In this document: positions 1-64,000 of the stretch, in pieces | How the letters are laid out: each line of letters begins with the position of its first letter | Numbering within the stretch: the first letter of the stretch is position 1 | Source of the DNA: Candidatus Zhuqueibacterota bacterium | GTDB lineage: Bacteria; BS750m-G25 | Assembly: GCA_016783505.1 (NCBI GenBank) | Contig: JADHWK010000004.1 | Location: 1-64,000 of the forward strand | DNA: 64,000 bases | Direction of reading: 5' to 3' | Translations under genes and position numbers: made by a program | The notes under the pieces: generated by a model | Database searches by the model: none | The model's input: only the letters and a program-made list of their open reading frames with translations | What the model was told of the DNA's origin: nothing

Positions 1-1030
1 CCCAAACTTTCGGGGTCTTCCCCAGATATTCCGCCGCTGTCATCACCTTTGGGCTTTCGTCCCAGACCTTCTGGGTTCTTTCCTTGAATTTGGCCTCTCG
101 GGGCAGATGATGGTCATAGATAATGAGAGACGCACCAATCTGGCTAACGATGACATGGGCGTTTTCCACTGCCCGATCAAGATTGATCCGGTTGACCAGA
201 TAGCCAAACATGTAGGTCATCGGCCCGTCCAGAACTAAGATATTTGGATTTTCGCGAATAATGAATCCAGCGTAATCTTCGATGACGGGACCATCCACAT
301 CGGAGGAATGAAGAAATTTTTCACCCTCAACCTCGATGACCGTAGCGAATATCCACCCAACCCGGGAATATTCGATCCCGTGAAACAGGGGCTCAGAAAA
401 CTTAATCTTTGTCCCGCCGAAGGTAATTTCTTTCCCATCCGCAAATTTTACCCCAACGTCGTCAAACTTTAGTACCGGGATCAAAGAATTTCCTTTCCAG
501 CGCTTGACCCGGCCCTGGAACCATTTTCTGCCCTTTTCCAGCAGTTCGGCCTTCCTTCGATTGTAATCCCCAAAATCCTTGCCCAAAGCCAGGGGCAACT
601 TGTCCATAGTATCGGGATACTCCTGGGGCTTATTCTTCTTTAACACTTCCTTTAGGGGGATGTTTCCAAAATGTTGATACAGGTTATCGTAAAAATTTTC
701 CGCCCGTTTTCGCTGGGAATCGTTGATATATTTATTGGGGTTCTTTGAGAATAAGGTTTTACCTTCGTATAAACGTGGATCGAAATCGGTGAAGTGATCG
801 TAATGATAGTGGGAGATGACGATTATGTCCGCCTGTTGGCTCGCCTTCAAAATGGCCTCTTCAGCTTGGATTAACCACTCCCATTTCTGCTGGTCTGAGG
901 CGGGAAACCCGGGCTGCATCACTGCCGCCCCGGGATCAATGAGGACGGACACATCCGGTGTTTTAACCAGACAACAGGCCGACTTGGCCCCCAGCGAATC
1001 AAACCAGATGGGCTCAAACTGAATCTTCAT
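1..1030 (-). CDS. UPF0282-type metallo-beta-lactamase-fold hydrolase (3' end beyond window)
   Basis: The start is at 1030 and the frame stays open for 343 codons to the left edge, so the C-terminus is missing. The protein begins MKIQFEPIWFDSLGAKS and carries the metal-binding signature SHYHYDH at residues 73-79 (His74, His76, Asp78, His79) of the metallo-beta-lactamase fold. A second conserved patch, LHSSDVDGPVI, lies about 80 residues before the edge. This pattern matches the UPF0282 family, best known from archaea, whose substrate is not established. It is separated from the upstream protease gene by a terminator, so it is probably transcribed on its own. The fold is secure; the reaction is unknown. 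Confidence 0.85.
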   Translation of the reverse strand, partial: MKIQFEPIWFDSLGAKSACCLVKTPDVSVLIDPGAAVMQPGFPASDQQKWEWLIQAEEAILKASQQADIIVISHYHYDHFTDFDPRLYEGKTLFSKNPNKYINDSQRKRAENFYDNLYQHFGNIPLKEVLKKNKPQEYPDTMDKLPLALGKDFGDYNRRKAELLEKGRKWFQGRVKRWKGNSLIPVLKFDDVGVKFADGKEITFGGTKIKFSEPLFHGIEYSRVGWIFATVIEVEGEKFLHSSDVDGPVIEDYAGFIIRENPNILVLDGPMTYMFGYLVNRINLDRAVENAHVIVSQIGASLIIYDHHLPREAKFKERTQKVWDESPKVMTAAEYLGKTPKVW

Positions 1031-1070
1031 AATGTAAGTTAAAAATAAAAAAGCCTATTGTCAAGAAAAA

Positions 1071-1105
1071 TAAAAAGCCCCATCGTTAAATGGGGCCTTC
1101 TTTTT
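1071..1105 (-). terminator. Rho-independent terminator after the C1 protease gene
   Basis: On the minus strand a 7-bp stem (GCCCCAT pairing with ATGGGGC, 1077-1083 and 1090-1096) is followed by a run rich in T. It lies about 100 bases past the stop of the secreted protease and just before the UPF0282 start. A second hairpin, CACCCCGAAACTTCGGGGTG (1150-1169), lies between it and the stop codon and belongs to a repeated family. Confidence 0.8.
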
Positions 1106-1197
1106 GAATGTAGCCGCATGCTTTATGCCTGCAGTCTATTAATACCACGCACCCCGAAACTTCGGGGTGCGGCTACACCTGTTTTGCTCATTTGGCC

Positions 1198-3657
1198 TTA
1201 TTTCAGCATAATCATCTTTTTGATTTCTTGAAATTCCCCCGCCTGAATTTGATAAAAATAGATCCCGGATGAATAACCTGATGCATCCCAGCTTACTTGG
1301 TGGTAACCGGCAGGTTGATGTTTATTAACCAATGTGTACACCTCCCGTCCCAGGATGTTGAATATCTTCAGGGTTATTTCAGATTCCATTGGAAGGCTGT
1401 ATTTGATGGTAGTCAACTGATTGAAGGGATTGGGGTAGTTCTGATTAAGATAAAATGTCCTTCGTGAAATATATTCTTCGACACTTAGGGGTGGTTCATA
1501 TCCAAAAAGCTGTATATCGTCTATATTCCAGCCGCAGTACTTCCAGCCACCATCGGTTGGTCCCATAGTCCAGCGTAGATACACTGTGGGCTGATTATCT
1601 GCAACCGCTGAAATGTCCAGATCCATCTGGGTCCAGGATACATCGGTGATCTCGGAGAAGTTCTGCCAAACCGTCGTCCAGTCGGTCCCGTTGTTGCTGA
1701 CCCTCACATCTGCATTATCATATCTTGGTTGCTCAACCCCCAGCCAACGCCAAAACCTCAAATGCACATTGAATAGTCCTGAGCAATTGATGGGGGTGCT
1801 GGTCAGATACCTTTCCGGAAGGTAATTGGTATAGTCCCCGTTAAGGTTATATCCATAGACATCGTTGCCGGTGTAACCACTGGTTGGATCGGGGCCACCA
1901 TACTCACCTCCACCACCAGTTGGCTGCCCGAATGCCCAGGCCCCCTCCGTTGTCCAGCCGGGATCTATGTCGAGCGTCCACTGGTATCGAGGTGTCGCTT
2001 CTCCAATTGTCAACATGACCTGACGGGTAGTATCACCCAAGTGGTCAGTCGTGTTGGTGAAATAAACGGTGGCGAAATGTGCACCCTCGGTCAGCGTCTC
2101 AGCGTTATTGTTAATCCCGACGGTTACCTCTGCTGTTCCGCCCGGTGATAAGACGCCGGATGTATCACCGGAAATAGTCACCCAATCAGTTGTAGAATCG
2201 AGGATTACTTGGTAGTTGATGGATTGGATATCCCTATTCTCCAGCGTGTAAATGGCGCTTAATGGTGAGAAAGGACCACCTGCAGGTCCTTCGGATTGGA
2301 AATCATTCGCTGGGCTGACTCGCAGACCCCTGTTAACAGTTAACGCTTTAATGCAGAAGTTTCCCGTACCACTAAATCCTGATGGGTCATCATAGTAATA
2401 AAAATCCAACCAATCGGAACCACTAAGGTAAAAACTTTCTCCGGGATCGGCTGAGGATTCAACAATGGTACGATAAGAAGCACCTAACAAGACCGGGACA
2501 TCTGAGGTTCGATCATACGGTTGTCCCCCTCTAGATAGTTCTTGATAAACATAAAAATCATCGCCCTGTGTAAGTTCTACCTGTGTTTCCAGATCAACGG
2601 TGTGAAACCCTATGTACTCAATGGTGCCTGTTTTTGTGGAAAGTTCGTCTAATAATACACCATCTTCAAAGCGGTCGTAGATTTTAACTGTGTAAGTCAC
2701 ACTGTCTGCAGCAGTGAAAAAAGAAATAGTTCTTAGCAACTCTTCACCGGCGGCAGTGAATTTATTGAATGCTATATCACAATCCGTTTTCGTATCACGC
2801 CAGCCGTGGTAATCATAATAATAGATATGATCGTAGTATAAGGGTTCGACATCTTGGAAAGAAATTGCCCCCATCTCAGGATGCTGGCCACAATGTTTGT
2901 CATAGTAGGAAATCCAGAAACAGCCATCGAGACCCCAATCGCTTCCCCAACTGTTTTTGCAGAGCCAAGCGCCGAGGCTGGGAGCCTGAGTAACCTTATT
3001 ATCATCCCACCCTATGATTGCAATGGCGTGATTGGGATCACTGGAACTGCTTGGTGGTTGGTAATGGATGAAATTGGAGATGAATGAGTTATCGTAACAC
3101 ATGCACGTACCCATCACCCCTTCTTCCATAATTTTGTACTTGATGGTGTTGATGTTACTCAGATCCGATCCGGCCACATACCACTCGATATCCTTTACAT
3201 AGTAATAATGATAGTTGGGATCATACCTGGCCGGTGGCGAGCCGTAGGATTGCCCATCAATATCCCGGACAGCTCCCTCACTGCGGGTCAGATACGCTGC
3301 TGTAACCCTGTAGTCGCCACCTTGGTGCACCTCAAGCCCGCCGCCAATGGGTGGAACGGTATCATCATTATTGTACTCGTTAAACCCATTCCACCAATCA
3401 AGATGGTATTCTGCTAAATTTGGCTCGCCAGTTTCCCCGGCAGCCGTCCAAGCACCGGTCATCATGAGATTACCTTCTATGGCAGCCATCGCCCCGTGCG
3501 TCCAGCAGGTGCCCCCATACTGCCTCCTAACCCCGGTTACATAATTTTCACCATCAACATCGCGCAAATCGAAAGTAACTGGTGGATCTGCAAAGGATTT
3601 CGGTGCCACCATTGCAAAGATAAATGCCAACATAATAAAAAATTCTGCCCTTTTCAC
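1198..3657 (-). CDS. Secreted papain-like (C1) cysteine protease with type IX sorting domain
   Basis: 819 residues. The N-terminus (MKRAEFFIMLAFIFAMVAPKS) is a signal peptide. A C1A peptidase domain follows, with QYGGTCWTHG (catalytic Cys51), HAIAIIGWDD (His210) and CKNSWGSDWG (Asn235). Residues about 255-450 look like the lectin-like beta domain often found after C1 domains. Residues about 455-555 resemble a BACON/Ig-like domain, and about 560-725 form another beta-rich module. The last ~80 residues begin LNQNYPNPFN and end KKMIMLK, the classic type A sorting domain (FlgD-like Ig) of Por/type IX secretion. It should therefore be exported and surface-attached or released. No secretion machinery lies in this window. 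It has its own terminator. Confidence 0.9.
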   Translation of the reverse strand: MKRAEFFIMLAFIFAMVAPKSFADPPVTFDLRDVDGENYVTGVRRQYGGTCWTHGAMAAIEGNLMMTGAWTAAGETGEPNLAEYHLDWWNGFNEYNNDDTVPPIGGGLEVHQGGDYRVTAAYLTRSEGAVRDIDGQSYGSPPARYDPNYHYYYVKDIEWYVAGSDLSNINTIKYKIMEEGVMGTCMCYDNSFISNFIHYQPPSSSSDPNHAIAIIGWDDNKVTQAPSLGAWLCKNSWGSDWGLDGCFWISYYDKHCGQHPEMGAISFQDVEPLYYDHIYYYDYHGWRDTKTDCDIAFNKFTAAGEELLRTISFFTAADSVTYTVKIYDRFEDGVLLDELSTKTGTIEYIGFHTVDLETQVELTQGDDFYVYQELSRGGQPYDRTSDVPVLLGASYRTIVESSADPGESFYLSGSDWLDFYYYDDPSGFSGTGNFCIKALTVNRGLRVSPANDFQSEGPAGGPFSPLSAIYTLENRDIQSINYQVILDSTTDWVTISGDTSGVLSPGGTAEVTVGINNNAETLTEGAHFATVYFTNTTDHLGDTTRQVMLTIGEATPRYQWTLDIDPGWTTEGAWAFGQPTGGGGEYGGPDPTSGYTGNDVYGYNLNGDYTNYLPERYLTSTPINCSGLFNVHLRFWRWLGVEQPRYDNADVRVSNNGTDWTTVWQNFSEITDVSWTQMDLDISAVADNQPTVYLRWTMGPTDGGWKYCGWNIDDIQLFGYEPPLSVEEYISRRTFYLNQNYPNPFNQLTTIKYSLPMESEITLKIFNILGREVYTLVNKHQPAGYHQVSWDASGYSSGIYFYQIQAGEFQEIKKMIMLK

Positions 3658-3782
3658 GTTTCTTCCTACATTCTGTTTTTATTTGTTGAGCCCAGTATGA
3701 AAACCCAATTAAAAAGTCTAAAAACCTCAAGTTGACTCTTTTTGGAATGTAATATAATGTTTTTTACTTAATTTGTCAACAA

Positions 3783-3813
3783 CAAAAAAGCCAACCGCAA
3801 AGGATTGGCTTTT
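3783..3813 (-). terminator. Rho-independent terminator after the broken secreted-protein gene
   Basis: On the minus strand, AGCCAATCCTTTGCGGTTGGCT forms a stem and is followed by TTTTTTG. It lies about 25 bases past the original stop of the pseudogene at 3838, which suggests the locus was once an ordinary single-gene unit. Confidence 0.75.
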
Positions 3814-3837
3814 CAGAAATCCTATTCTGGTATTTGC

Positions 3838-4675
3838 TATTTCAACAAAACCATCTTCCTCACATTCTGAAAATTACCCATCTGAATTTGAAAAAATTGA
3901 TCCCGGATGAATAACCTGATGCATCCCAGCTTATCTGGTGGTAACCGGCAGGTTGAGGATCATTAATTAATGTAGTTGTTTCTCGCCTCAGGATGTTAAA
4001 AATTTTCAGGGTTATCTTTGATCCCTTGGGAAGGTTGTATTTGATAGTGTTGATGGGGTTGAAAGGGTTGGGGAAATTTTGCTCTAAGATAAAATATATC
4101 AATAAATCACTTGTTTTGTCTTGATTGGAACTAACTGTTCCATATTGAATTCCATTTATGACGGCTCCCAAGAGTCCGTATCCGAACCAAAAATCCATCC
4201 ACTGAGTCAGCCCAAGGTTATCTGTGACAGTATGATATTCTTCGTCATCAATAAAATTGCGCGATAAATCTAAAAAAAGTTCCCATTGGCGAAGGTTCCT
4301 GCCAAATATGTGAACTATTCCAGTCCATAACAAAATTATATCTGTCGTGTCTGAACCGTGAATAATTGTTGCAATTGTATCACCGGGCGAAACTGAAAAA
4401 TCATATAACAATTCATCTTGGCAAAATTAATAATGAAAAACCGAATCTCCAGATTGGCGATGATAATATGTTGGACCAAGATCTGAACCCCAACTTTCTA
4501 ATATGATTGCATAAGTCAAACCATTGGGAAAAACTGTATCTCTTAAAACTTCTCTACTGATGTAATGATATTGCCAAAAATCCCCGACATTCAATGGGTA
4601 ATAAACCGAAGACTGTGAAAATATTTCTTCGATCGGTAAAATGGCAATAAATATTACTAAATAATTTAATTTCAT
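3838..4675 (-). pseudogene. Broken secreted protein with type IX C-terminal sorting domain
   Basis: Two open segments are read in the same frame. The first (4675-4427) starts with a signal peptide, MKLNYLVIFIAILPIEEIFS, and continues into SVYYPLNVGDFWQYHY, a start often seen in secreted FCB proteins. It stops at an in-frame TAA (4427-4429). Reading through the TAA continues directly into FCQDELLYDFSVSPGD and on to a sorting domain with EQNFPNPFNP. Near the end the frame breaks again at a run of six T (about 3900). In the shifted frame the expected tail FQIQMGNFQNVRKMVLLK follows, ending at a TAG at 3838. One nonsense codon and one frameshift in about 280 codons indicate a pseudogene. Two sequencing errors are the alternative. 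The tail is close to that of the neighbouring protease. Confidence 0.8.
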
Positions 4676-5060
4676 AGTAAACTATTAAAAAAATTGAATC
4701 AAATTCTACAATTAAGAAATAATCAGCGCATTGTCTACCACGTTTCTTGCTAGATGAAAGAGCCTAATCCTTTAAAGTAACTCCATATTTAAGCCTTAAC
4801 TGGGTAAACTATTTCGGTGGCAAACCAATAATAGCCCTATCACAACCAACACCCAACAGGGGTAATCTTTTATAGGCTAACCAGCTCAGAATAAAGATCC
4901 GTTGAATCTGATTTACTATAAAATAGGAAATTGTTTGGATATAGTCAAGAAAAATAATTCATAAATTTGGCCTTACAGTTCAGTCGGGCACCTGAACGAT
5001 CTTTGACAAAGTTGCATCACTAACTAACCACTAAAATTCGGTAAGAACTATTGGATGGAT
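4676..5060. other. Gene-free stretch, one REP-like palindrome
   Basis: No convincing coding frame on either strand. It contains one copy of the REP-like repeat, CAGTCGGGCACCTGAACG at 4981-4998. The rest is AT-rich spacer and should include the promoter of the broken gene on the minus strand. Confidence 0.6.
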
Positions 5061-5402
5061 TCAACAGGTTAAATGCAAAGCGGCGATGACCCTGCCCGAA
5101 TCCCCTATTTGATTAAAAGTGCGACAGGCTTCCTCTGTGTTTTTAATAATGAGAATAATCCCTTTGGATTCGAGATGGGTTTTTGTTTCAGGGAGAATCT
5201 TCATCAAGCCTGAGGCGCCGGTGCCCACTACCAATGTATCCGGGTTTTCCTTCAGAACTTCCTCGAGGTCCTGAAGGCACAGTTCATGTCCGCTCCGTCG
5301 CCACCAGTTCGCCTCAACCCGATCGGGAAAAATAATAACATCGTTGGAATAATGTCTTCCATTAATGACAATGCTGCCAAAATTGTAAGATTCTATCTTC
5401 AA
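5061..5402 (-). CDS. MTH938-like domain protein
   Basis: 113 residues, the usual length of stand-alone MTH938/DUF498-type domains. Seen features are FGSIVINGRHYSNDVIIFP near the N-terminus, and DTLVVGTGASGLMKILPE, the glycine-rich signature, at residues 54-71. The family fold is known (related to the NDUFAF3 assembly factor) but its bacterial role is not settled. The start is a TTG with a perfect AGGAGG five bases upstream, and no ATG is available in frame. It follows the radical SAM gene by 61 bases on the same strand, so the two are probably cotranscribed. Confidence 0.8.
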   Translation of the reverse strand: MKIESYNFGSIVINGRHYSNDVIIFPDRVEANWWRRSGHELCLQDLEEVLKENPDTLVVGTGASGLMKILPETKTHLESKGIILIIKNTEEACRTFNQIGDSGRVIAALHLTC

Positions 5403-5463
5403 TGCTACCTCCTTTATTTACTTCCTCTTTTGACTACACAAACCGAAAAGTAATGCTCAGTTA

Positions 5464-6372
5464 TTATTTAAAGACCCCATACATTTGATCCGGCGTTAAG
5501 ATTTCCGGAAACTTCTCCCTCAAAGCCAGACGGGCTAGATAACAGAGGTGACAGGCATCAACATAGGTTTCCCTAAGATTGAGATCGTAACTCTCTACCA
5601 GGGCAGCGGGACCGCCATCAATAAGGGGTCCACAGATAGGGTGAGTTTCGGGCTTGTGGGAATCTGTCATTTCGGCTAATGATTTTTCCCATAGGTTTCC
5701 TATTGCCAACCCCTGACAGAGATGGACGACACCGAGGTAATCTACATGAACCCGACCGGGGTTTTTCAGGTCCTCATGGGGACATTCTGTAAATTCAGTC
5801 CATAACTTCCTGGGAAGATCAACTGTCAATTTCTCTACAGCCCGCCCTTTAAACATGACCCTTCCACCTACTACCTGTTCGCCTCTTAAAACTATGCTGC
5901 CCCCAGAGCAGCCATCGGGTCTTTCGATGGTTATCGTGTTCACGGGTAAGCTTAGCCGACGAGCTGCTTCGATTCCATTCTTCGCTAGACTCTTTTTCTC
6001 ATCATCAGAGTGGAACAAGTCATCGCTGATAGAAAGGTCGTCAATTCCGATCCCCGTAAGGGGCATCAGCCATTCCACCCCGTCCTCAATAGACGTAGCC
6101 CAGTAGCCATTGGTGACCACCCTTGTCCGAAACCCCATATCAACTGCCTGCCGCAACCCACGCTTCAAGATCGGATAATAAAGGAACGGCTCACCGCCTT
6201 CAAAATAGACCCATTCTACGGTCCCCAGCAGTTTGGCCTGACCTAATACCTGATAAATTTGATGAAGGGTAAAAGTACCCCGGGCCTCCGGGTTGCCCCA
6301 GACAAAGCAATGATCGCACTCGTAGGTGCACTGGTAAGTCAAAAGAAAATGAATACCTGTGATACCATTCAT
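5464..6372 (-). CDS. Radical SAM protein
   Basis: 302 residues. CTYECDHC (Cys15, Cys19, Cys22) is the CxxxCxxC motif that binds the 4Fe-4S cluster and S-adenosylmethionine. EGGEPFLYYPIL at about 59-70 is the GGE-type SAM-binding motif. Several Cys residues lie in the C-terminal half (ECPHE, HLCQG, CGPL, CHLC) and could bind an auxiliary cluster, as in SPASM/twitch enzymes. The substrate cannot be told from sequence. It is upstream of the MTH938-like gene in the same orientation, which is the only contextual hint. Confidence 0.85.
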   Translation of the reverse strand: MNGITGIHFLLTYQCTYECDHCFVWGNPEARGTFTLHQIYQVLGQAKLLGTVEWVYFEGGEPFLYYPILKRGLRQAVDMGFRTRVVTNGYWATSIEDGVEWLMPLTGIGIDDLSISDDLFHSDDEKKSLAKNGIEAARRLSLPVNTITIERPDGCSGGSIVLRGEQVVGGRVMFKGRAVEKLTVDLPRKLWTEFTECPHEDLKNPGRVHVDYLGVVHLCQGLAIGNLWEKSLAEMTDSHKPETHPICGPLIDGGPAALVESYDLNLRETYVDACHLCYLARLALREKFPEILTPDQMYGVFK

Positions 6373-6695
6373 GTTAAGTATATTCTATGAAAAAAATTGG
6401 TGAATTGCAAGAGAAAAATTAGAGTTGGTGATTTTTTTTGAATCTCCACGGAATTTAGAAAAGGGGTGGTACTAAAGGAAAGAAACACCGGATGGATTGT
6501 TGGGATTGGAAGGGTTACAGATATTTATCCGACATTCAAAGAAGATAACACTTTAGTTATCGGCTTACGATTTAACAATTTTGATTTTTTGGCCTATTCA
6601 TCATCCAAATCGGCTATTTTATCCCTCACACCAAATACTTCAGCAACCTTTTCACAAAAAGGTTTCATTCAAAGATAAAGATTGAGTCAGGATTT
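6373..6695. other. Gap with only doubtful small reading frames
   Basis: On the minus strand a 24-codon frame (MKPFCEKVAEVFGVRDKIAD and on) lies just after the 46-residue small gene, and could be its decayed continuation. On the plus strand a GTG-started frame of 70 codons (6466-6678) has no convincing ribosome site or recognisable motif. I do not call either a gene. Confidence 0.4.
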
Positions 6696-6836
6696 TTATT
6701 TTGTCGGACGACGGGGCCTTGGCCATCTGGCAATTACTATACTGCCATCCTTCCTCAGTCGACAAACAAATGATCCCTTCAAGGCCTTTCTGAGTTTCTT
6801 TAATCTGCGTTCGTCTTCAACTTCTACTACGGGCAT
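6696..6836 (-). CDS. Small basic hypothetical protein, 46 residues
   Basis: The ATG at 6836 is preceded by GGTGA at a spacing of about four bases. The product starts MPVVEVEDERRLKKLRKALK and ends IVIARWPRPRRPTK. It is strongly basic, with an alternating beta-like stretch (SFVCRLRKDGSIVIARW) that suggests a small nucleic-acid-binding or structural protein. It sits 62 bases downstream of the lipoprotein gene on the same strand. I do not recognise the family. Coding is supported only by the ribosome site, the start context and the protein-like composition. Confidence 0.45.
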   Translation of the reverse strand: MPVVEVEDERRLKKLRKALKGSFVCRLRKDGSIVIARWPRPRRPTK

Positions 6837-6898
6837 TTTATCACCATTTATACGAAATATTTAGGTTTAAGCTTTAAAACAATTTATAAGTTTTATTC

Positions 6899-7495
6899 TT
6901 AAATATCAAGCATTTTCTCAAAGATTTTCCTTCTCACCACCCGATAAGCCGGTTTGTTCATCCCCGTATAATCTCGTGAATGATGGATTACTGGAAGATC
7001 ATCTTCGGAAATTTCTCTGTCAAAGGCTTTCAATTCATCCCAATCATATTGGAGCTCCCCCTCTTCCACTAATCTTTTGAATTCATTCCATAGTTTCAAA
7101 AAGTCATCCCGATTCCCCTTTATTTCCCTTGCAGAAAGCACCATCGCTTGGAAGAGCTTTTCTACCAACCCTCCTTTCATCTTGAACGGCTTCAGATTCA
7201 CCCGGATGATTTCTCCGTCCAGAGAAACGGGTTCGGTCAGGGGTTCGGTGGAATTAGGATCAACTTCGGTAAATTCCATCTCCAGCCACGCTTTTGCCGA
7301 TTCCGAATTCTGGAGAAGGTGGGCGGGACCGAAGACCCCTTGATAAAGGAGCTTGTAAACATCAGCGATTTCCAAATTTTCGTGAATACTCCGGTGATAT
7401 TGAATGAGATCCGTTAGGGTCATTTTTCCCTGCCCGCATCCGGTTAGGATTAAACCGATCAGAATAAGTGGGGTTAATTTGATATGGGTTACCAT
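6899..7495 (-). CDS. Predicted lipoprotein of unknown function
   Basis: 198 residues. The N-terminus MVTHIKLTPLILIGLILTGC carries a lipoprotein signal with lipobox LTGC, so Cys20 is the likely lipidated residue. The mature part contains a compact helical region with DVYKLLYQGVFGPAHLL, a strongly conserved-looking stretch, and a C-terminal segment PVIHHSRDYTGMNKPAYRVV. I do not know a function for this family. It is isolated by about 130 bases from the EndoQ gene upstream and may share a transcript with the 46-residue gene after it. Confidence 0.75.
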   Translation of the reverse strand: MVTHIKLTPLILIGLILTGCGQGKMTLTDLIQYHRSIHENLEIADVYKLLYQGVFGPAHLLQNSESAKAWLEMEFTEVDPNSTEPLTEPVSLDGEIIRVNLKPFKMKGGLVEKLFQAMVLSAREIKGNRDDFLKLWNEFKRLVEEGELQYDWDELKAFDREISEDDLPVIHHSRDYTGMNKPAYRVVRRKIFEKMLDI

Positions 7496-7519
7496 CCCTG
7501 AATTTGGAAACAGTTTATA

Positions 7520-7627
7520 TCACTCAGTAATTTCCTGTTTATGAATTTCTCTTCTTTTAGCCTCTAATAGATTTTCATGTAATCCAAGATAGTCAGCAGC
7601 ACTTTTCACTTTACCCGTCTGAAACAC
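7520..7627 (-). pseudogene. Short remnant resembling a UPF0175-type antitoxin
   Basis: A GTG-started frame of 35 codons begins two bases after the EndoQ stop. It reads VFQTGKVKSAADYLGL at the N-terminus and ends KRREIHKQEITE. The pattern (LFxxGKxxxxxAxxLG) recalls the helix-turn-helix core of UPF0175-family small proteins, which are about 80-100 residues long. The N-terminal part is absent because the frame runs into a stop inside the end of EndoQ. It could be a decayed antitoxin or a genuine microprotein translated by coupling from EndoQ. The family assignment is tentative. Confidence 0.35.
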
Positions 7628-7629
7628 TC

Positions 7630-8874
7630 TTAGAACAGACTAATCTGCTCGGGTTTCATCTCCTCTTCTTCAAAAATCTTAACTTGTCCGTAGACCCCAT
7701 CGTAGCCGGGGACGATGGTTAGCCGTCCCTCCCGCACCCTCATAATCCCCTCAACTATTCTAGGTGTAGTAAAGGCGGCCAGCTCCACACGGCTTAAGTC
7801 CAACAGTATTTTAAATTCGCTTCCTCCCCGGGAGATCAGATGTCGGTATTCGGCATCCACGCCCCCGGTGCCCACCCCCAGCCCCAGAGCCTCAGCGATG
7901 ATCTCCTGCAGGGGGACTAGATGGACGCCCGGGATGGCATTCTCCGGGGTAAAGCCCGCTTCCCGGTCGGCCAACGCCTCCACCCTATGCATCACCCCCA
8001 CCGTAAGCGGGCGGTTGCACACGGGACACCGTCCCCCATGCTTTTTGGTTTCTTCAGGTGAAAACAGGACTTTACAAGCCCGATGCCCGTCGTAATGATA
8101 TTTACCCTCTTGAGGATAGAATTCAATAGTATGCAGAAATCTGGTTTTATCTTTATTTTTGATCACATCAATAATTTCGTAGTAATCCATGGAACAATCG
8201 AAGACATTAGCCTCCCTCCCAATTTTCGACGGGGAGTGGGCATCGGAATTGGAAATTAGAGCCACTTTATCCAGAGCAGACAGGCGCCAGTTCATTCCTG
8301 GGTCGGAGGAAAGTCCCGTCTCCAGGGCAAAAATGTCATTCTCCCCCTCCCCGAAGCACTCTCTAATCGTATCAAATCCTGAATTGGCCCCGAAGATAGA
8401 AAACCAGGGGGTCCAGGCGTGAGCCGGGACGATGAAACAATCCTCAGAAATGCTTAAGATCATCTTGGGCAATTCCCTGGCCGGAAACCCAAAAACGGGA
8501 CGACCGTCGGATTCCAGCTTGCCGTATTCCCTTAAGGTCCGATTGATCTTCCGCACCACCTCAAAACTGGGGGCGAAGATCAGGGTGTGGATTTTTCTCG
8601 TTCTATCCCCCTGGAAGTAGATATTACTCACCTCCGTGGTCAGCATAAAACGGACTTCCCGATCACCTTCTTTTAAAACGAACAGGCCGTTCCCCTCCGG
8701 CTCCAAGGCCTCGGTCAACTCCCAGAAATAGGTGGGATGGGTAAAATCCCCGGTCCCCAGCACCCCTATGCCCTTCAGCTTTGCCCATCGGGCCATGATG
8801 GCCACCTCCATATCCTTGCTTGTAGCCCGGCTGTATTTGGAATGAACATGTAAGTCAGCTATGAATTTGGGCAT
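7630..8874 (-). CDS. Endonuclease Q family protein (PHP domain)
   Basis: 414 residues from the ATG at 8874, which has AAAGGGAAA upstream; an upstream extension to 8946 lacks a site and is not used. The protein opens MPKFIADLHVHSKYSRATS, the DLHVHS metal motif of PHP domains, followed by GVLGTGDFTHP. HAWTPWFSIFG and LISNSDAHSP are further PHP metal-site motifs. A zinc-binding region has CKVLFSPEETKKHGGRCPVC. This order matches EndoQ, a DNA repair endonuclease shown in Thermococcales to cut 5' of deaminated bases and abasic sites. Bacterial copies are less common. The C-terminus ends EQISLF. Confidence 0.88.
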   Translation of the reverse strand: MPKFIADLHVHSKYSRATSKDMEVAIMARWAKLKGIGVLGTGDFTHPTYFWELTEALEPEGNGLFVLKEGDREVRFMLTTEVSNIYFQGDRTRKIHTLIFAPSFEVVRKINRTLREYGKLESDGRPVFGFPARELPKMILSISEDCFIVPAHAWTPWFSIFGANSGFDTIRECFGEGENDIFALETGLSSDPGMNWRLSALDKVALISNSDAHSPSKIGREANVFDCSMDYYEIIDVIKNKDKTRFLHTIEFYPQEGKYHYDGHRACKVLFSPEETKKHGGRCPVCNRPLTVGVMHRVEALADREAGFTPENAIPGVHLVPLQEIIAEALGLGVGTGGVDAEYRHLISRGGSEFKILLDLSRVELAAFTTPRIVEGIMRVREGRLTIVPGYDGVYGQVKIFEEEEMKPEQISLF

Positions 8875-8928
8875 AAGAATTTCCCTTTCCCTGACATAAA
8901 TATAGTAACAAATTTTACGGTTAAAGTC

Positions 8929-8964
8929 AAGAAAAAAAAGAACCACAGAATTTCTGCGGTTCTA
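8929..8964 (-). terminator. Rho-independent terminator after the M55 peptidase gene
   Basis: On the minus strand AGAACCGCAGA pairs with TCTGTGGTTCT and is followed by eight T. It lies between the M55 gene (ending at 9236) and the EndoQ start, so EndoQ must have its own promoter within about 60 bases or rely on readthrough. A weaker inverted repeat (AAACCGC/GCGGTTT, about 8993-9019) lies just before it. Confidence 0.8.
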
Positions 8965-9235
8965 TACACTTTTAAAAAATCTTTTGGACGAAAACCGCCT
9001 GCAAGGTCCCGAGCGGTTTACACGGGCAGCCCAACAATTCACTGAAACACCGCTTTCTCCGTCCTTTCGTTATTCATCTCTATTCTTGCGGTCCCCAACC
9101 TGAAGCTACCAAAAGTATCAAAAATGAAGTTCCTAGCCAATCCTGATATTGTTCCTCAATAGGAGTTGCTGCAAGGATAGGATACAGGTTTTTCCCCCGA
9201 TGTTTACAGCCAAAATCTTAATGCTGGGGACAAAA

Positions 9236-10111
9236 TCATCTTGCCAGCATGAAAAAGCGCATCAGATCCAGGAAGTCTTTACTGGTGTAGGAAACTCCCC
9301 AATCGCCAACCCGGTTGGCGCCAGGATACCAGGAGGCCCTGTAAGCTTGATGTTCGTTCTTAAACTGAATCTCGATGGTATATGGCGACTTATACTTTAA
9401 TGGTTTGAACTCACCCACCCTTCCCAGAGCTCTCTTCACCCCAGCCTTGATCTGCTCCCGGGCCTTCTGTGGATGCAGGCTCAGACAGGCCTCCCCAAAA
9501 CCCTCCTTCACGGCAATTGTTTCAATATCCCCAAAGATCGCTTTGGCCTGCTCACAAACGGCTTTATCCCCAGCGATGAAGATAACTGGCACATGGTAAT
9601 ATGCCGCAATGAGGCCATTCCAGCCCGCCTCAGGTAGTGATATACCGTTCACTTTTAGATCATAGATGGAACCGGACATGGTATGGTCCATGGTAGCGTC
9701 CTTTGTTCCGGCTTTAGCATGATATCCGACGAAGATAACCGCATCGAAGGTTTTGTCAATGCCCTCCATCATGCTGAAGGGACCGCCAGACCATTCACGG
9801 AGGAGCTTTGCATCTGGATTCAGTTCCTCAGGCATGAGATTTCTAGCACTTCCGTGGGAATCCCGGACTATAATTTCAGAAGCTCCGGCCTCCAAAGCGC
9901 CCTCAATGGCGGCATTGGCCTCTTTGGTCATTATAGTACGATAGTACTGATAGTCCGAGCCTGAAGAGCGAGTTTCATCCCGGTTGATGACGTCGGTTAT
10001 GCCTTCCATGTCCACTGAAATGAAAATCTTCAGCCCTTTTTTGGCTGGCAATGTTGTCACGCTAAGGATCAATAAACAAACCATTCCCCATAGAAAGATC
10101 TCTCGCGTCAT
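9236..10111 (-). CDS. M55 family (DppA-like) D-aminopeptidase, exported
   Basis: 291 residues. A signal peptide (MTREIFLWGMVCLLILSVTT) precedes KKGLKIFISVDMEGITDV, the SxDMEG motif that supplies metal ligands in M55 peptidases. VRDSHGSARNL and FVGYHAKAG give the other typical ligand motifs, and MDHTMSGSIYDLKVNG is the usual mid-domain signature. DppA of Bacillus hydrolyses D-amino-acid peptides. A periplasmic copy suggests turnover of peptidoglycan-derived or dietary D-peptides. Its own terminator lies downstream. The 183-base gap between its start and the mutM stop is AT-rich and probably holds its promoter. Confidence 0.88.
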   Translation of the reverse strand: MTREIFLWGMVCLLILSVTTLPAKKGLKIFISVDMEGITDVINRDETRSSGSDYQYYRTIMTKEANAAIEGALEAGASEIIVRDSHGSARNLMPEELNPDAKLLREWSGGPFSMMEGIDKTFDAVIFVGYHAKAGTKDATMDHTMSGSIYDLKVNGISLPEAGWNGLIAAYYHVPVIFIAGDKAVCEQAKAIFGDIETIAVKEGFGEACLSLHPQKAREQIKAGVKRALGRVGEFKPLKYKSPYTIEIQFKNEHQAYRASWYPGANRVGDWGVSYTSKDFLDLMRFFMLAR

Positions 10112-10293
10112 TTTCCCACTCCTTTCTTTAATAATTTGGTAAGTTTAATACATTTATTTATAAATAGGTTTAATGTCTCTCTTTCCCATATTCTTCAGGT
10201 ATTTTTATCAAAGTACATAATGAAGATAAAACTTAGTTCTATCCAAGTCAATCTTTGTTTTAGGAGAAAGTGCTGTTCCCACCCTTGAATACC

Positions 10294-11100
10294 CTATTGT
10301 TGACAATTACGACAAAAGCTGGTGATCTTTTTGTTGGGGCTGATCTGGGAAATCTTCCCCCCACAGACCGAACAGGGTAGTCCCCCCCTTCCATGAACAC
10401 GCAAAAAATCCCTCAATTCGACGTGAATGTCTTCCCCGATCCCATCGGCTATGGACTCCATTGCTTGTGACAGAACAGATTGAGTGGCCCCGAATAACTT
10501 CTCCAACTCCTCGAGCTTTAATCCCGAGCGTTGGCGGAAGGGCAGAATTCCCGCTTCAAAGAGAATTTCATCGGCGTAAGCGTTTCCGATTCCAGCCAGA
10601 AATTTCTGGTTAGTGAGCACATTTTTAATCATACCCCGGAACTTTCTGATTCGCTGACTGAATACCCCAAAGGTCAGGCTCGGGTCAACGGCTTCCGGCC
10701 CCAAGTCAGGAAACTGGGGTACGGTCGAAAAATCATCATTGCGGACCAAATAGACCCGCCCCATCTGCTGGGGGTCCAGATAGCGGAGTTCCATCCCGTC
10801 GTAAAAATAGATGCGAAAACAGGTTCGTTTCAGAACTTTGTCCTTGGAATTGGCCAATCTCAGTCGCCCCCCCAGCATCAGGTGCATGACCAGTTTTGTC
10901 CCGTAATCCAGATTAAAAATCAGAAATTTTCCCCTTCGATCAACCCGGTGGAATGAACTCCCAATCAATCGGGCTTTAACATCATCAATAAGACAATGTA
11001 GAACCATAGGCTGGAGAACATCAATGTTCTTAATTTGTTTACCTATGATCTTAAGGTTCAACACATTTTTCACCACTTCCAGATCGGGCAGTTCGGGCAT
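10294..11100 (-). CDS. mutM: Formamidopyrimidine-DNA glycosylase
   Basis: 268 residues. The N-terminus MPELPDLEVV exposes the catalytic Pro2 and Glu3 after Met removal. The C-terminal zinc finger has CSVCGG and CRNCQQ, a Cx2C-x16-Cx2C arrangement. The central AGIGNAYADEILFEAGI is the helix-two-turn-helix DNA-binding element, with the Asn used in DNA contact. The enzyme removes oxidised purines such as 8-oxoguanine and nicks the abasic site. A conserved ~20-base motif shared with other start sites lies directly before the ATG. It belongs to a cluster rich in DNA repair genes (EndoQ, DUF763). Confidence 0.95.
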   Translation of the reverse strand: MPELPDLEVVKNVLNLKIIGKQIKNIDVLQPMVLHCLIDDVKARLIGSSFHRVDRRGKFLIFNLDYGTKLVMHLMLGGRLRLANSKDKVLKRTCFRIYFYDGMELRYLDPQQMGRVYLVRNDDFSTVPQFPDLGPEAVDPSLTFGVFSQRIRKFRGMIKNVLTNQKFLAGIGNAYADEILFEAGILPFRQRSGLKLEELEKLFGATQSVLSQAMESIADGIGEDIHVELRDFLRVHGRGGLPCSVCGGKISQISPNKKITSFCRNCQQ

Positions 11101-11102
11101 CT

Positions 11103-11126
11103 AAACGTCTCGCAAATTCTAAAAAG
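11103..11126 (-). promoter_or_regulatory. Copy of the start-proximal motif, upstream of mutM
   Basis: In mutM orientation the sequence reads TTTTTAGAATTTGCGAGACG and ends three bases before the ATG. The same motif (consensus TTAGAAATTCCGAGACGTT) occurs upstream of the HAD gene (13508-13530), the SEC-C gene (24236-24259) and the XPB helicase gene (49670-49692). Reverse-oriented copies lie at 46121-46143 and, weaker, near 63433. Its nature is unknown. Confidence 0.5.
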
Positions 11127-11167
11127 TTATTTAAAATATTTTAGTGTTATTTAATTCCAATTCCAGA

Positions 11168-11282
11168 GTTTCTTAAATGTTGGAAGATTGGAAGGCTGGA
11201 AGGTTAGTTGTACCCATTCATTCATCCAATTATCCAATCATCCATTCTTCCAGTCTTCCATTTATCCATCATTCCAATTAGG
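11168..11282. repeat. TGGAA-rich inverted element, copy 1
   Basis: The left half is built of TTGGAAGNNTGGAAGG units and the right half of CCAATNATCCATTCTTCC units, so the two halves can fold on each other. It ends CCAATTAGGGAGTAG just before the 3' end of the DUF763 gene. A related copy at 24842-24966 ends CCAATTGGGGCGTAG before the next minus-strand gene, and a third lies at 63245-63400. Confidence 0.6.
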
Positions 11283-11301
11283 GAGTAGACACTAACATTC
11301 T

Positions 11302-12372
11302 TTAGATTCCGATTTCGTTTAGCCTTTTGAAGGCTTTCATCCTCTCGCCGTGACCGATTTTCGCCCGGGCGATGGCCTTTCTCAAGAATTCAATGGATCG
11401 GTCGTAACTTTCTCGGTCCACCGGATAGGGATGACCGTCCTTCCCCCCGTGGGCGAAGGAATAGCGAACCGGGTCCCGAAAGCTGGGCTTGGCCCCGTAG
11501 ACCAGTTCGGAGACCAAGCTTAGGGCCCGGACAGTCTTGGGGCCCACCCCCCTCATCCCCAGCAGGGTCTCGAAATCCTCCGGTTGGCGTTCATAGGTGC
11601 TGATGAAAATTTTTACCAGTCGCTGCGGGTTGATCTCCTTCAGCCAGACTTGGTGGTGATGGGGCAGTTGTAGGCTTCGAAGCTTTTTAATTTCCAGAAC
11701 TATGGATTCCGGTCTTTGTTGGGAAATCTGTGCAGTGATTTTTCTCGCTTCCCGGCTTTCTTCAGCTACCATATTTAACGGCTTACTCGTAGAGTCGCAA
11801 CAGACGGCGGCGTGGGGTTCGTTGACAAAATCAGTCACCTTTTCCCCCAGCCAATGGTACCTCCGGGCGGTACGGTTTTCCGGGTTCATCCCCTGCTGAA
11901 CCACACACCATTGACCCTTGGGTGTAAAAATGAATACATGGTGGTAGAGCTGATAGCCGTCCTGGAGGGCGGTGTTGTCCACCTTGGCCGACATCCGGGA
12001 TGCGTAGATCAATGGATTAGGATCCAGCGAAAGCGTTTCCCCGACCCGCTCGATTTCAACCGGGGTCTTTCTCGAGGTGCCCCCCTTCCCCCCGGCGACA
12101 AAAAGACCCAAATCCTTTTCTATCCCCTTAATCCCCTCTTTCAGCGCCCCGCAGACGGTGGTGGTAACCCCGCTGGAGTGCCAATCGAACCCCAGCACGC
12201 AGCCGAAAGACTGGAACCAGAAGGGATCAGACAACTTTTCGAGCAATGCCACCGACCCCTGCTCCTCCACGATGATGACGGCGATCTCCCTGGCCAGCTT
12301 TACCATCCGCTGGAAGAGCCACCGAGGGGCTTTGCCGTAATGAAGGGGCAGGTTGGCGATTCCGGTACGCAA
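11302..12372 (-). CDS. DUF763 domain protein
   Basis: 356 residues, starting at a TTG that gives MRTGIANLPLHYGKAPRW, the characteristic DUF763 opening. SGVTTTVCGALKEGI and FVAGGKGGTSRKTP are further family-type motifs. Near residues 268-290, LLGMRGVGPKTVRALSLV is a helix-hairpin-helix of the kind that binds DNA non-specifically. The family is common in archaea and thermophiles and has no established biochemical function. The HhH and the neighbouring mutM and EndoQ genes suggest a role in DNA metabolism. No good Shine-Dalgarno is visible before the TTG. Confidence 0.85.
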   Translation of the reverse strand: MRTGIANLPLHYGKAPRWLFQRMVKLAREIAVIIVEEQGSVALLEKLSDPFWFQSFGCVLGFDWHSSGVTTTVCGALKEGIKGIEKDLGLFVAGGKGGTSRKTPVEIERVGETLSLDPNPLIYASRMSAKVDNTALQDGYQLYHHVFIFTPKGQWCVVQQGMNPENRTARRYHWLGEKVTDFVNEPHAAVCCDSTSKPLNMVAEESREARKITAQISQQRPESIVLEIKKLRSLQLPHHHQVWLKEINPQRLVKIFISTYERQPEDFETLLGMRGVGPKTVRALSLVSELVYGAKPSFRDPVRYSFAHGGKDGHPYPVDRESYDRSIEFLRKAIARAKIGHGERMKAFKRLNEIGI

Positions 12373-12460
12373 TTGAAAATCCCGTTTGATTCTAATAAAA
12401 AAGTTGGCAACTTTTTGGCCAGTTACGGCGTCTAATAGCTAAAAGAAGGACATAAAGAAA

Positions 12461-12661
12461 ATGGAAAAATTATCCCAATCGGTTGAGATCTTAAAGCAAC
12501 GCAATGTTGAATACGACCTCCTTCCGGAATTGAAAGCCCTCCATATTAAAACCGATCTACCCTCTGACCTCCGTAAATATGGGTTTAGAATTTGTAAAGG
12601 GCTCAACGGGACAAAGTTCCTGGTATATCTCAAGGGAACCTATATTGGGTTCATAAAGTAG
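12461..12661 (+). CDS. Small hypothetical protein, 66 residues
   Basis: The ATG has AAGGAC about ten bases upstream. The product (MEKLSQSVEILKQRNVEYDL to the C-terminus GTKFLVYLKGTYIGFIK) has a helical N-terminal half and a beta-like C-terminal half, and reads as a real small domain. It diverges from the DUF763 gene, whose start is 88 bases away. The opposite-strand frame here is low-complexity and is taken as a shadow. No family is recognised. Confidence 0.5.
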   Translation: MEKLSQSVEILKQRNVEYDLLPELKALHIKTDLPSDLRKYGFRICKGLNGTKFLVYLKGTYIGFIK

Positions 12662-12755
12662 GCGGCTAAGAAACCGCTCATCCCGGTCCGAGGCGTAAAT
12701 ATAAACTATAGTTCGGATTTACTAGATCTACATAGCATAGATTTAAATTTTCATT

Positions 12756-12792
12756 TTGCACCCCGTTAGATACAATGTTATCTCACGGGGTA
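12756..12792. repeat. CCCCGTTAGATA hairpin at the 3' end of the HAD gene
   Basis: CCCCGTTAGATA pairs with TATCTCACGGGG across a short loop and overlaps the stop codon of the HAD gene. There is no T-run, so it is more likely an mRNA-end hairpin or repeat than an intrinsic terminator. The same arm, GCACC...CCCCGTTAGAT, recurs in the longer inverted repeat at 58467-58551. Confidence 0.55.
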
Positions 12793-13490
12793 AATTTTGC
12801 ATTTGCCCTTAACTCTGCCTCTTCTCCCCCCCCATCCCATAAGGAATGAAGAAGAATCTCCGTAATCCCCCCCATATTATCAACTACTTCATTGGCCTCC
12901 TGCAGGGCATCCCTTCCAAAAGATGTGGTTATTGCAATGCATTTGATCCCCGCCGCCCTGACCGACCGAATTCCATTTACCGAATCCTCAACGGCAATGC
13001 ACTCTTCGGGTTTTAACCCTAATCCTTTAACCGTCTTTAGATACGGCTCTGGATGGGGTTTAGAATGGGTAATATCGCTTCCGGTAACGATGATTCGAAA
13101 TACATCCAGAAGGTAAAATTTTTTCAAAATAAAATCCACCACTTCCCGCTCGCTAGAACTGGTTAAGGCAAGCCGATAACGCCCCTGAAACCGGCCAATA
13201 AAATCCAGGGCATCAGGGAATAAACGCAATTCTCTGGCAAAGCTATCTATCAGTCTTTGCTTTTTTTGGGTTAAATATTCCTGAAAATCTTCCTTAAAGC
13301 CATGTTCCCGAACGGAATAATCGTAGAGCTTCTTTTCGCCGATCCCCTTGAACGAGGCCCATTCCGCATCTGTAAACCAGATGCCATACCGGGCGAACTG
13401 CTCCTCTTCCACCCGCCTGTAGAGGGGTTCGGAATCCACGATAACCCCGTCCAGATCCAGGATAATAGCTTGTAAAACCGGAATATCCAT
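12783..13490 (-). CDS. HAD-superfamily hydrolase, beta-phosphoglucomutase-like
   Basis: 235 residues. ILDLDGVIVDSE holds the nucleophile Asp12 and acid/base Asp14 of the HAD DxDGV motif. TSSSEREVV (about 110) is motif II, HSKPHPEPYL is motif III with its Lys, and AVEDSVNGIRS is motif IV. The small helical cap between motifs I and II makes it subfamily IA, similar to sugar-phosphate phosphatases and beta-phosphoglucomutases. The exact substrate is not predictable. The start-proximal motif lies 18 bases before the ATG. Confidence 0.85.
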   Translation of the reverse strand: MDIPVLQAIILDLDGVIVDSEPLYRRVEEEQFARYGIWFTDAEWASFKGIGEKKLYDYSVREHGFKEDFQEYLTQKKQRLIDSFARELRLFPDALDFIGRFQGRYRLALTSSSEREVVDFILKKFYLLDVFRIIVTGSDITHSKPHPEPYLKTVKGLGLKPEECIAVEDSVNGIRSVRAAGIKCIAITTSFGRDALQEANEVVDNMGGITEILLHSLWDGGGEEAELRANAKFTP

Positions 13491-13586
13491 ATATCAGGAT
13501 TTACTTCAATGTCTCGGAATTTCTATAAATGATATATTCTAATATAATTTTGGAACGACATTAACAAGCCACCCTACGGTTAGGCT

Positions 13587-14750
13587 TCAACGCCCAGCAT
13601 ATTCATCCCCCACCGACCCATCTATGCGTATCATCTTTAGCTGGTAGCCTTCCGAAGAAACCGTGATCAAACAGAAGTGGTGGACAGACTCGGCATAGGC
13701 GGTCCATTCCTTGGGGTTAATCTCATACAAAGGAGCCCCACCCCCCCCGGTTACCACGTAGATCACCCTATTTATGGACCGGGTTCGCTCATAGATATGA
13801 TCGTGACCACAGAATACCAGGTCCACCCCATACTCCTCAAATAAGGGACACCAGGTTTTTTGAATCCCCATCTCCGGGCCATGGGGGCCACATGAATAAG
13901 GGGGGCGATGCAGAAACACAAAAATATGTGTTGAAACTTCTCTGACTTTCTCTAAATCTTGCCTCAGCCATTGGGTTTGCTTACTGCCTTCTTTGAATTC
14001 GATTTCTGAATTCAAGCTGATAAAATGAATCCCACCATAGTCAAAGGAATAGTATTTTTCATTCCCTTCCAAGGAATTGGTGGGAAGATAAAAATGGTCG
14101 TAATAAAGAGAACTCTCCCGGGGATATTCGTGGTTTCCCACCGCATAATAGATAGGGATGTTAGCCCCAAAATGGGTCTTCGGTCCTACGATCTCGAAAT
14201 ATTTATGCCAATCGGAGGACTTTCGTCCGTCGGCAACTAAGTCCCCTACATGAAAAGCGAAGCAGGGGCGGAACCGCAGAATTTGTTCCAGAATTCTCTC
14301 GTGTACAGCATAATTAGTGCGTGTATCCCCATAGACAGCAAAGGTAAAGGTGGACCCAAGAGGAACCGCGGTCCAGAATGAGGCCAATGGCGATTGCTCC
14401 GTTTGGGCTTCCACCGAGTAATAATATTTTCGGGATGGTTCCAGATCATCAATTTCAACACTATGGCGAAAAGCGGGGTTCCCATCTTCATAAACCAATT
14501 CACAATCCGGGGTAGGGCCGTAATGAACGACGGACGGGATAGCCTGGGGGGTTTCCCAACTGATAACGATGCTGGTCTCGGTAACCTGGGATAGGTAAGG
14601 TTCCTTCAAGAACCCCCCTTCTACCTGCCAGGATGGCCCGGAATTAGAGAGGTGGGATTGAGCCGAAGCCCTCGGTGCCCAGAATCCTATCAATACGGCC
14701 ACGCTGAGGATCCACTGCCATCTGATCAACCTAAAGTTTTCGGTTTTCAT
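13587..14750 (-). CDS. Exported metallophosphoesterase, purple-acid-phosphatase type
   Basis: 387 residues. A signal peptide ends near ASAQS (residue 32). A fibronectin-III-like N-terminal domain has YLSQVTETSIVISWET and YYYSVEAQ, as in purple acid phosphatases. The catalytic domain shows YGDTRTNY (141-142 GD), HVGDLVADG (169-170), VGNHEYPRES (205-208), FLHRPPYS and CGHDHIYERT, the full set of metal-ligand motifs. The Tyr after the third ligand motif, usual for the red iron centre, cannot be placed with confidence. It probably releases phosphate from extracellular organic phosphates. It appears to be a single-gene unit. Confidence 0.88.
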   Translation of the reverse strand: MKTENFRLIRWQWILSVAVLIGFWAPRASAQSHLSNSGPSWQVEGGFLKEPYLSQVTETSIVISWETPQAIPSVVHYGPTPDCELVYEDGNPAFRHSVEIDDLEPSRKYYYSVEAQTEQSPLASFWTAVPLGSTFTFAVYGDTRTNYAVHERILEQILRFRPCFAFHVGDLVADGRKSSDWHKYFEIVGPKTHFGANIPIYYAVGNHEYPRESSLYYDHFYLPTNSLEGNEKYYSFDYGGIHFISLNSEIEFKEGSKQTQWLRQDLEKVREVSTHIFVFLHRPPYSCGPHGPEMGIQKTWCPLFEEYGVDLVFCGHDHIYERTRSINRVIYVVTGGGGAPLYEINPKEWTAYAESVHHFCLITVSSEGYQLKMIRIDGSVGDEYAGR

Positions 14751-14808
14751 TGATACTCCTAAATACGTAGAATTCAGGAAGAATATATAAATTTAGACAA
14801 GGGTAACA

Positions 14809-14900
14809 AACCGTTGAAACGGTTATAAATGACGTTCTGGGTTTCGATTATCCCCCAGTTAAAACTGGGGGAAAATATTAATCAGTCGGGCGCCTGACCG
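14809..14900. repeat. Cluster of three palindromes
   Basis: AACCGTTGAAACGGTT (14809-14824), CCCCCAGTTAAAACTGGGGG (14852-14871) and the REP-like CAGTCGGGCGCCTGACCG (14883-14900) follow one another in the gap between the phosphatase start and the glycosyltransferase stop. None has a T-run. Confidence 0.75.
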
Positions 14901-14940
14901 ATAACGGACCACGGACATTACCTGAATATGCACGCTCGCT

Positions 14941-16146
14941 CTAATTCTTCCGGGCGACGGCCTGCTTAAGTATTTCTTCAAGCTTTTCTACCCCTTTTTG
15001 CCATGAAAATTTCTCCTCTATTAGCTTTCGCCCATTAACCGAAAGTTTTCGGTTCATTCCATCATCCGTCAGAACCTGGACCACTCCTTCGGCGAACCCC
15101 TCGGGCTGGTCGGCTATTAAAAGGTGTTCCCTGTCCCTCCCGCCGATGCCTTCGGCTCCCAGGGAGGTAGAGACCAACGGCACCCCGCAGGCCATGGCCT
15201 CCAGAGCCTTTCCGCGGAACCCTCCGCCAAGCCTAACGGGAACTACCGAAACCTTAGCTCGGTCAAAATAGGGCTTAACATCGGGCACATAACCAGTCAC
15301 CACCACCGAACCCTCCTGGGCCAGACCCAAGATTTCCGATGGTGGGCCCTGACCGACGGCATAAAACACCGCATCGGGAACCTTAATCTTAATTAAAGGG
15401 AAAATTTCTGCACAAAAATAGAGGACGGCGTCCACGTTGGGTTCATGGCGGAAATTACCTAAAAAAACAATTACGTTTCCTTCTGGGTTCCGGGCATAGG
15501 GATGGAAATGTTCCACATCCACCCCGTGGGGCACCACTTCAACGTTCAAATCGGGATTGAAACCAAGCAATTCCTCCTTTCCCTCCTGAGTCAAGGTCAA
15601 AATCAGGTCCGCCGATTCATACATCCTGAACTCATAATCCTTCAATTTGACATAATAGAGGTAGGCCTCGATCCCCTCCCGGGAAAACCCTTCAGCCTTC
15701 CAGACCTTGTACCGGGCGGTGGTGTAGCACTCGTGGACGGACATCACTTTTACGGTTTCGACGGGAATGCCTTTGTTCCGGTATAGGTATTGGCCCATCA
15801 CCGTGTATTCGGAGATAATACAATCATAGTTTTCCTCCCGGGCCATTTCGGCAACCTTATCCCGATAGGCCTTCGAGTAGGTGGTCAGCATATAGTTGGG
15901 CGTTTTGAAAAAGAGGAAATCAACTATATTCCTCATCGCCCCCCGTCTTTTGGGAAAGGGTAAAAGCTCAATCCGCTGGCAATACCTTTCCACAGTGGGC
16001 AAGAATTCCCGCTGCTCCTCTCCGATAAAGGAGAGTAGATGAACCTCATGATTTTGAGAAAGGTATTTCATCCGGTTGTAGATGATGATCGGTCCCCCAA
16101 CCACCCGGGCGTGGGGAAATTCCTTAGGTAGAAACAGAATCTTCAT
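14941..16146 (-). CDS. Glycosyltransferase (GT4/GT1-like, GT-B fold)
   Basis: 401 residues from the ATG at 16146, chosen because GGAGGG lies nine bases upstream; a longer frame exists but lacks a site. N-terminal MKILFLPKEFPHARVVGGP is the acceptor-side Rossmann domain with a glycine loop. C-terminal VVPHGVDVEHFHPY, VIVFLGNFRHEPNVDA and the GFRGKALEAMACGVPLVS stretch (the E-x7-E-type donor-binding region) are typical of GT4 enzymes. It probably adds a sugar to a surface glycan or lipid carrier. It lies 3' of a second glycosyltransferase in the same orientation, separated by a repeat-rich spacer. Confidence 0.88.
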   Translation of the reverse strand: MKILFLPKEFPHARVVGGPIIIYNRMKYLSQNHEVHLLSFIGEEQREFLPTVERYCQRIELLPFPKRRGAMRNIVDFLFFKTPNYMLTTYSKAYRDKVAEMAREENYDCIISEYTVMGQYLYRNKGIPVETVKVMSVHECYTTARYKVWKAEGFSREGIEAYLYYVKLKDYEFRMYESADLILTLTQEGKEELLGFNPDLNVEVVPHGVDVEHFHPYARNPEGNVIVFLGNFRHEPNVDAVLYFCAEIFPLIKIKVPDAVFYAVGQGPPSEILGLAQEGSVVVTGYVPDVKPYFDRAKVSVVPVRLGGGFRGKALEAMACGVPLVSTSLGAEGIGGRDREHLLIADQPEGFAEGVVQVLTDDGMNRKLSVNGRKLIEEKFSWQKGVEKLEEILKQAVARKN

Positions 16147-16152
16147 TTTTTC

Positions 16153-16410
16153 TTTCCCTCCAACGTTCGTCGAGGATGTTGTCATCCTCGACACCCCAGA
16201 ATTCCGGAAATTCCGGTGAATATTGAGTACGCCCGCCTGGGGCGAATTTGGAGTGCGGTAAGCGTCTTACCGCATAAAACGACATGGTCGCTTTACTCCA
16301 AAGTTTCAGAATGGAATCCCGATTTATCGGGATGAAATGAAGAACCTCCCCTCCCACGCTCGTCAAAGATGTTGCCCTACGGAAGGGTTATCCTCGATAC
16401 CCCAGAAGCG
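16153..16410. repeat. Direct and inverted repeats between two glycosyltransferase genes
   Basis: A unit beginning CTCC and running through ACGYTCGTC...GATGTTG...ATCCTCGAYACCCCAGAA occurs twice (about 16156-16201 and 16352-16406). Between them lies an inverted repeat, TTTGGAGT (16247-16254) with ACTCCAAA (16295-16302), enclosing GCGGTAAGCGTCTTACCGC. A further ATCCCGATTTATCGGGAT hairpin lies at about 16316-16333. Confidence 0.65.
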
Positions 16411-16413
16411 AGT

Positions 16414-17628
16414 TCATAAGATTTTGGTTTCTAAATATTTCTTTAAGTCAACATCCGCCCGAAGAAGGGGGATTAACCGTTCAAAACGCTCCTTAAAGTC
16501 GAAAAATTTCCTAATGTCCTTTTTGAACCCCCGGAAAATTAACAGGATATTCCGCACACTAAAGAAGGCCTTCTTAAAGTTGAGCCTTGAAAGATATCTA
16601 AGCATGAGAAGTTTGTTGGTAAGGACAATACGCGGTCTTAGGGTCCAGTCCAGAAAATAACCAGGGTAAGGTTTCAATTCCTTAACCGTTACCGGATGTA
16701 TAACCTGTAATCTTTTTTGTGTTCGGAGCTTGGCCCTGGCGTATAAGAATCGCTTGACGTCCTCCCCCATTTTGATCCAATCCTCCTGTTTCGCCGGGGG
16801 CGGAAGATGCCTGATGGCAAGCTCATTATCCAGAACGAACCGGAACCCCGCCCCCTTCACGTTGATTAGATAGTCAATGTCCTCACCCCGGGTGATCCAG
16901 GGATCAAAGGGGATGCCGGATTCCATAAGCTTTCTGGAGACCACCATATTCCCTCCAAAAACGAGGGGGGTATCCTTAATCCTGGGCCCTTTCCCTATGA
17001 GCTGTGCGAAGGCTTCATTCATCTTTTTCTGATTGTCCCAGAACGGTCTTTTCCACCACACGCTTTTTCCCTGGAATAAATAACCGCCGTAGGGTTGAAC
17101 GTAATAACCCGCCTTGGCCTCAAATTTACCCTCGTCGAAGAACTTCACCGCCTTTTTTAAAAAATTCTTATCCTCAACCACCTCATCATCATCCACCAGA
17201 ACGGCGAAATCGGCTCCCAACACCAAGGGCAGGATGAGGCACAGGTTCCGGACCTGGGAATAGCCTCTTAGATTGATCAGCCCCTCGATATCTTCAATTT
17301 TCGACTTAAGGTTATCAACTATTCTTTTTAAATCGGGGGGCAGAAAGAGAAGGAGGGGATAGTCCCGCTTGGTTTTTGAAATGATAGCGCCCAACTTCCG
17401 GGATATGGAAACGTCTAAGGCATCGTTCACCGGAACGCCGATGACGATCACAAAAAATTCTTCCTTTCCAGATCGCTCCCATAGCACATTCAGGCTCTCC
17501 AGGCATCTCTTGAGGGTACCGTCCTCATCCATCGGGGTGGGGTGATCGAAGATCATGTCACCCGGCTTACTGATTCCCCCTTCCCATCCCCAGTAGGAGG
17601 GAATGACGATTGCAATTTTAGGGTTCAT
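16414..17628 (-). CDS. Glycosyltransferase, GT2-like (GT-A fold)
   Basis: 404 residues. KIAIVIPSYWGWEGG is the nucleotide-binding start, and ADFAVLVDDDEVVED (about 138-152) is the DxD-type metal site. FGGNMVVSRKLMESGIPFDPWITRGEDIDY is the acceptor region with the conserved ED pair of GT2-like enzymes. About 80 basic residues at the C-terminus could contact membrane or a partner. The spacing of the DDD motif from the N-terminus is longer than in simple GT2 enzymes, so the exact family is unsure. It is probably involved in surface polysaccharide synthesis with the neighbouring GT4 gene. Confidence 0.8.
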   Translation of the reverse strand: MNPKIAIVIPSYWGWEGGISKPGDMIFDHPTPMDEDGTLKRCLESLNVLWERSGKEEFFVIVIGVPVNDALDVSISRKLGAIISKTKRDYPLLLFLPPDLKRIVDNLKSKIEDIEGLINLRGYSQVRNLCLILPLVLGADFAVLVDDDEVVEDKNFLKKAVKFFDEGKFEAKAGYYVQPYGGYLFQGKSVWWKRPFWDNQKKMNEAFAQLIGKGPRIKDTPLVFGGNMVVSRKLMESGIPFDPWITRGEDIDYLINVKGAGFRFVLDNELAIRHLPPPAKQEDWIKMGEDVKRFLYARAKLRTQKRLQVIHPVTVKELKPYPGYFLDWTLRPRIVLTNKLLMLRYLSRLNFKKAFFSVRNILLIFRGFKKDIRKFFDFKERFERLIPLLRADVDLKKYLETKIL

Positions 17629-17676
17629 TTATCTCTTATGGAGTAAACCACCACTACCGATGGCTGTAGCTTTTGT

Positions 17677-17760
17677 GAGATTCTTCATCCCGATAAATCG
17701 GGATTCAGAATGACAAAACCAGGGATTGATACTGTCATTCTGAGCGAAGCGAAGAATCTC
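17677..17760. repeat. Inverted TGTCATTCTGAGCGAAG-type repeat
   Basis: GAGATTCTTC (17677-17686) through CAGAATGACA (17706-17715) is followed in inverse order by TGTCATTCTG (17733-17742) through GAAGAATCTC (17751-17760). This sequence class is widespread between genes in several bacterial phyla. A CCCGATAAATCGGG palindrome is inserted in the left arm. Confidence 0.75.
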
Positions 17761-17826
17761 AATATTCCAAATGGCATGGCCAACCGTATATAACCACCGT
17801 CAAAGACGGAGGATTTCTAAGAACAA

Positions 17827-18138
17827 TTAAAACCACCGAATCCGGAAATCTGAAAATTTCCCCTTCCACTCTTCCCACTCCACTTTCACTTCCCAAACCC
17901 GAGCTGCCGGGGGGCCGACTTTTAACTGCTGAATTAACTTTTCAATGTCCTCCTTTTCCCCCTCGGCCAGTGCTTCCACGCAACCGCCCCTTAAATTTCT
18001 GACCCAGCCGGTTAATCCAAGGGAATTGGCGTTGGATTTGGTGAAATCCCGAAAGAACACCCCCTGCACCCGGCCGCTGACCAAAATGTGGGCCCTGGAT
18101 TTTATTTTGCTTATCCCCAAAGACAAAAGGGACGTCAC
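17827..18138 (-). CDS. acyP: Acylphosphatase
   Basis: 103 residues. SGRVQGVFFRDFTKSNANSL holds the catalytic Arg (Arg30), and GLTGWVRNLRGG holds the catalytic Asn (Asn48), the two residues that define the family. It hydrolyses acyl phosphates such as carbamoyl phosphate or 1,3-bisphosphoglycerate. The GTG start gives about 12 extra N-terminal residues compared with the ~90-residue norm, so a downstream TTG may be the true start. carAB, which makes carbamoyl phosphate, lies about 0.5 kb upstream, but an RHH gene intervenes. Confidence 0.9.
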   Translation of the reverse strand: MTSLLSLGISKIKSRAHILVSGRVQGVFFRDFTKSNANSLGLTGWVRNLRGGCVEALAEGEKEDIEKLIQQLKVGPPAARVWEVKVEWEEWKGKFSDFRIRWF

Positions 18139-18251
18139 CCTAACGCCCCCGGCTATCGCTAATCCCCAAGTGTAGGCTTAAAAGTGTCATTTAAAATCAA
18201 ATTGTTTAATGTCCTTCATTAGATAACGTCTTTTGTTGAGAGTTATCAAGC

Positions 18252-18506
18252 TCACCCCATGTCTCTCAAACGTTTCCCTCCCCTCAGTCCGCGAATGTAT
18301 CCTTCGGTGGGAGGCAAGTCGGAGCGATCAGCCCAGATTCCAGCCACCTCTCGCAGGGCCTTTTTGAAATCCTTTTTTTTACCCCTTAGGTAAACCTTCT
18401 GGATAGCCCTTCTTATCAACTCGGCGATGGAGACCTTTAATTGATGACTCAGAATGTTTAAGGCCCTCCATTCCTCCTCCCTAAAATATAACTGAGTTCT
18501 GTGCAT
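18252..18506 (-). CDS. Ribbon-helix-helix (CopG-like) DNA-binding protein, orphan
   Basis: 84 residues from the ATG at 18506, which has AGGAGG four bases upstream. The longer frame to 18623 overlaps the promoter and is rejected. MHRTQLYFREEEWRALNILS is the RHH beta strand and first helix; HQLKVSIAELIRRAIQKVYL is the second helix. A C-terminal tail of about 35 residues (GIWADRSDLPPTEGYIRGLR) is the part that would normally bind a toxin. No PIN or RelE-type toxin follows, since the next gene is acylphosphatase. It may be an orphan antitoxin or a plain regulator. Confidence 0.8.
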   Translation of the reverse strand: MHRTQLYFREEEWRALNILSHQLKVSIAELIRRAIQKVYLRGKKKDFKKALREVAGIWADRSDLPPTEGYIRGLRGGKRLRDMG

Positions 18507-18539
18507 TTTACCTCCTAATAACAAATAATAATGGTGTAT

Positions 18540-18568
18540 AATATACATTATTATTGAATGAAATTCAA
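18540..18568 (-). promoter_or_regulatory. Sigma-70-type promoter of the RHH gene
   Basis: On the minus strand TTGAAT (18568-18563), a 17-base spacer and TATATT (18545-18540) lie 34 bases before the RHH start codon. The same promoter with nearly the same flank recurs at 23650-23678. Confidence 0.65.
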
Positions 18569-18590
18569 GCAAAAACTCAATACCCCTAAC

Positions 18591-18672
18591 CCTTCCCGCA
18601 GCAATGCTTGAACTTCTTACCACTCCCCCTCGGGGCAGGGGTCATTGTCGCCGAGGTTCAGGATAGGCACGT
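18591..18672 (-). pseudogene. Remnant of a SEC-C motif protein C-terminus
   Basis: On the minus strand the DNA reads NLGDNDPCP in one frame and, after one extra G, GSGKKFKHCCGK in another. This is a broken SEC-C zinc motif. It matches, base by base over most of its length, the end of the intact SEC-C gene at 23696. The flanking promoter region is shared too, so this is what is left of a second copy of that gene. Confidence 0.75.
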
Positions 18673-18684
18673 AGATGTGGACAA

Positions 18685-21600
18685 CTAATTATATTCATCC
18701 CAGCTTTTAACTTTTAAGTCTTTAAGCGCGGTATTATATATCGCCTCAACAAACCTCTTGGCAAGTTGCAAATTTGTAATCAAAGGGACATCGAAGTCCA
18801 ACGCTTTTCGCCTTATAAGATAATCATTATCAAGCTCTTCTCTTTCAATATTTTTAGGTATATTTATTACCAAATCAATTTTCCTATTAGCTATATAACT
18901 AAGTGTATTTGGTTCTTTATTCTCCAATGGCCAGTAAAGAACCCCTGCTTTAATACCATTGGTTTCCATAAAATCAGCAGTTCCCTTTGTCGCATAAAAC
19001 TTAAAACCCATCTCATCTAACGTTTTGGTACTCTCCAGGAACTCCGCCTTACTGTCTATTGGCCCGGTAGACAATAAAATTGTTTCCCTTGGAATTCTAA
19101 AACCTACTGAGATAAGGCTCTTCAGAAAAGCCTCGTTAAAATCATCGCCTAAACAGGCAACCTCACCAGTAGAGGCCATTTCCACACCTAAAATAGGGTC
19201 CGAGCCTTTTAATCTGGTAAAAGAAAACTGGGGCGCCTTCACCCCAACATAATCCAGATCAAAAGAGGACCGATCTATCCTGGGAACACGCTTACCCATA
19301 ATAATCCTGATAGCTAAATCAACAAAGTTTATCTTGAAAACCTTGGAAACAAACGGAAAACTCCTCGAAGCCCTTAAATTACACTCAATAACCTTAACAT
19401 CATTATCTTTAGCTATAAATTGTATGTTAAAGGGACCATTTATCTTCAAAGATCCAGCAATTTTCCTGGCAATTATTTTTATCCTTCTCATCGTTTCTAA
19501 GTAAGTTCTCTGGGGGGGCAGCACCATAGTGGCATCCCCCGAATGGACCCCGGCATTCTCGACATGCTCAGAGATAGCATAACAATAAAGATCGCCCTGC
19601 TTAGCAACGGCATCAATCTCTATCTCTTTAGCCCCCGTTATAAACTTGCTGATAACAACAGGATACTCCTTACTAACCCCAGAGGCTTTTTTGAGATATT
19701 CTTCTAATTCATCTTTACTTAAAGCAATACTCATCGCAGCACCACTGAGAACATAACTCGGTCTAACTAAAACAGGGTAACCAACAGTTTCCGCAAACTC
19801 CTCAGCCTCCATTATGCTGGTCAATTCCTTCCACACCGGTTGATCTATCACCAATTTATCCAATAATTGAGAAAACTTATGCCTATTCTCAGCCTTATCA
19901 ATACTAAGGGGAGACGTCCCCAGTATGGGAACACCAGCATTATGCAACGGTAGAGCCAAATTATTGGGTATTTGACCGCCCATCGAGACTACCACCCCCA
20001 GGGGGTTCTCCTTCTCGTAGACATCCAAAACCCTTTCAAAAGTGAGCTCATCAAAATACAGTTTATCACAAATATCATAATCTGTGCTAACCGTTTCCGG
20101 ATTACAGTTTATCATAATAGTATTGTAATTCAGGTTCCTCAGCGTTATCACTGAATTAACGCAACACCAGTCAAACTCCACTGAGGAACCGATCCTATAG
20201 GCCCCGCCACCTAAAACAACAACCTGATTTTTTCCCTTGAAATCAAGGTCATCCTCACAAGCATTATATGTTAGGTATAAATAATTGGTCTTAGCAGGAT
20301 ACTCTGCTGCTAGTGTATCTATTTGTTTTACATATGGTATAATACCCAGCTTTTTTCTTCTCTCCCTTACTTCCTGTTCGGTACTCACTGTAAGCATTGC
20401 TATTTGCAGATCGGAAAAACCTTTTTGTTTCGCCTCTTTTAATAAAGACGTCGGCAGGTTTTTAAGCCTATAACGCCCTAATTTTTCCTCCATTTCGACA
20501 ATATTTTTTATTTTATACAGGAACCATGGATCAACCTTAGAAAGATCGTATATTTTATCAACAGAATACCCTTTCCTGATTGCTTCAGCAATGGCAAACA
20601 TCCTTTTATCGGTCGGCTCTTTGAGCTCCCTCTCCAGATCATTAAACTTGAGGTCATTGCAAACAAGACCATTCATCCCCACGTCTAACATTCGAATCGC
20701 TTTTTGGATCGCCTCCTCATAACCCCTGGCAATCGCCATCACTTCCCCCACCGATTTCATCTCAGAACCTATACTGAGGGTAACTTTTCTGAATTTTTGT
20801 AAGTCCCATCTTGGATACTTAAGAACAACATAGTCTAAAGCTGGCTCAAAACAAGCGGATGTCTCCTTGGTTATAATATTCTCCACCTCGGTTAAACTAT
20901 AACCTAAAGCCAACTTCGTTGCCATAAAGGCCAACGGATAACCCGTTGCTTTAGAAGCCAGGGCAGAACTCCTGCTTAATCTGGCATTCACCTCTATTAT
21001 TCGGTAATCTTCTGACTGAGGATCAAGGGCAAATTGTATATTACATTCACCGACAATACCGAGGTGCCTTATCACTTTTATAGATAAAGCCCTCAATTTA
21101 AAATTTTCAGAAGCGGTTAAGGTTTGCACTGGGGCAATAACTATACTTTCACCGGTATGAATCCCCATAGGATCAATGTTCTCCATAGAACAAACAACGA
21201 TGCAGTTATTATACCCATCCCTCACAACCTCATATTCAATTTCTTTCCAGCCGTCAAGATATTCTTCGATCAAAATTTGATCTGTAAAAGAAAAAGCCTT
21301 TTCCGTTATTTCAATTAATTGTTTTTTATTATAGGCCACGCCCGAACCTAAACCACCTAAGGCATACGCTATCCTACACATAACAGGATAACCAATTTTT
21401 TCTGCTATCTTCACCGCTTCTTCTACATCAGCACCAGCTTCACCTCTGGGAACCTTTAGATTGATCTCTTTCAATTTTTTAATAAACAAATTCCTATCCT
21501 CCGTATGCTGAATCGCCTCAACAGGGGTACCCAGGACTTCAACCCCATACTTTTGAAAAACACCTTTTTCAGCTAACTCAACACCGACATTTAACGCTGT

Positions 21601-21885
21601 TTGCCCCCCAAAACCAAGCAATACCCCATCAGGCCCTTCCTTCTCAATGACCTTTTCGACAAAATAGGCATCAATTGGCACAAAGTAAACTTTATCAGCC
21701 AGATAATCGGATGTTTGAATGGTGGCAATATTTGGATTAACCAAAACTGTTTTAATTCCCTCCTCCTTGAATGCTTTAATTGCCTGACTACCGGAGTAAT
21801 CAAACTCACCCGCCTGTCCTATCCGGATTGCCCCTGATCCCAAAATCAAGACTTTCTTTAGTTTAATTCGTTTTTCCTTCATCAT
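18685..21885 (-). CDS. carB: Carbamoyl-phosphate synthase large subunit
   Basis: 1066 residues, close to the usual ~1070. It has two homologous halves, each with a biotin-carboxylase-like preATP-grasp and ATP-grasp domain: KVLILGSGAIRIGQAGEFDY near the start, and NQVVVLGGGAYRIGSSVEFD near 555. VIEVNARLSRSSALASKATG and VIECNLRASRSFPFVSKVFK are the paired ATP-grasp metal-site motifs. The C-terminal ~130 residues form the MGS-like allosteric domain. It makes carbamoyl phosphate from bicarbonate, ATP and ammonia channelled from CarA. The start overlaps the carA stop by four bases (ATGA). The gene is visibly AT-richer than its neighbours. Confidence 0.97.
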   Translation of the reverse strand: MMKEKRIKLKKVLILGSGAIRIGQAGEFDYSGSQAIKAFKEEGIKTVLVNPNIATIQTSDYLADKVYFVPIDAYFVEKVIEKEGPDGVLLGFGGQTALNVGVELAEKGVFQKYGVEVLGTPVEAIQHTEDRNLFIKKLKEINLKVPRGEAGADVEEAVKIAEKIGYPVMCRIAYALGGLGSGVAYNKKQLIEITEKAFSFTDQILIEEYLDGWKEIEYEVVRDGYNNCIVVCSMENIDPMGIHTGESIVIAPVQTLTASENFKLRALSIKVIRHLGIVGECNIQFALDPQSEDYRIIEVNARLSRSSALASKATGYPLAFMATKLALGYSLTEVENIITKETSACFEPALDYVVLKYPRWDLQKFRKVTLSIGSEMKSVGEVMAIARGYEEAIQKAIRMLDVGMNGLVCNDLKFNDLERELKEPTDKRMFAIAEAIRKGYSVDKIYDLSKVDPWFLYKIKNIVEMEEKLGRYRLKNLPTSLLKEAKQKGFSDLQIAMLTVSTEQEVRERRKKLGIIPYVKQIDTLAAEYPAKTNYLYLTYNACEDDLDFKGKNQVVVLGGGAYRIGSSVEFDWCCVNSVITLRNLNYNTIMINCNPETVSTDYDICDKLYFDELTFERVLDVYEKENPLGVVVSMGGQIPNNLALPLHNAGVPILGTSPLSIDKAENRHKFSQLLDKLVIDQPVWKELTSIMEAEEFAETVGYPVLVRPSYVLSGAAMSIALSKDELEEYLKKASGVSKEYPVVISKFITGAKEIEIDAVAKQGDLYCYAISEHVENAGVHSGDATMVLPPQRTYLETMRRIKIIARKIAGSLKINGPFNIQFIAKDNDVKVIECNLRASRSFPFVSKVFKINFVDLAIRIIMGKRVPRIDRSSFDLDYVGVKAPQFSFTRLKGSDPILGVEMASTGEVACLGDDFNEAFLKSLISVGFRIPRETILLSTGPIDSKAEFLESTKTLDEMGFKFYATKGTADFMETNGIKAGVLYWPLENKEPNTLSYIANRKIDLVINIPKNIEREELDNDYLIRRKALDFDVPLITNLQLAKRFVEAIYNTALKDLKVKSWDEYN

Positions 21886-22955
21886 TTCATCGTCCTTAAA
21901 AACATGTCAAACAGAAATTCGGTATCATCTGGACCCGGGGATGCTTCGGGGTGAAATTGAGTTCCAAAAAATGGTTTTGATATGTGAATGATGCCCTCAT
22001 TTGTCTTATCATTATTATTGTAAAACCACTCCCGCCAATCCTCAGGTAATGTATCGGAATCAACAGCGTAACCATGGTTCTGCGAAGTGATATAGCACCT
22101 TTTGGTCCCCATCTCCACACACGGCTGATTTTGACTTCTATGACCATATTTTAATTTATAGGTATCAGCACCAGCCGCAAGCCCTAGAATCTGTGAACCG
22201 AGACAAATACCAAGAATAGGAATATTTTTAGACAAAGCCCTCTGGACATTCTCTATCGTCTCATTGCACTTTCTCGGATCACCAGGCCCATTTGATATTA
22301 CAACGCCATCTGCTTCTTCCTTTGAAAAATCATAATTCCATGGGACCCTAATAACAGTGAGGTTTCTTCTTAGAAAAGCCCGGATTATGTTATTTTTCGT
22401 ACCACAATCAACGACTACAATTCTCTTCTTACCTTTTTTGTATACAATAGGTGTTCTAATACTAACTTCAGCCACCAAGTTTCTTTCATTCGGATCTTCA
22501 AATGAAATATTTTCTTTATCATAAACAATCTTTCCCAGCATTGTTCCCCTTTCCCTTAATTTTTTAGTTAATCCCCTGGTATCTATATCATATATTGCTG
22601 GGATATTATATTCTTGCAGCCATTCCGCTAAAGATTTCTCAGCATTCCAATGAGAGTATCTTTTAGAATAATCAGCTATTATTAAACCCTGAACTTGTAT
22701 TTTATCCGACTCAAAATATTTTAACAACCCGTCTTCTTTTTCATCTCCCGGGACGCCATAATTACCTATTAAGGGGTATGTTAAAACTAAGATTTGGACC
22801 TTATAGGAGGGATCGGTCAAACTTTCTGGATAGCCGACCATTCCGGTATTAAACACCACCTCTCCCGTTACCGCTTTTTTAGAACCAAAGGAATATCCTT
22901 GGAAAACAGAACCATCTTCCAGAACAAGTTTAGATAGCTGTTTCTTAGACTCCAT
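21882..22955 (-). CDS. carA: Carbamoyl-phosphate synthase small subunit (glutamine amidotransferase)
   Basis: 357 residues. The N-terminal CPSase small-chain domain (LVLEDGSVFQGYSFG, FNTGMVGYPESLTDPSY) is followed by a class I glutaminase with GICLGSQILGLA (nucleophile Cys251) and FGTQFHPEASPGP (His335, Glu337). It releases ammonia from glutamine for CarB. GAGGAAGGATTT precedes the ATG. The position after the nucleophile elbow is Ser where many CarA proteins have His, a tolerated substitution as far as I know. carA and carB form an overlapping two-gene operon feeding pyrimidine and arginine synthesis. Confidence 0.97.
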   Translation of the reverse strand: MESKKQLSKLVLEDGSVFQGYSFGSKKAVTGEVVFNTGMVGYPESLTDPSYKVQILVLTYPLIGNYGVPGDEKEDGLLKYFESDKIQVQGLIIADYSKRYSHWNAEKSLAEWLQEYNIPAIYDIDTRGLTKKLRERGTMLGKIVYDKENISFEDPNERNLVAEVSIRTPIVYKKGKKRIVVVDCGTKNNIIRAFLRRNLTVIRVPWNYDFSKEEADGVVISNGPGDPRKCNETIENVQRALSKNIPILGICLGSQILGLAAGADTYKLKYGHRSQNQPCVEMGTKRCYITSQNHGYAVDSDTLPEDWREWFYNNNDKTNEGIIHISKPFFGTQFHPEASPGPDDTEFLFDMFLRTMK

Positions 22956-23065
22956 ATTACAAAATCCTTCCTCAGTAAAAAGTTCTTTGTGAGAGCAAAC
23001 TATACATTTTAGTCACCTAATATATCTTTTCGCAGGCGCCCAGTTTCGCCTACATAGATATCTTC

Positions 23066-23094
23066 ATAAGCTAAGATCTTAAAATTTATGTCAA
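23066..23094 (-). promoter_or_regulatory. Possible carAB promoter
   Basis: On the minus strand a perfect TTGACA (23094-23089) is followed after 17 bases by GCTTAT, a weak -10. The leader of about 100 bases before carA contains an inverted repeat, GTAGGCG with CGCCTGC. The -10 is poor, so this is tentative. Confidence 0.3.
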
Positions 23095-23225
23095 GTTTTA
23101 TCGTTGAAATCGAACTGTATTGTTTTGAAATTCGAAATACGATCCCGAAAATTCGGGACGAAACAATATGGAAACTCATCCGCCTCAGGCGGACGAAACA
23201 ACCCTAAGCTGAGTTGTTCTAGGCA

Positions 23226-23424
23226 TCGGTCAGGCGCCCGGGTCTGTTGCAGAACTATCGGATAGGAATCAATTCCTATCCTAAATATGACCATAATTCC
23301 AATGAATTGGAATAAATCATCCAATCCTATTTATTGGATTTACAAATAACTTATGATAGTAATTTATTGCTATCCTAAATTGGCAACGTTTGCCAGTTGT
23401 ACCACAGGCCCGCCCGACTGAAAG
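23226..23424. repeat. Hairpin-array element with terminal inverted repeats, copy A
   Basis: About 200 bp. The left end (GGTCAGGCGCCCGGGTCTGT then TGCAGAACT) matches the reverse complement of the right end (CAGTCGGGCGGGCCTGTGG then TACAACT), allowing a 3-base gap. Between them are at least five perfect or near-perfect hairpins: GATAGGAATCAATTCCTATC, ATTCCAATGAATTGGAAT, ATCCAAT/ATTGGAT, GATAGTAATTTATTGCTATC and TGGCAACGTTTGCCA. No reading frame is present. A second copy with the same ends but different hairpins lies at 47883-48108. Confidence 0.75.
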
Positions 23425-23649
23425 ACTTCTTGGTTTAGAGCATTAGGATTTTGGTCATTAGGGTTTGTTTCGGATTTCGATATTCGTCCGCCCTAGGCGG
23501 ATTCTTACTAACTTCTTGCCTTCCTCGGGTTGGGGCGAAGCTTCGTTTGTATATAGACGCATTTTTCCCCACTAGATTATGAAAAAGTGCGGGTATTAAC
23601 CCCCAGCCGGTATGACAGACGAGCTTTTTCAAAACACAAGTTAACATTC
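23425..23649. other. Gap with AT-rich repeat, no gene
   Basis: Contains TTTGTTTCGGATTTCGATATTCG, a class of low-complexity repeat also seen at 62060-62100, and a CCGCCCTAGGCGG palindrome. A 70-codon minus-strand frame here is composed of this repeat material and follows a copied promoter. I do not consider it a gene. Confidence 0.5.
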
Positions 23650-23678
23650 AATATACATTATTATTTCAAAAAATTCAA
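23650..23678 (-). promoter_or_regulatory. Second copy of the RHH promoter, without its gene
   Basis: TTGAAT (23678-23673), a 17-base spacer ending AATAATAATG and TATATT (23655-23650) on the minus strand reproduce the promoter at 18540-18568. It lies just after the SEC-C gene. No RHH gene follows here. Confidence 0.6.
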
Positions 23679-23695
23679 GAAAAACTCAATTCTTT

Positions 23696-24214
23696 TTAAG
23701 CCTTCCCGCAGCAATATTTGAACTTCTTCCCACTCCCGCAGGGGCAGGGGTCATTGCGGCCCACATTCAGGATGGCGTTGAAAACGATCTGATTCTCCTT
23801 GTACAGATTGGTGCGCAGAAAGGTCTTGCATTCATCAAAAGCCATATCGGCCCATACCCGAAGCTCCGGCTCGGGTTCGGATTCCCTTCTATACCGCTTG
23901 AGAAGGCGGTAGGCCTCAAAACTGCCCCGGTGGGCCAGGATCATCAGGGCCTTCTTTTTCTGTTTCAACGAACTTTGAGGGTCCAAAAGCACCGCCCCCT
24001 GGGCTTCGATCTCGGGAACCGAAAGGGTCTGGTAGTTTTTAGGTAACATCTTATGGGCCTTGATATAGTCCCGTGCCGCTCTGGCGGCAGGACTTTTTGG
24101 ATCATCCACGAAGGTAATGAACACGTCCTTCCCCGAATCCCGGACGGCGGAGAAAAATGCAGCGTATTCCTCCGGGCTGACGTTTTTCCTCTTTAAGAAA
24201 TCCTTCATATCCAT
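23696..24214 (-). CDS. SEC-C zinc-motif protein
   Basis: 172 residues from the ATG at 24214, selected because AAGGA lies five bases upstream; an ATG five codons earlier overlaps that site. The body is helical ([20 protein letters not shown] at the start, [20 protein letters not shown] in the middle). The C-terminus, [20 protein letters not shown], is the SEC-C Cx1Cx8CC zinc motif also found in SecA, where it contacts SecB and ribosomes. The function of stand-alone SEC-C proteins is unclear. A start-proximal motif copy lies 22 bases before the ATG. A decayed paralogous end is present at 18591. Confidence 0.75.
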
Positions 24215-24308
24215 AATGTTCCTTCTCATTTATTGAACGTCTCGGAACTTCTAAGAATTGATTAGGTTTTATGAAACATTGACGGTAACCGTCCAACGAA
24301 TAATGAAT

Positions 24309-24845
24309 CAGTCGGGCGCCTGACCGAAGAAATTAGTGGCAGTGGTTTTTTTAGTATTTACATTCCCCTCCCTTGATGGGAGGGGTAAGGGGAGGGTGAT
24401 TTGAGCAATGCTCCCTTATCAATTCTGATACTCCATATATAATTTTTAAAACCTCGTTATTCCAGAATCTTATCACTTTAAAACCTTGGTTACTAAACCA
24501 CTTCTCTCTTTTGCTATCTTTTTCAGTTTGTGTTGCATACTGTCCACCATCCAGTTCTATTATAATCCGTTTCTCAAAACAAACAAAATCAAGTATATAA
24601 TTCCCAATAGGCTGTTGTCTTCTAAACTTAGGCCCTCCCAATTGTTTTCTTCTTGGATGCTTCCATAATAACCTCTCTGCTTCTGTTGCTCTTTTTCTGA
24701 GATTTCTGGATAAAATTGTTATTTTGCTTGGCATGGTTCTTAATCACCCCCACCTTCATCCTGTTAAATAATCTATCTATTTAACAGGGCAAGCCCTCCC
24801 CCATTAAGGGGGAGGGAATCCGATAAGTCGGACGTCTGGCCGATT
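24309..24845. mobile_element. Repeat-bounded cassette carrying a DUF559 nuclease
   Basis: The DUF559 gene lies between two copies of the REP-like motif: CAGTCGGGCGCCTGACCG (24309-24326) and a diverged AAGTCGGACGTCTGGCCG (24825-24842). Just inside each is a C/G-rich hairpin: CCCCTCCCTTGATGGGAGGGG (about 24364-24384) and CCCTCCCCCATTAAGGGGGAGGG (about 24795-24817). The last codons of the nuclease gene are made of the left hairpin. A similar structure without a gene occurs at 40045-40201. Calling it mobile is inference. Confidence 0.45.
24351..24734 (-). CDS. DUF559 (VSR-like) endonuclease-fold protein
   Basis: 127 residues. NLRKRATEAERLLWKHPRRK and KFRRQQPIGNYILDFVCFEK lead to RIIIELDGGQYATQTEKDSK and VIRFWNNEVL, the conserved PD-(D/E)xK-like core of DUF559, related to very-short-patch-repair nucleases. 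The family is frequent as scattered single genes next to repeats. The C-terminal HPPLTPPIKGGE is encoded by the adjacent CCCTCCC hairpin, a common feature of such genes. Function in the cell is unknown; nicking activity is inferred from the fold. Confidence 0.85.
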   Translation of the reverse strand: MPSKITILSRNLRKRATEAERLLWKHPRRKQLGGPKFRRQQPIGNYILDFVCFEKRIIIELDGGQYATQTEKDSKREKWFSNQGFKVIRFWNNEVLKIIYGVSELIREHCSNHPPLTPPIKGGECKY

Positions 24846-24966
24846 CCAGCATTTCTGAAATGATGGAATATCGAAATACCATCCCAAGACCTGTAGGGAA
24901 ATGCTGGGTAAAAAGCTTAAACCAAATGCCATTACCCCATTATTCCATCACTCCATTATTCCAATT
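24842..24966. repeat. TGGAA-rich inverted element, copy 2
   Basis: On the minus strand it reads CCAATTGGAATAATGG through GGTTTAAGCTTTTTACCCAG to CAGAAATGCTGGAAT. The core GGTTTAAGCTTTT-ACCCARCATT is shared with the copy at 63245-63400. It sits against the 3' end of the next minus-strand gene. Confidence 0.65.
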
Positions 24967-24986
24967 GGGGCGTAGTACCTAAGTTA

Positions 24987-25988
24987 TTATTCGTAATATT
25001 TTTTCAACGCCTTCAAGGCCCTATATGTCGCCCACTTGCTCTCCCTTCCCTTGGTTTCCAGCTTGGTGTACATATTGGATACGTCCCGCGCCAGGCTCCA
25101 GCGGCCATTTTTCTGCTGTTTCGATTTCAACAGGTGGGCGGCATCGGTCATTCTTTCATCTTTAATCCCAAGGGAAAGGAGAACATCCAGGATTTCCAGA
25201 AAATCCGAATAGACGAAGGATGGAAAAGTAATCAGGTCTATGTTATTATGAAGAAGTTTAGCGGGGTTATGGCTGGATTTATAAAGACGATGGATCAGGA
25301 AAAACTCCGCCCCCCTTCTTACGTATTCTTTCACCCGATCATCCCACTGATCTTTTGGCAAAGCAGTCACTGCCTTCAGCCCTTTGAACCCGGCGTAGCA
25401 GGAGTGGGCCCCGCTGCAGCGGTCCTTCCGGCCCCGGTAAGGCCACTCTTTTGGGGTCCTAAAATTCCCGTCGTCGAAACGCTGATAGCGATACAGAATC
25501 TCGAAGCCCTTTTGAACCCTATCATCCTCTACATAGCCCAATTTGGAAAGTGCCCACAGCATGTTCCCCTGAAAACAGGGAGCCAGGGTATCAAATCCAA
25601 CAATGGTAAACAGCCCATCCTCATGGTAGCAATACTTCAGCACGTATTCGCATGTCCTTTTTATCCTTTCATCATCCCCATCGGCTCCCAGTTCGGCGAA
25701 CAGGATAAGCTGCCAGATGGTCCCCTTATATTTGGGCAGATACCCATAATTGGCAAACTCCTGCCCATATTTGCAGATGGTCTTCTCATCCACATAATGG
25801 CCATTTTCACCCAATTTTGACAGAATTTTAGGGATGGGACCTTGGGACATTATTCTCCTTTTCCAAGCCAAAACTTCCGAATCGTCTTCCGGTTTATCCA
25901 GAAGGTTCAGTAGGGTAAATGTTCGGACCGAGGGATTGTTCTCTTGTAACAGCCAATGGGTGGTTTCGTCGGACAGCGAAAAAGTCAT
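24987..25988 (-). CDS. Alpha/alpha-toroid (prenyltransferase/terpene-cyclase-like) repeat protein
   Basis: 333 residues with no signal peptide. The sequence is a chain of helical repeats: THWLLQENNPSVRTFTLLNL at the start, DDERIKRTCEYVLKYCYHEDG and GNMLWALSKLGYVEDDRVQK in the middle, and SLARDVSNMYTKLETKGRES at the end. QQKNGRWSL and HEDGLFT resemble the QW/QDGxW turns of the prenyltransferase and squalene-cyclase toroid. Homologues are widely distributed and their reaction is not known to me; some carry misleading labels. An AT-rich 450-base gap precedes it. Confidence 0.65.
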   Translation of the reverse strand: MTFSLSDETTHWLLQENNPSVRTFTLLNLLDKPEDDSEVLAWKRRIMSQGPIPKILSKLGENGHYVDEKTICKYGQEFANYGYLPKYKGTIWQLILFAELGADGDDERIKRTCEYVLKYCYHEDGLFTIVGFDTLAPCFQGNMLWALSKLGYVEDDRVQKGFEILYRYQRFDDGNFRTPKEWPYRGRKDRCSGAHSCYAGFKGLKAVTALPKDQWDDRVKEYVRRGAEFFLIHRLYKSSHNPAKLLHNNIDLITFPSFVYSDFLEILDVLLSLGIKDERMTDAAHLLKSKQQKNGRWSLARDVSNMYTKLETKGRESKWATYRALKALKKYYE

Positions 25989-26436
25989 CGTGTATCCTTA
26001 TCTATACATAAAATGGCGATGGGGAATTCCTCCGACTTTCATTCCCATTTTTCAAAGCATACGATCTCCTCAAGGTATTTCCGCTTTTTACTTTTAAAAA
26101 AGATAAACAAAAAGAAACAAATAAGCAATAGAAAAAAGAATCTCTCAGACCGCCTGATAATTTAATTTAGGACTGAAAATTAATAAGACGACAATCGTAA
26201 CCGATTTATCCGTCAGGCGCCGGACTGATTTGCCTGCCCCTAGGCGGGTCTCCCTGGGCCATGCGGTCATACGATCCGTCCTAAAGACCCGTTCCGGGTA
26301 GGAGGCTACGCTCCCAGGGCGGCGAAGCTTCGCTAAATACGTGAACAAAATTGACAAATTAACCCTACCTTCGGAAATTTAACTTCGAACTTATGGATGT
26401 AACGGACCTGGCGGTATTTTAGAATTAAAAATAAGG
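25989..26436. other. Divergent intergenic region
   Basis: No gene seen. It holds the REP-like motif CCGTCAGGCGCCGGACTGAT (26210-26229) and a GC-rich patch with CCTAGGCGGG and GGCGAAGCTTCGC palindromes (26235-26335). It separates the minus-strand block on the left from the efflux operon on the right. Confidence 0.5.
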
Positions 26437-26465
26437 TTGACTTTTATCTCTCTAAATATTATATT
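26437..26465 (+). promoter_or_regulatory. Sigma-70-type promoter of the TolC/RND operon
   Basis: TTGACT (26437-26442), a 17-base spacer and TATATT (26460-26465). Transcription from here would give a leader of about 280 bases before the TolC gene at 26754. No known riboswitch fold is recognised in that leader. Confidence 0.65.
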
Positions 26466-26753
26466 AAAGAAATTCTTATACTGCTAAATCGTGTTAAATT
26501 AATGTCATTTAAGGTGATCAGTAAGGACTCAATTTAATTTCTTCTTAGGATTTCCCAATTCCATAATTAACACCTCGGTTTTCCCAACCAACCAATTTAC
26601 CTTGCACAAAGTAAATCCCTTTCTCTAATAGTCTTCCCAATGTGGATTAACAAAGCAGTTAGTAAGCGTTGCCTGGATTTTGACTTTAGCAGAGAATCTT
26701 CCAGTTTCAAAATTAAAGTAGCTGAAGTCCCAAAAAACTAAAGGAGGTGTAGA

Positions 26754-28208
26754 ATGAAAGTAGGGATTTATTTAATCGTGCTCGTCTTGCAGATGGTTAC
26801 CATCTGTCATGCCCAGACGATAACCTTGAACGAGTTCCTCAATTTGATTCATAAGAATCATCCCCTGTTCGCAAAAGAGGAACTATCCTCGAAAATCGAG
26901 GAGAAGGGAAGAGACTCCTATCTGGGGAGTCAGGATTGGAGAATAACATCTACCCCGTATTATGCACGTCAAAATCCATTGCCCCCAGTAGTATTTGCGC
27001 CGGAGAGGGTAGATCAAACGAGCATAGGTGCGGTGGCGGAAAGAGCCTTCTGGAAGACAGGAGGTAGACTATCCCTATCCTGGTCATCAGTGTTCACCGA
27101 CCAGATTGGACTTGAGGATATTGTTATTCCCAATGTGATAACTATCCCTACCGGTCCACCCGAATTCTATCAAAATAATCTTTATCTGACCTATTCCCAG
27201 CCCCTACTCCAAAACTACAAGGGGGAACTTGACCGTCTCGGCTACGAGACGAGCCAATACTCCGTGGATGTGGCTGGGGTACAGGCGCTTGAAAACAAGG
27301 AAGAATTTCTATTGACCATGGGACTACAATTCCTGAATTGGGTTCTGCTCTCGGAACAAAAAACAATCGCCACCGAACGGCTCCATCTGGCAGAACGGCA
27401 GCTGGAACAAACCCAGAAAAAGCGGGCAGCGAACTTAGTGGACGAAGTGGATGTTCTACGGTCCGAGGACGCCGTCCGCATCGCTGAACAGGGTGTCGTT
27501 CTCATTGATGGTCTGTGGAAAGGCAATCAGGCTGAATTGGCAGTTCTTTCGCGTTCGGAGGAGCTTTATACATTGGGTCCTGAGTTTAACCTTTACGACA
27601 GGAGGGACCGCCCTACTCTTGATGAAGCCACCTCCCGACTTCGGAGCCAATCCAGGTTGTTGGAATTACTGGCCATTCAACAGGCACAATTGGAGCGGCA
27701 GCAGCGGGGGTTCGAGGAAATGACCAAACCACAACTCTATCTGAATACCCAAATCGCCCTGAAAAGCGGTGATGATAAATTCGGCGATGCCATGGGCTTT
27801 GATAAGCGCGATATGGGTGTCTCACTTCAGTTCAGTTACCCGTTGGGAAACCGCTCGGCTATCACAAAGGTTGAACAGACTGCCATCCAGGTTCGGCAAA
27901 TTAAGCTGGCAGAAGAAGAAGTTGCCCTGGGCTTAGAAGGGGGTTTACGCAATCTGCTGATACAAATCGAAGAGATAGAAAGGGTCTTATCCTTAAATGA
28001 GCGACAGATGGAAACGGCACGGCTTAAGACCCAGGAGGAGCTCAAACGATACAACCGGGGCCGCGGCGACCTGACATTTGTCATTCAGAGTCAGGACAAT
28101 GAAGAACGTGCTAAACTAACCTATGCCCAGAATGCTGCCACTTATCATGGCTTGAATCTGAGGCTCAGCGCCCTTCTGGATGAACTACTTCCTTCTAATG
28201 CTGAATAG
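26754..28208 (+). CDS. TolC-family outer-membrane efflux protein
   Basis: 484 residues with a signal peptide (MKVGIYLIVLVLQMVTICHA) and AGGAGGTG just before the ATG. The body contains two TolC-type halves rich in coiled-coil helices, such as LNEFLNLIHKNHPLFAKEEL, LHLAERQLEQTQKKRAANLV and TKVEQTAIQVRQIKLAEEEV. NLYLTYSQPLLQNY and GVSLQFSYPLGNRSAI fit the outer-membrane beta-strand segments. It should form the outer-membrane duct for the RND pumps encoded next. The first gene of the operon, 88 bases before the first RND gene, with a hairpin between. Confidence 0.88.
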   Translation: MKVGIYLIVLVLQMVTICHAQTITLNEFLNLIHKNHPLFAKEELSSKIEEKGRDSYLGSQDWRITSTPYYARQNPLPPVVFAPERVDQTSIGAVAERAFWKTGGRLSLSWSSVFTDQIGLEDIVIPNVITIPTGPPEFYQNNLYLTYSQPLLQNYKGELDRLGYETSQYSVDVAGVQALENKEEFLLTMGLQFLNWVLLSEQKTIATERLHLAERQLEQTQKKRAANLVDEVDVLRSEDAVRIAEQGVVLIDGLWKGNQAELAVLSRSEELYTLGPEFNLYDRRDRPTLDEATSRLRSQSRLLELLAIQQAQLERQQRGFEEMTKPQLYLNTQIALKSGDDKFGDAMGFDKRDMGVSLQFSYPLGNRSAITKVEQTAIQVRQIKLAEEEVALGLEGGLRNLLIQIEEIERVLSLNERQMETARLKTQEELKRYNRGRGDLTFVIQSQDNEERAKLTYAQNAATYHGLNLRLSALLDELLPSNAE

Positions 28209-28230
28209 TAGGAGTAACTTTACATTTGAA

Positions 28231-28263
28231 AACCTTGCGAAGGTTTTAAACATTCGCAAGGTT
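28231..28263. repeat. Hairpin between TolC and RND genes
   Basis: AACCTTGCGAA (28231-28241) and TTCGCAAGGTT (28253-28263) form an 11-bp stem with an 11-base loop. No T-run follows, so it may be an mRNA processing or stability element, or a dispersed repeat, rather than a terminator. Confidence 0.75.
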
Positions 28264-28296
28264 AATTCCCACACCCCAAAAAGCAGGTAACAAACC

Positions 28297-31200
28297 ATGA
28301 AATCCTTCTTTCGCTTTTTCGCCGAACGCCATTTACTGGCGTATCTTATTACTATAATGATTATATTGTTAGGGCTTAGCACCCTTGTGGGTATCAAAAG
28401 GAGCATTTATCCCATAGTGGACTTTGGGGTGACGAACATAATGACCCGCTATCCAGGTGCCTCGCCTGAGGATGTTGAACTTAATGTAACTAATAAGATT
28501 GAAGAGGAATTAAAAAGTGTAGCCGGTATTAACAGAATCACCTCCATCTCAATGGAAAATGTCTCGATTATTGACGTATACATAGACCTTGACGTGAGCA
28601 ATCAGGATAAAATCAAGATGGATATTCGGGAGGCGGTGGGCCAAGTTACAGATTTGCCCAAGGAGGTGACCGGATCGCCTCAAGTAACAGAGATGAGTAC
28701 TACCGAAATAGATGTAATCGAAGTGGGACTTTCCGGAGATATTCCATACAAGGAATTAAGAGAACTCGCCAGGCTATTAGAAAAGAAACTGAAAAACGTT
28801 CAAGGTGTCTCACGATTAGATCGATTTGGCTATCGCGCTCGAGAGATCAAAGTGGAGGCATCCCCGGATGCGATGGCGAAGTATCAAATTCCTCTGGGGG
28901 AGATCATCACCGCCATTCAAAGACGGAACATCCAGGGGACAACTGGTACCTTTGAATCCTATACCAGTGAAAAGGACCTGGTCACACTGGCTCAATTCTT
29001 CGACCCACTAGAAGTGGGTGATGTCATCGTCCGCTCCACTTTCGACGGTCCTATCATCAAGGTTAAGGACCTTGCCATTGTGAAGGATGATTTTGAGGAG
29101 GAAAAGCTCCTTTCCCGGATGAACGGTAAGCCAGCCATTTCCTTTCTCGTCTTCATCAGCGAATATGCGGACGCTATCCGAACCTGTGATGCCATCAAAG
29201 AACTTATCAATGAAGAAAGCAAAAACCTCCCTGAGGGTGTTGAGATTCAGTATGTGAACGATGAATCGCGCTATGTCCGCAATAGCTTCAATGTGGTCCT
29301 TTCAAACGGTTTGATCGGCCTTGCTCTTGTCCTCATTATTCTAACCATTATCCTGAATTTTCGTACTGCCTTTTGGGTCGCCATGGGTATTCCTGTGGCC
29401 TTATTGGGTACCATCTTTCTGCTGCCCCTGTTCGGCCAGCATCTGGATACCATTGGCCTCACCGGAATGATCTTGGTACTCGGTATCATCGTAGATGATG
29501 CTATCATAATATCCGAAAATATCACCCGTCGTAGAGAAAAGAGTGACGAACCTTTGACAGCGGCGGTAGAAGGGATACGGGAAGTATTTAATCCTGTCTT
29601 GACCACCGTGCTTACCACATTCCTCGTTTTTGTCCCCATGTTTTTCATGCCGGGAGTCATGGGAAAATCTATATTCCCTATCCCTTTAGCCATCAGTTTG
29701 GCCCTGTTCATTTCCCTGGGAGAATCAACAGTGGCACTGCCGTCACATCTTATACCAGCGATGCGTAGCCATTCCGTTAAGTCCCGCCGTCGCCACTGGT
29801 TTAGAATACTGAGTCATCGTTATCGGAATATTGTGTACCATCTCCTCAGGTTCCGATATGTGATTGTCCCCTTATTCATCATTTTTCTGGCAGGCGCACT
29901 CTGGTATGCCAGCAGTTATATGAAGTTCATCCTTTTCCCTACGGGTACCTCAGAGCATGTCTTTATCAGCAACGAATTTCTTCCGGGAACGCCATTGCAA
30001 GTTACCTCTGAAAAGACGAAGGAGATCGAAGAGATTGTGGCTAATTTACCAGGGAATGAGTTGGAGTCGTTCAGTACCCGTATTGGATTAAACCCATTCA
30101 TCAGTGGAATGCATGGAGCTGAAAGCGAAAATTACGCTGCTATTTCAGTGAACCTCACGCCTTATACAGAGAGGTCCAGGACGACTGACGAAATTGTCGA
30201 AGACCTACGGCAGAAGACGGATAAACTTCAGGGTCAGGGGAAAATTACATATCAGATTGTGGGAACGGCTCCCCCCGTAGGGAAACCCGTCAGCCTACGA
30301 ATCGTTGGGTCCAATGATAAACTGAGAACACAACTGGCAGATTCTGTGGAGGCGTTTCTGGGAAGGATTGCTGGCGTAAAGGATATCACTCGTGATGACA
30401 GAGGGGGAAAAGATCAGGTACAGATTAGAATAAACTACGAAAAACTCTCCCGATTAGGGCTCACCGTTTCTGATGTGGCACAGAACGTTCGCATTGCCTA
30501 TGATGGCGAGATCGTGACGAGTGTGCGTTACGGCGATGAAGACGTCGAATTCCGGGTCATGATTCAGGAAGAAGCCCGCAAGCGGCTGAGAGATCTGAAT
30601 GAACTCCGCATTCCCAATCGCCAGGGACGACTCATCCCGTTGAAAGAGGTCGCCTGGCTCAAAACTGGTCCCGGCCCGTCGGATTACCGGCATTTCAACG
30701 GCGAACGTGCCTTGACGATTGAAGCCGATCTCGATCAAGACATCATTACCCCATTGGAGGTGACCGACGCTGTCCTTAACCATTTTGATTTGAACAGAGA
30801 TTGGCCTGGGATGCAGCTTGCCTTAGAGGGAGAACTGTTTGAAACCGAGGAGTCCATGGCAGGTCTTTTTCTGGCGTTTATCATCGCCGTTATTGGAATT
30901 TATTTCCTCTTGGTCCTCCTGTTTAACTCTTTGACCCAACCTTTCCTGGTCATTATAGCCATCCCCTTTGGTATCATAGGGGTCATTGTCGCATTTGCGT
31001 TTCATGGCGAACCGTTCAGTTTCATGGCAATCATGGGCATCATCGGTCTTTGTGGAGTTGTGGTCAACGATTCCCTCGTCCTGGTAAGCCATATCAATGA
31101 TCTTAGACGCCAAAAAGAGGGTGAAAATGTCCTTCAAATTGTAGCAGAGGGGACCGCCAACCGCTTACGGGCAATTGTTCTGACAACCCTCACAACTGTT

Positions 31201-31377
31201 GTGGCTCTTCTACCGTTGGCTTATGGTCTCGGCGGAACATCTCCGTTTATGGCACCCATTGCATTAGCGCTGGGGTGGGGTCTGTTGCTCGCCACGCCAC
31301 TTACCCTGGTCCTTGTGCCAAGCCTGTATGCGATTGGGGGTGATATAAGCAAAATTTTTTCCCGGAATTTAAGGTAG
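28297..31377 (+). CDS. RND-family efflux permease, first tandem copy
   Basis: 1026 residues, full AcrB/MdtB-type architecture: TM1 at 13-32, a periplasmic porter domain, TM2-6, a second porter domain and TM8-12. GIIVDDAIIISEN holds Asp400-Asp401, matching the proton-relay pair of AcrB. In the TM10 motif, GLCGVVVNDSLVLV has Asn where AcrB has the essential Lys940 (GLSAKNAILIVEF). A methionine- or copper-type HME signature is absent, so a drug/lipid-type substrate is more likely. It is followed after 32 bases by a close paralogue. No membrane-fusion (adaptor) gene is in the operon. Confidence 0.93.
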   Translation: MKSFFRFFAERHLLAYLITIMIILLGLSTLVGIKRSIYPIVDFGVTNIMTRYPGASPEDVELNVTNKIEEELKSVAGINRITSISMENVSIIDVYIDLDVSNQDKIKMDIREAVGQVTDLPKEVTGSPQVTEMSTTEIDVIEVGLSGDIPYKELRELARLLEKKLKNVQGVSRLDRFGYRAREIKVEASPDAMAKYQIPLGEIITAIQRRNIQGTTGTFESYTSEKDLVTLAQFFDPLEVGDVIVRSTFDGPIIKVKDLAIVKDDFEEEKLLSRMNGKPAISFLVFISEYADAIRTCDAIKELINEESKNLPEGVEIQYVNDESRYVRNSFNVVLSNGLIGLALVLIILTIILNFRTAFWVAMGIPVALLGTIFLLPLFGQHLDTIGLTGMILVLGIIVDDAIIISENITRRREKSDEPLTAAVEGIREVFNPVLTTVLTTFLVFVPMFFMPGVMGKSIFPIPLAISLALFISLGESTVALPSHLIPAMRSHSVKSRRRHWFRILSHRYRNIVYHLLRFRYVIVPLFIIFLAGALWYASSYMKFILFPTGTSEHVFISNEFLPGTPLQVTSEKTKEIEEIVANLPGNELESFSTRIGLNPFISGMHGAESENYAAISVNLTPYTERSRTTDEIVEDLRQKTDKLQGQGKITYQIVGTAPPVGKPVSLRIVGSNDKLRTQLADSVEAFLGRIAGVKDITRDDRGGKDQVQIRINYEKLSRLGLTVSDVAQNVRIAYDGEIVTSVRYGDEDVEFRVMIQEEARKRLRDLNELRIPNRQGRLIPLKEVAWLKTGPGPSDYRHFNGERALTIEADLDQDIITPLEVTDAVLNHFDLNRDWPGMQLALEGELFETEESMAGLFLAFIIAVIGIYFLLVLLFNSLTQPFLVIIAIPFGIIGVIVAFAFHGEPFSFMAIMGIIGLCGVVVNDSLVLVSHINDLRRQKEGENVLQIVAEGTANRLRAIVLTTLTTVVALLPLAYGLGGTSPFMAPIALALGWGLLLATPLTLVLVPSLYAIGGDISKIFSRNLR

Positions 31378-31409
31378 TTTAATAACAATTAATTTAGGAG
31401 GTAACAAAA

Positions 31410-34400
31410 ATGAAATCATTCTTCAGATTTTTCGCCGAACGCCATATCCTGGCGTATCTCATCACCATAATGACCATTATCTTAGGTCTTAGCACCCTTA
31501 TGGGAATCAAACGGGACATTTATCCCCAGGTGGATTTTGGTATGATGAGCATAATGACCCGCTATCCGGGTGCTTCGCCGGAGGATGTTGAACTCAACAT
31601 CACCAACAAAATTGAAGGAGAGTTGAAAAATGTAACGGATATAGAAAAAATAACCTCTGTTTCCATGGAGAATGTCTCGGTTATCTTAGTATTTATCAAC
31701 CTGGACGCAAGTGATCAGGATAAAATCAAAAATGAAATTCGGGAAGCGGTAGGTCGGGTTACAGAATTTCCAGAGGAAGTAACCGAATCACCCCTGATTG
31801 TTGAACTCAGTTCCACTGAACAGCCAGTGATCGAAGTTGGACTTTCCGGAGACATTCGCTACAGGGAATTAAGAGAGCTTGCCCGATTATTTGAGAAAAA
31901 ATTGAAGAACGTCCCTGGTGTTTCTCGGTTAGAGAAACTTGGATATCGTGCCCGGGAAATCAAAGTGGAAGTTTCTACCAGGGCAGTTAAGGAGTATCAA
32001 ATCCCTTTAAGAGAGATCATTGCTGCTGTTAAAGGTCGCAACATCCGCGGGACAACCGGTTCCTTTGAATCCTATACCAGTGAAAAAGACCTGGTTACGT
32101 TGGCCCAATTCCGCAGTCCACAGGAAGTAGGCGACGTCATCGTCCGCTCCACATTCGAAGGCCCTCTCATCAAAGTTAAAGATCTTGCCATGGTGACTGA
32201 TGAATTTGAGGACGAAAGAGTCCTATCCCGGATGAATGGTAAATCAGCCATTTCCTTTCCCGTTTACATAAGCAAATCTGCGGATGTCATCCGAACCACC
32301 GATGCCATCAAAGAACTTGTTGAGCATGAAAGAGAGAACCTCCCTGAGGGTGTCGAGATTCTCTATTCAAATGACCTATCTCGCATTGTTCGCAATAGCT
32401 TTGATGTTGTCTTTAAGAATGGTCTGATTGGTCTGTTGCTAGTGATAATTCTTCTGCCCATTTTTCTAAACTTCCGTACCGCCTTTTGGGTCGCATTGGG
32501 CATTCCGGTGGCTTTGTTAGGCGCCATCTTTCTGCTGCCCCTGTTCGGTATGTATCTGGATACCATTACTCTCACCGGGATGATCTTGGTGATCGGTATC
32601 ATTGTAGATGACGCCATTATTATTTCCGAAAACATCTCCAGTCGTAGGGAAAAAGGGGATGAACCCCTGGAAGCGGCGGTGGCAGGAATCAATGAGGTTT
32701 TTCGTCCTGTTCTGACTACAGTTCTTACTACATTCCTGGTATTTGCTCCCATGTTTTTCATGCCGGGTATTTTTGGAAAATATATTGTCCCTATACCTTT
32801 GGCAATCAGTTTAGCCCTGTTCATTTCTCTGGGAGAGGCGATGGTGGTGCTGCCGGCACATTTAGTACCGGGGATGCGTCGCCGTCGGGTGGAGGCTACC
32901 GGTCGCAACTGGTTCCGAAATCTGAGTGACCGTTATCGGGGTGTTGTGTTTCATATTCTCAGGTTCCGATATATTTTCATTCCATTGTTCATTATTCTGC
33001 TAGTACTCGCTCTCTGGTATGCCGGAAATTTCATGAAGTTCATCCTTTTCCCTTCTGAAATGGCAGATCACTTTTTTATCGGGAACGAGCTTCCCACAGG
33101 AACTCCTTTGCAAACCACCTCTGATAAGATGAAAGAGATCGAAGTATTGGTGGCAGATTTACCTGACGATGAATTGGCATCTTTCACCACCCGGATTGGA
33201 ACCAACCCATTTATTAATGCAGAGAGCGAAAACTATGCTTATATTTCTGTGAATCTTACTCCTTATACAGGAAGGTCCCGGACTGCTGACGAAATTGTCG
33301 AAGCCCTTCGGCAAAAGACAGATGAACTCCAGGGCCAGGGAAAGATTTTCTATTTGATCTCGACAGGTGGTCCCCCGGTGGGGAAACCCATCAGCTTACG
33401 TATAGTTGGGTCCAATGATATATTGAGGACACAACTGGCAGATTCTATGGAAGCGTTCCTGGGAAGAATTAGCGGCGTGAAAGACATCACTCGGGATGAC
33501 AAGGCGGGAAAAGACCAGGTGGAGATAAACATCAACTACGACAGACTTTCCCGGCTTGGGCTGACTGTGGCAGATGTTGCCCGGAATGTTCGCATCGCCT
33601 ATGACGGTGAGGTGGTGACCAGTGTGCGCTATGGCGATGAAGACGTTGAGTTTCGGGTAATGCTTCAGGAAGAAGCCCGCAAGCGGCTGAGCTATCTATA
33701 TGAACTCCTCATTCCCAATCGCCAGGGACGACTCATCCCGTTGAAAGAAGTCGCCACGCTCAAAGCAGGTCCTGGTCATTCTGATTATCGTCACTTCGAC
33801 GGTGAACGAACCGTCACGGTGGAAGCTGATCTCGATCAAGACATAACAACCCCATTAGAGGTTAGCAAGGCTGTCTTTGACCATTTCGACTTAGACAGAG
33901 ACTGGCCGGGCATGCAACTCGCTAAAGGGGGTGAAGTAGTGGAGACTGAGGAGTCAATGGCAGGCCTCTTCCGAACGATGATAATTGCCGTTGTAGGAAT
34001 TTATTTCCTTTTAGTCCTCCTGTTTAACTCTATGACTCAGCCATTCCTGGTCATGATGGCCATCCCCTTTGGTATCATTGGTGTTATTATTGCATTTGCG
34101 TTCCATGGGGAACCGTTTAGTTTCGTGGCGATAATGGGAATAATCGGTCTTTGCGGGGTTGTAGTCAATGACTCCCTCGTCCTGGTCAACCATATCAATG
34201 ACCTCAAACGACAGCGGCGGGGTGAAAGTATCCTGGAACTTGTAGCCGAGGGAACCGGCGACCGCTTGCGGGCGATAGTCTTGACGACCGTCACTACCGT
34301 TGCTGCCCTCCTGCCGCTGGCCTATGGACTTGGCGGAACGGCTCTGTTCATGGCTCCCATGGCATTAGCGCTGGGATGGGGTCTGGTGTTCGCCACCCCG

Positions 34401-34490
34401 CTTACCCTGGTTTTGGTCCCTTGTCTTTATATGATCGGTCAGGATATACATAGGATTTTCAAAAGAGGCGGTAGGGCTCTGAAAGCATAA
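31410..34490 (+). CDS. RND-family efflux permease, second tandem copy
   Basis: 1026 residues, the same length as the preceding pump and similar throughout: both open MKSFFRFFAERH and share GIIVDDAIIISEN and GLCGVVVNDSLVLV. AGGAGGTAACAAAA lies upstream of the ATG. Differences are concentrated in the porter domains (for example RYRELRELARLFEKK versus PYKELRELARLLEKK) and the C-terminal tail. Two unequal paralogues in tandem recall MdtB/MdtC, which form a mixed trimer. That is an inference here. The TM10 Lys is again Asn. Confidence 0.93.
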   Translation: MKSFFRFFAERHILAYLITIMTIILGLSTLMGIKRDIYPQVDFGMMSIMTRYPGASPEDVELNITNKIEGELKNVTDIEKITSVSMENVSVILVFINLDASDQDKIKNEIREAVGRVTEFPEEVTESPLIVELSSTEQPVIEVGLSGDIRYRELRELARLFEKKLKNVPGVSRLEKLGYRAREIKVEVSTRAVKEYQIPLREIIAAVKGRNIRGTTGSFESYTSEKDLVTLAQFRSPQEVGDVIVRSTFEGPLIKVKDLAMVTDEFEDERVLSRMNGKSAISFPVYISKSADVIRTTDAIKELVEHERENLPEGVEILYSNDLSRIVRNSFDVVFKNGLIGLLLVIILLPIFLNFRTAFWVALGIPVALLGAIFLLPLFGMYLDTITLTGMILVIGIIVDDAIIISENISSRREKGDEPLEAAVAGINEVFRPVLTTVLTTFLVFAPMFFMPGIFGKYIVPIPLAISLALFISLGEAMVVLPAHLVPGMRRRRVEATGRNWFRNLSDRYRGVVFHILRFRYIFIPLFIILLVLALWYAGNFMKFILFPSEMADHFFIGNELPTGTPLQTTSDKMKEIEVLVADLPDDELASFTTRIGTNPFINAESENYAYISVNLTPYTGRSRTADEIVEALRQKTDELQGQGKIFYLISTGGPPVGKPISLRIVGSNDILRTQLADSMEAFLGRISGVKDITRDDKAGKDQVEININYDRLSRLGLTVADVARNVRIAYDGEVVTSVRYGDEDVEFRVMLQEEARKRLSYLYELLIPNRQGRLIPLKEVATLKAGPGHSDYRHFDGERTVTVEADLDQDITTPLEVSKAVFDHFDLDRDWPGMQLAKGGEVVETEESMAGLFRTMIIAVVGIYFLLVLLFNSMTQPFLVMMAIPFGIIGVIIAFAFHGEPFSFVAIMGIIGLCGVVVNDSLVLVNHINDLKRQRRGESILELVAEGTGDRLRAIVLTTVTTVAALLPLAYGLGGTALFMAPMALALGWGLVFATPLTLVLVPCLYMIGQDIHRIFKRGGRALKA

Positions 34491-34576
34491 CAACTCCGAG
34501 TGGGTCTACAAAAAAAATGGTTTTTCACCGATTATAGTAGGTAGATAGAAAATTTGCTGGCAACCTTGGAGGTTGG

Positions 34577-35239
34577 ATGATGAATAAGAAAAATAGTATT
34601 AGCGGACACGATGAATACGCTGCCGAATACGATCAACAAGTCCGCGAATACGAATGTTTCGCCCATGAAGCGCTGTTCGGTCTGAGCTTTGAACATGTGA
34701 ATCCTCATGACCGCCTGCTTGATATCGGAATAGGTACCGGGCTTGGCTCCCTGCTATTTGCCAGAGCTGGCTTGGAAGTATTCGGAATTGACGGTTCCAT
34801 TGAAATGATGAAGATCTGCGAGTCGAAAAATATCGCCAAGGATCTCAAACAATTCGACCTGCAAAATACACCTCTGCCCTATTCCGACGGCTTCTTCGAA
34901 CACGTGATTTCCTGCGGCGTTTTTCATTTCTTTGACGATCTGGAGCCGATGTTTAAGGAGGTTTCCCGGATTATCAAACCAAGAGGAATCTTCGCCTTCA
35001 CCATTTTAGCGCAAACCACGGAAAAAGAAGAAAGGGTCGCCGGTGGCAACCGAGAAGCCTATTCAGAAATGTCAAGGGAAGGCATAACGATATTCATGCA
35101 CAGAGATAGATACATCGAAAAACTTTTACAAGGCAGCGGATTTGACAAATTGAAGATGTTGAAATTTTTGGTGTGGAGTGGACAGGAAGATATTGACGAT
35201 CTTTACTACGCCTATGTGGCCCAAAGATACGGTATTTGA
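34577..35239 (+). CDS. Class I SAM-dependent methyltransferase
   Basis: 220 residues; the ATGATG start has GGAGG five to eight bases upstream. RLLDIGIGTGLGSLLFARAG is motif I, which binds S-adenosylmethionine. EVFGIDGSIEMM supplies the acidic residue of motif II, and LPYSDGFFEHVISCGVFHFF is motif IV/post-I of the Methyltransf_11 type. The substrate is unknown. It follows the RND genes on the same strand after 86 bases and could belong to the operon's end, though the gap is larger than within the operon. Confidence 0.9.
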   Translation: MMNKKNSISGHDEYAAEYDQQVREYECFAHEALFGLSFEHVNPHDRLLDIGIGTGLGSLLFARAGLEVFGIDGSIEMMKICESKNIAKDLKQFDLQNTPLPYSDGFFEHVISCGVFHFFDDLEPMFKEVSRIIKPRGIFAFTILAQTTEKEERVAGGNREAYSEMSREGITIFMHRDRYIEKLLQGSGFDKLKMLKFLVWSGQEDIDDLYYAYVAQRYGI

Positions 35240-35592
35240 TTTTCATTGCAAAATAAAGATATGTGAGTTTCCGAAATATAACGGGGGAAAGCCTCAATGA
35301 GCTTCCAGAGATCTGCCATAAGTTGAACTTTACAGCGACTGATGCGGACAGGGCACTCTTAGAGACAAGGATAAACCCGTGCGTTTTTATGATCACAACA
35401 AAGCCGCCTGCTGACAAATCACTGCAGCCGATTCCGAAAGACCGGGACGGGAATGACAGACAAAAAGAAGTAGTTGAAGAAAAAGAAAATATATTTGAGA
35501 AGACAAATCACTATGTGTACCCAAACTGATCTGGGAAGGATCCCAAAAATAGAGATGCGCTAGAATTAAATCAAATCTAAAAAGGTAAAGTC
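35240..35592 (+). other. Gap with one doubtful small frame
   Basis: A GTG-started frame of 88 codons (35263-35529) runs through most of the gap. It has no clear ribosome site and reads as a polar, low-structure peptide (MSFRNITGESLNELPEICHK to the N-terminal third). I rate it under 25 percent likely to be a gene. A ribosome-like AAAGG precedes the next gene at 35593. Confidence 0.35.
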
Positions 35593-36762
35593 ATGAAAAC
35601 AGCAGTCAAAAACATTGGGAATATTTTCCCTTACTTTGTTTTCTGTTTACTTATTTTCCGAGTAAACAGTAACGGTTACGCTCAACAGGTAATCGGATTA
35701 TCGTTGGATTATGAATCTTCACCGATTATTGAACCAACAGAACAAGATACAAGCGCTCACGATATGGAAAACCAAGAAAGCTCCCCTGGTATAGGAGCTT
35801 TCCCGGTTATTTTTTATAGTGATCAAACTCGATGGGCCGGCGGTGCCGGAGTGCAGTTGGTGTTTAGGGGGCAGTCTGAACAACAATCTTCTACCATCGG
35901 CATCCTAGCATTTTATACCCAAAACAAACAGTACGTTATCCAAGGTAGACCTGAAATCTACTTGAAAGAAGGAGCCTATAAGTTTTCTGGTGAATTTGCC
36001 TACTTATATTTTCCAGATAAATTTTATGGTATTGGTAACAACACCAGTAAAGACTATGAAGATTATACTTCCCGTCTTTTTGCGATCAAACCCTCAATAC
36101 AAAAAAAGATATATTCCAACCTGTATGTCGGGCTCCAATATGGGCATTATGATGCCAAACTCACCGATACCGAGGAGGGAAAACTGCTGGATAGCGGAGT
36201 AATATTAGGGGGTGAAGGCGGTGTTGTTTCCGGTGCCGGTATAAATGCCACCTGGGATTCCCGTGATAACAATCTTTATCCCACTAGCGGCAGTTATCAT
36301 CAATTAACAGCCGTTTCTTCCGGGCCTTCACTGGGCAGTAATTTTACCTTCAATTCTTATTTACTGGATTTTCGTCATTACCGGCCTGTCTTTGACGAAC
36401 ATATCATCGCCTTCCGGGGTGTGATTGGGTTAAGCACCGGAAATCCCCCTTTTCAAATGATGAATCAATTGGGTGGATATCTTCGCGGTTATAAGATCAC
36501 CCGTTTTGTAGACAAAAATTTAGTTGCTGTTCAGGCAGAATACCGCCTGCCGCTGTTTAGGCGGCTGGGATTGGTGGGGTTTGCTGGATTCGGACAGGTT
36601 GCTGAAAACGTCGGAAAGATCTCTCTAAAAGAACTAAAACCCTCGGCAGGATTCGGAATCCGATTTGCCCTGATCCCAGAGCAGAAAGTCAATCTGCGAA
36701 TTGATCTGGGGATGGGCAAAGATGATTCCAGTTTCGACATTAATATTATGGAAGTGTTTTAG
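35593..36762 (+). CDS. BamA/TamA-type outer-membrane beta-barrel protein
   Basis: 389 residues with a signal peptide ending near NSNGYAQ. There is no room for POTRA domains: after a short linker the barrel begins at about residue 60 (GIGAFPVIFYSDQTRWAGGA). NATWDSRDNNLYPTSGSYHQ is the strand pattern typical of the Omp85 barrel (the DxRDxxxxPxxG box). LGGYLRGYKITRFVDKNL is the conserved RGY loop, corresponding to the VRGF/Y region. The C-terminal residue is Phe, as in many barrel proteins. It is likely a surface-antigen (D15) barrel. Partner and cargo are unknown. Confidence 0.85.
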   Translation: MKTAVKNIGNIFPYFVFCLLIFRVNSNGYAQQVIGLSLDYESSPIIEPTEQDTSAHDMENQESSPGIGAFPVIFYSDQTRWAGGAGVQLVFRGQSEQQSSTIGILAFYTQNKQYVIQGRPEIYLKEGAYKFSGEFAYLYFPDKFYGIGNNTSKDYEDYTSRLFAIKPSIQKKIYSNLYVGLQYGHYDAKLTDTEEGKLLDSGVILGGEGGVVSGAGINATWDSRDNNLYPTSGSYHQLTAVSSGPSLGSNFTFNSYLLDFRHYRPVFDEHIIAFRGVIGLSTGNPPFQMMNQLGGYLRGYKITRFVDKNLVAVQAEYRLPLFRRLGLVGFAGFGQVAENVGKISLKELKPSAGFGIRFALIPEQKVNLRIDLGMGKDDSSFDINIMEVF

Positions 36763-36850
36763 CCCAGGGGTTGTACAAATGAGGGGTTTATTGGACAGTA
36801 AGGTTATATTAAGTGAATTTTTATAAAGATAAACATGGTTTATTTCTATT

Positions 36851-36893
36851 AAAAAGGCCTATCCATTCATCTTGAGTAGGCCTTTTGTTTTTT
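36851..36893 (+). terminator. Rho-independent terminator after the barrel gene
   Basis: AAAAAGGCCTA pairs with TAGGCCTTTT, and the downstream arm runs into TTTTGTTTTTTA. It ends the barrel transcript. The upstream A-run also makes it usable on the other strand, but no gene ends there. Confidence 0.85.
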
Positions 36894-36906
36894 ATACCTT
36901 TTTCCC

Positions 36907-36935
36907 TTGACTCTATTCCAAAAATTTACTATTTT
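36907..36935 (+). promoter_or_regulatory. Promoter of the GH20 hexosaminidase gene
   Basis: TTGACT (36907-36912), a 17-base spacer and TATTTT (36930-36935), directly after the terminator and about 120 bases before the gene start. Confidence 0.55.
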
Positions 36936-37056
36936 GTTTCAGTAAACTTTTGCTTACGGAATCTCATTCTGAACTGATTAGCTTACTAAAGATAATACCT
37001 GTTAACCTATTGCTTGTAATTGGGCCATTATTGTTTTGTCGAGGGATGATTATGAA

Positions 37057-38721
37057 ATGAAGAATTTAATAAAAATCCGGTTCTCACACAGACTTATCGG
37101 TCTTATTTTTCTAATAATAATTGTTTCCTGCATCGGGTCTTATATTCAAATGTATGTAAGTAAAGACAGTTTCGGTCTCGTTCCTTTACCTATGTCCCTT
37201 GACGTGATGGAGGGTACGTTCAAAATTAATTCGGAAACTGTAATTCTAACGGATAACAATTCACCAAGAGTGCAAGAAATCGGCTTTTATCTCAATGAAT
37301 ATCTTTCTTCCTCGTATCAACTGTCCCTGAGAATTAAAGATTCTAATGCTGAAAAAACATTAGCTGGAACCATATCACTCACCCTCGGGAATAATATGGA
37401 GGGGTTAGGCGATGAGGGATATGAATTAATCATACATAAAAATCACGTTTCTTTAAAAGCCAATACCCCGGCGGGTTTATTTTATGGGGTTCAAACTATT
37501 ATTCAACTTTTAAATCCACAAGCCAACTCAATTGATGGTCTTTGTCTCCCTTCATTAAAAATTGTTGACCGCCCGCGCTATTCCTGGAGGGGGATGCATC
37601 TGGATGTGTGTCGTCATTTCTTCCCGAAAGAGTTCATAAAAAAATATATTGATCTCATCGCCATGCATAAAATGAACACGTTTCACTGGCATCTAACAGA
37701 AGATCAGGGATGGAGGATTGAAATAAAAAAATACCCGAATTTGACTGAAATAGGTGCCTGGCGTAAAGAAACCCTTATAGGCCATAGTAAGGAGAAACCA
37801 CAAAAATTTGACGGCATTCCCCATGGAGGATTTTACACTCAGGAGGAAATCAGAGAAATCGTGAAATACGCCCGTGAGCGTTTCGTCACCATTGTTCCTG
37901 AAATTGAACTTCCAGGTCATGCTACGGCCGCACTCGCCGCTTATCCTGAATTTTCCTGTACTGGTGGACCCTTTGAAGTGGAAACCACCTGGGGGATAAA
38001 AAAAGACGTTTACTGTCCTGGAATGGAAGAAACATTTACCTTTCTTGAAAATGTCCTTACGGAAGTGATCGACCTATTTCCAGCACCCTATATTCACATT
38101 GGGGGTGACGAATGTCCAAAAGACCGTTGGAGAGAATGTGACCACTGTCAGGCGCGAATTAAACAGGAAGGGCTGAAAGATGAGGATGAACTCCAGAGTT
38201 ATTTCATCAAACGGATAGAAAGATTTCTATCATCAAAGAATAAAAGATTAGTAGGATGGGACGAAATTCTGGAAGGAGGATTGGCCCCCAATTCTACCGT
38301 TATGTCCTGGCGCGGTATAGCAGGCGGCATTGCGGCTTCAAGAAAGGGGCATGATGTAGTCATGACCCCAACCTCCCACTGTTATTTTGATTATTATCAG
38401 GCCAAAGGAGGTGAACCATTAGCTATTGGGGGGTTCTTGCCTTTGAAGAAGGTGTATTCTTTTGAACCGACACCTGTTGAGCTTGAACCAGAGCAGGCCA
38501 AACATATTCTGGGGGCACAGGGAAATGTTTGGACTGAATACATAGCCCGGCCAGAGCATGTCGAATATATGGCCCTACCGAGGATGTCTGCCATGGCTGA
38601 GGTGCTGTGGTCCCCGAAGGAAAAGCGCCACTTCAAAGATTTTCAAAAAAGAATGAGGATACACTATAGACGATTGGATCAAATGGACGTGAATTACCAT
38701 GCACCTAAAAAACCAGTCTAA
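37057..38721 (+). CDS. Beta-N-acetylhexosaminidase, GH20 family
   Basis: 554 residues from the ATG at 37057; an upstream TTG would add seven polar residues. The N-terminal LIFLIIIVSCIGS is a signal anchor with a possible lipobox (IVSC). An N-terminal GH20b-like domain (about 45-160) precedes the catalytic barrel with YSWRGMHLDVCRHFF, NTFHWHLTEDQGW and IHIGGDECP, where Asp351-Glu352 are the catalytic pair for substrate-assisted hydrolysis. It cleaves terminal GlcNAc or GalNAc from glycans, possibly chitin or peptidoglycan fragments. Probably periplasmic or surface-anchored. A single-gene unit between its own promoter and a repeat-rich gap. Confidence 0.92.
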   Translation: MKNLIKIRFSHRLIGLIFLIIIVSCIGSYIQMYVSKDSFGLVPLPMSLDVMEGTFKINSETVILTDNNSPRVQEIGFYLNEYLSSSYQLSLRIKDSNAEKTLAGTISLTLGNNMEGLGDEGYELIIHKNHVSLKANTPAGLFYGVQTIIQLLNPQANSIDGLCLPSLKIVDRPRYSWRGMHLDVCRHFFPKEFIKKYIDLIAMHKMNTFHWHLTEDQGWRIEIKKYPNLTEIGAWRKETLIGHSKEKPQKFDGIPHGGFYTQEEIREIVKYARERFVTIVPEIELPGHATAALAAYPEFSCTGGPFEVETTWGIKKDVYCPGMEETFTFLENVLTEVIDLFPAPYIHIGGDECPKDRWRECDHCQARIKQEGLKDEDELQSYFIKRIERFLSSKNKRLVGWDEILEGGLAPNSTVMSWRGIAGGIAASRKGHDVVMTPTSHCYFDYYQAKGGEPLAIGGFLPLKKVYSFEPTPVELEPEQAKHILGAQGNVWTEYIARPEHVEYMALPRMSAMAEVLWSPKEKRHFKDFQKRMRIHYRRLDQMDVNYHAPKKPV

Positions 38722-38774
38722 TAGTTCCCACCCGAAGGAATAGGATGAAGAGGGGGGAATTATATATTTACTTT

Positions 38775-38837
38775 CTAACCCCCGCTGCACCTGATCCCGA
38801 TCCCGAAGTATCGGGTGGGGTGACCTCTCTCGTTAGG
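38775..38837. repeat. CTAACCCCCGCTGCAC element, copy 1
   Basis: Begins CTAACCCCCGCTGCACCTGA and includes a CCCGAAGTATCGGG hairpin, ending CGTTAGG. The outer CTAAC/GTTAG ends are complementary. A similar element, CTAACTCCCACTGCACTTGG, occurs at 39835-39900 on the other side of the next gene. The rest of the 353-base gap after the hexosaminidase gene shows no gene. Confidence 0.6.
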
Positions 38838-39074
38838 TCTCTCGTAAATCCATAGAAATAATAATAAAATGGATCAGAAGATGCTTATTCATAATAGAAG
38901 TCCATAAAAGGACAACTTTCGACTCGTTCCCACGTTTCACCCGGGAACACCTGACCAGATGCGCGGCTTTAACAGCAATAAAGACGCTGAGCATCTAATT
39001 CTACATTTTACCATAGATTCTTACAGCGAAAGAAATTTTCAGTGGCCTAAAATTTATAGAAAGGAGATACGATC

Positions 39075-39737
39075 ATGAAAAGAGCAATCTTAACCATTAG
39101 CGCTGTATGTGTTTTTATTTCAGGATTTACAGCGCACCCAGTCTGTAGTCAAGTTCAGGGTGGTGATTTATTGAATGAAGCGCCCCTTACCCCAATCCCT
39201 GCTGATATGACATTTGAAGAATATCGGGATATGAATCGCCGACTTACCGTTGGATTAGTTTTAGCCGCCATTCCTGTTCCTGGCATGATTCATTTTTATG
39301 CCGGGGAAAAAAAGACCGGTTGGCGAATTCTCGGTGCCGCAGCCATTGGGGTGGGAAGCATTATTGTCGGTGCAGTTAGCCTTGATGAGGGTGACTTCCC
39401 AGATTCAGACTTTGATCTATTCATTTTAAACCAGGGTGATAAAGACAAAGAAAGACAATTTGAGAAAATTCCAGTGGAAATGACTAGCACAGATACAACC
39501 TACAAACTCCACGAAATTTTCAGAGAAAGAGAAGGTGCCGGTGGTCTTCTTATTATTCTTGGTGCGGCGATATTAATTGGAGACATTGCCTACGATTTCA
39601 TTCATGGTATCCGGACTATTGAAGAAAAACGGGATCGGGTTCGTTTCAAATATGGAAAAATGCTGAGTCTTAGCATCAAACCTGAAATTAATTTCAAAAA
39701 TAACTCAGCAGGTATTAAATTGGCGTTTAATTTTTAG
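39075..39737 (+). CDS. Exported or membrane protein of unknown function
   Basis: 220 residues; GGAG lies before the ATG. A signal peptide (MKRAILTISAVCVFISGFTA) is followed by two hydrophobic segments: GLVLAAIPVPGMIHFYAGEK, joined to GWRILGAAAIGVGSIIVGAV, and GLLIILGAAILIGDIAYDFI. The PGxxHFYxGxxxxGW pattern resembles the TM2/DUF5683-like membrane motif of FCB bacteria, but I am not sure of the match. The C-terminal KLAFNF could be a barrel-type end. It is flanked by two copies of a short repeat. A terminator follows at 40008. Confidence 0.6.
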   Translation: MKRAILTISAVCVFISGFTAHPVCSQVQGGDLLNEAPLTPIPADMTFEEYRDMNRRLTVGLVLAAIPVPGMIHFYAGEKKTGWRILGAAAIGVGSIIVGAVSLDEGDFPDSDFDLFILNQGDKDKERQFEKIPVEMTSTDTTYKLHEIFREREGAGGLLIILGAAILIGDIAYDFIHGIRTIEEKRDRVRFKYGKMLSLSIKPEINFKNNSAGIKLAFNF

Positions 39738-39834
39738 ACGTGTGATAGCTGGTAAGTATAAGGATTAGAGATTTAAGTTGTAAGAGTTAGATGGGATAAT
39801 TTTGATGCTAAGGTTTCCAAGGATCTTTTCCCGT

Positions 39835-39900
39835 CTAACTCCCACTGCACTTGGCCCCGATCCCCAGGCATCAGGAGGGGTAAGATGAGCTCTCCTGTTA
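39835..39900. repeat. CTAACTCCCACTGCAC element, copy 2
   Basis: Diverged second copy of the element at 38775-38837, in the same orientation. It has CCCCGATCCCCAGGCATCAG in place of the CCCGAAG hairpin. The two copies bracket the 39075-39737 gene. Such an arrangement could have arisen by insertion or by local duplication. Confidence 0.5.
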
Positions 39901-40007
39901 TTCTCAATTGACGTTAACCATCGTTTCTATACCCGTAACAACGTCCTCATTCACGATATTTAACATTACAACTTCAATGTTATGATTTGGTGATACCAGA
40001 AAACAAA

Positions 40008-40037
40008 AACCAGCATCGAAAGGATGCTGGTTTTTTT
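40008..40037 (+). terminator. Rho-independent terminator
   Basis: CCAGCATC, loop GAAA, then GATGCTGG, followed by seven T. It ends plus-strand transcription about 270 bases after the 39075-39737 gene. Confidence 0.9.
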
Positions 40038-40044
40038 ATCTGCT

Positions 40045-40201
40045 CAGTCGGGCGCCTGACGGATAATGGGAGGGATCAGGGGTAAATGAATCAAAATATT
40101 CTCCTTTATTCTTATCTACCCCCACCCTAACCCTCCCCCATTAAGGGGAAGGGAATCCAATCAGTCGGGCATCAGTTAGACATCAGTCCGGTGCCTGACG
40201 G
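40045..40201. repeat. Gene-less counterpart of the DUF559 cassette
   Basis: Begins with CAGTCGGGCGCCTGACGG (40045-40062), contains CCCACCCTAACCCTCCCCCA with its AAGGGGAAGGG partner (40118-40152), and ends in a further REP-like copy, CAGTCCGGTGCCTGACGG (40184-40201). The inner hairpin and the following AATCCAATCAGTCGGGC match the right end of the DUF559 cassette at 24795-24835. No reading frame is inside. Confidence 0.5.
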
Positions 40202-40255
40202 ACCTCACTAATCTGACCGGCCTGCCCAGTGCCCCAAAGGGGCTAAATTCAAATT

Positions 40256-41584
40256 CTATCCCACCTCCGCATTCAATTCCTTCACCCACCCCTTGATCCC
40301 CTGCCACTCCTCCCGGGGGATAACGTTATAGATAAACGTGGTATTGTTGTGGGTAAGCGGGTCTTCCTCTATGAAAGGGAACGATTCTTTCAAACGGTCA
40401 AACACCGGCGTTCCCGGCACTGGCGAGAGCTGGGCAAGCCTCACCTGAACCCCGAGCCCATGAACTAATTTTACCGTTTTCCTGATCTCCTCAACGGAAA
40501 ATTCGGGCAGGCCGCCCATTACATATACTCCGATTTCGGCCCCCTGAAAACCGGCGTGCTTCAGATAGGCCACCGCCCTTTCTACCTCATCACCGGTCAC
40601 CTTCCCCCCCAGCTTAGATTGTAGTTCCTCATCCCATGTCTCAAGCCCCATTCTTATAGTCTTGAAACCGGCTCGTTTCATCTTCCGGGCCAGTCCTTCA
40701 GTGACGAAGCGGGGATGGATACCATTGGGGGAATGGAGGTTGAGGTCCAGGTAATTATTAATGATCCCATCCAAAATCTGTTCGAACCTATCCCCACCCC
40801 CCACCAACAGGGCATCGTCAAAAAAAGCCACATCCCTTATCCGATAATGTTTCACCGCCCGAATGATATCATCCATGACCCCATCGGGCTCTCTTTCCTG
40901 GAAACGGGGTTGAAGTAGGTGGGCGCCGCAGTAAGGACATTGAAAGGGACAGCCGAAACTGGTGAAGATAGTAAGGTAGGTTATCCGGGGGTATAGGTCA
41001 AATAAGACAGGTGTTTCTCCCCCGGCTTCCAGATGACGATCCAGCACCCGAGAAAGGGCTTTCCAAAACCCCTCCCGGGGTCTTCCGGTAAGGACTAGAT
41101 CGGCCCCTGAATTCCGGCGAGCGAAGTCGGGGCACAGGGTGGCAAATATCCCCCCGAGGATGATGGGAACCCCGGGCAAACGTTCCTTCACTAAGGCGAT
41201 AGCCTCGAAGACGCCCGGATACCAGTAGGTCATCCCCGAGGTGATCAATACCGCATCGGGCCGGGGAAATGCTTTTAATCGGCGGGCAAACTCCGCCTCC
41301 GGCAGGCCGTAGCGCTTGTAACGCAGGGGAAGGTGCTGGAAATAAGTTGGTTTTGAAACCGGTTCAAAATAATATTTCCCGGTTCCGAATTTTTTCTCTT
41401 TAACCTTAAATCTTTTTTGAAAATACGGGTCGTGTCGGTCCAGACAATCAATGAGATGAACTTCAATCCCCTGTCTCTTAAGTTCGCCCCCGATGGTAAG
41501 CAGCCCCATCGGCTTGGACCAGAAGTCGTAGGCGGCAAAATCGTAGATCCAGGGATTGATTAACAGCGCCCTCTTTTTCATCAC
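40256..41584 (-). CDS. B12-binding-domain radical SAM protein
   Basis: 442 residues. The N-terminal ~190 residues are a cobalamin-binding-like Rossmann domain (KPMGLLTIGGELKRQG, GVPIILGGIFATLCPDF), lacking the classic DxHxxG motif. The radical SAM domain follows with FGCPFQCPYCGAH, the CxxxCxxC cluster motif, at about 213-225. DVAFFDDALLVGG and TIRMGLETWDEE are typical later strands of the barrel, and PVPGTPVFDRLKE is near the end. Such enzymes methylate or rearrange unactivated carbons. The substrate is unknown. It stands alone between repeat-rich gaps. Confidence 0.85.
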   Translation of the reverse strand: MMKKRALLINPWIYDFAAYDFWSKPMGLLTIGGELKRQGIEVHLIDCLDRHDPYFQKRFKVKEKKFGTGKYYFEPVSKPTYFQHLPLRYKRYGLPEAEFARRLKAFPRPDAVLITSGMTYWYPGVFEAIALVKERLPGVPIILGGIFATLCPDFARRNSGADLVLTGRPREGFWKALSRVLDRHLEAGGETPVLFDLYPRITYLTIFTSFGCPFQCPYCGAHLLQPRFQEREPDGVMDDIIRAVKHYRIRDVAFFDDALLVGGGDRFEQILDGIINNYLDLNLHSPNGIHPRFVTEGLARKMKRAGFKTIRMGLETWDEELQSKLGGKVTGDEVERAVAYLKHAGFQGAEIGVYVMGGLPEFSVEEIRKTVKLVHGLGVQVRLAQLSPVPGTPVFDRLKESFPFIEEDPLTHNNTTFIYNVIPREEWQGIKGWVKELNAEVG

Positions 41585-41604
41585 ATAGCTGAGACTAACT
41601 AATT

Positions 41605-41645
41605 TGTTGCTTCAAGGTTACACCTTGAAGCATTACAGAATACCT
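41605..41645. repeat. TGCTTCAAGGT hairpin repeat, copy 1
   Basis: TGCTTCAAGGTTACACCTTGAAGCA folds on itself with an 11-bp stem and is followed by TTACAGAATACCTT. A near-identical copy is at 45970-46007, and a short partial arm (CAAGGTTCAACCTTG) at about 41819-41833. All lie in intergenic gaps upstream of radical SAM genes. Confidence 0.75.
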
Positions 41646-41873
41646 TTAGGTTATATTGTAATCGTATTGGAGATAAAATAGGGTAAATACCCCTCCTTTT
41701 GAACTAATCAGTCTGGTCATTTCTGCCGTTACTTAAGGTATAATGATTCTTTTCCAAAGATCGTTTCCCCCTGGCCGGGCAGGCAAGACCCTTCGGGTCC
41801 CAAGACCTCTAGGGCCGACAAGGTTCAACCTTGAAAGAACAGATGCCCCACCGCACCACTGCACCTCTTCTTT

Positions 41874-42332
41874 TTATTTATGAAGCTTCAGTACCACCAG
41901 ACTGGACACCCGGGCATTCTCCTTAATCCATATCCCCGCAGGGCCCACCGCCAACCGCGACCTTATGGGGCCGCCCCCCTCAGTCAATACCCGGGTCTCG
42001 TGGGTGGCCCCGTTGACGGTGATCCGGGGCGAGGGCTGGAGCAGGGCTAAATGGTCCGGGGGTATCCCTAAGCTCTCATTATACTCCAGAATGTATTCAC
42101 CCCCTTCCAGGTGCCACCAGCCGTAGGGTTCGTCGGGATGGATTTTTTCCGCCAGTACGGGTTCTGACCTTCCCTCCTCAAATTCGCTCCCCCCGAAGTC
42201 CACCCGTCCCGGAGCCACCAATCTGCGGATGGCCTTCACGGTCAGGTCGTAGGAGCGTTCACCCGCCTGCTTTTTCTCATATGTGGGATTTTTTATGTAT
42301 CTTCCGATCTCCAACCCGGTCAACTGCTTCAT
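41874..42332 (-). CDS. dCTP deaminase/dUTPase-fold protein
   Basis: 152 residues from the ATG at 42332, which has GGGGAGG nine bases upstream; a TTG start four bases inside the previous gene is rejected. QAGERSYDLTVKAIRRL near the N-terminus, GWWHLEGGEYILEYNESLGI in the middle and the PSPRITVNGATHETRV stretch fit the trimeric dCTP-deaminase/dUTPase fold, where strands from neighbouring subunits build the site. The exact nucleophile and deaminase Glu cannot be placed, so it may be a divergent member. It is the third gene of an operon with the THEP1-type NTPase and the DUF3795 protein. Nucleotide pool cleansing is a reasonable inference. Confidence 0.65.
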   Translation of the reverse strand: MKQLTGLEIGRYIKNPTYEKKQAGERSYDLTVKAIRRLVAPGRVDFGGSEFEEGRSEPVLAEKIHPDEPYGWWHLEGGEYILEYNESLGIPPDHLALLQPSPRITVNGATHETRVLTEGGGPIRSRLAVGPAGIWIKENARVSSLVVLKLHK

Positions 42333-42373
42333 CCCTATTTCCTCCCCTATATCATTACTTCCAAACAAACTGT

Positions 42374-42895
42374 TCAATTATCCCGATTGACCAATTCTTT
42401 CTTGATTCTTCCCGTCAAGGAAGCTCGATTTTCCAATGTAACCCTGATGATTTCAACATCGGGACGTTGTTTGATGGTATCCGCAAAAAGATGGGAACGG
42501 TGGATGATGGTTCCCAGAACGGGTTTTGGCCCATCGAGGGCCCGCACTACCGATTCTTGAAAGCGCCGGGAGAAAAGCTCCATCTTCCCGATTTCATCAA
42601 TCACCACCAGATCCGCATCTTTTATGGCATCCTCTACTGCACGGACCCCAATCCCCTCAAAAGTCCCCAGGTCTACCCTGTATTTCCCCACCCGGTAGGG
42701 GCTTTTAATATCCACCCCGGCCAGAGCACCCTTTTGGCCGCTGAAGTCCTGGACGGCAAACCCAATCCTCTTCCCCCCTTTTCTGATTTCCCGGGTGAAA
42801 AATCCCCCAGCTTTAAGCCCGAGGGACTCGACTACTTTCAGTAAGACGGTTGTTTTACCAACACCAGGAGCTCCGGTGAGAAAAATATTTTTCAT
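42374..42895 (-). CDS. THEP1-type nucleoside triphosphatase
   Basis: 173 residues, typical for the family. LTGAPGVGKTTVLLKV has the Walker A motif at 8-16, and DLVVIDEIGKMELFSRRF is the conserved Walker B plus the family-specific EIGKMEL signature. GFFTREIRKGGKRIGF and LGTIIHRSH are other family motifs. Members hydrolyse a range of NTPs to NDPs and are frequent in archaea and thermophiles; their cell role is not established. It begins four bases after the DUF3795 gene and is followed by the dUTPase-fold gene. Confidence 0.92.
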   Translation of the reverse strand: MKNIFLTGAPGVGKTTVLLKVVESLGLKAGGFFTREIRKGGKRIGFAVQDFSGQKGALAGVDIKSPYRVGKYRVDLGTFEGIGVRAVEDAIKDADLVVIDEIGKMELFSRRFQESVVRALDGPKPVLGTIIHRSHLFADTIKQRPDVEIIRVTLENRASLTGRIKKELVNRDN

Positions 42896-42899
42896 TCAA

Positions 42900-43457
42900 T
42901 CATGAAATTTTTTTACGAAGCTTAAGATCAATATTTGCCTTTGCTGCCGCATCCCTTATCAGGGTTTTCATTTCAGCCGGACCACCGCCCCCACCTTTCT
43001 TCATCCTACCCATTGCATTTTCTATCAATGCTAACGGCATCAGGGCGCAGGCAGTGCAGTAAAAGGTCATGGATCTCCCGTCGTTATAGTTTTCGATCAG
43101 CTCCTCGGCCAGCAGCCGGCGGGGGTGCTGCTGCCCCAACCACCCTTCCATCCCCAGCTCTCGCTGCAGTTTAAGATTGGGAATAGCCGGCCGGTGGGTG
43201 AGAAAGCTATCACAGGTGGTTCCATCAGGCTGCACCCCCAATAGATGCACCAGCTTATCGCAAGGAAATTCTTCACATTGGGCACAGGTCACCAGCCCGT
43301 GTTTTTTGACCGCACATCGCCAGACTGAACAGTAGTTATGGTTTTCCCCCAATTGACAGCCGATGCAGCGGCTGGGTGCTTTCGATTGATACCTGGGGCA
43401 CAGCCCGCAGTAAAGCCCGCAGGCCCCAGCCAAGTTTTTTTCCTCTTCAAAATTCAT
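42900..43457 (-). CDS. DUF3795 Cys-rich protein
   Basis: 185 residues from the ATG at 43457, preferred for the GGGAAG six bases upstream over a start nine codons earlier. AGACGLYCGLCPRYQSKAPS, CIGCQLGENHNYCSVWRCAV and VTCAQCEEFPCDKL give at least nine Cys in the first 80 residues, the DUF3795 zinc- or cluster-binding pattern. The C-terminal half is helical with a Gly run (MKKGGGGGPAEM). The function of the family is unknown. It heads the operon with THEP1 and the dUTPase-fold gene. Confidence 0.8.
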   Translation of the reverse strand: MNFEEEKNLAGACGLYCGLCPRYQSKAPSRCIGCQLGENHNYCSVWRCAVKKHGLVTCAQCEEFPCDKLVHLLGVQPDGTTCDSFLTHRPAIPNLKLQRELGMEGWLGQQHPRRLLAEELIENYNDGRSMTFYCTACALMPLALIENAMGRMKKGGGGGPAEMKTLIRDAAAKANIDLKLRKKIS

Positions 43458-43527
43458 GGTTTCTTCCCATTCAACGGCTTTCAAACACGGTCACAGACCC
43501 TTCAGATTAAACCTCTTCCTAATATGT

Positions 43528-44532
43528 TTATTTTTTATGCCACTTAATAAGTTCAGCCCCATCTTTTTCAACAGATAGATGATATATATTCCCTTTAATA
43601 TCAATGGCTACATCCCTCTTACAACCAAAGGTAGAGAGTGTTGGAAAATTATCTATTACAACAATTGAGGTACCAGACTTATCTATCTTTCTGATTTCTC
43701 GCAAATACTTAGTAATACCTCCGACCCGTTCATGTTTAGTTACCGCCAGATAAACGTTTCCAATAGTATCATCACCTAAAAATTCCACACTACCCACCTC
43801 TTCCATTACAGTTAATTCAAAGCTTCTTATTCCCATTCCTTGAAGATCCAATTTCTTAATACGGACTGAATGTTTGTCCCCTATCTGTTCAGCGGCGTAA
43901 AAACTAATAGTCGGGTCATTAAGATTGGGGACTCCTTCTATTATTTCCTTAGGTTCAAGTAAATCGGATTTCCCAGCACTAAGGCTAATCTGGCACACTT
44001 TCGCTTGATAACCCAAATAAAGGTTTCCCTTATGATCAACAAAAATTTTTTGGGGAATAATTCCGGTTTCTTTAAGCCAATCCCTGGAGAAGGGAAAACA
44101 AGCCTTAAAAATCAACACGCCCTGTTGATCGTATTTCCTTATTTCATAAGGGGTCAATCCAAATCTGGAACCATGGACGTCAAGGTAATCCATATACTGG
44201 CTAATCTCTGGACTTGTATCCAGAACATATATATTTCCATCTTTATCTATGCAAAAATCATAGCCCGTCTGTTTTTTCCCTTCATCAATCGAAATACTAT
44301 TTAAGAATTTTCCTTTATTATCATACTTCTGAATCTGACGATTCCCCGTATCAAGGATGTAAATATTTCCCAATTTATCTACTGCTATGCTTCTTGGTCC
44401 TGCCAATACACCCTCCTCCCTAATACCAAGATGATATGGCCCCGGTTGACCATCCCGGGGATTCCAAAAACCAGGTGTAAATCGTATCAAAACCTGGGAC
44501 ATGTACTTTTCTTTCCCGGAGCTATAAGGCAC
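43528..44532 (-). CDS. NHL-type (six-bladed) beta-propeller protein; exported leader out of normal start
   Basis: 334 residues from a GTG. Repeated blades are visible: GPRSIAVDKLGNIYILDTGN, DFCIDKDGNIYVLDT, KIFVDHKGNLYLGY and DVAIDIKGNIYHLSVEKDG. These are NHL-like repeats of a structural or ligand-binding propeller. In the same frame the DNA continues upstream to 44640 as KRNVYSVINILFPLFSVIVF then TAGNAKV, which looks like a complete signal peptide, but no ATG, GTG or TTG precedes it before the stop at 44644. Either a noncanonical start or a one-base error near 44615 (an ATG exists in another frame there) is likely. Probably an exported protein. Confidence 0.7.
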   Translation of the reverse strand: MPYSSGKEKYMSQVLIRFTPGFWNPRDGQPGPYHLGIREEGVLAGPRSIAVDKLGNIYILDTGNRQIQKYDNKGKFLNSISIDEGKKQTGYDFCIDKDGNIYVLDTSPEISQYMDYLDVHGSRFGLTPYEIRKYDQQGVLIFKACFPFSRDWLKETGIIPQKIFVDHKGNLYLGYQAKVCQISLSAGKSDLLEPKEIIEGVPNLNDPTISFYAAEQIGDKHSVRIKKLDLQGMGIRSFELTVMEEVGSVEFLGDDTIGNVYLAVTKHERVGGITKYLREIRKIDKSGTSIVVIDNFPTLSTFGCKRDVAIDIKGNIYHLSVEKDGAELIKWHKK

Positions 44533-44672
44533 TTTTTCTTCTCCGGTAACTTTGGCATTTCCTGCTGTAAAAACTATTACGCTAAATAGGGGAAATAAAA
44601 TATTAATAACAGAATAAACATTCCTTTTCGTTTCGTCCTCTTCTTATATTTGCTTTTTCTGTTTATTTTTTT

Positions 44673-44771
44673 CTAATGAAGAAACACTTTTTTTAGCAAT
44701 TCTTTTTCTTTCTTCAAATCAATCATATATAGCGCCAACTCTTCAATCTTCTGCAGGAGCTTTGCCTGCAT
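44673..44771 (-). pseudogene. Fossil coiled-coil C-terminus of a tail-fibre-like secreted protein
   Basis: From ATG 44771 the frame reads [20 protein letters not shown] and ends KKVFLH. The same frame extends upstream to a TTG at 44819 as [13 protein letters not shown]. The [18 protein letters not shown] pattern resembles the C-terminal ends of chaperone or tail-fibre-domain secreted proteins in FCB genomes, as far as I can recall. No body of such a protein is present upstream, because the radical SAM gene ends there. It may be a leftover end, or a tiny coiled-coil peptide. Confidence 0.4.
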
Positions 44772-44815
44772 TTCCCCTACGTTAACCCCATTTGCACGAA
44801 GTTTTTTGCAGTGAA

Positions 44816-45901
44816 TCAATAAGTTTTTAAAAAATGCCTAACCACCCCGGCGATTTCATCGTTAACATTCCGAATCCCCCCTAATTCCCCTCTTTCAGCC
44901 ACATCTTTTATACTCTCCTTCAGGTTGTTGATGTTCACCGCCGCCCATTGAGTATTGCTAAAGGGCTTTCCCTCAAGCTGGGCCAGGTAAGCTTTATCCG
45001 CCAGATATTGGGCGATCTGGTAGTTCAGCTTCCGATAGTCATCGGGGATGAAACGCTTCATCCGGATGGGCACCCCGTATTCCTGTGATAGCTTTAAGAC
45101 CAGCCGGTTGACCCTTCGTTCATAGCTCCTCACCGGCCCGTAGGCCCCCGGGGGATAGACGGTGTTGTAGTCTTTGACCAATTCCGGATAATACTTTTCC
45201 AGATGCTCGAACAAATACTCCCTCTGCCCCTCGGCCACGGTCATTCCCCCGAAGATGACGAAATCCACTCCCGCCTCCTTGGATTTTTCCAGAACATCCC
45301 GAATGTTCTCTTCGGTATCCAAAAGGAAAGGCAATAAGGGACAGCACATAATCCCCACCTGCAGCCCGGCTTCCTTGAACTTTACCAGCATCTCCCGCCT
45401 TTTTTCAGGGCTGACCGCCCGGGGTTCAAAGGCACGGCTGATCTCAGGATCGAAGGTGATGATTGTGGTTGCCACCGTGGCCCAGCGGCTTTCGCCAATC
45501 TCCTTGATCAATTCCAGATCCCGTAAAACCATAGTAGATTTGGTGAGCATGAACAGGGCGTAGCGGTGTTTCAGGATGACCTTAACCATAGCCTGGGTGA
45601 TCTTTTCGGTGGCCTCGACTGGCTGATAGGCGTCCCCGGCGGAGCCGAAGGCGATGATGTCGGGAAGCAGGGTACGGGCGTTGGTCAACCTCTTGTCCAG
45701 CATTTCCGCCGCCCCCCGCTTGATATAAACCGTATCCCCAAAGTCATCGTGCATATAATACCGCTTACTCCGGGTGTCGCAGTAGACGCAGGCGTGCTCG
45801 CAGCCCTGGTAGGGGTTAACGGCGTATTTATCCCAGAACCAGGTATCGGTATATTTGCGGACAAGGAGGATGGATTTGAATTCTTTGACTTTATATTCCA
45901 T
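44816..45901 (-). CDS. SPL-like radical SAM protein
   Basis: 361 residues from the ATG at 45901. [20 protein letters not shown] has the CxxxCxxC cluster motif (Cys34, Cys38, Cys41). [17 protein letters not shown] and [18 protein letters not shown] are typical of the spore-photolyase-like subgroup (the Rv2578c type), which is widespread in non-spore-formers. C-terminal [17 protein letters not shown] follows. It probably acts on DNA or another nucleic acid, but no direct evidence is visible. The Cys that abstracts a hydrogen in SplB cannot be confirmed by eye. Repeats lie directly upstream. Confidence 0.85.
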
Positions 45902-45969
45902 TTTCAATAAAAATGATATTGTAATATTATTATCTAATTATAATTACATTATGCTACATTTGTTTATCC

Positions 45970-46030
45970 GTTGCTTCAAGGTTGCACCTTGAAGCATTAC
46001 AAAAAACCTTCCAGTCAGGCACCCAACTGA
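45970..46030. repeat. TGCTTCAAGGT hairpin copy 2 plus REP-like motif
   Basis: TTGCTTCAAGGTTGCACCTT and its partner (45971-45995), then AACCTTCCAGTCAGGCACCC running to AACTGA (46012-46030). The first part matches 41605-41645 closely. A CCCGAAGTTTCGGG hairpin follows at about 46063-46077. Confidence 0.7.
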
Positions 46031-46147
46031 ACCGAAAACCACACAATGATGTCCCGTCCCGAAGTTTCGGGATCGGGACAACCGACAGCCGTTTTACGTA
46101 AACTACAAATTATTTTGGAAAATTCTTAGAAATTCCGAGACGTCCGG

Positions 46148-46366
46148 TTAACTCCCGCTCACCACCGTTTTGATCATCTCCACCAATTTCTTCCGCTCTT
46201 CAGGATTGGCCCGGTGTTCTTTGACCTTTCTCCATACATGGGAGCAGTCGTCACCGAATTGACCGGATGCCTTCAGGAATTGATCGAACTTCTTACGGTT
46301 CTCCCTGGTTCTCTCCACCCCGGCCTCGGCGAACAGGTCGTCTAAGTGTCTGGTGTAGCACGACAT
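46148..46366 (-). CDS. Conserved small protein of unknown function
   Basis: 72 residues: MSCYTRHLDDLFAEAGVERT, then a helical body with Lys/Glu, and a C-terminal VEMIKTVVSGS. The MSCYTRHL opening is one I recall from small conserved proteins in archaea and several bacterial phyla; no function is known. GAGG lies about seven bases before the ATG. A reverse-oriented copy of the start-proximal motif (46121-46143) lies at its 3' end. The gap to the next gene holds a REP-like palindrome and the CCCGAAGCTTCGGG hairpin. Confidence 0.65.
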   Translation of the reverse strand: MSCYTRHLDDLFAEAGVERTRENRKKFDQFLKASGQFGDDCSHVWRKVKEHRANPEERKKLVEMIKTVVSGS

Positions 46367-46495
46367 GATGTCCTCCCTTTGAATTTAAATTCACAGGCTT
46401 TGACACGGTTTGCAACCGTGTCTTTTTCAGACAATACCTGGATTATTCTATTCAAAACCTATTTGTCTCTTCCCGGACTAGCGTGGGGGTAAGCA

Positions 46496-46517
46496 TCAGT
46501 CAGGCGCCCGACTGATA
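46496..46517. repeat. REP-like palindrome, best-conserved copy
   Basis: ATCAGTCAGGCGCCCGACTGAT is an almost complete palindrome (two mismatches in 22 bases). It represents the dispersed family with further copies at 4981, 14883, 24309, 26210, 40045, 40184, 46012, 48096 and 62097. Confidence 0.8.
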
Positions 46518-46649
46518 AGTGATCTCCTGGTGCATGATAAGGATAAATTCCAAATTCCAAGCACCAAATCCCAAACAATATCAAATGACAAATCCCGAAG
46601 CTTCGGGATGGAATTTTTAACAACATGGGGATAGCATTATGGTTTACCA

Positions 46650-47849
46650 TCACCCAAACTTCCCCACCTTTTCCAACCTTTCCAGCAGGGCCGAAAGCCT
46701 GATCCCCGTTTTGTAGAAAATCACCTCGCCTTCAAAGTCCTCCTTGGAACAGTTCAATTTCTCATTCACCGCCACGATGAGATTTTTCCGGCCCGCCTTC
46801 CGGATCTTCTCTAACTTATATTTTAGGTATTCCGGCGTCCAGAATCCGATGATTTCCAGCATGGCCACCCTGCCGTCTTTATGTCGAAAAGTGAAATCGG
46901 GGATGAGAACGATATCCCCCAGATCAATTACCTCCCCCTCCCTTTCCAGCACCCAATCCCTGGTTTTACGATTGAATTTCCTGGCAAAGGACTCCTCGAT
47001 ACGGCTGTCGAAGGGATGCTCCCTTCGGTAATGTGAAGTGAGACCACATGTATGATCCAATCCGAACCCTTTTGGTCCCCAATCTGTATTGACCTCAGCC
47101 TCCATCTTCCACTTATTTGCCAGCAGAAGACCGGGCAGAAACAGGGCCATCTGCACCCCGTATTTCTGAGTATTGCGGAACAGGGAGGCGGGGCCGTCCA
47201 ATACTATTTTGTATCCGGAGGGTTCTAAACTCCTGATAAGGTGGATCAGCCTGGCTAACTTGATGTATTTAAACACCACTTTGTAATCGCTAAACAGGTA
47301 GACCTGCAACCGAACGGCCCGGTAGAGCAGGGCCTGGGCCAGGGCTACGTTGTAGCGCCGCACCAGGTCGGGGGGGCGGATCCGGTCGTCAAAATGGATC
47401 AGCACCTGGTTTTCGGGAAGATCACCGTAAAGGTGGGTTTCTAGTTCGGTCCGGGCAATCCCTAACGAACTGGCGACAGCTTCCAGCACCGACCCTCTTT
47501 CCGTTCGATAGATCAGGTCCGGTTCCCTGACAACGGGGTAGGCCCTCTGGGCTTTTGAGAAGATCTCCTGTCTCACCGCCTTATAATCCCAGTCCTTGGC
47601 GGGTCCAAATTGACACTTCTCCTCCAATAGTTTGGCCAATCCCCGATAGATTTTATAATCGGTCCTCCGCCCATAGGCCACCCCGACGGCTTCCTCCAGT
47701 TCCCCGCGGGTCTTCCCCCTGTGGTTCCGATATATCTGAATTAAAGATTCGGAGATGGTCAAGTACTGTTCGCTTTCCCCACGGGTAATATACAAGGGAT
47801 AAACCTGGTTTCCAACCACCCGACAGCGCAACAAATCTGAGGTTAACAT
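46650..47849 (-). CDS. bax1: Bax1-type nuclease, DUF790 (partner of XPB)
   Basis: 399 residues. MLTSDLLRCRVVGNQVYPLY is the typical DUF790 opening. ARTELETHLYGDLPENQVLI and RYNVALAQALLYRAVRLQVY are other family segments. Near the C-terminus, GDIVLIPDFTFRH and AMLEIIGFWTPEYLKYKLEK form a PD-(D/E)xK-like nuclease core (Asp in IPDF, Glu in LEIIGFW, Lys in KYKL). In archaea Bax1 binds XPB and cuts bubble or flap DNA. It is downstream of the XPB gene here, separated by 428 bases that contain a hairpin-array element. The functional link is inferred from known archaeal pairs. Confidence 0.88.
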   Translation of the reverse strand: MLTSDLLRCRVVGNQVYPLYITRGESEQYLTISESLIQIYRNHRGKTRGELEEAVGVAYGRRTDYKIYRGLAKLLEEKCQFGPAKDWDYKAVRQEIFSKAQRAYPVVREPDLIYRTERGSVLEAVASSLGIARTELETHLYGDLPENQVLIHFDDRIRPPDLVRRYNVALAQALLYRAVRLQVYLFSDYKVVFKYIKLARLIHLIRSLEPSGYKIVLDGPASLFRNTQKYGVQMALFLPGLLLANKWKMEAEVNTDWGPKGFGLDHTCGLTSHYRREHPFDSRIEESFARKFNRKTRDWVLEREGEVIDLGDIVLIPDFTFRHKDGRVAMLEIIGFWTPEYLKYKLEKIRKAGRKNLIVAVNEKLNCSKEDFEGEVIFYKTGIRLSALLERLEKVGKFG

Positions 47850-47882
47850 AGTATCACTCCCCGATCAGACATCGCCGGTTAG

Positions 47883-48108
47883 GTCAGTCTGGCGCCTGGG
47901 CTTGTGGCACAACTCTGAAATCATCGTAAAGATCTTGGGACTGGTTTCCCCTTTGCGTGATAATAAATTATCACGCTATTTCAAAGAAAGTCCCGAAACT
48001 TCGGGACTGATTACAGTATGTCTCAACATACTTTATTTGTATTAGCATAGGAATTTATTCCTAATGCGATAGTCCTGCAACAGGCCCGCCTGACTGACGC
48101 CCGACTGA
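47883..48108. repeat. Hairpin-array element with terminal inverted repeats, copy B
   Basis: The left end (GTCTGGCGCCTGGGCTTGTG then GCACAACT) is the inverse of the right end (GGACTATCGC reversed, reading CCTGCAACAGGCCCGCCTGA). Inside are GCGTGATAATAAATTATCACGC in two arms, GTCCCGAAACTTCGGGAC, AGTATGTCTCAACATACT and a GCATAGGAATTTATTCCTAA hairpin. Relative to copy A the orientation is reversed: its right end matches A's left end, and its left end matches A's right end. Apart from one related AGGAAT hairpin the insides differ. It lies between the XPB and Bax1 genes. Confidence 0.75.
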
Positions 48109-48277
48109 TTTGTGACGGTGTCTTCCCAAACTTCTACTCTATTTAAATTCAAATATTGATCCTCAAGACAATAATAAAGATCCTTTAAACAGGGTTTCAA
48201 ACCCTGTTAGATCGAACATGAATTAAATGGATCTGACACAGTTTGTAACGGTGTCTTTAAACCCCTTTAAAAATTCG

Positions 48278-49651
48278 TCATTTATCCAACTGATACGCCT
48301 CTCCCCTCCTTCTCCGGTAGGAGACCTGTGATTCAACGGTTCCCTTGCTTACCACTTCATACAGAAGCGCTTTTTTTCCGCTTCTTTTTCTTAAGATTCT
48401 TCCCAACCGCTGTAGATGTTCCCTGGGACTGGCGGACCCGGAGAGGATAATGGCCACGTTTGCCTCGGGAACATCCACCCCCTCGTTCAGCACCTTTGAG
48501 GTGACGACCAGCCGGTAGACCCCCTGACGGAAGTTGTCCAGAATCTGCTTCCTCTCCACCGTCCGTGTATGATGGGTTATGGCCGGGATTAAAAATTCCC
48601 TTGAAATTTTATAGACCAGATCGTTGTTTTCCGTAAAGACGATCACCCGATCCCCGTGGTGCTGTTTCAGCAGGGTGTCCAGGATAGCAAGCTTCTTCTC
48701 TGCCCCCAGCATGATCCGCCGTGATTCCACTCGGGCCAGTAGGGCCCGCCGGGCATCCGCCTCGTAGGCGCTTTCCCGGATGAACTTTCCCCATCCACCC
48801 CCGAAGAAGCGAACTTTCTTTTCCTTAACATATCTTTGGTACACCACCTGTTGAACCTCGTATTCCTCTCTCTCTTCTGGGGTCAGCTCCACCCCGATGC
48901 GGTGGATCTCGTATTCGGACAGATGCTCACCCTTCAACTCTTTGATGGTCTTCCGATAAACCACCCCCCCGATCAGATAGCTTAAGATCTTCTGCCGATT
49001 ATCCAAACGCTGGTAGGTTGCGGTCAGCCCCAGCCGGTAGGGGGCAATGGCCATCTGGGGGATGTGGGAATTCTTGGGGGAAGGGAGGTGATGAACCTCG
49101 TCGAAAATCAACAATCCAAAGCGATCCCCGTAGCGATCCATATACAGATAGGCGCTGTCATAGGTAGAAACGGTGAGGGTTTTAACTTCGTGATACCCCC
49201 CGCCCAAGATGCCCACCTCGATACCAAAGGCATCCCTGATCAGACCGTACCACTGGTTCATAAGATCCAGGGTAGGGGTAACGATCAGGGTGCTTTTCCG
49301 GGTTAATTCCATGGCTTTCAGGGCCACGAAACTTTTCCCGGCGCCCGTGGGAAGGACGACGCTTCTCAGACCGGCGGCCCTGTCCCAGGCCCCCAACGCC
49401 TCTTTTTGATACGAATAAGGATCAAATTCAAGCTGAAGTCCCAGATTAAGGTCTTCTATTTTAGATACCTTATCTTTAAAAACAATCCCTGAGTGCTTAA
49501 GGGCGGCCAGTATGCGGGAATAAGCCAGCGCCCACGCCCGCCATTTCCGCTGCCGCTCGTCCCAGCGGAAAAAGGGGGGAGGTTCCTCTCCCGACCAGTT
49601 TTCAAAGATTAAAATCCCCCCGTGAAAATGAAGTTCTGGAATATTCTGCAT
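48278..49651 (-). CDS. XPB-family superfamily-2 DNA helicase
   Basis: 457 residues. An N-terminal damage-recognition-like region precedes the helicase core: LEFDPYSYQKEALGAW (Q-like motif), LPTGAGKSFVALKAM (Walker A, 100-107), LIFDEVHHLPS (Walker B, DEVHH), and RLGLTATYQR (motif III). The second RecA domain contains VIVFTENNDLVYKI, GVDVPEANVAIILSGSASPR and QRLGRILRKRS (motif VI). The C-terminal end VSYRRRRGEAYQL is basic. The length and order match archaeal XPB rather than RecG or UvrB. It probably unwinds damaged DNA for the Bax1 nuclease. A start-proximal motif copy lies 19 bases before the ATG. Confidence 0.88.
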   Translation of the reverse strand: MQNIPELHFHGGILIFENWSGEEPPPFFRWDERQRKWRAWALAYSRILAALKHSGIVFKDKVSKIEDLNLGLQLEFDPYSYQKEALGAWDRAAGLRSVVLPTGAGKSFVALKAMELTRKSTLIVTPTLDLMNQWYGLIRDAFGIEVGILGGGYHEVKTLTVSTYDSAYLYMDRYGDRFGLLIFDEVHHLPSPKNSHIPQMAIAPYRLGLTATYQRLDNRQKILSYLIGGVVYRKTIKELKGEHLSEYEIHRIGVELTPEEREEYEVQQVVYQRYVKEKKVRFFGGGWGKFIRESAYEADARRALLARVESRRIMLGAEKKLAILDTLLKQHHGDRVIVFTENNDLVYKISREFLIPAITHHTRTVERKQILDNFRQGVYRLVVTSKVLNEGVDVPEANVAIILSGSASPREHLQRLGRILRKRSGKKALLYEVVSKGTVESQVSYRRRRGEAYQLDK

Positions 49652-49669
49652 GGAAACATGCCTAAATTT

Positions 49670-49692
49670 AACGTCTCGGAATTTCTAAGATT
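49670..49692 (-). promoter_or_regulatory. Copy of the start-proximal motif, upstream of XPB
   Basis: In gene orientation it reads ATCTTAGAAATTCCGAGACG and then TT, ending 19 bases before the XPB ATG. It is the best match to the consensus shared with mutM, HAD and SEC-C. Confidence 0.5.
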
Positions 49693-49699
49693 TTGTGTT

Positions 49700-49815
49700 C
49701 AACTTTTTCAATTGCCAAGATTGCCAAAAGTTCAGAATTTGCCAAAATTATCGAAATTTAGGCAATCTTTGAAATCTTTGAAATTTAGGCAATCTTTCAA
49801 CTTCAGATGGTTACG
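49700..49815. repeat. TTTAGGCAATCTTTGAAA-type simple repeat
   Basis: Short units ATTGCCAA and AAATTTAGGCAATCTTT alternate through the gap. The second unit occurs twice (about 49755-49770 and 49783-49799). A plus-strand frame across it is an artefact of the repeat. Confidence 0.6.
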
Positions 49816-49863
49816 ATAATTCTAAGCCATACCTTTTTCAACCTAACCGTCATTGGTTAAGGG

Positions 49864-50706
49864 TTATACAGCATATTCCCGTCCCTCCTGGGCCCCGAAA
49901 CAGATCAGATCCGATCCCCTTTCCTTAATTTCCTCCCGGCAGAATTCTACTATCTCGTCCACCTCTTCATCGGGCCTCTCCGGCTCATGATGAAATAGCA
50001 CCAACTTTTTCACGCCAGCATTCAGGGCCAGCTGGAGCGCCTCAGTGTAGGTCGAATGCCCCCATCCCCGTTTGGATTCTATCTCTTCGGGCTTATACTG
50101 GGCATCGTGAATAAGGAAGTCGGCATCCTGGCAAAAATCCTTGATCTTTTCAAAATGAGAATGATCCCCAGGGGTCAGGAAGAGCTCGTTGTCCGTGAGG
50201 AACACCAGCTTCTTGATCCCCTCCTCGATCCGAAACCCCACTCCACCACCGGGATGGCAGAGGTCGGTGAGAAAAATGCTGGCCTCTCCGATCTGCAAAA
50301 ATCTGTCCCTAACATCCTGAAACTCGATTTTAGCTTTCAGGTGATTGTAATCCACCGGAAAGTGGGATATCTCCATCTGATCGAAGATATTTAGGCTGAT
50401 CTTTCTGTTCCCCGGCGAACAGCCGTAGATGGTGATCTCGGTCTCGGCGTTGTAGGCGGGCAGGAAGAACGGAAAGCCCTGAATGTGGTCCCAATGGTAA
50501 TGGCTGAACAAGAGGTTGGTTTTCACCGGTCCACCCCGTTTCATCAACGTGAGGCCCAGTTTGCGGATGCCCGTCCCCGCATCAAAAATCAGAATATCCC
50601 CCCGGTTCAAGATCAATTCTACACAGGTAGTGTTGCCCCCATATTTTACCGTATCCTCACCCGGGGTGGGGATCGAACCCCGGGTTCCCCAGAATTTTAC
50701 CCTCAT
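49864..50706 (-). CDS. MBL-fold hydrolase, RNase Z / cAMP-phosphodiesterase-like
   Basis: 280 residues from the second ATG (50706), which has GAGGAG six bases upstream. MRVKFWGTRGSIPTPGEDT at the start and NTTCVELILNRGDILIFDAGTGIRKLG fit the class of MBL proteins with a GTRGS opening. FSHYHWDHIQGFPFF is the HxHxDH motif (two His plus Asp-His), VFLTDNEL provides an Asp, and VLFHHEPERPDEEV is the C-terminal His motif. Substrate may be cyclic nucleotide or RNA. It is upstream of the XPB gene by about 200 bases on the same strand. Confidence 0.88.
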   Translation of the reverse strand: MRVKFWGTRGSIPTPGEDTVKYGGNTTCVELILNRGDILIFDAGTGIRKLGLTLMKRGGPVKTNLLFSHYHWDHIQGFPFFLPAYNAETEITIYGCSPGNRKISLNIFDQMEISHFPVDYNHLKAKIEFQDVRDRFLQIGEASIFLTDLCHPGGGVGFRIEEGIKKLVFLTDNELFLTPGDHSHFEKIKDFCQDADFLIHDAQYKPEEIESKRGWGHSTYTEALQLALNAGVKKLVLFHHEPERPDEEVDEIVEFCREEIKERGSDLICFGAQEGREYAV

Positions 50707-50730
50707 CGATTGGCTCCTCATTATATATTG

Positions 50731-52146
50731 TTAAAAAAACGGTCTCCATTTTTCTTCCCGGGGTTTAGACCCCAAAAGGCTGACCGCAATCAAAAGTATT
50801 ACCGAACAGATTAAAGCCGGATAGATTGCCGGCACCCCTAACGGCGGGTGTCCCTGAATTTTGTTGATGATTTCCCACCCTATGGTTACCCCCATCCCGG
50901 CTGAGATAGAGACTACCCCCGCCGCCGGGGTAGCCCGTTTCCAGAAAAAGACGGCCATCAGCGCCGGTGTGATCCCGGCCCCGTACACGGTGTAGGCAGC
51001 GTATGCCGCATCCAGAATACGGGGGAAAAAAGAGATCAGGGAATAGGCAATAATTCCTAAAAGGACAACCACAATTCTGGAATAAAGAACGATCTTTTTA
51101 TCGGAGACTTCCGGGTTAATAAACCGCTGATAGATATCCCGCATGATGTTGGTGGCCGGAACCAACAGGAAGCTATTAGCGGTAGAGATAATGATAGCCA
51201 CGATGGCCCCGAACAGGATACAGCCAACTGCCACCGGCAACCCTCGGTGGGCCACCAGCAGGATGATCTTCCCCGCTTCCACCTGCGAAAGTTCCTTGAA
51301 AATGCTGGAGCCGATGACGGCTAAGCTCTGGAGGGCGATTCCCAAAAGGATCACCCCTATCACCCAGCCCACCACCGATCGCTTGGCCTCAGTGGGATTT
51401 TTAGCTGAGAAGAACCGCTGGTAGGTGTTCCCCATTCCCAGGGCTAAAAGAAACGTGGGCACAAAATAACCCATCGCCTGCACCCAAGTCATGTTACCCA
51501 AAAAGGGGTGTTGTCTCGTGGTCACGTTAGCGGCGATATGGGCCAGCCCTCCCCCCTGATGGATGAGGAAGGGCAGGGCCAGGAATACCCCGGTGATGAT
51601 GATAACCCCGTTCAGTACATCCAAGTAGGCCACCGAGATCATCCCGGCAAACAGGGTATAGCCGATGACGAAGCCGGCTACGATGACCATGGCGGTTTCC
51701 ATCGGGACCTTTCCGCCAGAGACGATGTTCAGCACCCATCCCCCACCCCGAAACTGGTAGCTGACAATGACCACGCTGGTGACAATGGTGGTGATGGTGG
51801 CCAAAATCCGCGCCCACTGGTTATACCGGACCTCCAGGATGTCGGGCACGGTGAACTGGCCAAACCGCCGCACCCGCCCGGCGATAAAATAGACGATGAT
51901 GATCCCCATCCAGCCCCCACCTGATCCGATCAGGGATGAATAGCCATGGTTGTAGCTCAAATCAGCCACCGAGAAGATATCCCCGGAGCCGATCCAGGTA
52001 GCCAGCAGGGTGCCCACCAGCACCGGGGCGGTGAGCTTTCTCCCCGCCACCATGAAGTCCTCCTGGGTCTTCGCCCGGGAGGCCAAATAAAAGCCGAAGG
52101 AAAAAAGAACAATCAAGTAACCGAAGATAGTAAATAGGTAAACCAT
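50731..52146 (-). CDS. Sodium:solute symporter, second tandem copy
   Basis: 471 residues from the ATG at 52146; the alternative start eight codons earlier has no better site. About 12-13 hydrophobic segments of the SSS (LeuT-fold) family are visible: MVYLFTIFGYLIVLFSFGF at the start, GTLLATWIGSGDIFSVADL, and GAIVAIIISTANSFLLVPAT, the conserved Na-site region. It follows the related 52236-53696 gene by 89 bases. Pair members share TQEDFMVAGR and WIGSG signatures. The substrate (organic acid, sugar or amino acid) cannot be told. Confidence 0.88.
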   Translation of the reverse strand: MVYLFTIFGYLIVLFSFGFYLASRAKTQEDFMVAGRKLTAPVLVGTLLATWIGSGDIFSVADLSYNHGYSSLIGSGGGWMGIIIVYFIAGRVRRFGQFTVPDILEVRYNQWARILATITTIVTSVVIVSYQFRGGGWVLNIVSGGKVPMETAMVIVAGFVIGYTLFAGMISVAYLDVLNGVIIITGVFLALPFLIHQGGGLAHIAANVTTRQHPFLGNMTWVQAMGYFVPTFLLALGMGNTYQRFFSAKNPTEAKRSVVGWVIGVILLGIALQSLAVIGSSIFKELSQVEAGKIILLVAHRGLPVAVGCILFGAIVAIIISTANSFLLVPATNIMRDIYQRFINPEVSDKKIVLYSRIVVVLLGIIAYSLISFFPRILDAAYAAYTVYGAGITPALMAVFFWKRATPAAGVVSISAGMGVTIGWEIINKIQGHPPLGVPAIYPALICSVILLIAVSLLGSKPREEKWRPFF

Positions 52147-52235
52147 AGGGAATTCACGCGTAAAATACAAGAATCTAAGATAAGAAAGAATATTCCTTCT
52201 TATCTTCGATTCCTGTGGTTATTGAAAAGGAAACA

Positions 52236-53696
52236 TTATGCTTCCGAAGGCTGAAAAAGCTCCTTTATTTCCTCCTCTTTCGGTGCTTGAGTCAAATAGC
52301 TTACTACGAAAAGACACAACAACGAGACAATGAGTGACGGATAGATGATGGGAATCCCCCAGGGGTCTCCGTCGGGGACCTGTTCTGGGGGGAGGATGTA
52401 GGTAATCACTTTCAGGAAAACACAGACTACCGTCCCGCTGATGATGGAAGCCAGCCCCCCGGCTTTGGTGGCCCGCTTCCAGGTCAGCGCCGCAATCAGG
52501 GCCGGGGTGATGGCTACCCCATAAATGGTGTAGGCGAAATAACTCATCTCCAGCACAGACACCAGTTTGGTGGCCAGAAAGAAGGCGATCACCCCCAAAA
52601 CGACCACTACCACCTTCTGCAGGGCCACCATGGTGCGTTGGTCCGCATCGGGCCTGATGAACCGCTGGTAGACATCACGCATGAGGTTAGTGGTGGGTGA
52701 GAGGAGATAGTTCATCCCTGTTGAAATCACCACAGCACAGGCGGCCCCTAAAAGGAGAATCCCGACGACCGGGTGCACCATATGCTTTGCCGCCAGGATC
52801 ACCATAGCCGCCGGGTCGTATCCCTGCCCCCAGAAGTGGGAGGAGGCAAAAACAGCAATAATCACCACCACCGTTTCCACCACGATGGTGCCGATCACCC
52901 ATAAAACCACCGCCTGCCGCGCCCCCTTGGCCGTCTTCGCCGAATAGAACTTCTGGTACATGCTCTGGACGCCCATAAGAAGCAGTCCGGTGGCCAGGAA
53001 GTAACTGATTCCTTTCAGGACAGGGTGGGCGCCGAAGGTCTCGGAAAACACGGTGAAATGATCGGGGGGCAGGACCTGCTGGGCGGAGGAAAGTCCCCCG
53101 GCGAAAAAGTAGACGAAGGGCGTAGAGATCACACAGGCCAGGACGATGATGATCCCATTGGGGAGGTCGGTGTAGGCCACCGCCATCATTCCGGCTAACG
53201 CCGTGAACAGGATGACGAAGGCCGCCGCTAAGAATTGGCCCACCTCGACTGAGACCGCCCCATCGGTAACCACGTTCAGGATATATCCCCCGGCCCGAAA
53301 TTGGTAGCTGACGATAGCTGTGAACGATATTATGAGGGCGATGGCCCCGAACACCCGGGCCGTCTTACCATAGCGCACCTCGAGGATGTCACCGATGGTG
53401 TACTGGCCGAAGGTGCGGATCTTTCCTGCTAAGAAGTAAATGATGATAATTCCCACCCAGGCCCCGGCCGGCATCCAAAGGCTGGAGAAACCGGCCTTGT
53501 AGGCGTATTCGGCCCCGGCGATGAACGTCCCCGACCCGATCCAAGTGCAGATCAAGGTAAACACCATCACCCGCACCGACAACGACCGGCCGGCCACCAT
53601 GAAGTCCTCCTGGGTCTTGACCTTTTTAGAACGGTAAAAGTTAAATCCCATTAACACCAGAATATAAGCTAGAATCACGTAAAGATACCAGTGCAT
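52236..53696 (-). CDS. Sodium:solute symporter, first tandem copy
   Basis: 486 residues. MHWYLYVILAYILVLMGFNF opens the first membrane segment; KTQEDFMVAGRSLSVRVMVF, TWIGSGTFIAGAEYAYKAGF and GMNYLLSPTTNLMRDVYQRF are the SSS-family signatures. The C-terminal tail TQAPKEEEIKELFQPSEA is acidic and cytosolic. With its neighbour it forms a tandem of similar size, consistent with local duplication. AGGCGG lies in front of the ATG. The role is Na-driven uptake of a small solute; the substrate is unknown. Confidence 0.88.
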   Translation of the reverse strand: MHWYLYVILAYILVLMGFNFYRSKKVKTQEDFMVAGRSLSVRVMVFTLICTWIGSGTFIAGAEYAYKAGFSSLWMPAGAWVGIIIIYFLAGKIRTFGQYTIGDILEVRYGKTARVFGAIALIISFTAIVSYQFRAGGYILNVVTDGAVSVEVGQFLAAAFVILFTALAGMMAVAYTDLPNGIIIVLACVISTPFVYFFAGGLSSAQQVLPPDHFTVFSETFGAHPVLKGISYFLATGLLLMGVQSMYQKFYSAKTAKGARQAVVLWVIGTIVVETVVVIIAVFASSHFWGQGYDPAAMVILAAKHMVHPVVGILLLGAACAVVISTGMNYLLSPTTNLMRDVYQRFIRPDADQRTMVALQKVVVVVLGVIAFFLATKLVSVLEMSYFAYTIYGVAITPALIAALTWKRATKAGGLASIISGTVVCVFLKVITYILPPEQVPDGDPWGIPIIYPSLIVSLLCLFVVSYLTQAPKEEEIKELFQPSEA

Positions 53697-53753
53697 ATCC
53701 GCCTCCTTTTTAAAATATCAGTATCAATACAGTAAGACGAACTTTTTTCGATG

Positions 53754-54161
53754 TTAGGGCTCCTTTCTCCTAATCCCCTTGATCATGTCAAAGTGAGCAT
53801 CGTAACTATAGATGACCCGAATATCGTTGTTTTTCATTACGGCGGCATGGATAGCATACCGGGGTTTAATCCCAGGAGATTTCATCAGGATTTCTCTTGC
53901 CAGCATGATGTCTTCCTTTTCCACCGGTAGAATAGAAGGAACACTTTTAATAAAGTTATCAAAGATAGCAAATCCATGTTTGGGTTCATTAATGGCAGCA
54001 AAACGGTATAGAATCTCCTGTAAGACTTCTGAGTCCGACACTCCCTCCATCTCGCCCAGGGCTATTCTCTGAAGGAAAGCCAGCGAGGGCTGCTTAAACG
54101 GGTGGGATTTTCCAGCAGCATAGATGGGAATATTGGTATCAATAAATACCGTCTCAATCAT
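53754..54161 (-). CDS. PIN-domain toxin
   Basis: 135 residues from the ATG at 54161. ETVFIDTNIPIYAAGKSHPF supplies the first PIN Asp (FIDTN), and EVLQEILYRFAAIN has the conserved Glu. The segment ILMKSPGIKPRYAIHAAVMK holds the third acidic position less clearly (the usual ARDALHVA motif reads PRYAIHAAV), so catalytic completeness is uncertain. YSYDAHFDMI gives the last Asp. VapC-type toxins cleave tRNA or rRNA. It overlaps the antitoxin stop by eight bases (ATGATTGA), a typical translationally coupled pair. Confidence 0.83.
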   Translation of the reverse strand: MIETVFIDTNIPIYAAGKSHPFKQPSLAFLQRIALGEMEGVSDSEVLQEILYRFAAINEPKHGFAIFDNFIKSVPSILPVEKEDIMLAREILMKSPGIKPRYAIHAAVMKNNDIRVIYSYDAHFDMIKGIRRKEP

Positions 54162-54402
54162 CCAAGATCCCCTTTTCAATCTCCCCCTCCATTTCAGCCC
54201 ACTCCTTAACGGGCGCATTAATTTCACCCAGAGCCTTAACGGCTTTAAGTCTTTCGTTCTCTTCCAATAGTCCGTATTGTCTCTTTACCGCTTCCCTGAT
54301 GAGATTCCCGATAGAGGTTCTTTTGACTTTGGCCAATGCTTCCAGACATTTAAAAAGGGATGGGGAGAACAAAATAGTCGTTTTTTTATCTAATGTAGAC
54401 AT
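54154..54402 (-). CDS. RHH antitoxin paired with the PIN toxin
   Basis: 82 residues. TTILFSPSLFKCLEALAKVK is the RHH strand and helix, RTSIGNLIREAVKRQYGLL the second helix. The C-terminal EWAEMEGEIEKGILDD is acidic and would wrap the toxin. The start has GGAGG upstream. It is the first gene of a two-gene VapBC-like module, probably autoregulated by the complex on its promoter at about 54430-54460 (AT-rich, TTAATAATTATC repeats). Confidence 0.83.
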   Translation of the reverse strand: MSTLDKKTTILFSPSLFKCLEALAKVKRTSIGNLIREAVKRQYGLLEENERLKAVKALGEINAPVKEWAEMEGEIEKGILDD

Positions 54403-54494
54403 TCCAGACCTCCATATAAATTAATAATTATCTCCATACATTAATATAATAAATGATTACCTTTTTGTCAAGGATTATTTAAGATTTTGGGGGA

Positions 54495-55682
54495 TTAAAC
54501 AATTTTGACAATTTCATCCTGTTCTTTCCCGGCCACTACCACTTCACCCTTCAAGGTAATGAAGACATTGATCTCAGTGCGCACCGCCATCTCGCCCGGC
54601 AGATAAATCCCCGGCTCAATGGAAAAGCAAATACCCGGCACTAGCCTGCGTTCATCCTTCGTCTCCAAGTTATCAATGTTCACCCCGTTGCCGTGCACCT
54701 CCCGGCCGATGGAGTGACCGGTCCGATGGACGAAATAGTCCCCGTACCCGGCATCCTTCACCACCTGTCGGCAGGCGTTATCCACCTCCCAGCCATGGCA
54801 GGGGGACCCGGCGGCAAACCGCTCCCGGATAAACCTTACAGCCGCCCTTCGGGCATCCCGAACAGCGTTAAAGATTTCTACATATTTGGGGGGGGGATCT
54901 TCCCCCACATAGCCGCACCAGGTGATGTCATAGTAAATACCGTCAGGGACGGCTTTCTTCGCCCATAGGTCAATGAGAACGGTATCCCCATCTTTTATCA
55001 GGTAGGCATTCTCCGGGGTAGGCTCGAAGTGGGGGTCGGCGGGATGGTCGTTGACCCCGACGATGGGCCACTCTTCATCGCAGGTCAATCCATTCTCATC
55101 AAACTGCTTAACAATGAACTGCTTGATGTCATATTCGGTAATCTTATCCCCGACCCGCAGGGCGCGGCCGATTTCGGCGAAAGCCCCATCCTTGACCCTT
55201 TGAATAATTTCACCCGCTTCAAGGTGAAGACGATACCCTTCTTGGCTAATCACCGCCTCAAAGGTCTGCACCAGGTCGGCCGAGGAGACGATTTCGTGTC
55301 CCAATTTGCGAACCAGGTCCAATGTCCCCCCGTCCACGATGGAGACGTAGGGGATGGCGTTGTCCGGGGAATACTGCATGGCAATCTTTTTTGGTTCGCC
55401 TAATATCTCCTTCAGCCCATCGTGAAGTTGTCGCCAGGAAAGGTAGACCGTTTTCGACCCTGGCAGTCCATCCAGCTTCCCTGGTTCCACCGAATGGGTT
55501 AGTTTACGGGGTTCCCCATGGGTGGGAATGAAGTAAAACCACCGCCGGCTGGTCATCTTAGACCCATCCAATCCTAAAATCCGATAGGCCAGTTGATCCC
55601 GGTTCTGAAAATCCCAGAACAGCCAGCCGTCAATCTTCATCTCTCTGAGCCTCGCTTGAATTCTCTCCAGTTCCATCTCCAT
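54495..55682 (-). CDS. M24-family metallopeptidase (Xaa-Pro aminopeptidase-like)
   Basis: 395 residues. An N-terminal creatinase-type domain (RMKIDGWLFWDF region) precedes the pita-bread domain. Metal ligands visible are Asp in VLIDLWAKK and YYDITWCGY, His in RTGHSIGREVHG, Glu in FSIEPGIYLPG and Glu in VRTEINVFI. The set is complete. It removes N-terminal residues from peptides, probably those with Pro in position two. No signal peptide, so cytosolic. It sits directly after the toxin-antitoxin module's promoter and is otherwise isolated. Confidence 0.9.
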   Translation of the reverse strand: MEMELERIQARLREMKIDGWLFWDFQNRDQLAYRILGLDGSKMTSRRWFYFIPTHGEPRKLTHSVEPGKLDGLPGSKTVYLSWRQLHDGLKEILGEPKKIAMQYSPDNAIPYVSIVDGGTLDLVRKLGHEIVSSADLVQTFEAVISQEGYRLHLEAGEIIQRVKDGAFAEIGRALRVGDKITEYDIKQFIVKQFDENGLTCDEEWPIVGVNDHPADPHFEPTPENAYLIKDGDTVLIDLWAKKAVPDGIYYDITWCGYVGEDPPPKYVEIFNAVRDARRAAVRFIRERFAAGSPCHGWEVDNACRQVVKDAGYGDYFVHRTGHSIGREVHGNGVNIDNLETKDERRLVPGICFSIEPGIYLPGEMAVRTEINVFITLKGEVVVAGKEQDEIVKIV

Positions 55683-55751
55683 CTCCCAATAATTAACCCA
55701 AGACGATAAATTTGGTTTAATATAAAGGATAATTTTAAAAAAATCAACCTA

Positions 55752-55786
55752 AAAAACAAAAAAGCCGATCCTTTAGATCGGCCAAT
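55752..55786 (-). terminator. Rho-independent terminator after glgC
   Basis: On the minus strand GGCCGATC, loop TAAAG, GATCGGC, followed by TTTTTTGTTTTTT. It ends the phosphohexomutase-glgC operon about 25 bases after the stop. Confidence 0.9.
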
Positions 55787-55811
55787 ATTATTTTGTTGAA
55801 TACTCATTGAA

Positions 55812-57065
55812 TCAGATCCGGGTTCCGTCAGGGATCACGGCTCCCTTTTCCACCACCACAATCCCCTCCCGAATGGTATAACCCTCCCCGTCAAATTCGG
55901 TCAGATTATCCTGGTTACAAATCTTTACCCCCCGTCCGATGCGGGCATTTTTATCAATGATGGCCCCTGAAATTAAGGAATCCCCCCCGATTCCCACATC
56001 TGGAATACACCGGTTTCTGTTCTCCTGCTTTTCCTCCTCGGTCTCATAAAAATCCGCCCCCATGACCACCGACCTTCTTACCCTCGCCCCTTCCTGAATA
56101 ACGCTGCGCACCCCGATAATGGACTGGCGGATCTGGGCCCGGTCAATGATGCAGCCCTCGGCCAGAATGGCTTCCTCAAGGCGGCAGGCGTTAATCTTGG
56201 AGGTGGGAAGATAGCGGGGATGGGTGTAAACCGGGGCCCATTCCTCGTAGAAATTAAATCTGGGGGTGATCCGGGTCAGGTCAATGTTGGCCTCGTAGAA
56301 GGTGCGGATGGTGCCCACGTCCTCCCAGTAGCCCCCATAGATGTAACCGCAGGTCTTCCTTTCTTCCAGGGCCCGGGGGATGATATGGGCGCCGAAATCG
56401 GTCAGGCTTGCATCAGCCAGCAGGTCTTTTAGCACCCCCCGCTTGAACACGTAGATGCCCATGGAGGCCAATACATGACCATTCCCCGTATCAATTAAAA
56501 ATTCCTTTATCCTATCATCAGGGACGGGTTTTTCCAGGAAATCAAGGATGCGACCGGAATCATCCAACTTCATAATACCGAACTCCCCACATCTTTGGAC
56601 TGGAACGGGGACTGCGGCTATTGTCACCTCAGCCCCCCGGCTCTGATGCTGAGTGATCATTTCCTGAAAGTCCATTCGATAGAGTTGATCCCCGGATAAG
56701 ATGAGAAAATCCCCAGCCTGGGGATAGTTACGGAAGTGAACCAGGTTTTTTCTGACAGCATCGGCTGTCCCCTGGTACCAGCTGCGGTTATTGAGGGTCT
56801 GTTCGGCGGCCAGAATGTCCACGAACCCCTGATGAAAGTAATCGAACTTGTATGACTGGTTAATGTGGCGGTTCAGGGATTCGGAATTGAACTGGGTGCA
56901 GACGAAAATTTTGTTAATCCCGGAATTAATGCAGTTAGAGATAGGGATGTCCACCAATCGGTATTTTCCCCCGAAGGGGACGGCGGGTTTGGAGCGGTAT
57001 TTGGTCAGGGGAAAGAGCCTTTTCCCCTCCCCACCCCCTAAAATGATGCCCAGAACATCCTTCAT
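55812..57065 (-). CDS. glgC: Glucose-1-phosphate adenylyltransferase
   Basis: 417 residues. GIILGGGEGKRLFPLTKYRS is the nucleotide-binding loop with the catalytic Lys region; KPAVPFGGKYRLVDIPISNC is the AGPase signature. LILSGDQLYRMDFQEMI holds the metal-binding Asp, and GIYVFKRGVL and GGYWEDVGTIRTFYEAN are other family motifs. The C-terminal left-handed beta helix is present. It makes ADP-glucose for glycogen synthesis. The start overlaps the phosphohexomutase stop by four bases. The pair probably converts glucose-6-phosphate to ADP-glucose. Confidence 0.95.
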   Translation of the reverse strand: MKDVLGIILGGGEGKRLFPLTKYRSKPAVPFGGKYRLVDIPISNCINSGINKIFVCTQFNSESLNRHINQSYKFDYFHQGFVDILAAEQTLNNRSWYQGTADAVRKNLVHFRNYPQAGDFLILSGDQLYRMDFQEMITQHQSRGAEVTIAAVPVPVQRCGEFGIMKLDDSGRILDFLEKPVPDDRIKEFLIDTGNGHVLASMGIYVFKRGVLKDLLADASLTDFGAHIIPRALEERKTCGYIYGGYWEDVGTIRTFYEANIDLTRITPRFNFYEEWAPVYTHPRYLPTSKINACRLEEAILAEGCIIDRAQIRQSIIGVRSVIQEGARVRRSVVMGADFYETEEEKQENRNRCIPDVGIGGDSLISGAIIDKNARIGRGVKICNQDNLTEFDGEGYTIREGIVVVEKGAVIPDGTRI

Positions 57066-58435
57066 TTCCGCTTTTGAATCTTCATTAAGGCCTTTATTTC
57101 CCGAACCAAGTTCTCCGCTTTTTTTTGAGTCTTGGCCTCGGCGAATATCCGCAGCACGGGCTCGGTGTTGGAGGGACGCACGTGCACCCAGCCCTCATTC
57201 CGGTCAATCCTGATCCCATCGGTAAGATCGAGTCTTTCTTTTGAATATTTCTCCCGTAATTTGCGAATAACTACCTTAGGATCAGCCTCGTCGACTTTCA
57301 TCCTTCGTTTGACCATGACATAGTGTGGTAGTTGAGAAACCAATTGGCTGATGGTTTCCCCGGAATCCGACAGATATTGCAAAATCAGCACAATGGCCAG
57401 GGCGGCGTCCCTCCCGTAGTGTAGGTCGGGGAAGATGACCCCCCCATTACCCTCCCCCCCTATCACAGCACCAACCCTTTTCATCCCTTCAACCACGTGG
57501 ATCTCACCTACCTTGGTTCGAACCACAGGACAGTTGGCTTGGGCGGCAACCCCATCAATGGCCCGGGTGGTAGAGAGATTGGTCACTACCGGCCCCTTTT
57601 TTTTGCCCAGCAGGAATTTACAGGCCAGGGCCAGGGTGTATTCTTCCCCAATGGGCTTGCCGTATTCGTCCACGATGGCCAGCCGGTCGCCGTCCGGGTC
57701 CAAGGCGAATCCTATTTCAGCATTCTCGTCCCGGATAGCCTGGCCCAGATGGGTCAAATTCTCAGGCAGGGGCTCTGGGGGTCGGTCAAATTTTCCCGTA
57801 ATTTCACAGTGCAATTTGATCACCCCACAGCCCAGTTCCTGCAAGAGCTTGGGCACCAAAAGGGCTCCGGCCCCGTTGGCCCCATCCAAGACAATGCGGA
57901 AAATACGATCGCGCAGGGAAGGAGCATCCAGGAACTTCAGACCCAGGATGGCATTAATATGATCGGGGATGGCTTGGTCATAACATGAAACCCGACCCAA
58001 TTTATCCCAAGGTTTCAAAGCGAGAGGGCCCTCGGTATAAAGGGTGACTACATTGTCAGCTTCAGCCTGGGTCAGGAAAAGCCCCTCTTTGTTGAAAAAT
58101 TTCAGGGCGTTCCATTCAATAGGATTATGACTGGCGGTGATGGCAATGCCGCCCACCGCCCGGGAATGCTGGGTAGCGAGTTGAACGGTAGGGGTGGGGA
58201 CGATGCCTATATCAACGGGGTTACACCCCACAGCCGTCAGCCCCGAAAAGACGGCCATTTTGACCATCTCCCCCGAGGCCCGGCCGTCCCGGCCCACCAT
58301 AATCCGTCCCTTTCCAGTAAAGGTGCCAAAGGCGGTCGCAAACCGGGCGATAGTATCGGGACTCAGTCCCTTACCCACCAGACCCCGCACCCCGGAAATA
58401 CTGATCATTAAACCCTGAGGAATTGGATGTTTCAT
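57062..58435 (-). CDS. Phosphohexomutase (GlmM/PGM-like)
   Basis: 457 residues. GIAITASHNPIEWNALKFF contains the phosphorylated Ser102. ALDPDGDRLAIVDEYG is the metal loop (DxDxD), GGEGNGGVIFPDLHYGRD is the sugar-binding GEG motif, and RPSNTEPVLRIFAEA is the C-terminal phosphate-binding loop. All four alpha-D-phosphohexomutase motifs are intact. The opening ISGVRGLVGKGLSPDTI resembles GlmM, but the operon with glgC makes glucose 6-/1-phosphate interconversion more likely. It starts the two-gene operon. Confidence 0.9.
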   Translation of the reverse strand: MKHPIPQGLMISISGVRGLVGKGLSPDTIARFATAFGTFTGKGRIMVGRDGRASGEMVKMAVFSGLTAVGCNPVDIGIVPTPTVQLATQHSRAVGGIAITASHNPIEWNALKFFNKEGLFLTQAEADNVVTLYTEGPLALKPWDKLGRVSCYDQAIPDHINAILGLKFLDAPSLRDRIFRIVLDGANGAGALLVPKLLQELGCGVIKLHCEITGKFDRPPEPLPENLTHLGQAIRDENAEIGFALDPDGDRLAIVDEYGKPIGEEYTLALACKFLLGKKKGPVVTNLSTTRAIDGVAAQANCPVVRTKVGEIHVVEGMKRVGAVIGGEGNGGVIFPDLHYGRDAALAIVLILQYLSDSGETISQLVSQLPHYVMVKRRMKVDEADPKVVIRKLREKYSKERLDLTDGIRIDRNEGWVHVRPSNTEPVLRIFAEAKTQKKAENLVREIKALMKIQKRK

Positions 58436-58466
58436 ACCAGATAGTCCGCTAAAATATTTTTGGGGT

Positions 58467-58551
58467 GCACCAAGCCCCGTTAGATCGTTATCCCACCGAG
58501 TTTATCATGGTTAGATAGCCGCCATATCTAACGGGGCAAGCGTCTTGGTGC
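58467..58551. repeat. Nested inverted repeat upstream of the phosphohexomutase
   Basis: GCACCAAG (58467-58474) pairs with CTTGGTGC (58544-58551), and inside it CCCCGTTAGAT (58475-58485) pairs with ATCTAACGGGG (58526-58536). The CCCCGTTAGATA arm recurs at 12760. The rest of the gap to the tRNA gene holds several GGACTC- and CCCGAAACATCGGG-type palindromes and no gene. Confidence 0.75.
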
Positions 58552-58890
58552 AAAGTTTTAGGTGCGAAGTGCTAATAAATAAAACCGCCATCCCGAGTAT
58601 TCGGGAAAAAGGAGGATGAAAATACTCCACTATGGGTTCTCAGCGAACCCTGCAATGAAAGTATTTTCAGAGGAAAGAAAATAAAAATCTTACGGATTAA
58701 CTCCACGATTTTTAAATTATTGGAGTTAAGGTCCGATAACTCCGTATGAGTCCGAAGTATCGGACTCCATCGGAGCGTCAGCCTTTTAAAATCCCGAAAC
58801 ATCGGGATTGAATCCATCGAACTGGGATAAGCCCAGCATAAAAATCTGTGTAAATACGTGTAATCTGTAGTCTATTTTCAGGTGAAAAAG

Positions 58891-58963
58891 AGCCACCTGC
58901 CCGATTCGAACGGGCGACCTGGGCATTACGAATGCCCTGCTCTACCAACTGAGCTAAGGTGGC
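58891..58963 (-). tRNA. tRNA-Thr (anticodon CGT)
   Basis: 73 nt. Acceptor GCCACCT pairs with AGGTGGC. The D arm reads GCTC-AGTTGGTA-GAGC, the anticodon stem GGGCA/TGCCC encloses the loop TTCGTAA with anticodon CGT (reads ACG), and the T arm is GCCCG-TTCGAAT-CGGGC. The discriminator base is T and no CCA is encoded; the gene is followed by CTTTTTC, which may end transcription. Confidence 0.96.
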
Positions 58964-59108
58964 CAAACCCAAAATTATTTAGGAATTATGAAGTTACGGG
59001 GTAATTGACCCCTGCTTTTTATACTTACTAAATTTACAACGTTCATTCATAAAAGTCAAGTCATTAATGAATTAATTCCCTGGGTTCTATCAAAGGAGGT
59101 TTTTTCTC

Positions 59109-59137
59109 TTGATATTTAGTTTGTAAAAGGTTAAATT
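59109..59137 (+). promoter_or_regulatory. Promoter of the response regulator/epimerase pair
   Basis: TTGATA (59109-59114), a 17-base spacer and TAAATT (59132-59137), about 48 bases before the response regulator start. Confidence 0.5.
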
Positions 59138-59184
59138 TAAGAAAAGATTTTTTTTGGAAAATACATTAGCATGGGGATGTTCAA

Positions 59185-59574
59185 ATGGCAAAAATAGTAG
59201 TAATAGATGACGATCCCAACAATCTGCTCCTCTATCGGGAAATCTTAGAAGAAGAGGGGCACCAAACCCTCACGGTTGCGGATAGCCGACAGGCCCATGC
59301 AATAATTAGAAAAGAATCCCCCGATATAATTCTGTGTGATATCATCATGCCCAAATTGTCAGGCGTGGAACTATGCGAGCTTGTTAAGTGCGATGAAGGG
59401 ACAAAAAACATCCCTATTATTCTAATGTCCGGCATTTTTGACCACGATGATGCCCGAAAAAAAATGAAACAGGCCGGTTATCAGCCGGATGATTACCTCG
59501 TTAAGCCCTTCGATAATGAAACCCTGCTGATTAGAATAAAGAATCTGTTGAAAGAAAGAGGTCAACAAACCTAA
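59185..59574 (+). CDS. Single-domain response regulator (CheY-like)
   Basis: 129 residues, a lone receiver domain. VVIDDDPNNLLLYREI has the acidic pair Asp8-Asp9, IILCDIIMPKLSG the phospho-acceptor Asp52, IILMSG the Ser82 position and YLVKPFDN Lys107. There is no output domain. No histidine kinase is in the window. It ends eight bases before the epimerase gene, so the two are probably cotranscribed. Confidence 0.93.
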   Translation: MAKIVVIDDDPNNLLLYREILEEEGHQTLTVADSRQAHAIIRKESPDIILCDIIMPKLSGVELCELVKCDEGTKNIPIILMSGIFDHDDARKKMKQAGYQPDDYLVKPFDNETLLIRIKNLLKERGQQT

Positions 59575-59582
59575 TAACCTCC

Positions 59583-60545
59583 ATGAAAATTTTATTGACT
59601 GGCGGGGCTGGTTTCATCGGTTCCCACCTCGGAGAACGGTTACTGAAGGACGGCTATTCCGTCGTCTGTCTGGATAATTTCGATGACTTCTATGACCCGA
59701 CTGTTAAACGGGACAATATAAGTTCCAGCCTGGAAAATCCCCAATACGAGCTGGTCGAAGGGGACATTCGTGATGAGAATCTTCTCATCCGTACCTTTGA
59801 AAAGACCCCCTTTGATGTGGTTATCCATCTGGCCGCCCGGGCAGGGGTGAGGCCCTCCATCGCCAATCCCTCCCTTTACGCCAGCGTCAACGTGGATGGT
59901 ACGATAAAACTTCTGGAAACGATGAGGCGATTCCCGATAAAGAAGTTCATTTTCGGCTCCTCCTCATCGGTTTATGGTAACAATTCCAAGATCCCCTTTT
60001 CCGAATCGGACCCGGTGGATCACCCCATCTCCCCCTACGCCGCTACCAAACGTGCCGGGGAACTCCTGTGCTACACCTACCATCAGCTTTATCACATCCC
60101 CACCGCCTGCGTCAGGTTCTTTACTGTTTACGGCTCCAGACAGAGACCGGAGATGGCCATCCATAAATTCACGGAGTTGATGCACAGGGATAAAGAAATT
60201 TCCATGTACGGGGATGGCACCACCAAAAGGGATTACACCTACATTGATGACATCATTGACGGGATAATGGGAATATTTAATAGCGATTTCTCTTTCGAAA
60301 TTATCAATCTGGGGGAATCCCAGACGGTGGAACTTAAACGGTTGATTCAGCTCATCGAACATCATCTCGGGAAAAGGGCCAAAATCAAACTCCTGCCCCC
60401 CCAGCCTGGGGATGTGAATATTACCTACGCTGATATTTCCAAGGCACGGGAAAAATTCGGCTATTCCCCCAACACCCCTATCGAAAAAGGGATTGCCTTG
60501 TTTGTGGAATGGTTCAAAAACCAGCACGCTTCGGCAAGGGGATGA
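59583..60545 (+). CDS. NAD-dependent sugar epimerase/dehydratase
   Basis: 320 residues, extended SDR type. LTGGAGFIGSHLGERL is the NAD-binding GxxGxxG at 7-14. FIFGSSSSVYGNN carries the catalytic Ser, and PYAATKRAGELLCYTYH the Tyr152-Lys156 pair. LDNFDDFYDPTVKRDNI, VVIHLAARAGVRPSIANP and RFFTVYGSRQRPEMAI are close to UDP-glucuronate 4-epimerases. That assignment is likely but not certain. It makes nucleotide sugars for surface glycans. It follows the response regulator by eight bases and ends at a bidirectional terminator. Confidence 0.9.
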   Translation: MKILLTGGAGFIGSHLGERLLKDGYSVVCLDNFDDFYDPTVKRDNISSSLENPQYELVEGDIRDENLLIRTFEKTPFDVVIHLAARAGVRPSIANPSLYASVNVDGTIKLLETMRRFPIKKFIFGSSSSVYGNNSKIPFSESDPVDHPISPYAATKRAGELLCYTYHQLYHIPTACVRFFTVYGSRQRPEMAIHKFTELMHRDKEISMYGDGTTKRDYTYIDDIIDGIMGIFNSDFSFEIINLGESQTVELKRLIQLIEHHLGKRAKIKLLPPQPGDVNITYADISKAREKFGYSPNTPIEKGIALFVEWFKNQHASARG

Positions 60546-60565
60546 AGATATTGCCTGGATAAACT

Positions 60566-60606
60566 GAAAAAGGAAAGGCCAGCCCGACCTCAGGCTGGCC
60601 TTTTTC
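60566..60606. terminator. Bidirectional terminator between convergent genes
   Basis: AAAGGCCAGCC pairs with GGCTGGCCTTT across CGACCTCA. The plus strand continues TTTTTCACG and the opposite strand has TTTCCTTTTTCAG, so it can serve both the epimerase gene and the convergent phosphatase-superfamily gene. Confidence 0.9.
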
Positions 60607-60625
60607 ACGATAAAAAGCTCCCGGG

Positions 60626-61972
60626 TTAAATTAATGATCTTCCATCTATCCCTTCCGGAACGGGAAGATTCATCATTGACACCAGGGTAGGGAAAAGATC
60701 AGTAATCCCAAGCTGATTGTCCTTGGGGACAATCTCCCGATTTTTTATAAACAATGACGCATCGTCGTAGGTGTGCATGCCCACCAGATCCCCCAGGAAA
60801 GTTAATGCCAGCTGGTTTAGATTACCCTTCAAATCATAACCGTCGTGGGGAATGGCGATCAGGTCGGCTGCCTGGGGAAAGAAGGGACCATCATATATTT
60901 CATCCCGCAGCCATACTCGGTCAATGATTTTTTCACCCGTATCGGGATCGGTCAGGGTCAACAATCCTTCCCTGATCTCTTTTCGTATGGTCTCATATTC
61001 CCCATCGGGTTCCACCTGCCCCATCGCCTCCCGGCCCTTGAGGTTTATAAAGACTCTCCCGGGGACCAGGCTGTAAGCCAAGGTGGCCGGCGACATCTCT
61101 TTCAGGGATACCGGTATTCCCTGATTGAATAATAAATATCCTTCTTTCTCAAGCCAGTAATTGAGGTAGACCTCTTTTTTCACACGGCAGAAGCCATGGT
61201 CAGATAGAACCACCAGCTCTACTCCCTCTCCTAACTGTTGGGATAGGTTCCCAACATAGTCATCCACCCGTTGATACAGGGCCAAGAATCGGTCGGTATA
61301 CCGGGGATCACCGTCCTCCCACTGAGCCCATAGGAAATGGTTCACCCGATCGCTCTCCATGATGTGTAACTGGAAGAAATCCCAGGGCTCTTTTTCCATC
61401 AGATAGTCCGCCACCTCGATGCGCTTATTGAGGGTAAAAAAGAGGTCCTGGAAAAATTTCTCCTTATCCTTGCGGCCCATCCAGGCATCCACGTCAATGC
61501 GGTATTCCATCTCTTTCAGCCTGGGGTTGAGGCTGGGTGGGTAGGCTATTTTGTTGATGTCGGTCCCCAGAAACCCACCGATCAGAATCCCGTTGACATC
61601 CCGGGGGGGATAGGTCACCGGCACGTTGATGACGATCACCCGTTTTCCCGCCCTGCTCAAGAGCTCCCATAGCGTCTGACAGCCCATGTGTCGGGCGGTG
61701 GGGATAAAAATGTCGAAGGGATCGGCGACCCGGTCCACAAACCCGAAAATATTATGTTTGGCCGGGTTAACCCCGGTCATGTAGGACGACCAGGCTACCG
61801 AAGATACCGTCGGGATCACCGAGTTCATCCTTCGGAAAGATCCCTGCTGGAATAATTCAGCTAAATGGGGAAGATTTCCCTTCCCAGCCTGCTCTTTCAG
61901 AAAAGAATGGGCGACCCCATCAATTCCAATAACGACTACCTTGGCCTTTTTTCTCCGTCCGAACAAACCCAA
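60626..61972 (-). CDS. Alkaline phosphatase superfamily (NPP-like) hydrolase
   Basis: 448 residues with no signal peptide. VVVIGIDGVAHS gives metal Asp18; SVIPTVSSVAWSSYMTG the nucleophile Thr55; MESDRVNHFLW Asp208 and His212; LSDHGFCRVKK Asp258-His259; and LVGMHTYDDASL His400. All six ligands of the two-metal site are present, arranged as in type I phosphodiesterase/nucleotide pyrophosphatase enzymes. The substrate is unknown. A second member (63454 onward) with the same GRxFxNxKGREPxGQ segment lies just upstream on the same strand, with cysC and an RHH gene in between. Confidence 0.88.
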   Translation of the reverse strand: MGLFGRRKKAKVVVIGIDGVAHSFLKEQAGKGNLPHLAELFQQGSFRRMNSVIPTVSSVAWSSYMTGVNPAKHNIFGFVDRVADPFDIFIPTARHMGCQTLWELLSRAGKRVIVINVPVTYPPRDVNGILIGGFLGTDINKIAYPPSLNPRLKEMEYRIDVDAWMGRKDKEKFFQDLFFTLNKRIEVADYLMEKEPWDFFQLHIMESDRVNHFLWAQWEDGDPRYTDRFLALYQRVDDYVGNLSQQLGEGVELVVLSDHGFCRVKKEVYLNYWLEKEGYLLFNQGIPVSLKEMSPATLAYSLVPGRVFINLKGREAMGQVEPDGEYETIRKEIREGLLTLTDPDTGEKIIDRVWLRDEIYDGPFFPQAADLIAIPHDGYDLKGNLNQLALTFLGDLVGMHTYDDASLFIKNREIVPKDNQLGITDLFPTLVSMMNLPVPEGIDGRSLI

Positions 61973-62368
61973 AATGATCTCTCTTCGAAAGGTCTAGCGA
62001 AACTTCGCCCCAAAGCAGTCAAGCCCTTGACTGACCGATGAGCCAAGAAGCCCGCAAGAAAATCCGAAATTCGAATATCGAAATACGAAACAAATCGGTC
62101 AGGCACCCGACTGATTCAAAATCCAAATATTCCGCTGCAGGCGGATTCAAAACGGTATTTACTTCTACACAATATGGACCCGAAAATATCTGTGCTTATT
62201 ATAAACCCCTAACTTACGGGGTAAAACCTGTCGTTGTTTTTATTGCTGTTTTGGATTTTGAATTTTGGTTATTCGGATTTGTTTCGTCCCGAAGTCTCGG
62301 GATCGGACTTCGTACTTCGAATTCTTAATGTATTACATTCTGCAACAAAATTGCATACTTAACTAAAG
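61973..62368. other. Gap with AT-rich CGAAATTCGAAT repeat
   Basis: Contains AAGCAGTCAAGCCCTTGACTG (62012-62032), a REP-like CGGTCAGGCACCCGACTGAT (62097-62116), CCGCTGCAGGCGG, and GAATTTTGGTTATTCGGATT followed by a CCCGAAGTCTCGGG hairpin. A plus-strand frame of 96 codons runs through these repeats and is not a gene. Confidence 0.6.
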
Positions 62369-62983
62369 TTATAGATAACCCAAAGCCTCAAGCCTTTTAT
62401 CAATCTTTTTCTTTTCCTCCTCGGAATACACCCCCTCCTCGACCCTTTCAATATATCGGTGTTTCTCCAGATAATCAATGACCTTGGCGGCGCTTTCCTC
62501 CGGGGTCTCCCGATCCGTTTCCAGCACGACCTCAGGGTTCAACGGCTCTTCATAGGGATCGGAGATCCCGGTAAACTGTTTGATTTCCCCAGTGAGGGCT
62601 TTAGAATAAAGACCCTTAATATCCCTTTTTTTAAGAACTTCTAAGGGACATTTGGCATAGACTTCCACGAAGTCCCCAATCAGATTCCGGTTGTAATCCC
62701 GTATTTCCCGGTAGGGGGAGATAGCAGCACCGATGGCCACCACCCCGTTGCGGGAGAGCAGATGACAGACGAAGCCGATGCGCTTGATGTTAGTGTCCCG
62801 GTCCTCCTTGCTGAAACCCAGCCCCTTGCTCAGATTGGTGCGGACCACATCCCCGTCCAACACCTCCACCTTCAGCCCCCGTTCTTTTAGTTTCTTCTCC
62901 ACCAGTCGGGACACGGTGGTCTTCCCCGAACCAGAAAGTCCCGTAAACCAGATGGTAAATCCCTTTTCCACATCCTCCTCCAT
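62369..62983 (-). CDS. cysC: Adenylylsulfate kinase
   Basis: 204 residues. [20 protein letters not shown] holds the P-loop at 15-22. [20 protein letters not shown] and [13 protein letters not shown] are APS-binding motifs, and [13 protein letters not shown] carries the catalytic Ser region. It makes PAPS from APS and ATP. The family is usually ~180-200 residues; here an extra C-terminal tail, [18 protein letters not shown], is present. The adjacent RHH protein ends in a similar tail. No sulfurylase or PAPS reductase is nearby, so a role in sulfate transfer rather than assimilation is possible. Confidence 0.92.
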
Positions 62984-62988
62984 TAAAG

Positions 62989-63216
62989 TTACAGGTACCC
63001 TAAATTCTTCAATCGTCTTCGGATAAGTTGGATCTCCTCCCGGGTTAGGGATCCCCCTTCCCCGGTAGCGCCACCCCGGGAGGCCAGATCCCGCAGTACG
63101 TAGACGATAAAATCGGTGACCGAGTTAAACCCGGTGTCCTGGATAATGGACTTCAAATTGTTGTAGAGCGCCCGGGGGATCTTGATGGTGACCTTATTCT
63201 CTTTGGGTTCGGTCAT
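62989..63216 (-). CDS. RHH-domain protein with LGYL tail
   Basis: 75 residues. [20 protein letters not shown] is the RHH strand and helix, [20 protein letters not shown] the second helix. After a Gly-rich linker ([10 protein letters not shown]) the chain ends [19 protein letters not shown], matching the tail of the CysC encoded five bases downstream. It could be a regulator of the cluster, with the tail as a shared interaction or targeting segment. No toxin gene is adjacent. Confidence 0.83.
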
Positions 63217-63244
63217 GTTAATGAACCTAGCCCCGAAGGTTCAG

Positions 63245-63400
63245 GGCAATTGGAAGAATGGAATGTTGGAATGATGGAATAATGGGGCAACAAATTGGAA
63301 TAATGGGATAATGGAATATTGGTTTAAGCTTTTACCCAACATTCCAGCATTCCAATACTCCATCATTCCAGAAATGCTGAAATTGGAATAATGCTTAAAT
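63245..63400. repeat. TGGAA-rich inverted element, copy 3
   Basis: Left half GGAATGTTGGAATGATGGAA and more; core GGTTTAAGCTTTTACCCAAC; right half CCAGCATTCCAATACTCCAT. The arms can fold together. Orientation is opposite to the copy at 24842-24966. Confidence 0.65.
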
Positions 63401-63453
63401 AATACTAATATTTCCAATCCCGAAACTTCGGGAGAATTTCCGAGAAGTTAAAA

Positions 63454-64000
63454 TTAGACAACAATCTTCCCTTCCACATTGGGCGGAACGTCAACGCCCA
63501 TAAGGTTCAGCACGGTGGGCATCACATCCATTACGTGGAGGCCACTTACCCTCCTACCCAACTTCTGACGGGGATCGTAGAGGATAAAAATCCCCTGCTG
63601 GGCGTGATTGGCGTCGTCGGGGCCGGTGTCATTCTCAAAGGTCCAGACCCCCGGGTTGCCAACCGTCCCCACCGACCGCCAGTCCAGGTCAGCGAAGTAG
63701 ACGATGAGGTCGGGGGGTATACCCCTCACCTCGGTATAAATGTCATCGGGCTTAAAAACCTTGGTTCCCAGCGGCCGTCCTCTATGATCGGTCAAGGCTT
63801 CCAGCTTTCTGATCAGTTCATCCCGAACCCCCTCATAATGTTCGGGCGGGATTTGACCCTGGGGTTCCCGGCCCTTAACGTTCAAAAAAAGCCGGCCGTA
63901 ATACCCTCCCGAACCCCAGGCCAGGGATTTGCCCCAGTCCACCATCTCATTTTTAAAACGGGTGGGCTCATCCACCCCGGTTTTGAGGGTCAAATACCCC
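63454..64000 (-). CDS. Alkaline phosphatase superfamily protein (5' end beyond window)
   Basis: About 182 C-terminal residues; the frame is open to the right edge, reading GYLTLKTGVDEPTR at its visible start. GRLFLNVKGREPQGQIPPEH is shared with the paralogue at 60626 (GRVFINLKGREAMGQ). PPDLIVYFADLDWR and GPDDANHAQQGIFILYDPR provide the late metal-site His, and VMDVMPTVLNLMGVDVPP is the usual end. The catalytic N-terminus lies outside. It is upstream of the RHH-cysC pair on the same strand, separated by 237 bases holding the TGGAA element. Confidence 0.85.
   Translation of the reverse strand, partial: GYLTLKTGVDEPTRFKNEMVDWGKSLAWGSGGYYGRLFLNVKGREPQGQIPPEHYEGVRDELIRKLEALTDHRGRPLGTKVFKPDDIYTEVRGIPPDLIVYFADLDWRSVGTVGNPGVWTFENDTGPDDANHAQQGIFILYDPRQKLGRRVSGLHVMDVMPTVLNLMGVDVPPNVEGKIVV

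Follow-up and report, generated by a model that had tools for sequence, protein, structure and literature searches.

A probable REP-targeting, MITE-like transposon family with a changeable hairpin interior in a Candidatus Zhuqueibacterota genome

The window analyzed here, a 64,000-nucleotide stretch from a Candidatus Zhuqueibacterota bacterium, carries two elements with matching inverted ends that enclose mostly different hairpins. What kind of DNA keeps its ends and changes its contents? A sequence-only reading had proposed either a non-autonomous mobile element that gains and loses hairpins or a structured RNA. Both elements were confirmed to within a few bases (A, 23225-23421; B, 47884-48109), as was their opposite orientation, with the GCAGAACT end at the left of A but at the right of B. 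The five hairpins of A (A1 to A5, 23260-23396) and the four of B (B1 to B4, 47955-48067) were also recovered, and an AGGAAT/ATTCCT hairpin adjoins the GCAGAACT end in both. Unlike the identical, regularly spaced direct repeats of a CRISPR array, the hairpins are palindromes that differ from one another and are irregularly spaced.

Ends, duplications and the palindromic target

Searches of the source genome (2.5 Mb, about 60% complete) with the ends gave at least 28 complete copies, rather than a chance match of two places; copy counts were based on search matches plus retrieved stretches. The shared core GGCGCCYGGGYYTGTKGCA is not one unit: GGCGCCY belongs to the target, being one half of a dispersed palindrome, whereas the transposon itself ends in GGGYYTGTKGCA... 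Within the conserved ends, the inner part forms a terminal inverted repeat of 17 bp (GGGYCTGTTGCAGAACT...AGTTGTGCCACAGGCCC), as in a MITE; these GGGYCTGTKGCASAACT ends are present in at least 28 copies and are not self-palindromic. The elements are 153-238 bp long and gene-less, the multiple copies lacking coding capacity. All copies are intergenic except for overlaps with short ORFs (about 110 codons or fewer) that are probably spurious, and the flanking genes are co-directional for 24 of the 28.

A 4-bp target-site duplication lies beside the terminal repeats, exact in 22 of 28 copies and matching in at least three of the four bases in 26. Its sequence is RGGC or GCCY, such a duplication is also expected of a MITE, and it follows the variants of the target (GCCC/GCCC, GGGC/GGGC, AGGC/AGGC, GCCT/GCCT, AGGT/AGGT and GGGA/GGGA). 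When left and right flanks were re-paired at random on a 31-row list, rather than on the 28 complete copies, exact matches averaged 6.5 with a maximum of 16 in 20,000 trials, against 23 observed on that list.

The outer part of the conserved ends (GTCAGGCGCC...) belongs to a REP-like palindrome of 20-22 bp, TCAGTCGGGCGCCTGACCGA, which the element splits into halves. REP halves stand on both sides of all 28 complete elements; the pairs were extracted by their ends alone, with no REP flank required, and each true end pair nonetheless lay within a REP. The uninterrupted palindrome has 106 sites at three or fewer mismatches versus one for a reversed control pattern, so REPs make up about 0.1% of the genome, yet all insertions land there. 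Like REPs, it is a palindrome of 20-40 bp in high copy number and extragenic, the last at the element-interrupted copies, for which placement was checked. The GTAG/CGTC tag of REPs was sought in 38 listed copies, which showed no constant tag. REPs are known targets of the insertion sequences IS1397, ISKpn1, IS621, ISPa11 and ISRm22 (PMC1525189), and IS1272 of the IS1182 family targets palindromes with stem-loop replacement (PMC5678879). The present elements share this specific insertion into REPs or other inverted repeats, but differ from all of these insertion sequences in being gene-less mini-elements that would depend on a transposase encoded elsewhere, and from IS1272 also in making a 4-bp duplication with no stem-loop replacement.

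Given the terminal repeats, the 4-bp duplications and the location of all elements within a REP-like palindrome, we conclude that A and B are very probably copies of one non-autonomous, MITE-like, REP-targeting transposon family. The mobile-element alternative is thereby upheld: the family has terminal inverted repeats, 4-bp duplications and a single precise target, and its copies can differ by one hairpin. The claim that the elements are unlike a standard MITE holds in part. The elements resemble a MITE in their ends, size, absence of coding capacity and duplications; unusual are the strict use of a REP-like palindrome as insertion site and the modular interior built of palindromes. Bacterial MITEs (Correia/NEMIS, ERIC, RUP, Nezha) are likewise short, non-coding, strongly folded and intergenic, with terminal inverted repeats and a target-site duplication, but here insertion is confined to one point of the REP palindrome, and a variable set of palindromes takes the place of a single interior sequence.

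Table 1. Positions in the 64-kb window of the two elements, their hairpins and the REP-like palindromes
Feature	Position	Strand	Remark
A, interrupted REP-like palindrome, left half ATCGGTCAGGCGCCC	23225..23239	+	Ends in GCCC, the left copy of the target-site duplication
Element A, subfamily A, 172 bp, GGGTCTGTTGCAGAACT...AGTTGTACCACAGGCCC	23240..23411	+	
Hairpin A1 GGATAGGAATCAATTCCTATCC	23260..23281	.	Identical 22-bp palindrome also elsewhere in genome, outside the element
Hairpin A2 ATTCCAATGAATTGGAAT	23296..23313	.	
Hairpin A3 TCCAATCCTATTTATTGGA	23320..23338	.	Basis includes alternative pairing in predicted fold
Hairpin A4 GATAGTAATTTATTGCTATC	23355..23374	.	With A1, bounds a REPIN-like cluster standing alone elsewhere
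Hairpin A5 TTGGCAACGTTTGCCAG	23380..23396	.	End module common to subfamily C
A, right duplication GCCC and REP-like palindrome right half GCCCGACTGA	23412..23421	+	
B, interrupted REP-like palindrome, left half TCAGTCTGGCGCCT	47884..47897	+	Ends in GCCT, the duplicated 4 bp
Element B, subfamily B, 190 bp	47898..48087	-	Orientation opposite to A
Hairpin B1 GCGTGATAATAAATTATCACGC	47955..47976	.	Absent from sister copy L007
Hairpin B2 AGTCCCGAAACTTCGGGACT	47989..48008	.	Tip replaced in sister copy L010; core CCCGAANNTTCGGG dispersed across window
Hairpin B3 AGTATGTCTCAACATACT	48015..48032	.	
Hairpin B4 GCATAGGAATTTATTCCTAATGC	48045..48067	.	Related to A1; REP palindrome inserted here in sister copies L031 and L028
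B, right duplication GCCT and right REP half, within second outer REP half (GCCTGACTGA + CGCCCGACTGAT)	48088..48109	+	Concentric nesting
Solo uninterrupted REP-like palindrome ATCAGTCGGGCGCCTGACCGAT	14881..14902	.	
Solo REP-like palindrome	24307..24328	.	
Solo REP-like palindrome	46495..46516	.	
Solo REP-like palindrome	62094..62115	.	
REP in REP in REP	40160..40218	.	Concentrically nested palindromes

Mosaic interiors and insertion of lone palindromes

Between the ends lies a variable series of hairpins, which falls into four subfamilies with exchanged end modules; single hairpins have been gained, lost or re-tipped between copies. The interior of copy A is also found at several other loci as a REPIN-like cluster lacking the transposon ends; outside the element it has the REPIN form, two inverted REPs plus a spacer, dispersed in the genome. 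Inverted doublets of the form GGATAGGAAT../..ATTGCCATCC are present in L013, L074, L079, L082, L008, L022 and L029. The palindromes resemble those of REP, BIME and REPIN systems (PMC3116915, PMC3733652) in their length of 20-22 bp, more than 100 copies and inverted doublets with hairpin spacers (the copy A interior), but neither a GTAG or CGTC tag within the unit nor a flanking RAYT was found. Pneumococcal BOX elements (PMC3049150) also have conserved ends, variable interior modules, a stable fold and repeats inserted in one another; BOX varies the copy number of one tandem module (boxB), whereas the present elements exchange one hairpin for another and insert into a palindrome.

Insertion of the 20-bp palindrome on its own, with no target duplication, is seen in three independent before/after pairs; each insertion is exactly 20 bp, and the three repeat contexts are unrelated. 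Studies of REPINs concluded that singlets are defunct remnants (PMC3116915, PMC3733652), whereas in this genome single palindromes seem to insert by themselves. We tentatively suggest, as a possibility short of an even chance, that single 20-bp REP singlets are complete mobile units that insert without duplication and prefer other palindromes, including themselves, and transposon interiors. Hairpin arrays would then be built by repeated nested insertion, a self-assembling hairpin ecosystem.

An explanation for the interior only is that the hairpins are immobile and vary through replication template-switching that makes or perfects palindromes, together with recombination between copies. Consistent with this are tip replacement with retention of the stem base in L010 (AGTCC-ATTTTAAT-GGACT replaces AGTCC-CGAAGTTTCG-GGACT), symmetrical tip loss in L020 and L077, and a hairpin deletion in L007 that is compatible with slippage. 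However, exact 20-bp gains at three unrelated sites of a REP sequence found genome-wide require a donor, and the intact copy A interior is present elsewhere. We consider template-switching unlikely as the source of the interior variation.

Candidate movers and the structured-RNA question

No autonomous element with the same ends was found in the source genome (60% complete), in the Ignavibacteria MAG HyVt-408, or in surveys of 196 and 386 genomes. DDE_Tnp_1 genes are present in the source genome and HyVt-408, but their flanks lack these ends. The palindromic target would fit an IS1182 derivative (PMC5678879); the IS1182 marker domain DUF772 is absent from the 60% complete source assembly, and DDE_Tnp_1_6 is absent from both it and HyVt-408. 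Elements bounded by the same ends occur in HyVt-408 and one relative; their hairpins are different, they have 4-bp duplications and most lie at the center of a palindrome. The target palindrome of HyVt-408 differs from that of the source genome. Elsewhere, an IMG/VR scan with the end sequence gave five matches, apparently within coding sequence, in which the second end never matched; a Sphingomonas match from the genome scan and one in G438 were apparently coding and due to chance, and G553 has one possible end but no partner. A literature search for a related end sequence gave no match.

Could a RAYT (Y1/HUH) enzyme alone have moved the arrays, as clusters of the BIME/REPIN type in which the supposed transposon ends are one more REP-like unit? 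The genome does contain REP-like palindromes, inverted doublets, nested clusters and Y1_Tnp genes, and REP dimers within other palindromes have a precedent (PMC3733652). However, the 17-bp ends lack self-symmetry and in HyVt-408 are paired with another target palindrome. Adjacent REPs, which flank RAYT genes, were sought beside the Y1 transposase genes of the genome, and were absent beside all three good ones. HUH enzymes of the IS200/IS605 kind are not known to make target duplications, whereas these elements have duplications of 4 bp. Movement by a RAYT alone is therefore very improbable.

The remaining alternative was a conserved regulatory or catalytic RNA with copies held by selection on the fold. 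The predicted multi-branch RNA fold is very stable (z-scores: A, -7.2; B, -6.5; none of 200 shuffles was as stable), most copies lie in probably transcribed spacers, and double changes keep pairing across the diverged 22-bp AATNNATT-type palindromes (covariation 0.417 versus 0.196 shuffled; 0/500), although the last is likewise expected if perfect palindromes are mobile units. We reject this very improbable reading because covariation within subfamilies is nearly absent (compensatory changes in 1 of 57 and 1 of 45 predicted pairs); moreover, hairpin number, order and sequence vary among copies, and an Rfam scan matched only a tRNA.

For the REP-targeting transposon family we propose that a DDE-type transposase, possibly near the palindrome-targeting IS1182 kind, would recognize the 17-bp ends and move the element in trans, inserting it at one point of the REP-like palindrome with duplication of the 4 bp. 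On this reading, many interior hairpins belong to other dispersed palindrome families, and the interior is altered by gain or loss of single palindromes, hairpin-tip replacement and recombination between copies. The REP-like palindrome itself may move as a single-stranded hairpin via a Y1/HUH enzyme. Rather than acting as a regulated RNA, the elements are presumably, for the most part, parasites tolerated in transcribed spacers.

MITEs, REPs and REPINs, usually separate, are here joined in one nested system of an uncultured lineage. The before/after pairs are evidence for insertion of a bare 20-bp palindrome, contrary to the view that REPs move only as doublets. That these ends recur in Ignavibacteria, there with other hairpins and again with palindromic targets, suggests a transposase family able to read the hairpin structure of its target and the hairpin content of the element.

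Ends and target of the element family

When the two elements were read directly and their features located exactly, the sequence-only reading proved accurate in their places, opposite orientation and hairpin numbers, and both gave predicted folds far stronger than those of shuffled sequences. The shared ends it described are present, but each of them combines distinct parts rather than forming one conserved unit. Searches of the organism's own genome (2.5 Mb in 89 contigs, about 60% complete) with A and with B gave dozens of matches, and extraction of end pairs defined the true element as GGGYCTGTTGCAGAACT...AGTTGTGCCACAGGCCC. These ends extend well beyond the two window places: once two false pairings and a composite row had been dropped from the 31 extracted rows, 28 different complete copies remained, each 153-238 bp long.

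In all 28 copies the element is flanked by the two halves of one palindrome. A 4-bp repeat beside each end is exact in 22 copies, has at least three of four bases alike in 26, and matches the local target variant (GCCC, GGGC, AGGC, GCCT, AGGT or GGGA). Exact duplications were found in 23 of the 31 rows, versus a mean of 6.5 and a maximum of 16 when left and right flanks were paired at random, and joining the flanks minus one duplication restored TCRGTCRGGCGCCYGACYGA. This 20-22 bp target is REP-like: uninterrupted, it occurs at 106 sites within three mismatches in the own genome, versus one for a reversed control pattern, with nine sites inside the window. REPs are also nested concentrically, as at loci L087, L004 and L086, and in the right flank of B one REP half is enclosed by an outer REP half.

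REP with and without could be compared in three unrelated repeated contexts, the difference being exactly 20 bp with no duplication. These differences provide direct evidence, at the sequence level, for REP insertion or precise loss; as REP is a genome-wide repeat, we infer insertion. Loci L069 and L070 (C1:154, C1:3533) have REP copies within a larger repeat, GCCGAATACCGAAGGCCGT, found again near L028:1612, and their nearby segments are also alike.

Features of the elements, their targets and the window
Feature	Location	Description
Element A with flanks	23225-23421	opposite orientation to B; five inner hairpins
Element B with flanks	47884-48109	opposite orientation to A; four inner hairpins
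Nested REPs	40160-40218	concentric
Palindrome CCCGAANNTTCGGG	1153, 23144, 46058, 46594, 47992, 63419	six copies; 0 expected in shuffles
Long imperfect palindrome	17673-17718	TTGTGAGATTCTTCATCCCGAT/ATCGGGATTCAGAATGACAAAA
Outer-membrane efflux gene	26754-28208	
Two tandem ORFs	28297-34490	1026 aa each, behind efflux gene; first is an AcrB-type RND pump
XPB-like helicase and DUF790 genes	46650-49651	adjacent genes; B lies precisely in the gap, ending some 35 bp ahead of the DUF790 start
REP present vs absent	L031 (and L028) vs other B copies	...CCTA^TGCG...
REP present vs absent	L069 vs L028 downstream	...CGTA^GCCC...
REP present vs absent	L074 vs L013/L029	...TTTA^TTGG...
Target with duplication as loop	HyVt-408	CCACGACC-TAAA-GGTCGTGG
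Target with duplication as loop	HyVt-408	CCACGAGC-TGAA-GCTCGTGG
Truncated B-type fused to D-type element	L040:1474-1856	common REP junction

Exchangeable interiors and copies in other genomes

The interiors form four subfamilies that exchange modules: A with 3 copies, B with 11, C with 12 and D with 2. Subfamilies A and C have the right end GCAACGTTTRCYAGTTG in common, and copy L037 joins a B-type interior to a C-type right end. Single copies lack one B hairpin (L007), keep the base of a hairpin stem but have another tip on it (L010), are without a tip (L020, L077) or contain a larger inserted repeat (L009). The L040 hybrid suggests recombination between neighbouring copies. At several loci the interior of A stands without transposon ends, bounded by inverted GGATAGGAAT...ATTCCTATCC-type palindromes, its minimal form being a doublet (L079, L082); outside the element it is thus REPIN-like. 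As five of the six window copies of CCCGAANNTTCGGG fall outside the element family, this is another dispersed palindrome.

A structured RNA had been proposed as the alternative to a mobile element. Diverged GGATAGGAAT...ATTCCTATCC-type palindromes keep their pairing by double changes, whereas within interior subfamilies such changes are almost absent, and that alternative is not supported. The interior units are palindromes; the present copies resemble one another too closely, or are too little constrained, to speak for selection on an RNA fold.

When GTDB species genomes were scanned for one end, the same ends turned up in the Ignavibacteria MAG HyVt-408, which has at least seven complete elements with another interior (GTCATTTCGA...). 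Their duplications are mostly 4 bp, often the loop of a palindrome, and solo copies of the TAAA-looped palindrome are also present. In one HyVt-408 relative there is just one element, which lies in GGC-TTAA-GCC with TTAA duplicated and encloses two different hairpins; no other convincing copy emerged when 386 bacterial genomes were surveyed. A GTCATTCTGA..GAATCT sequence similar to the long imperfect window palindrome sits inside copy L009, and HyVt-408 interiors likewise start with GTCATTTC.

Mobilization and genomic setting

By anatomy the family is a MITE with its autonomous partner missing. MITEs generally are moved in trans by DDE-type transposases, a mode indicated by inverted repeats and a constant short duplication; as these elements have both, such an enzyme would move them. 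REP insertion without duplication resembles HUH/Y1 chemistry; Y1 genes are present in the own genome, none REP-flanked. ISs from several families that insert into REPs are known to choose palindromic targets (PMC1525189), as are IS1182-family elements such as IS1272 (PMC5678879). IS1272 replaces the stem-loop, whereas the present family duplicates 4 bp. Searches that included the own assembly (about 60% complete) found no such palindrome-targeting transposase. REP-in-palindrome association is on record (PMC3733652), modular repeats have a precedent in BOX (PMC3049150), and REPIN doublets alone are regarded as mobile (PMC3116915). The full nesting, with before/after evidence of single REP insertion, seems to be new.

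The copies are intergenic, 24 of the 28 between co-directional genes, and hence many are probably transcribed. The DUF790 gene, beside an XPB-like helicase gene, likely encodes a Bax1-type partner nuclease. A lies upstream of carAB and B directly upstream of the DUF790 gene, and the two elements may affect these neighbours.
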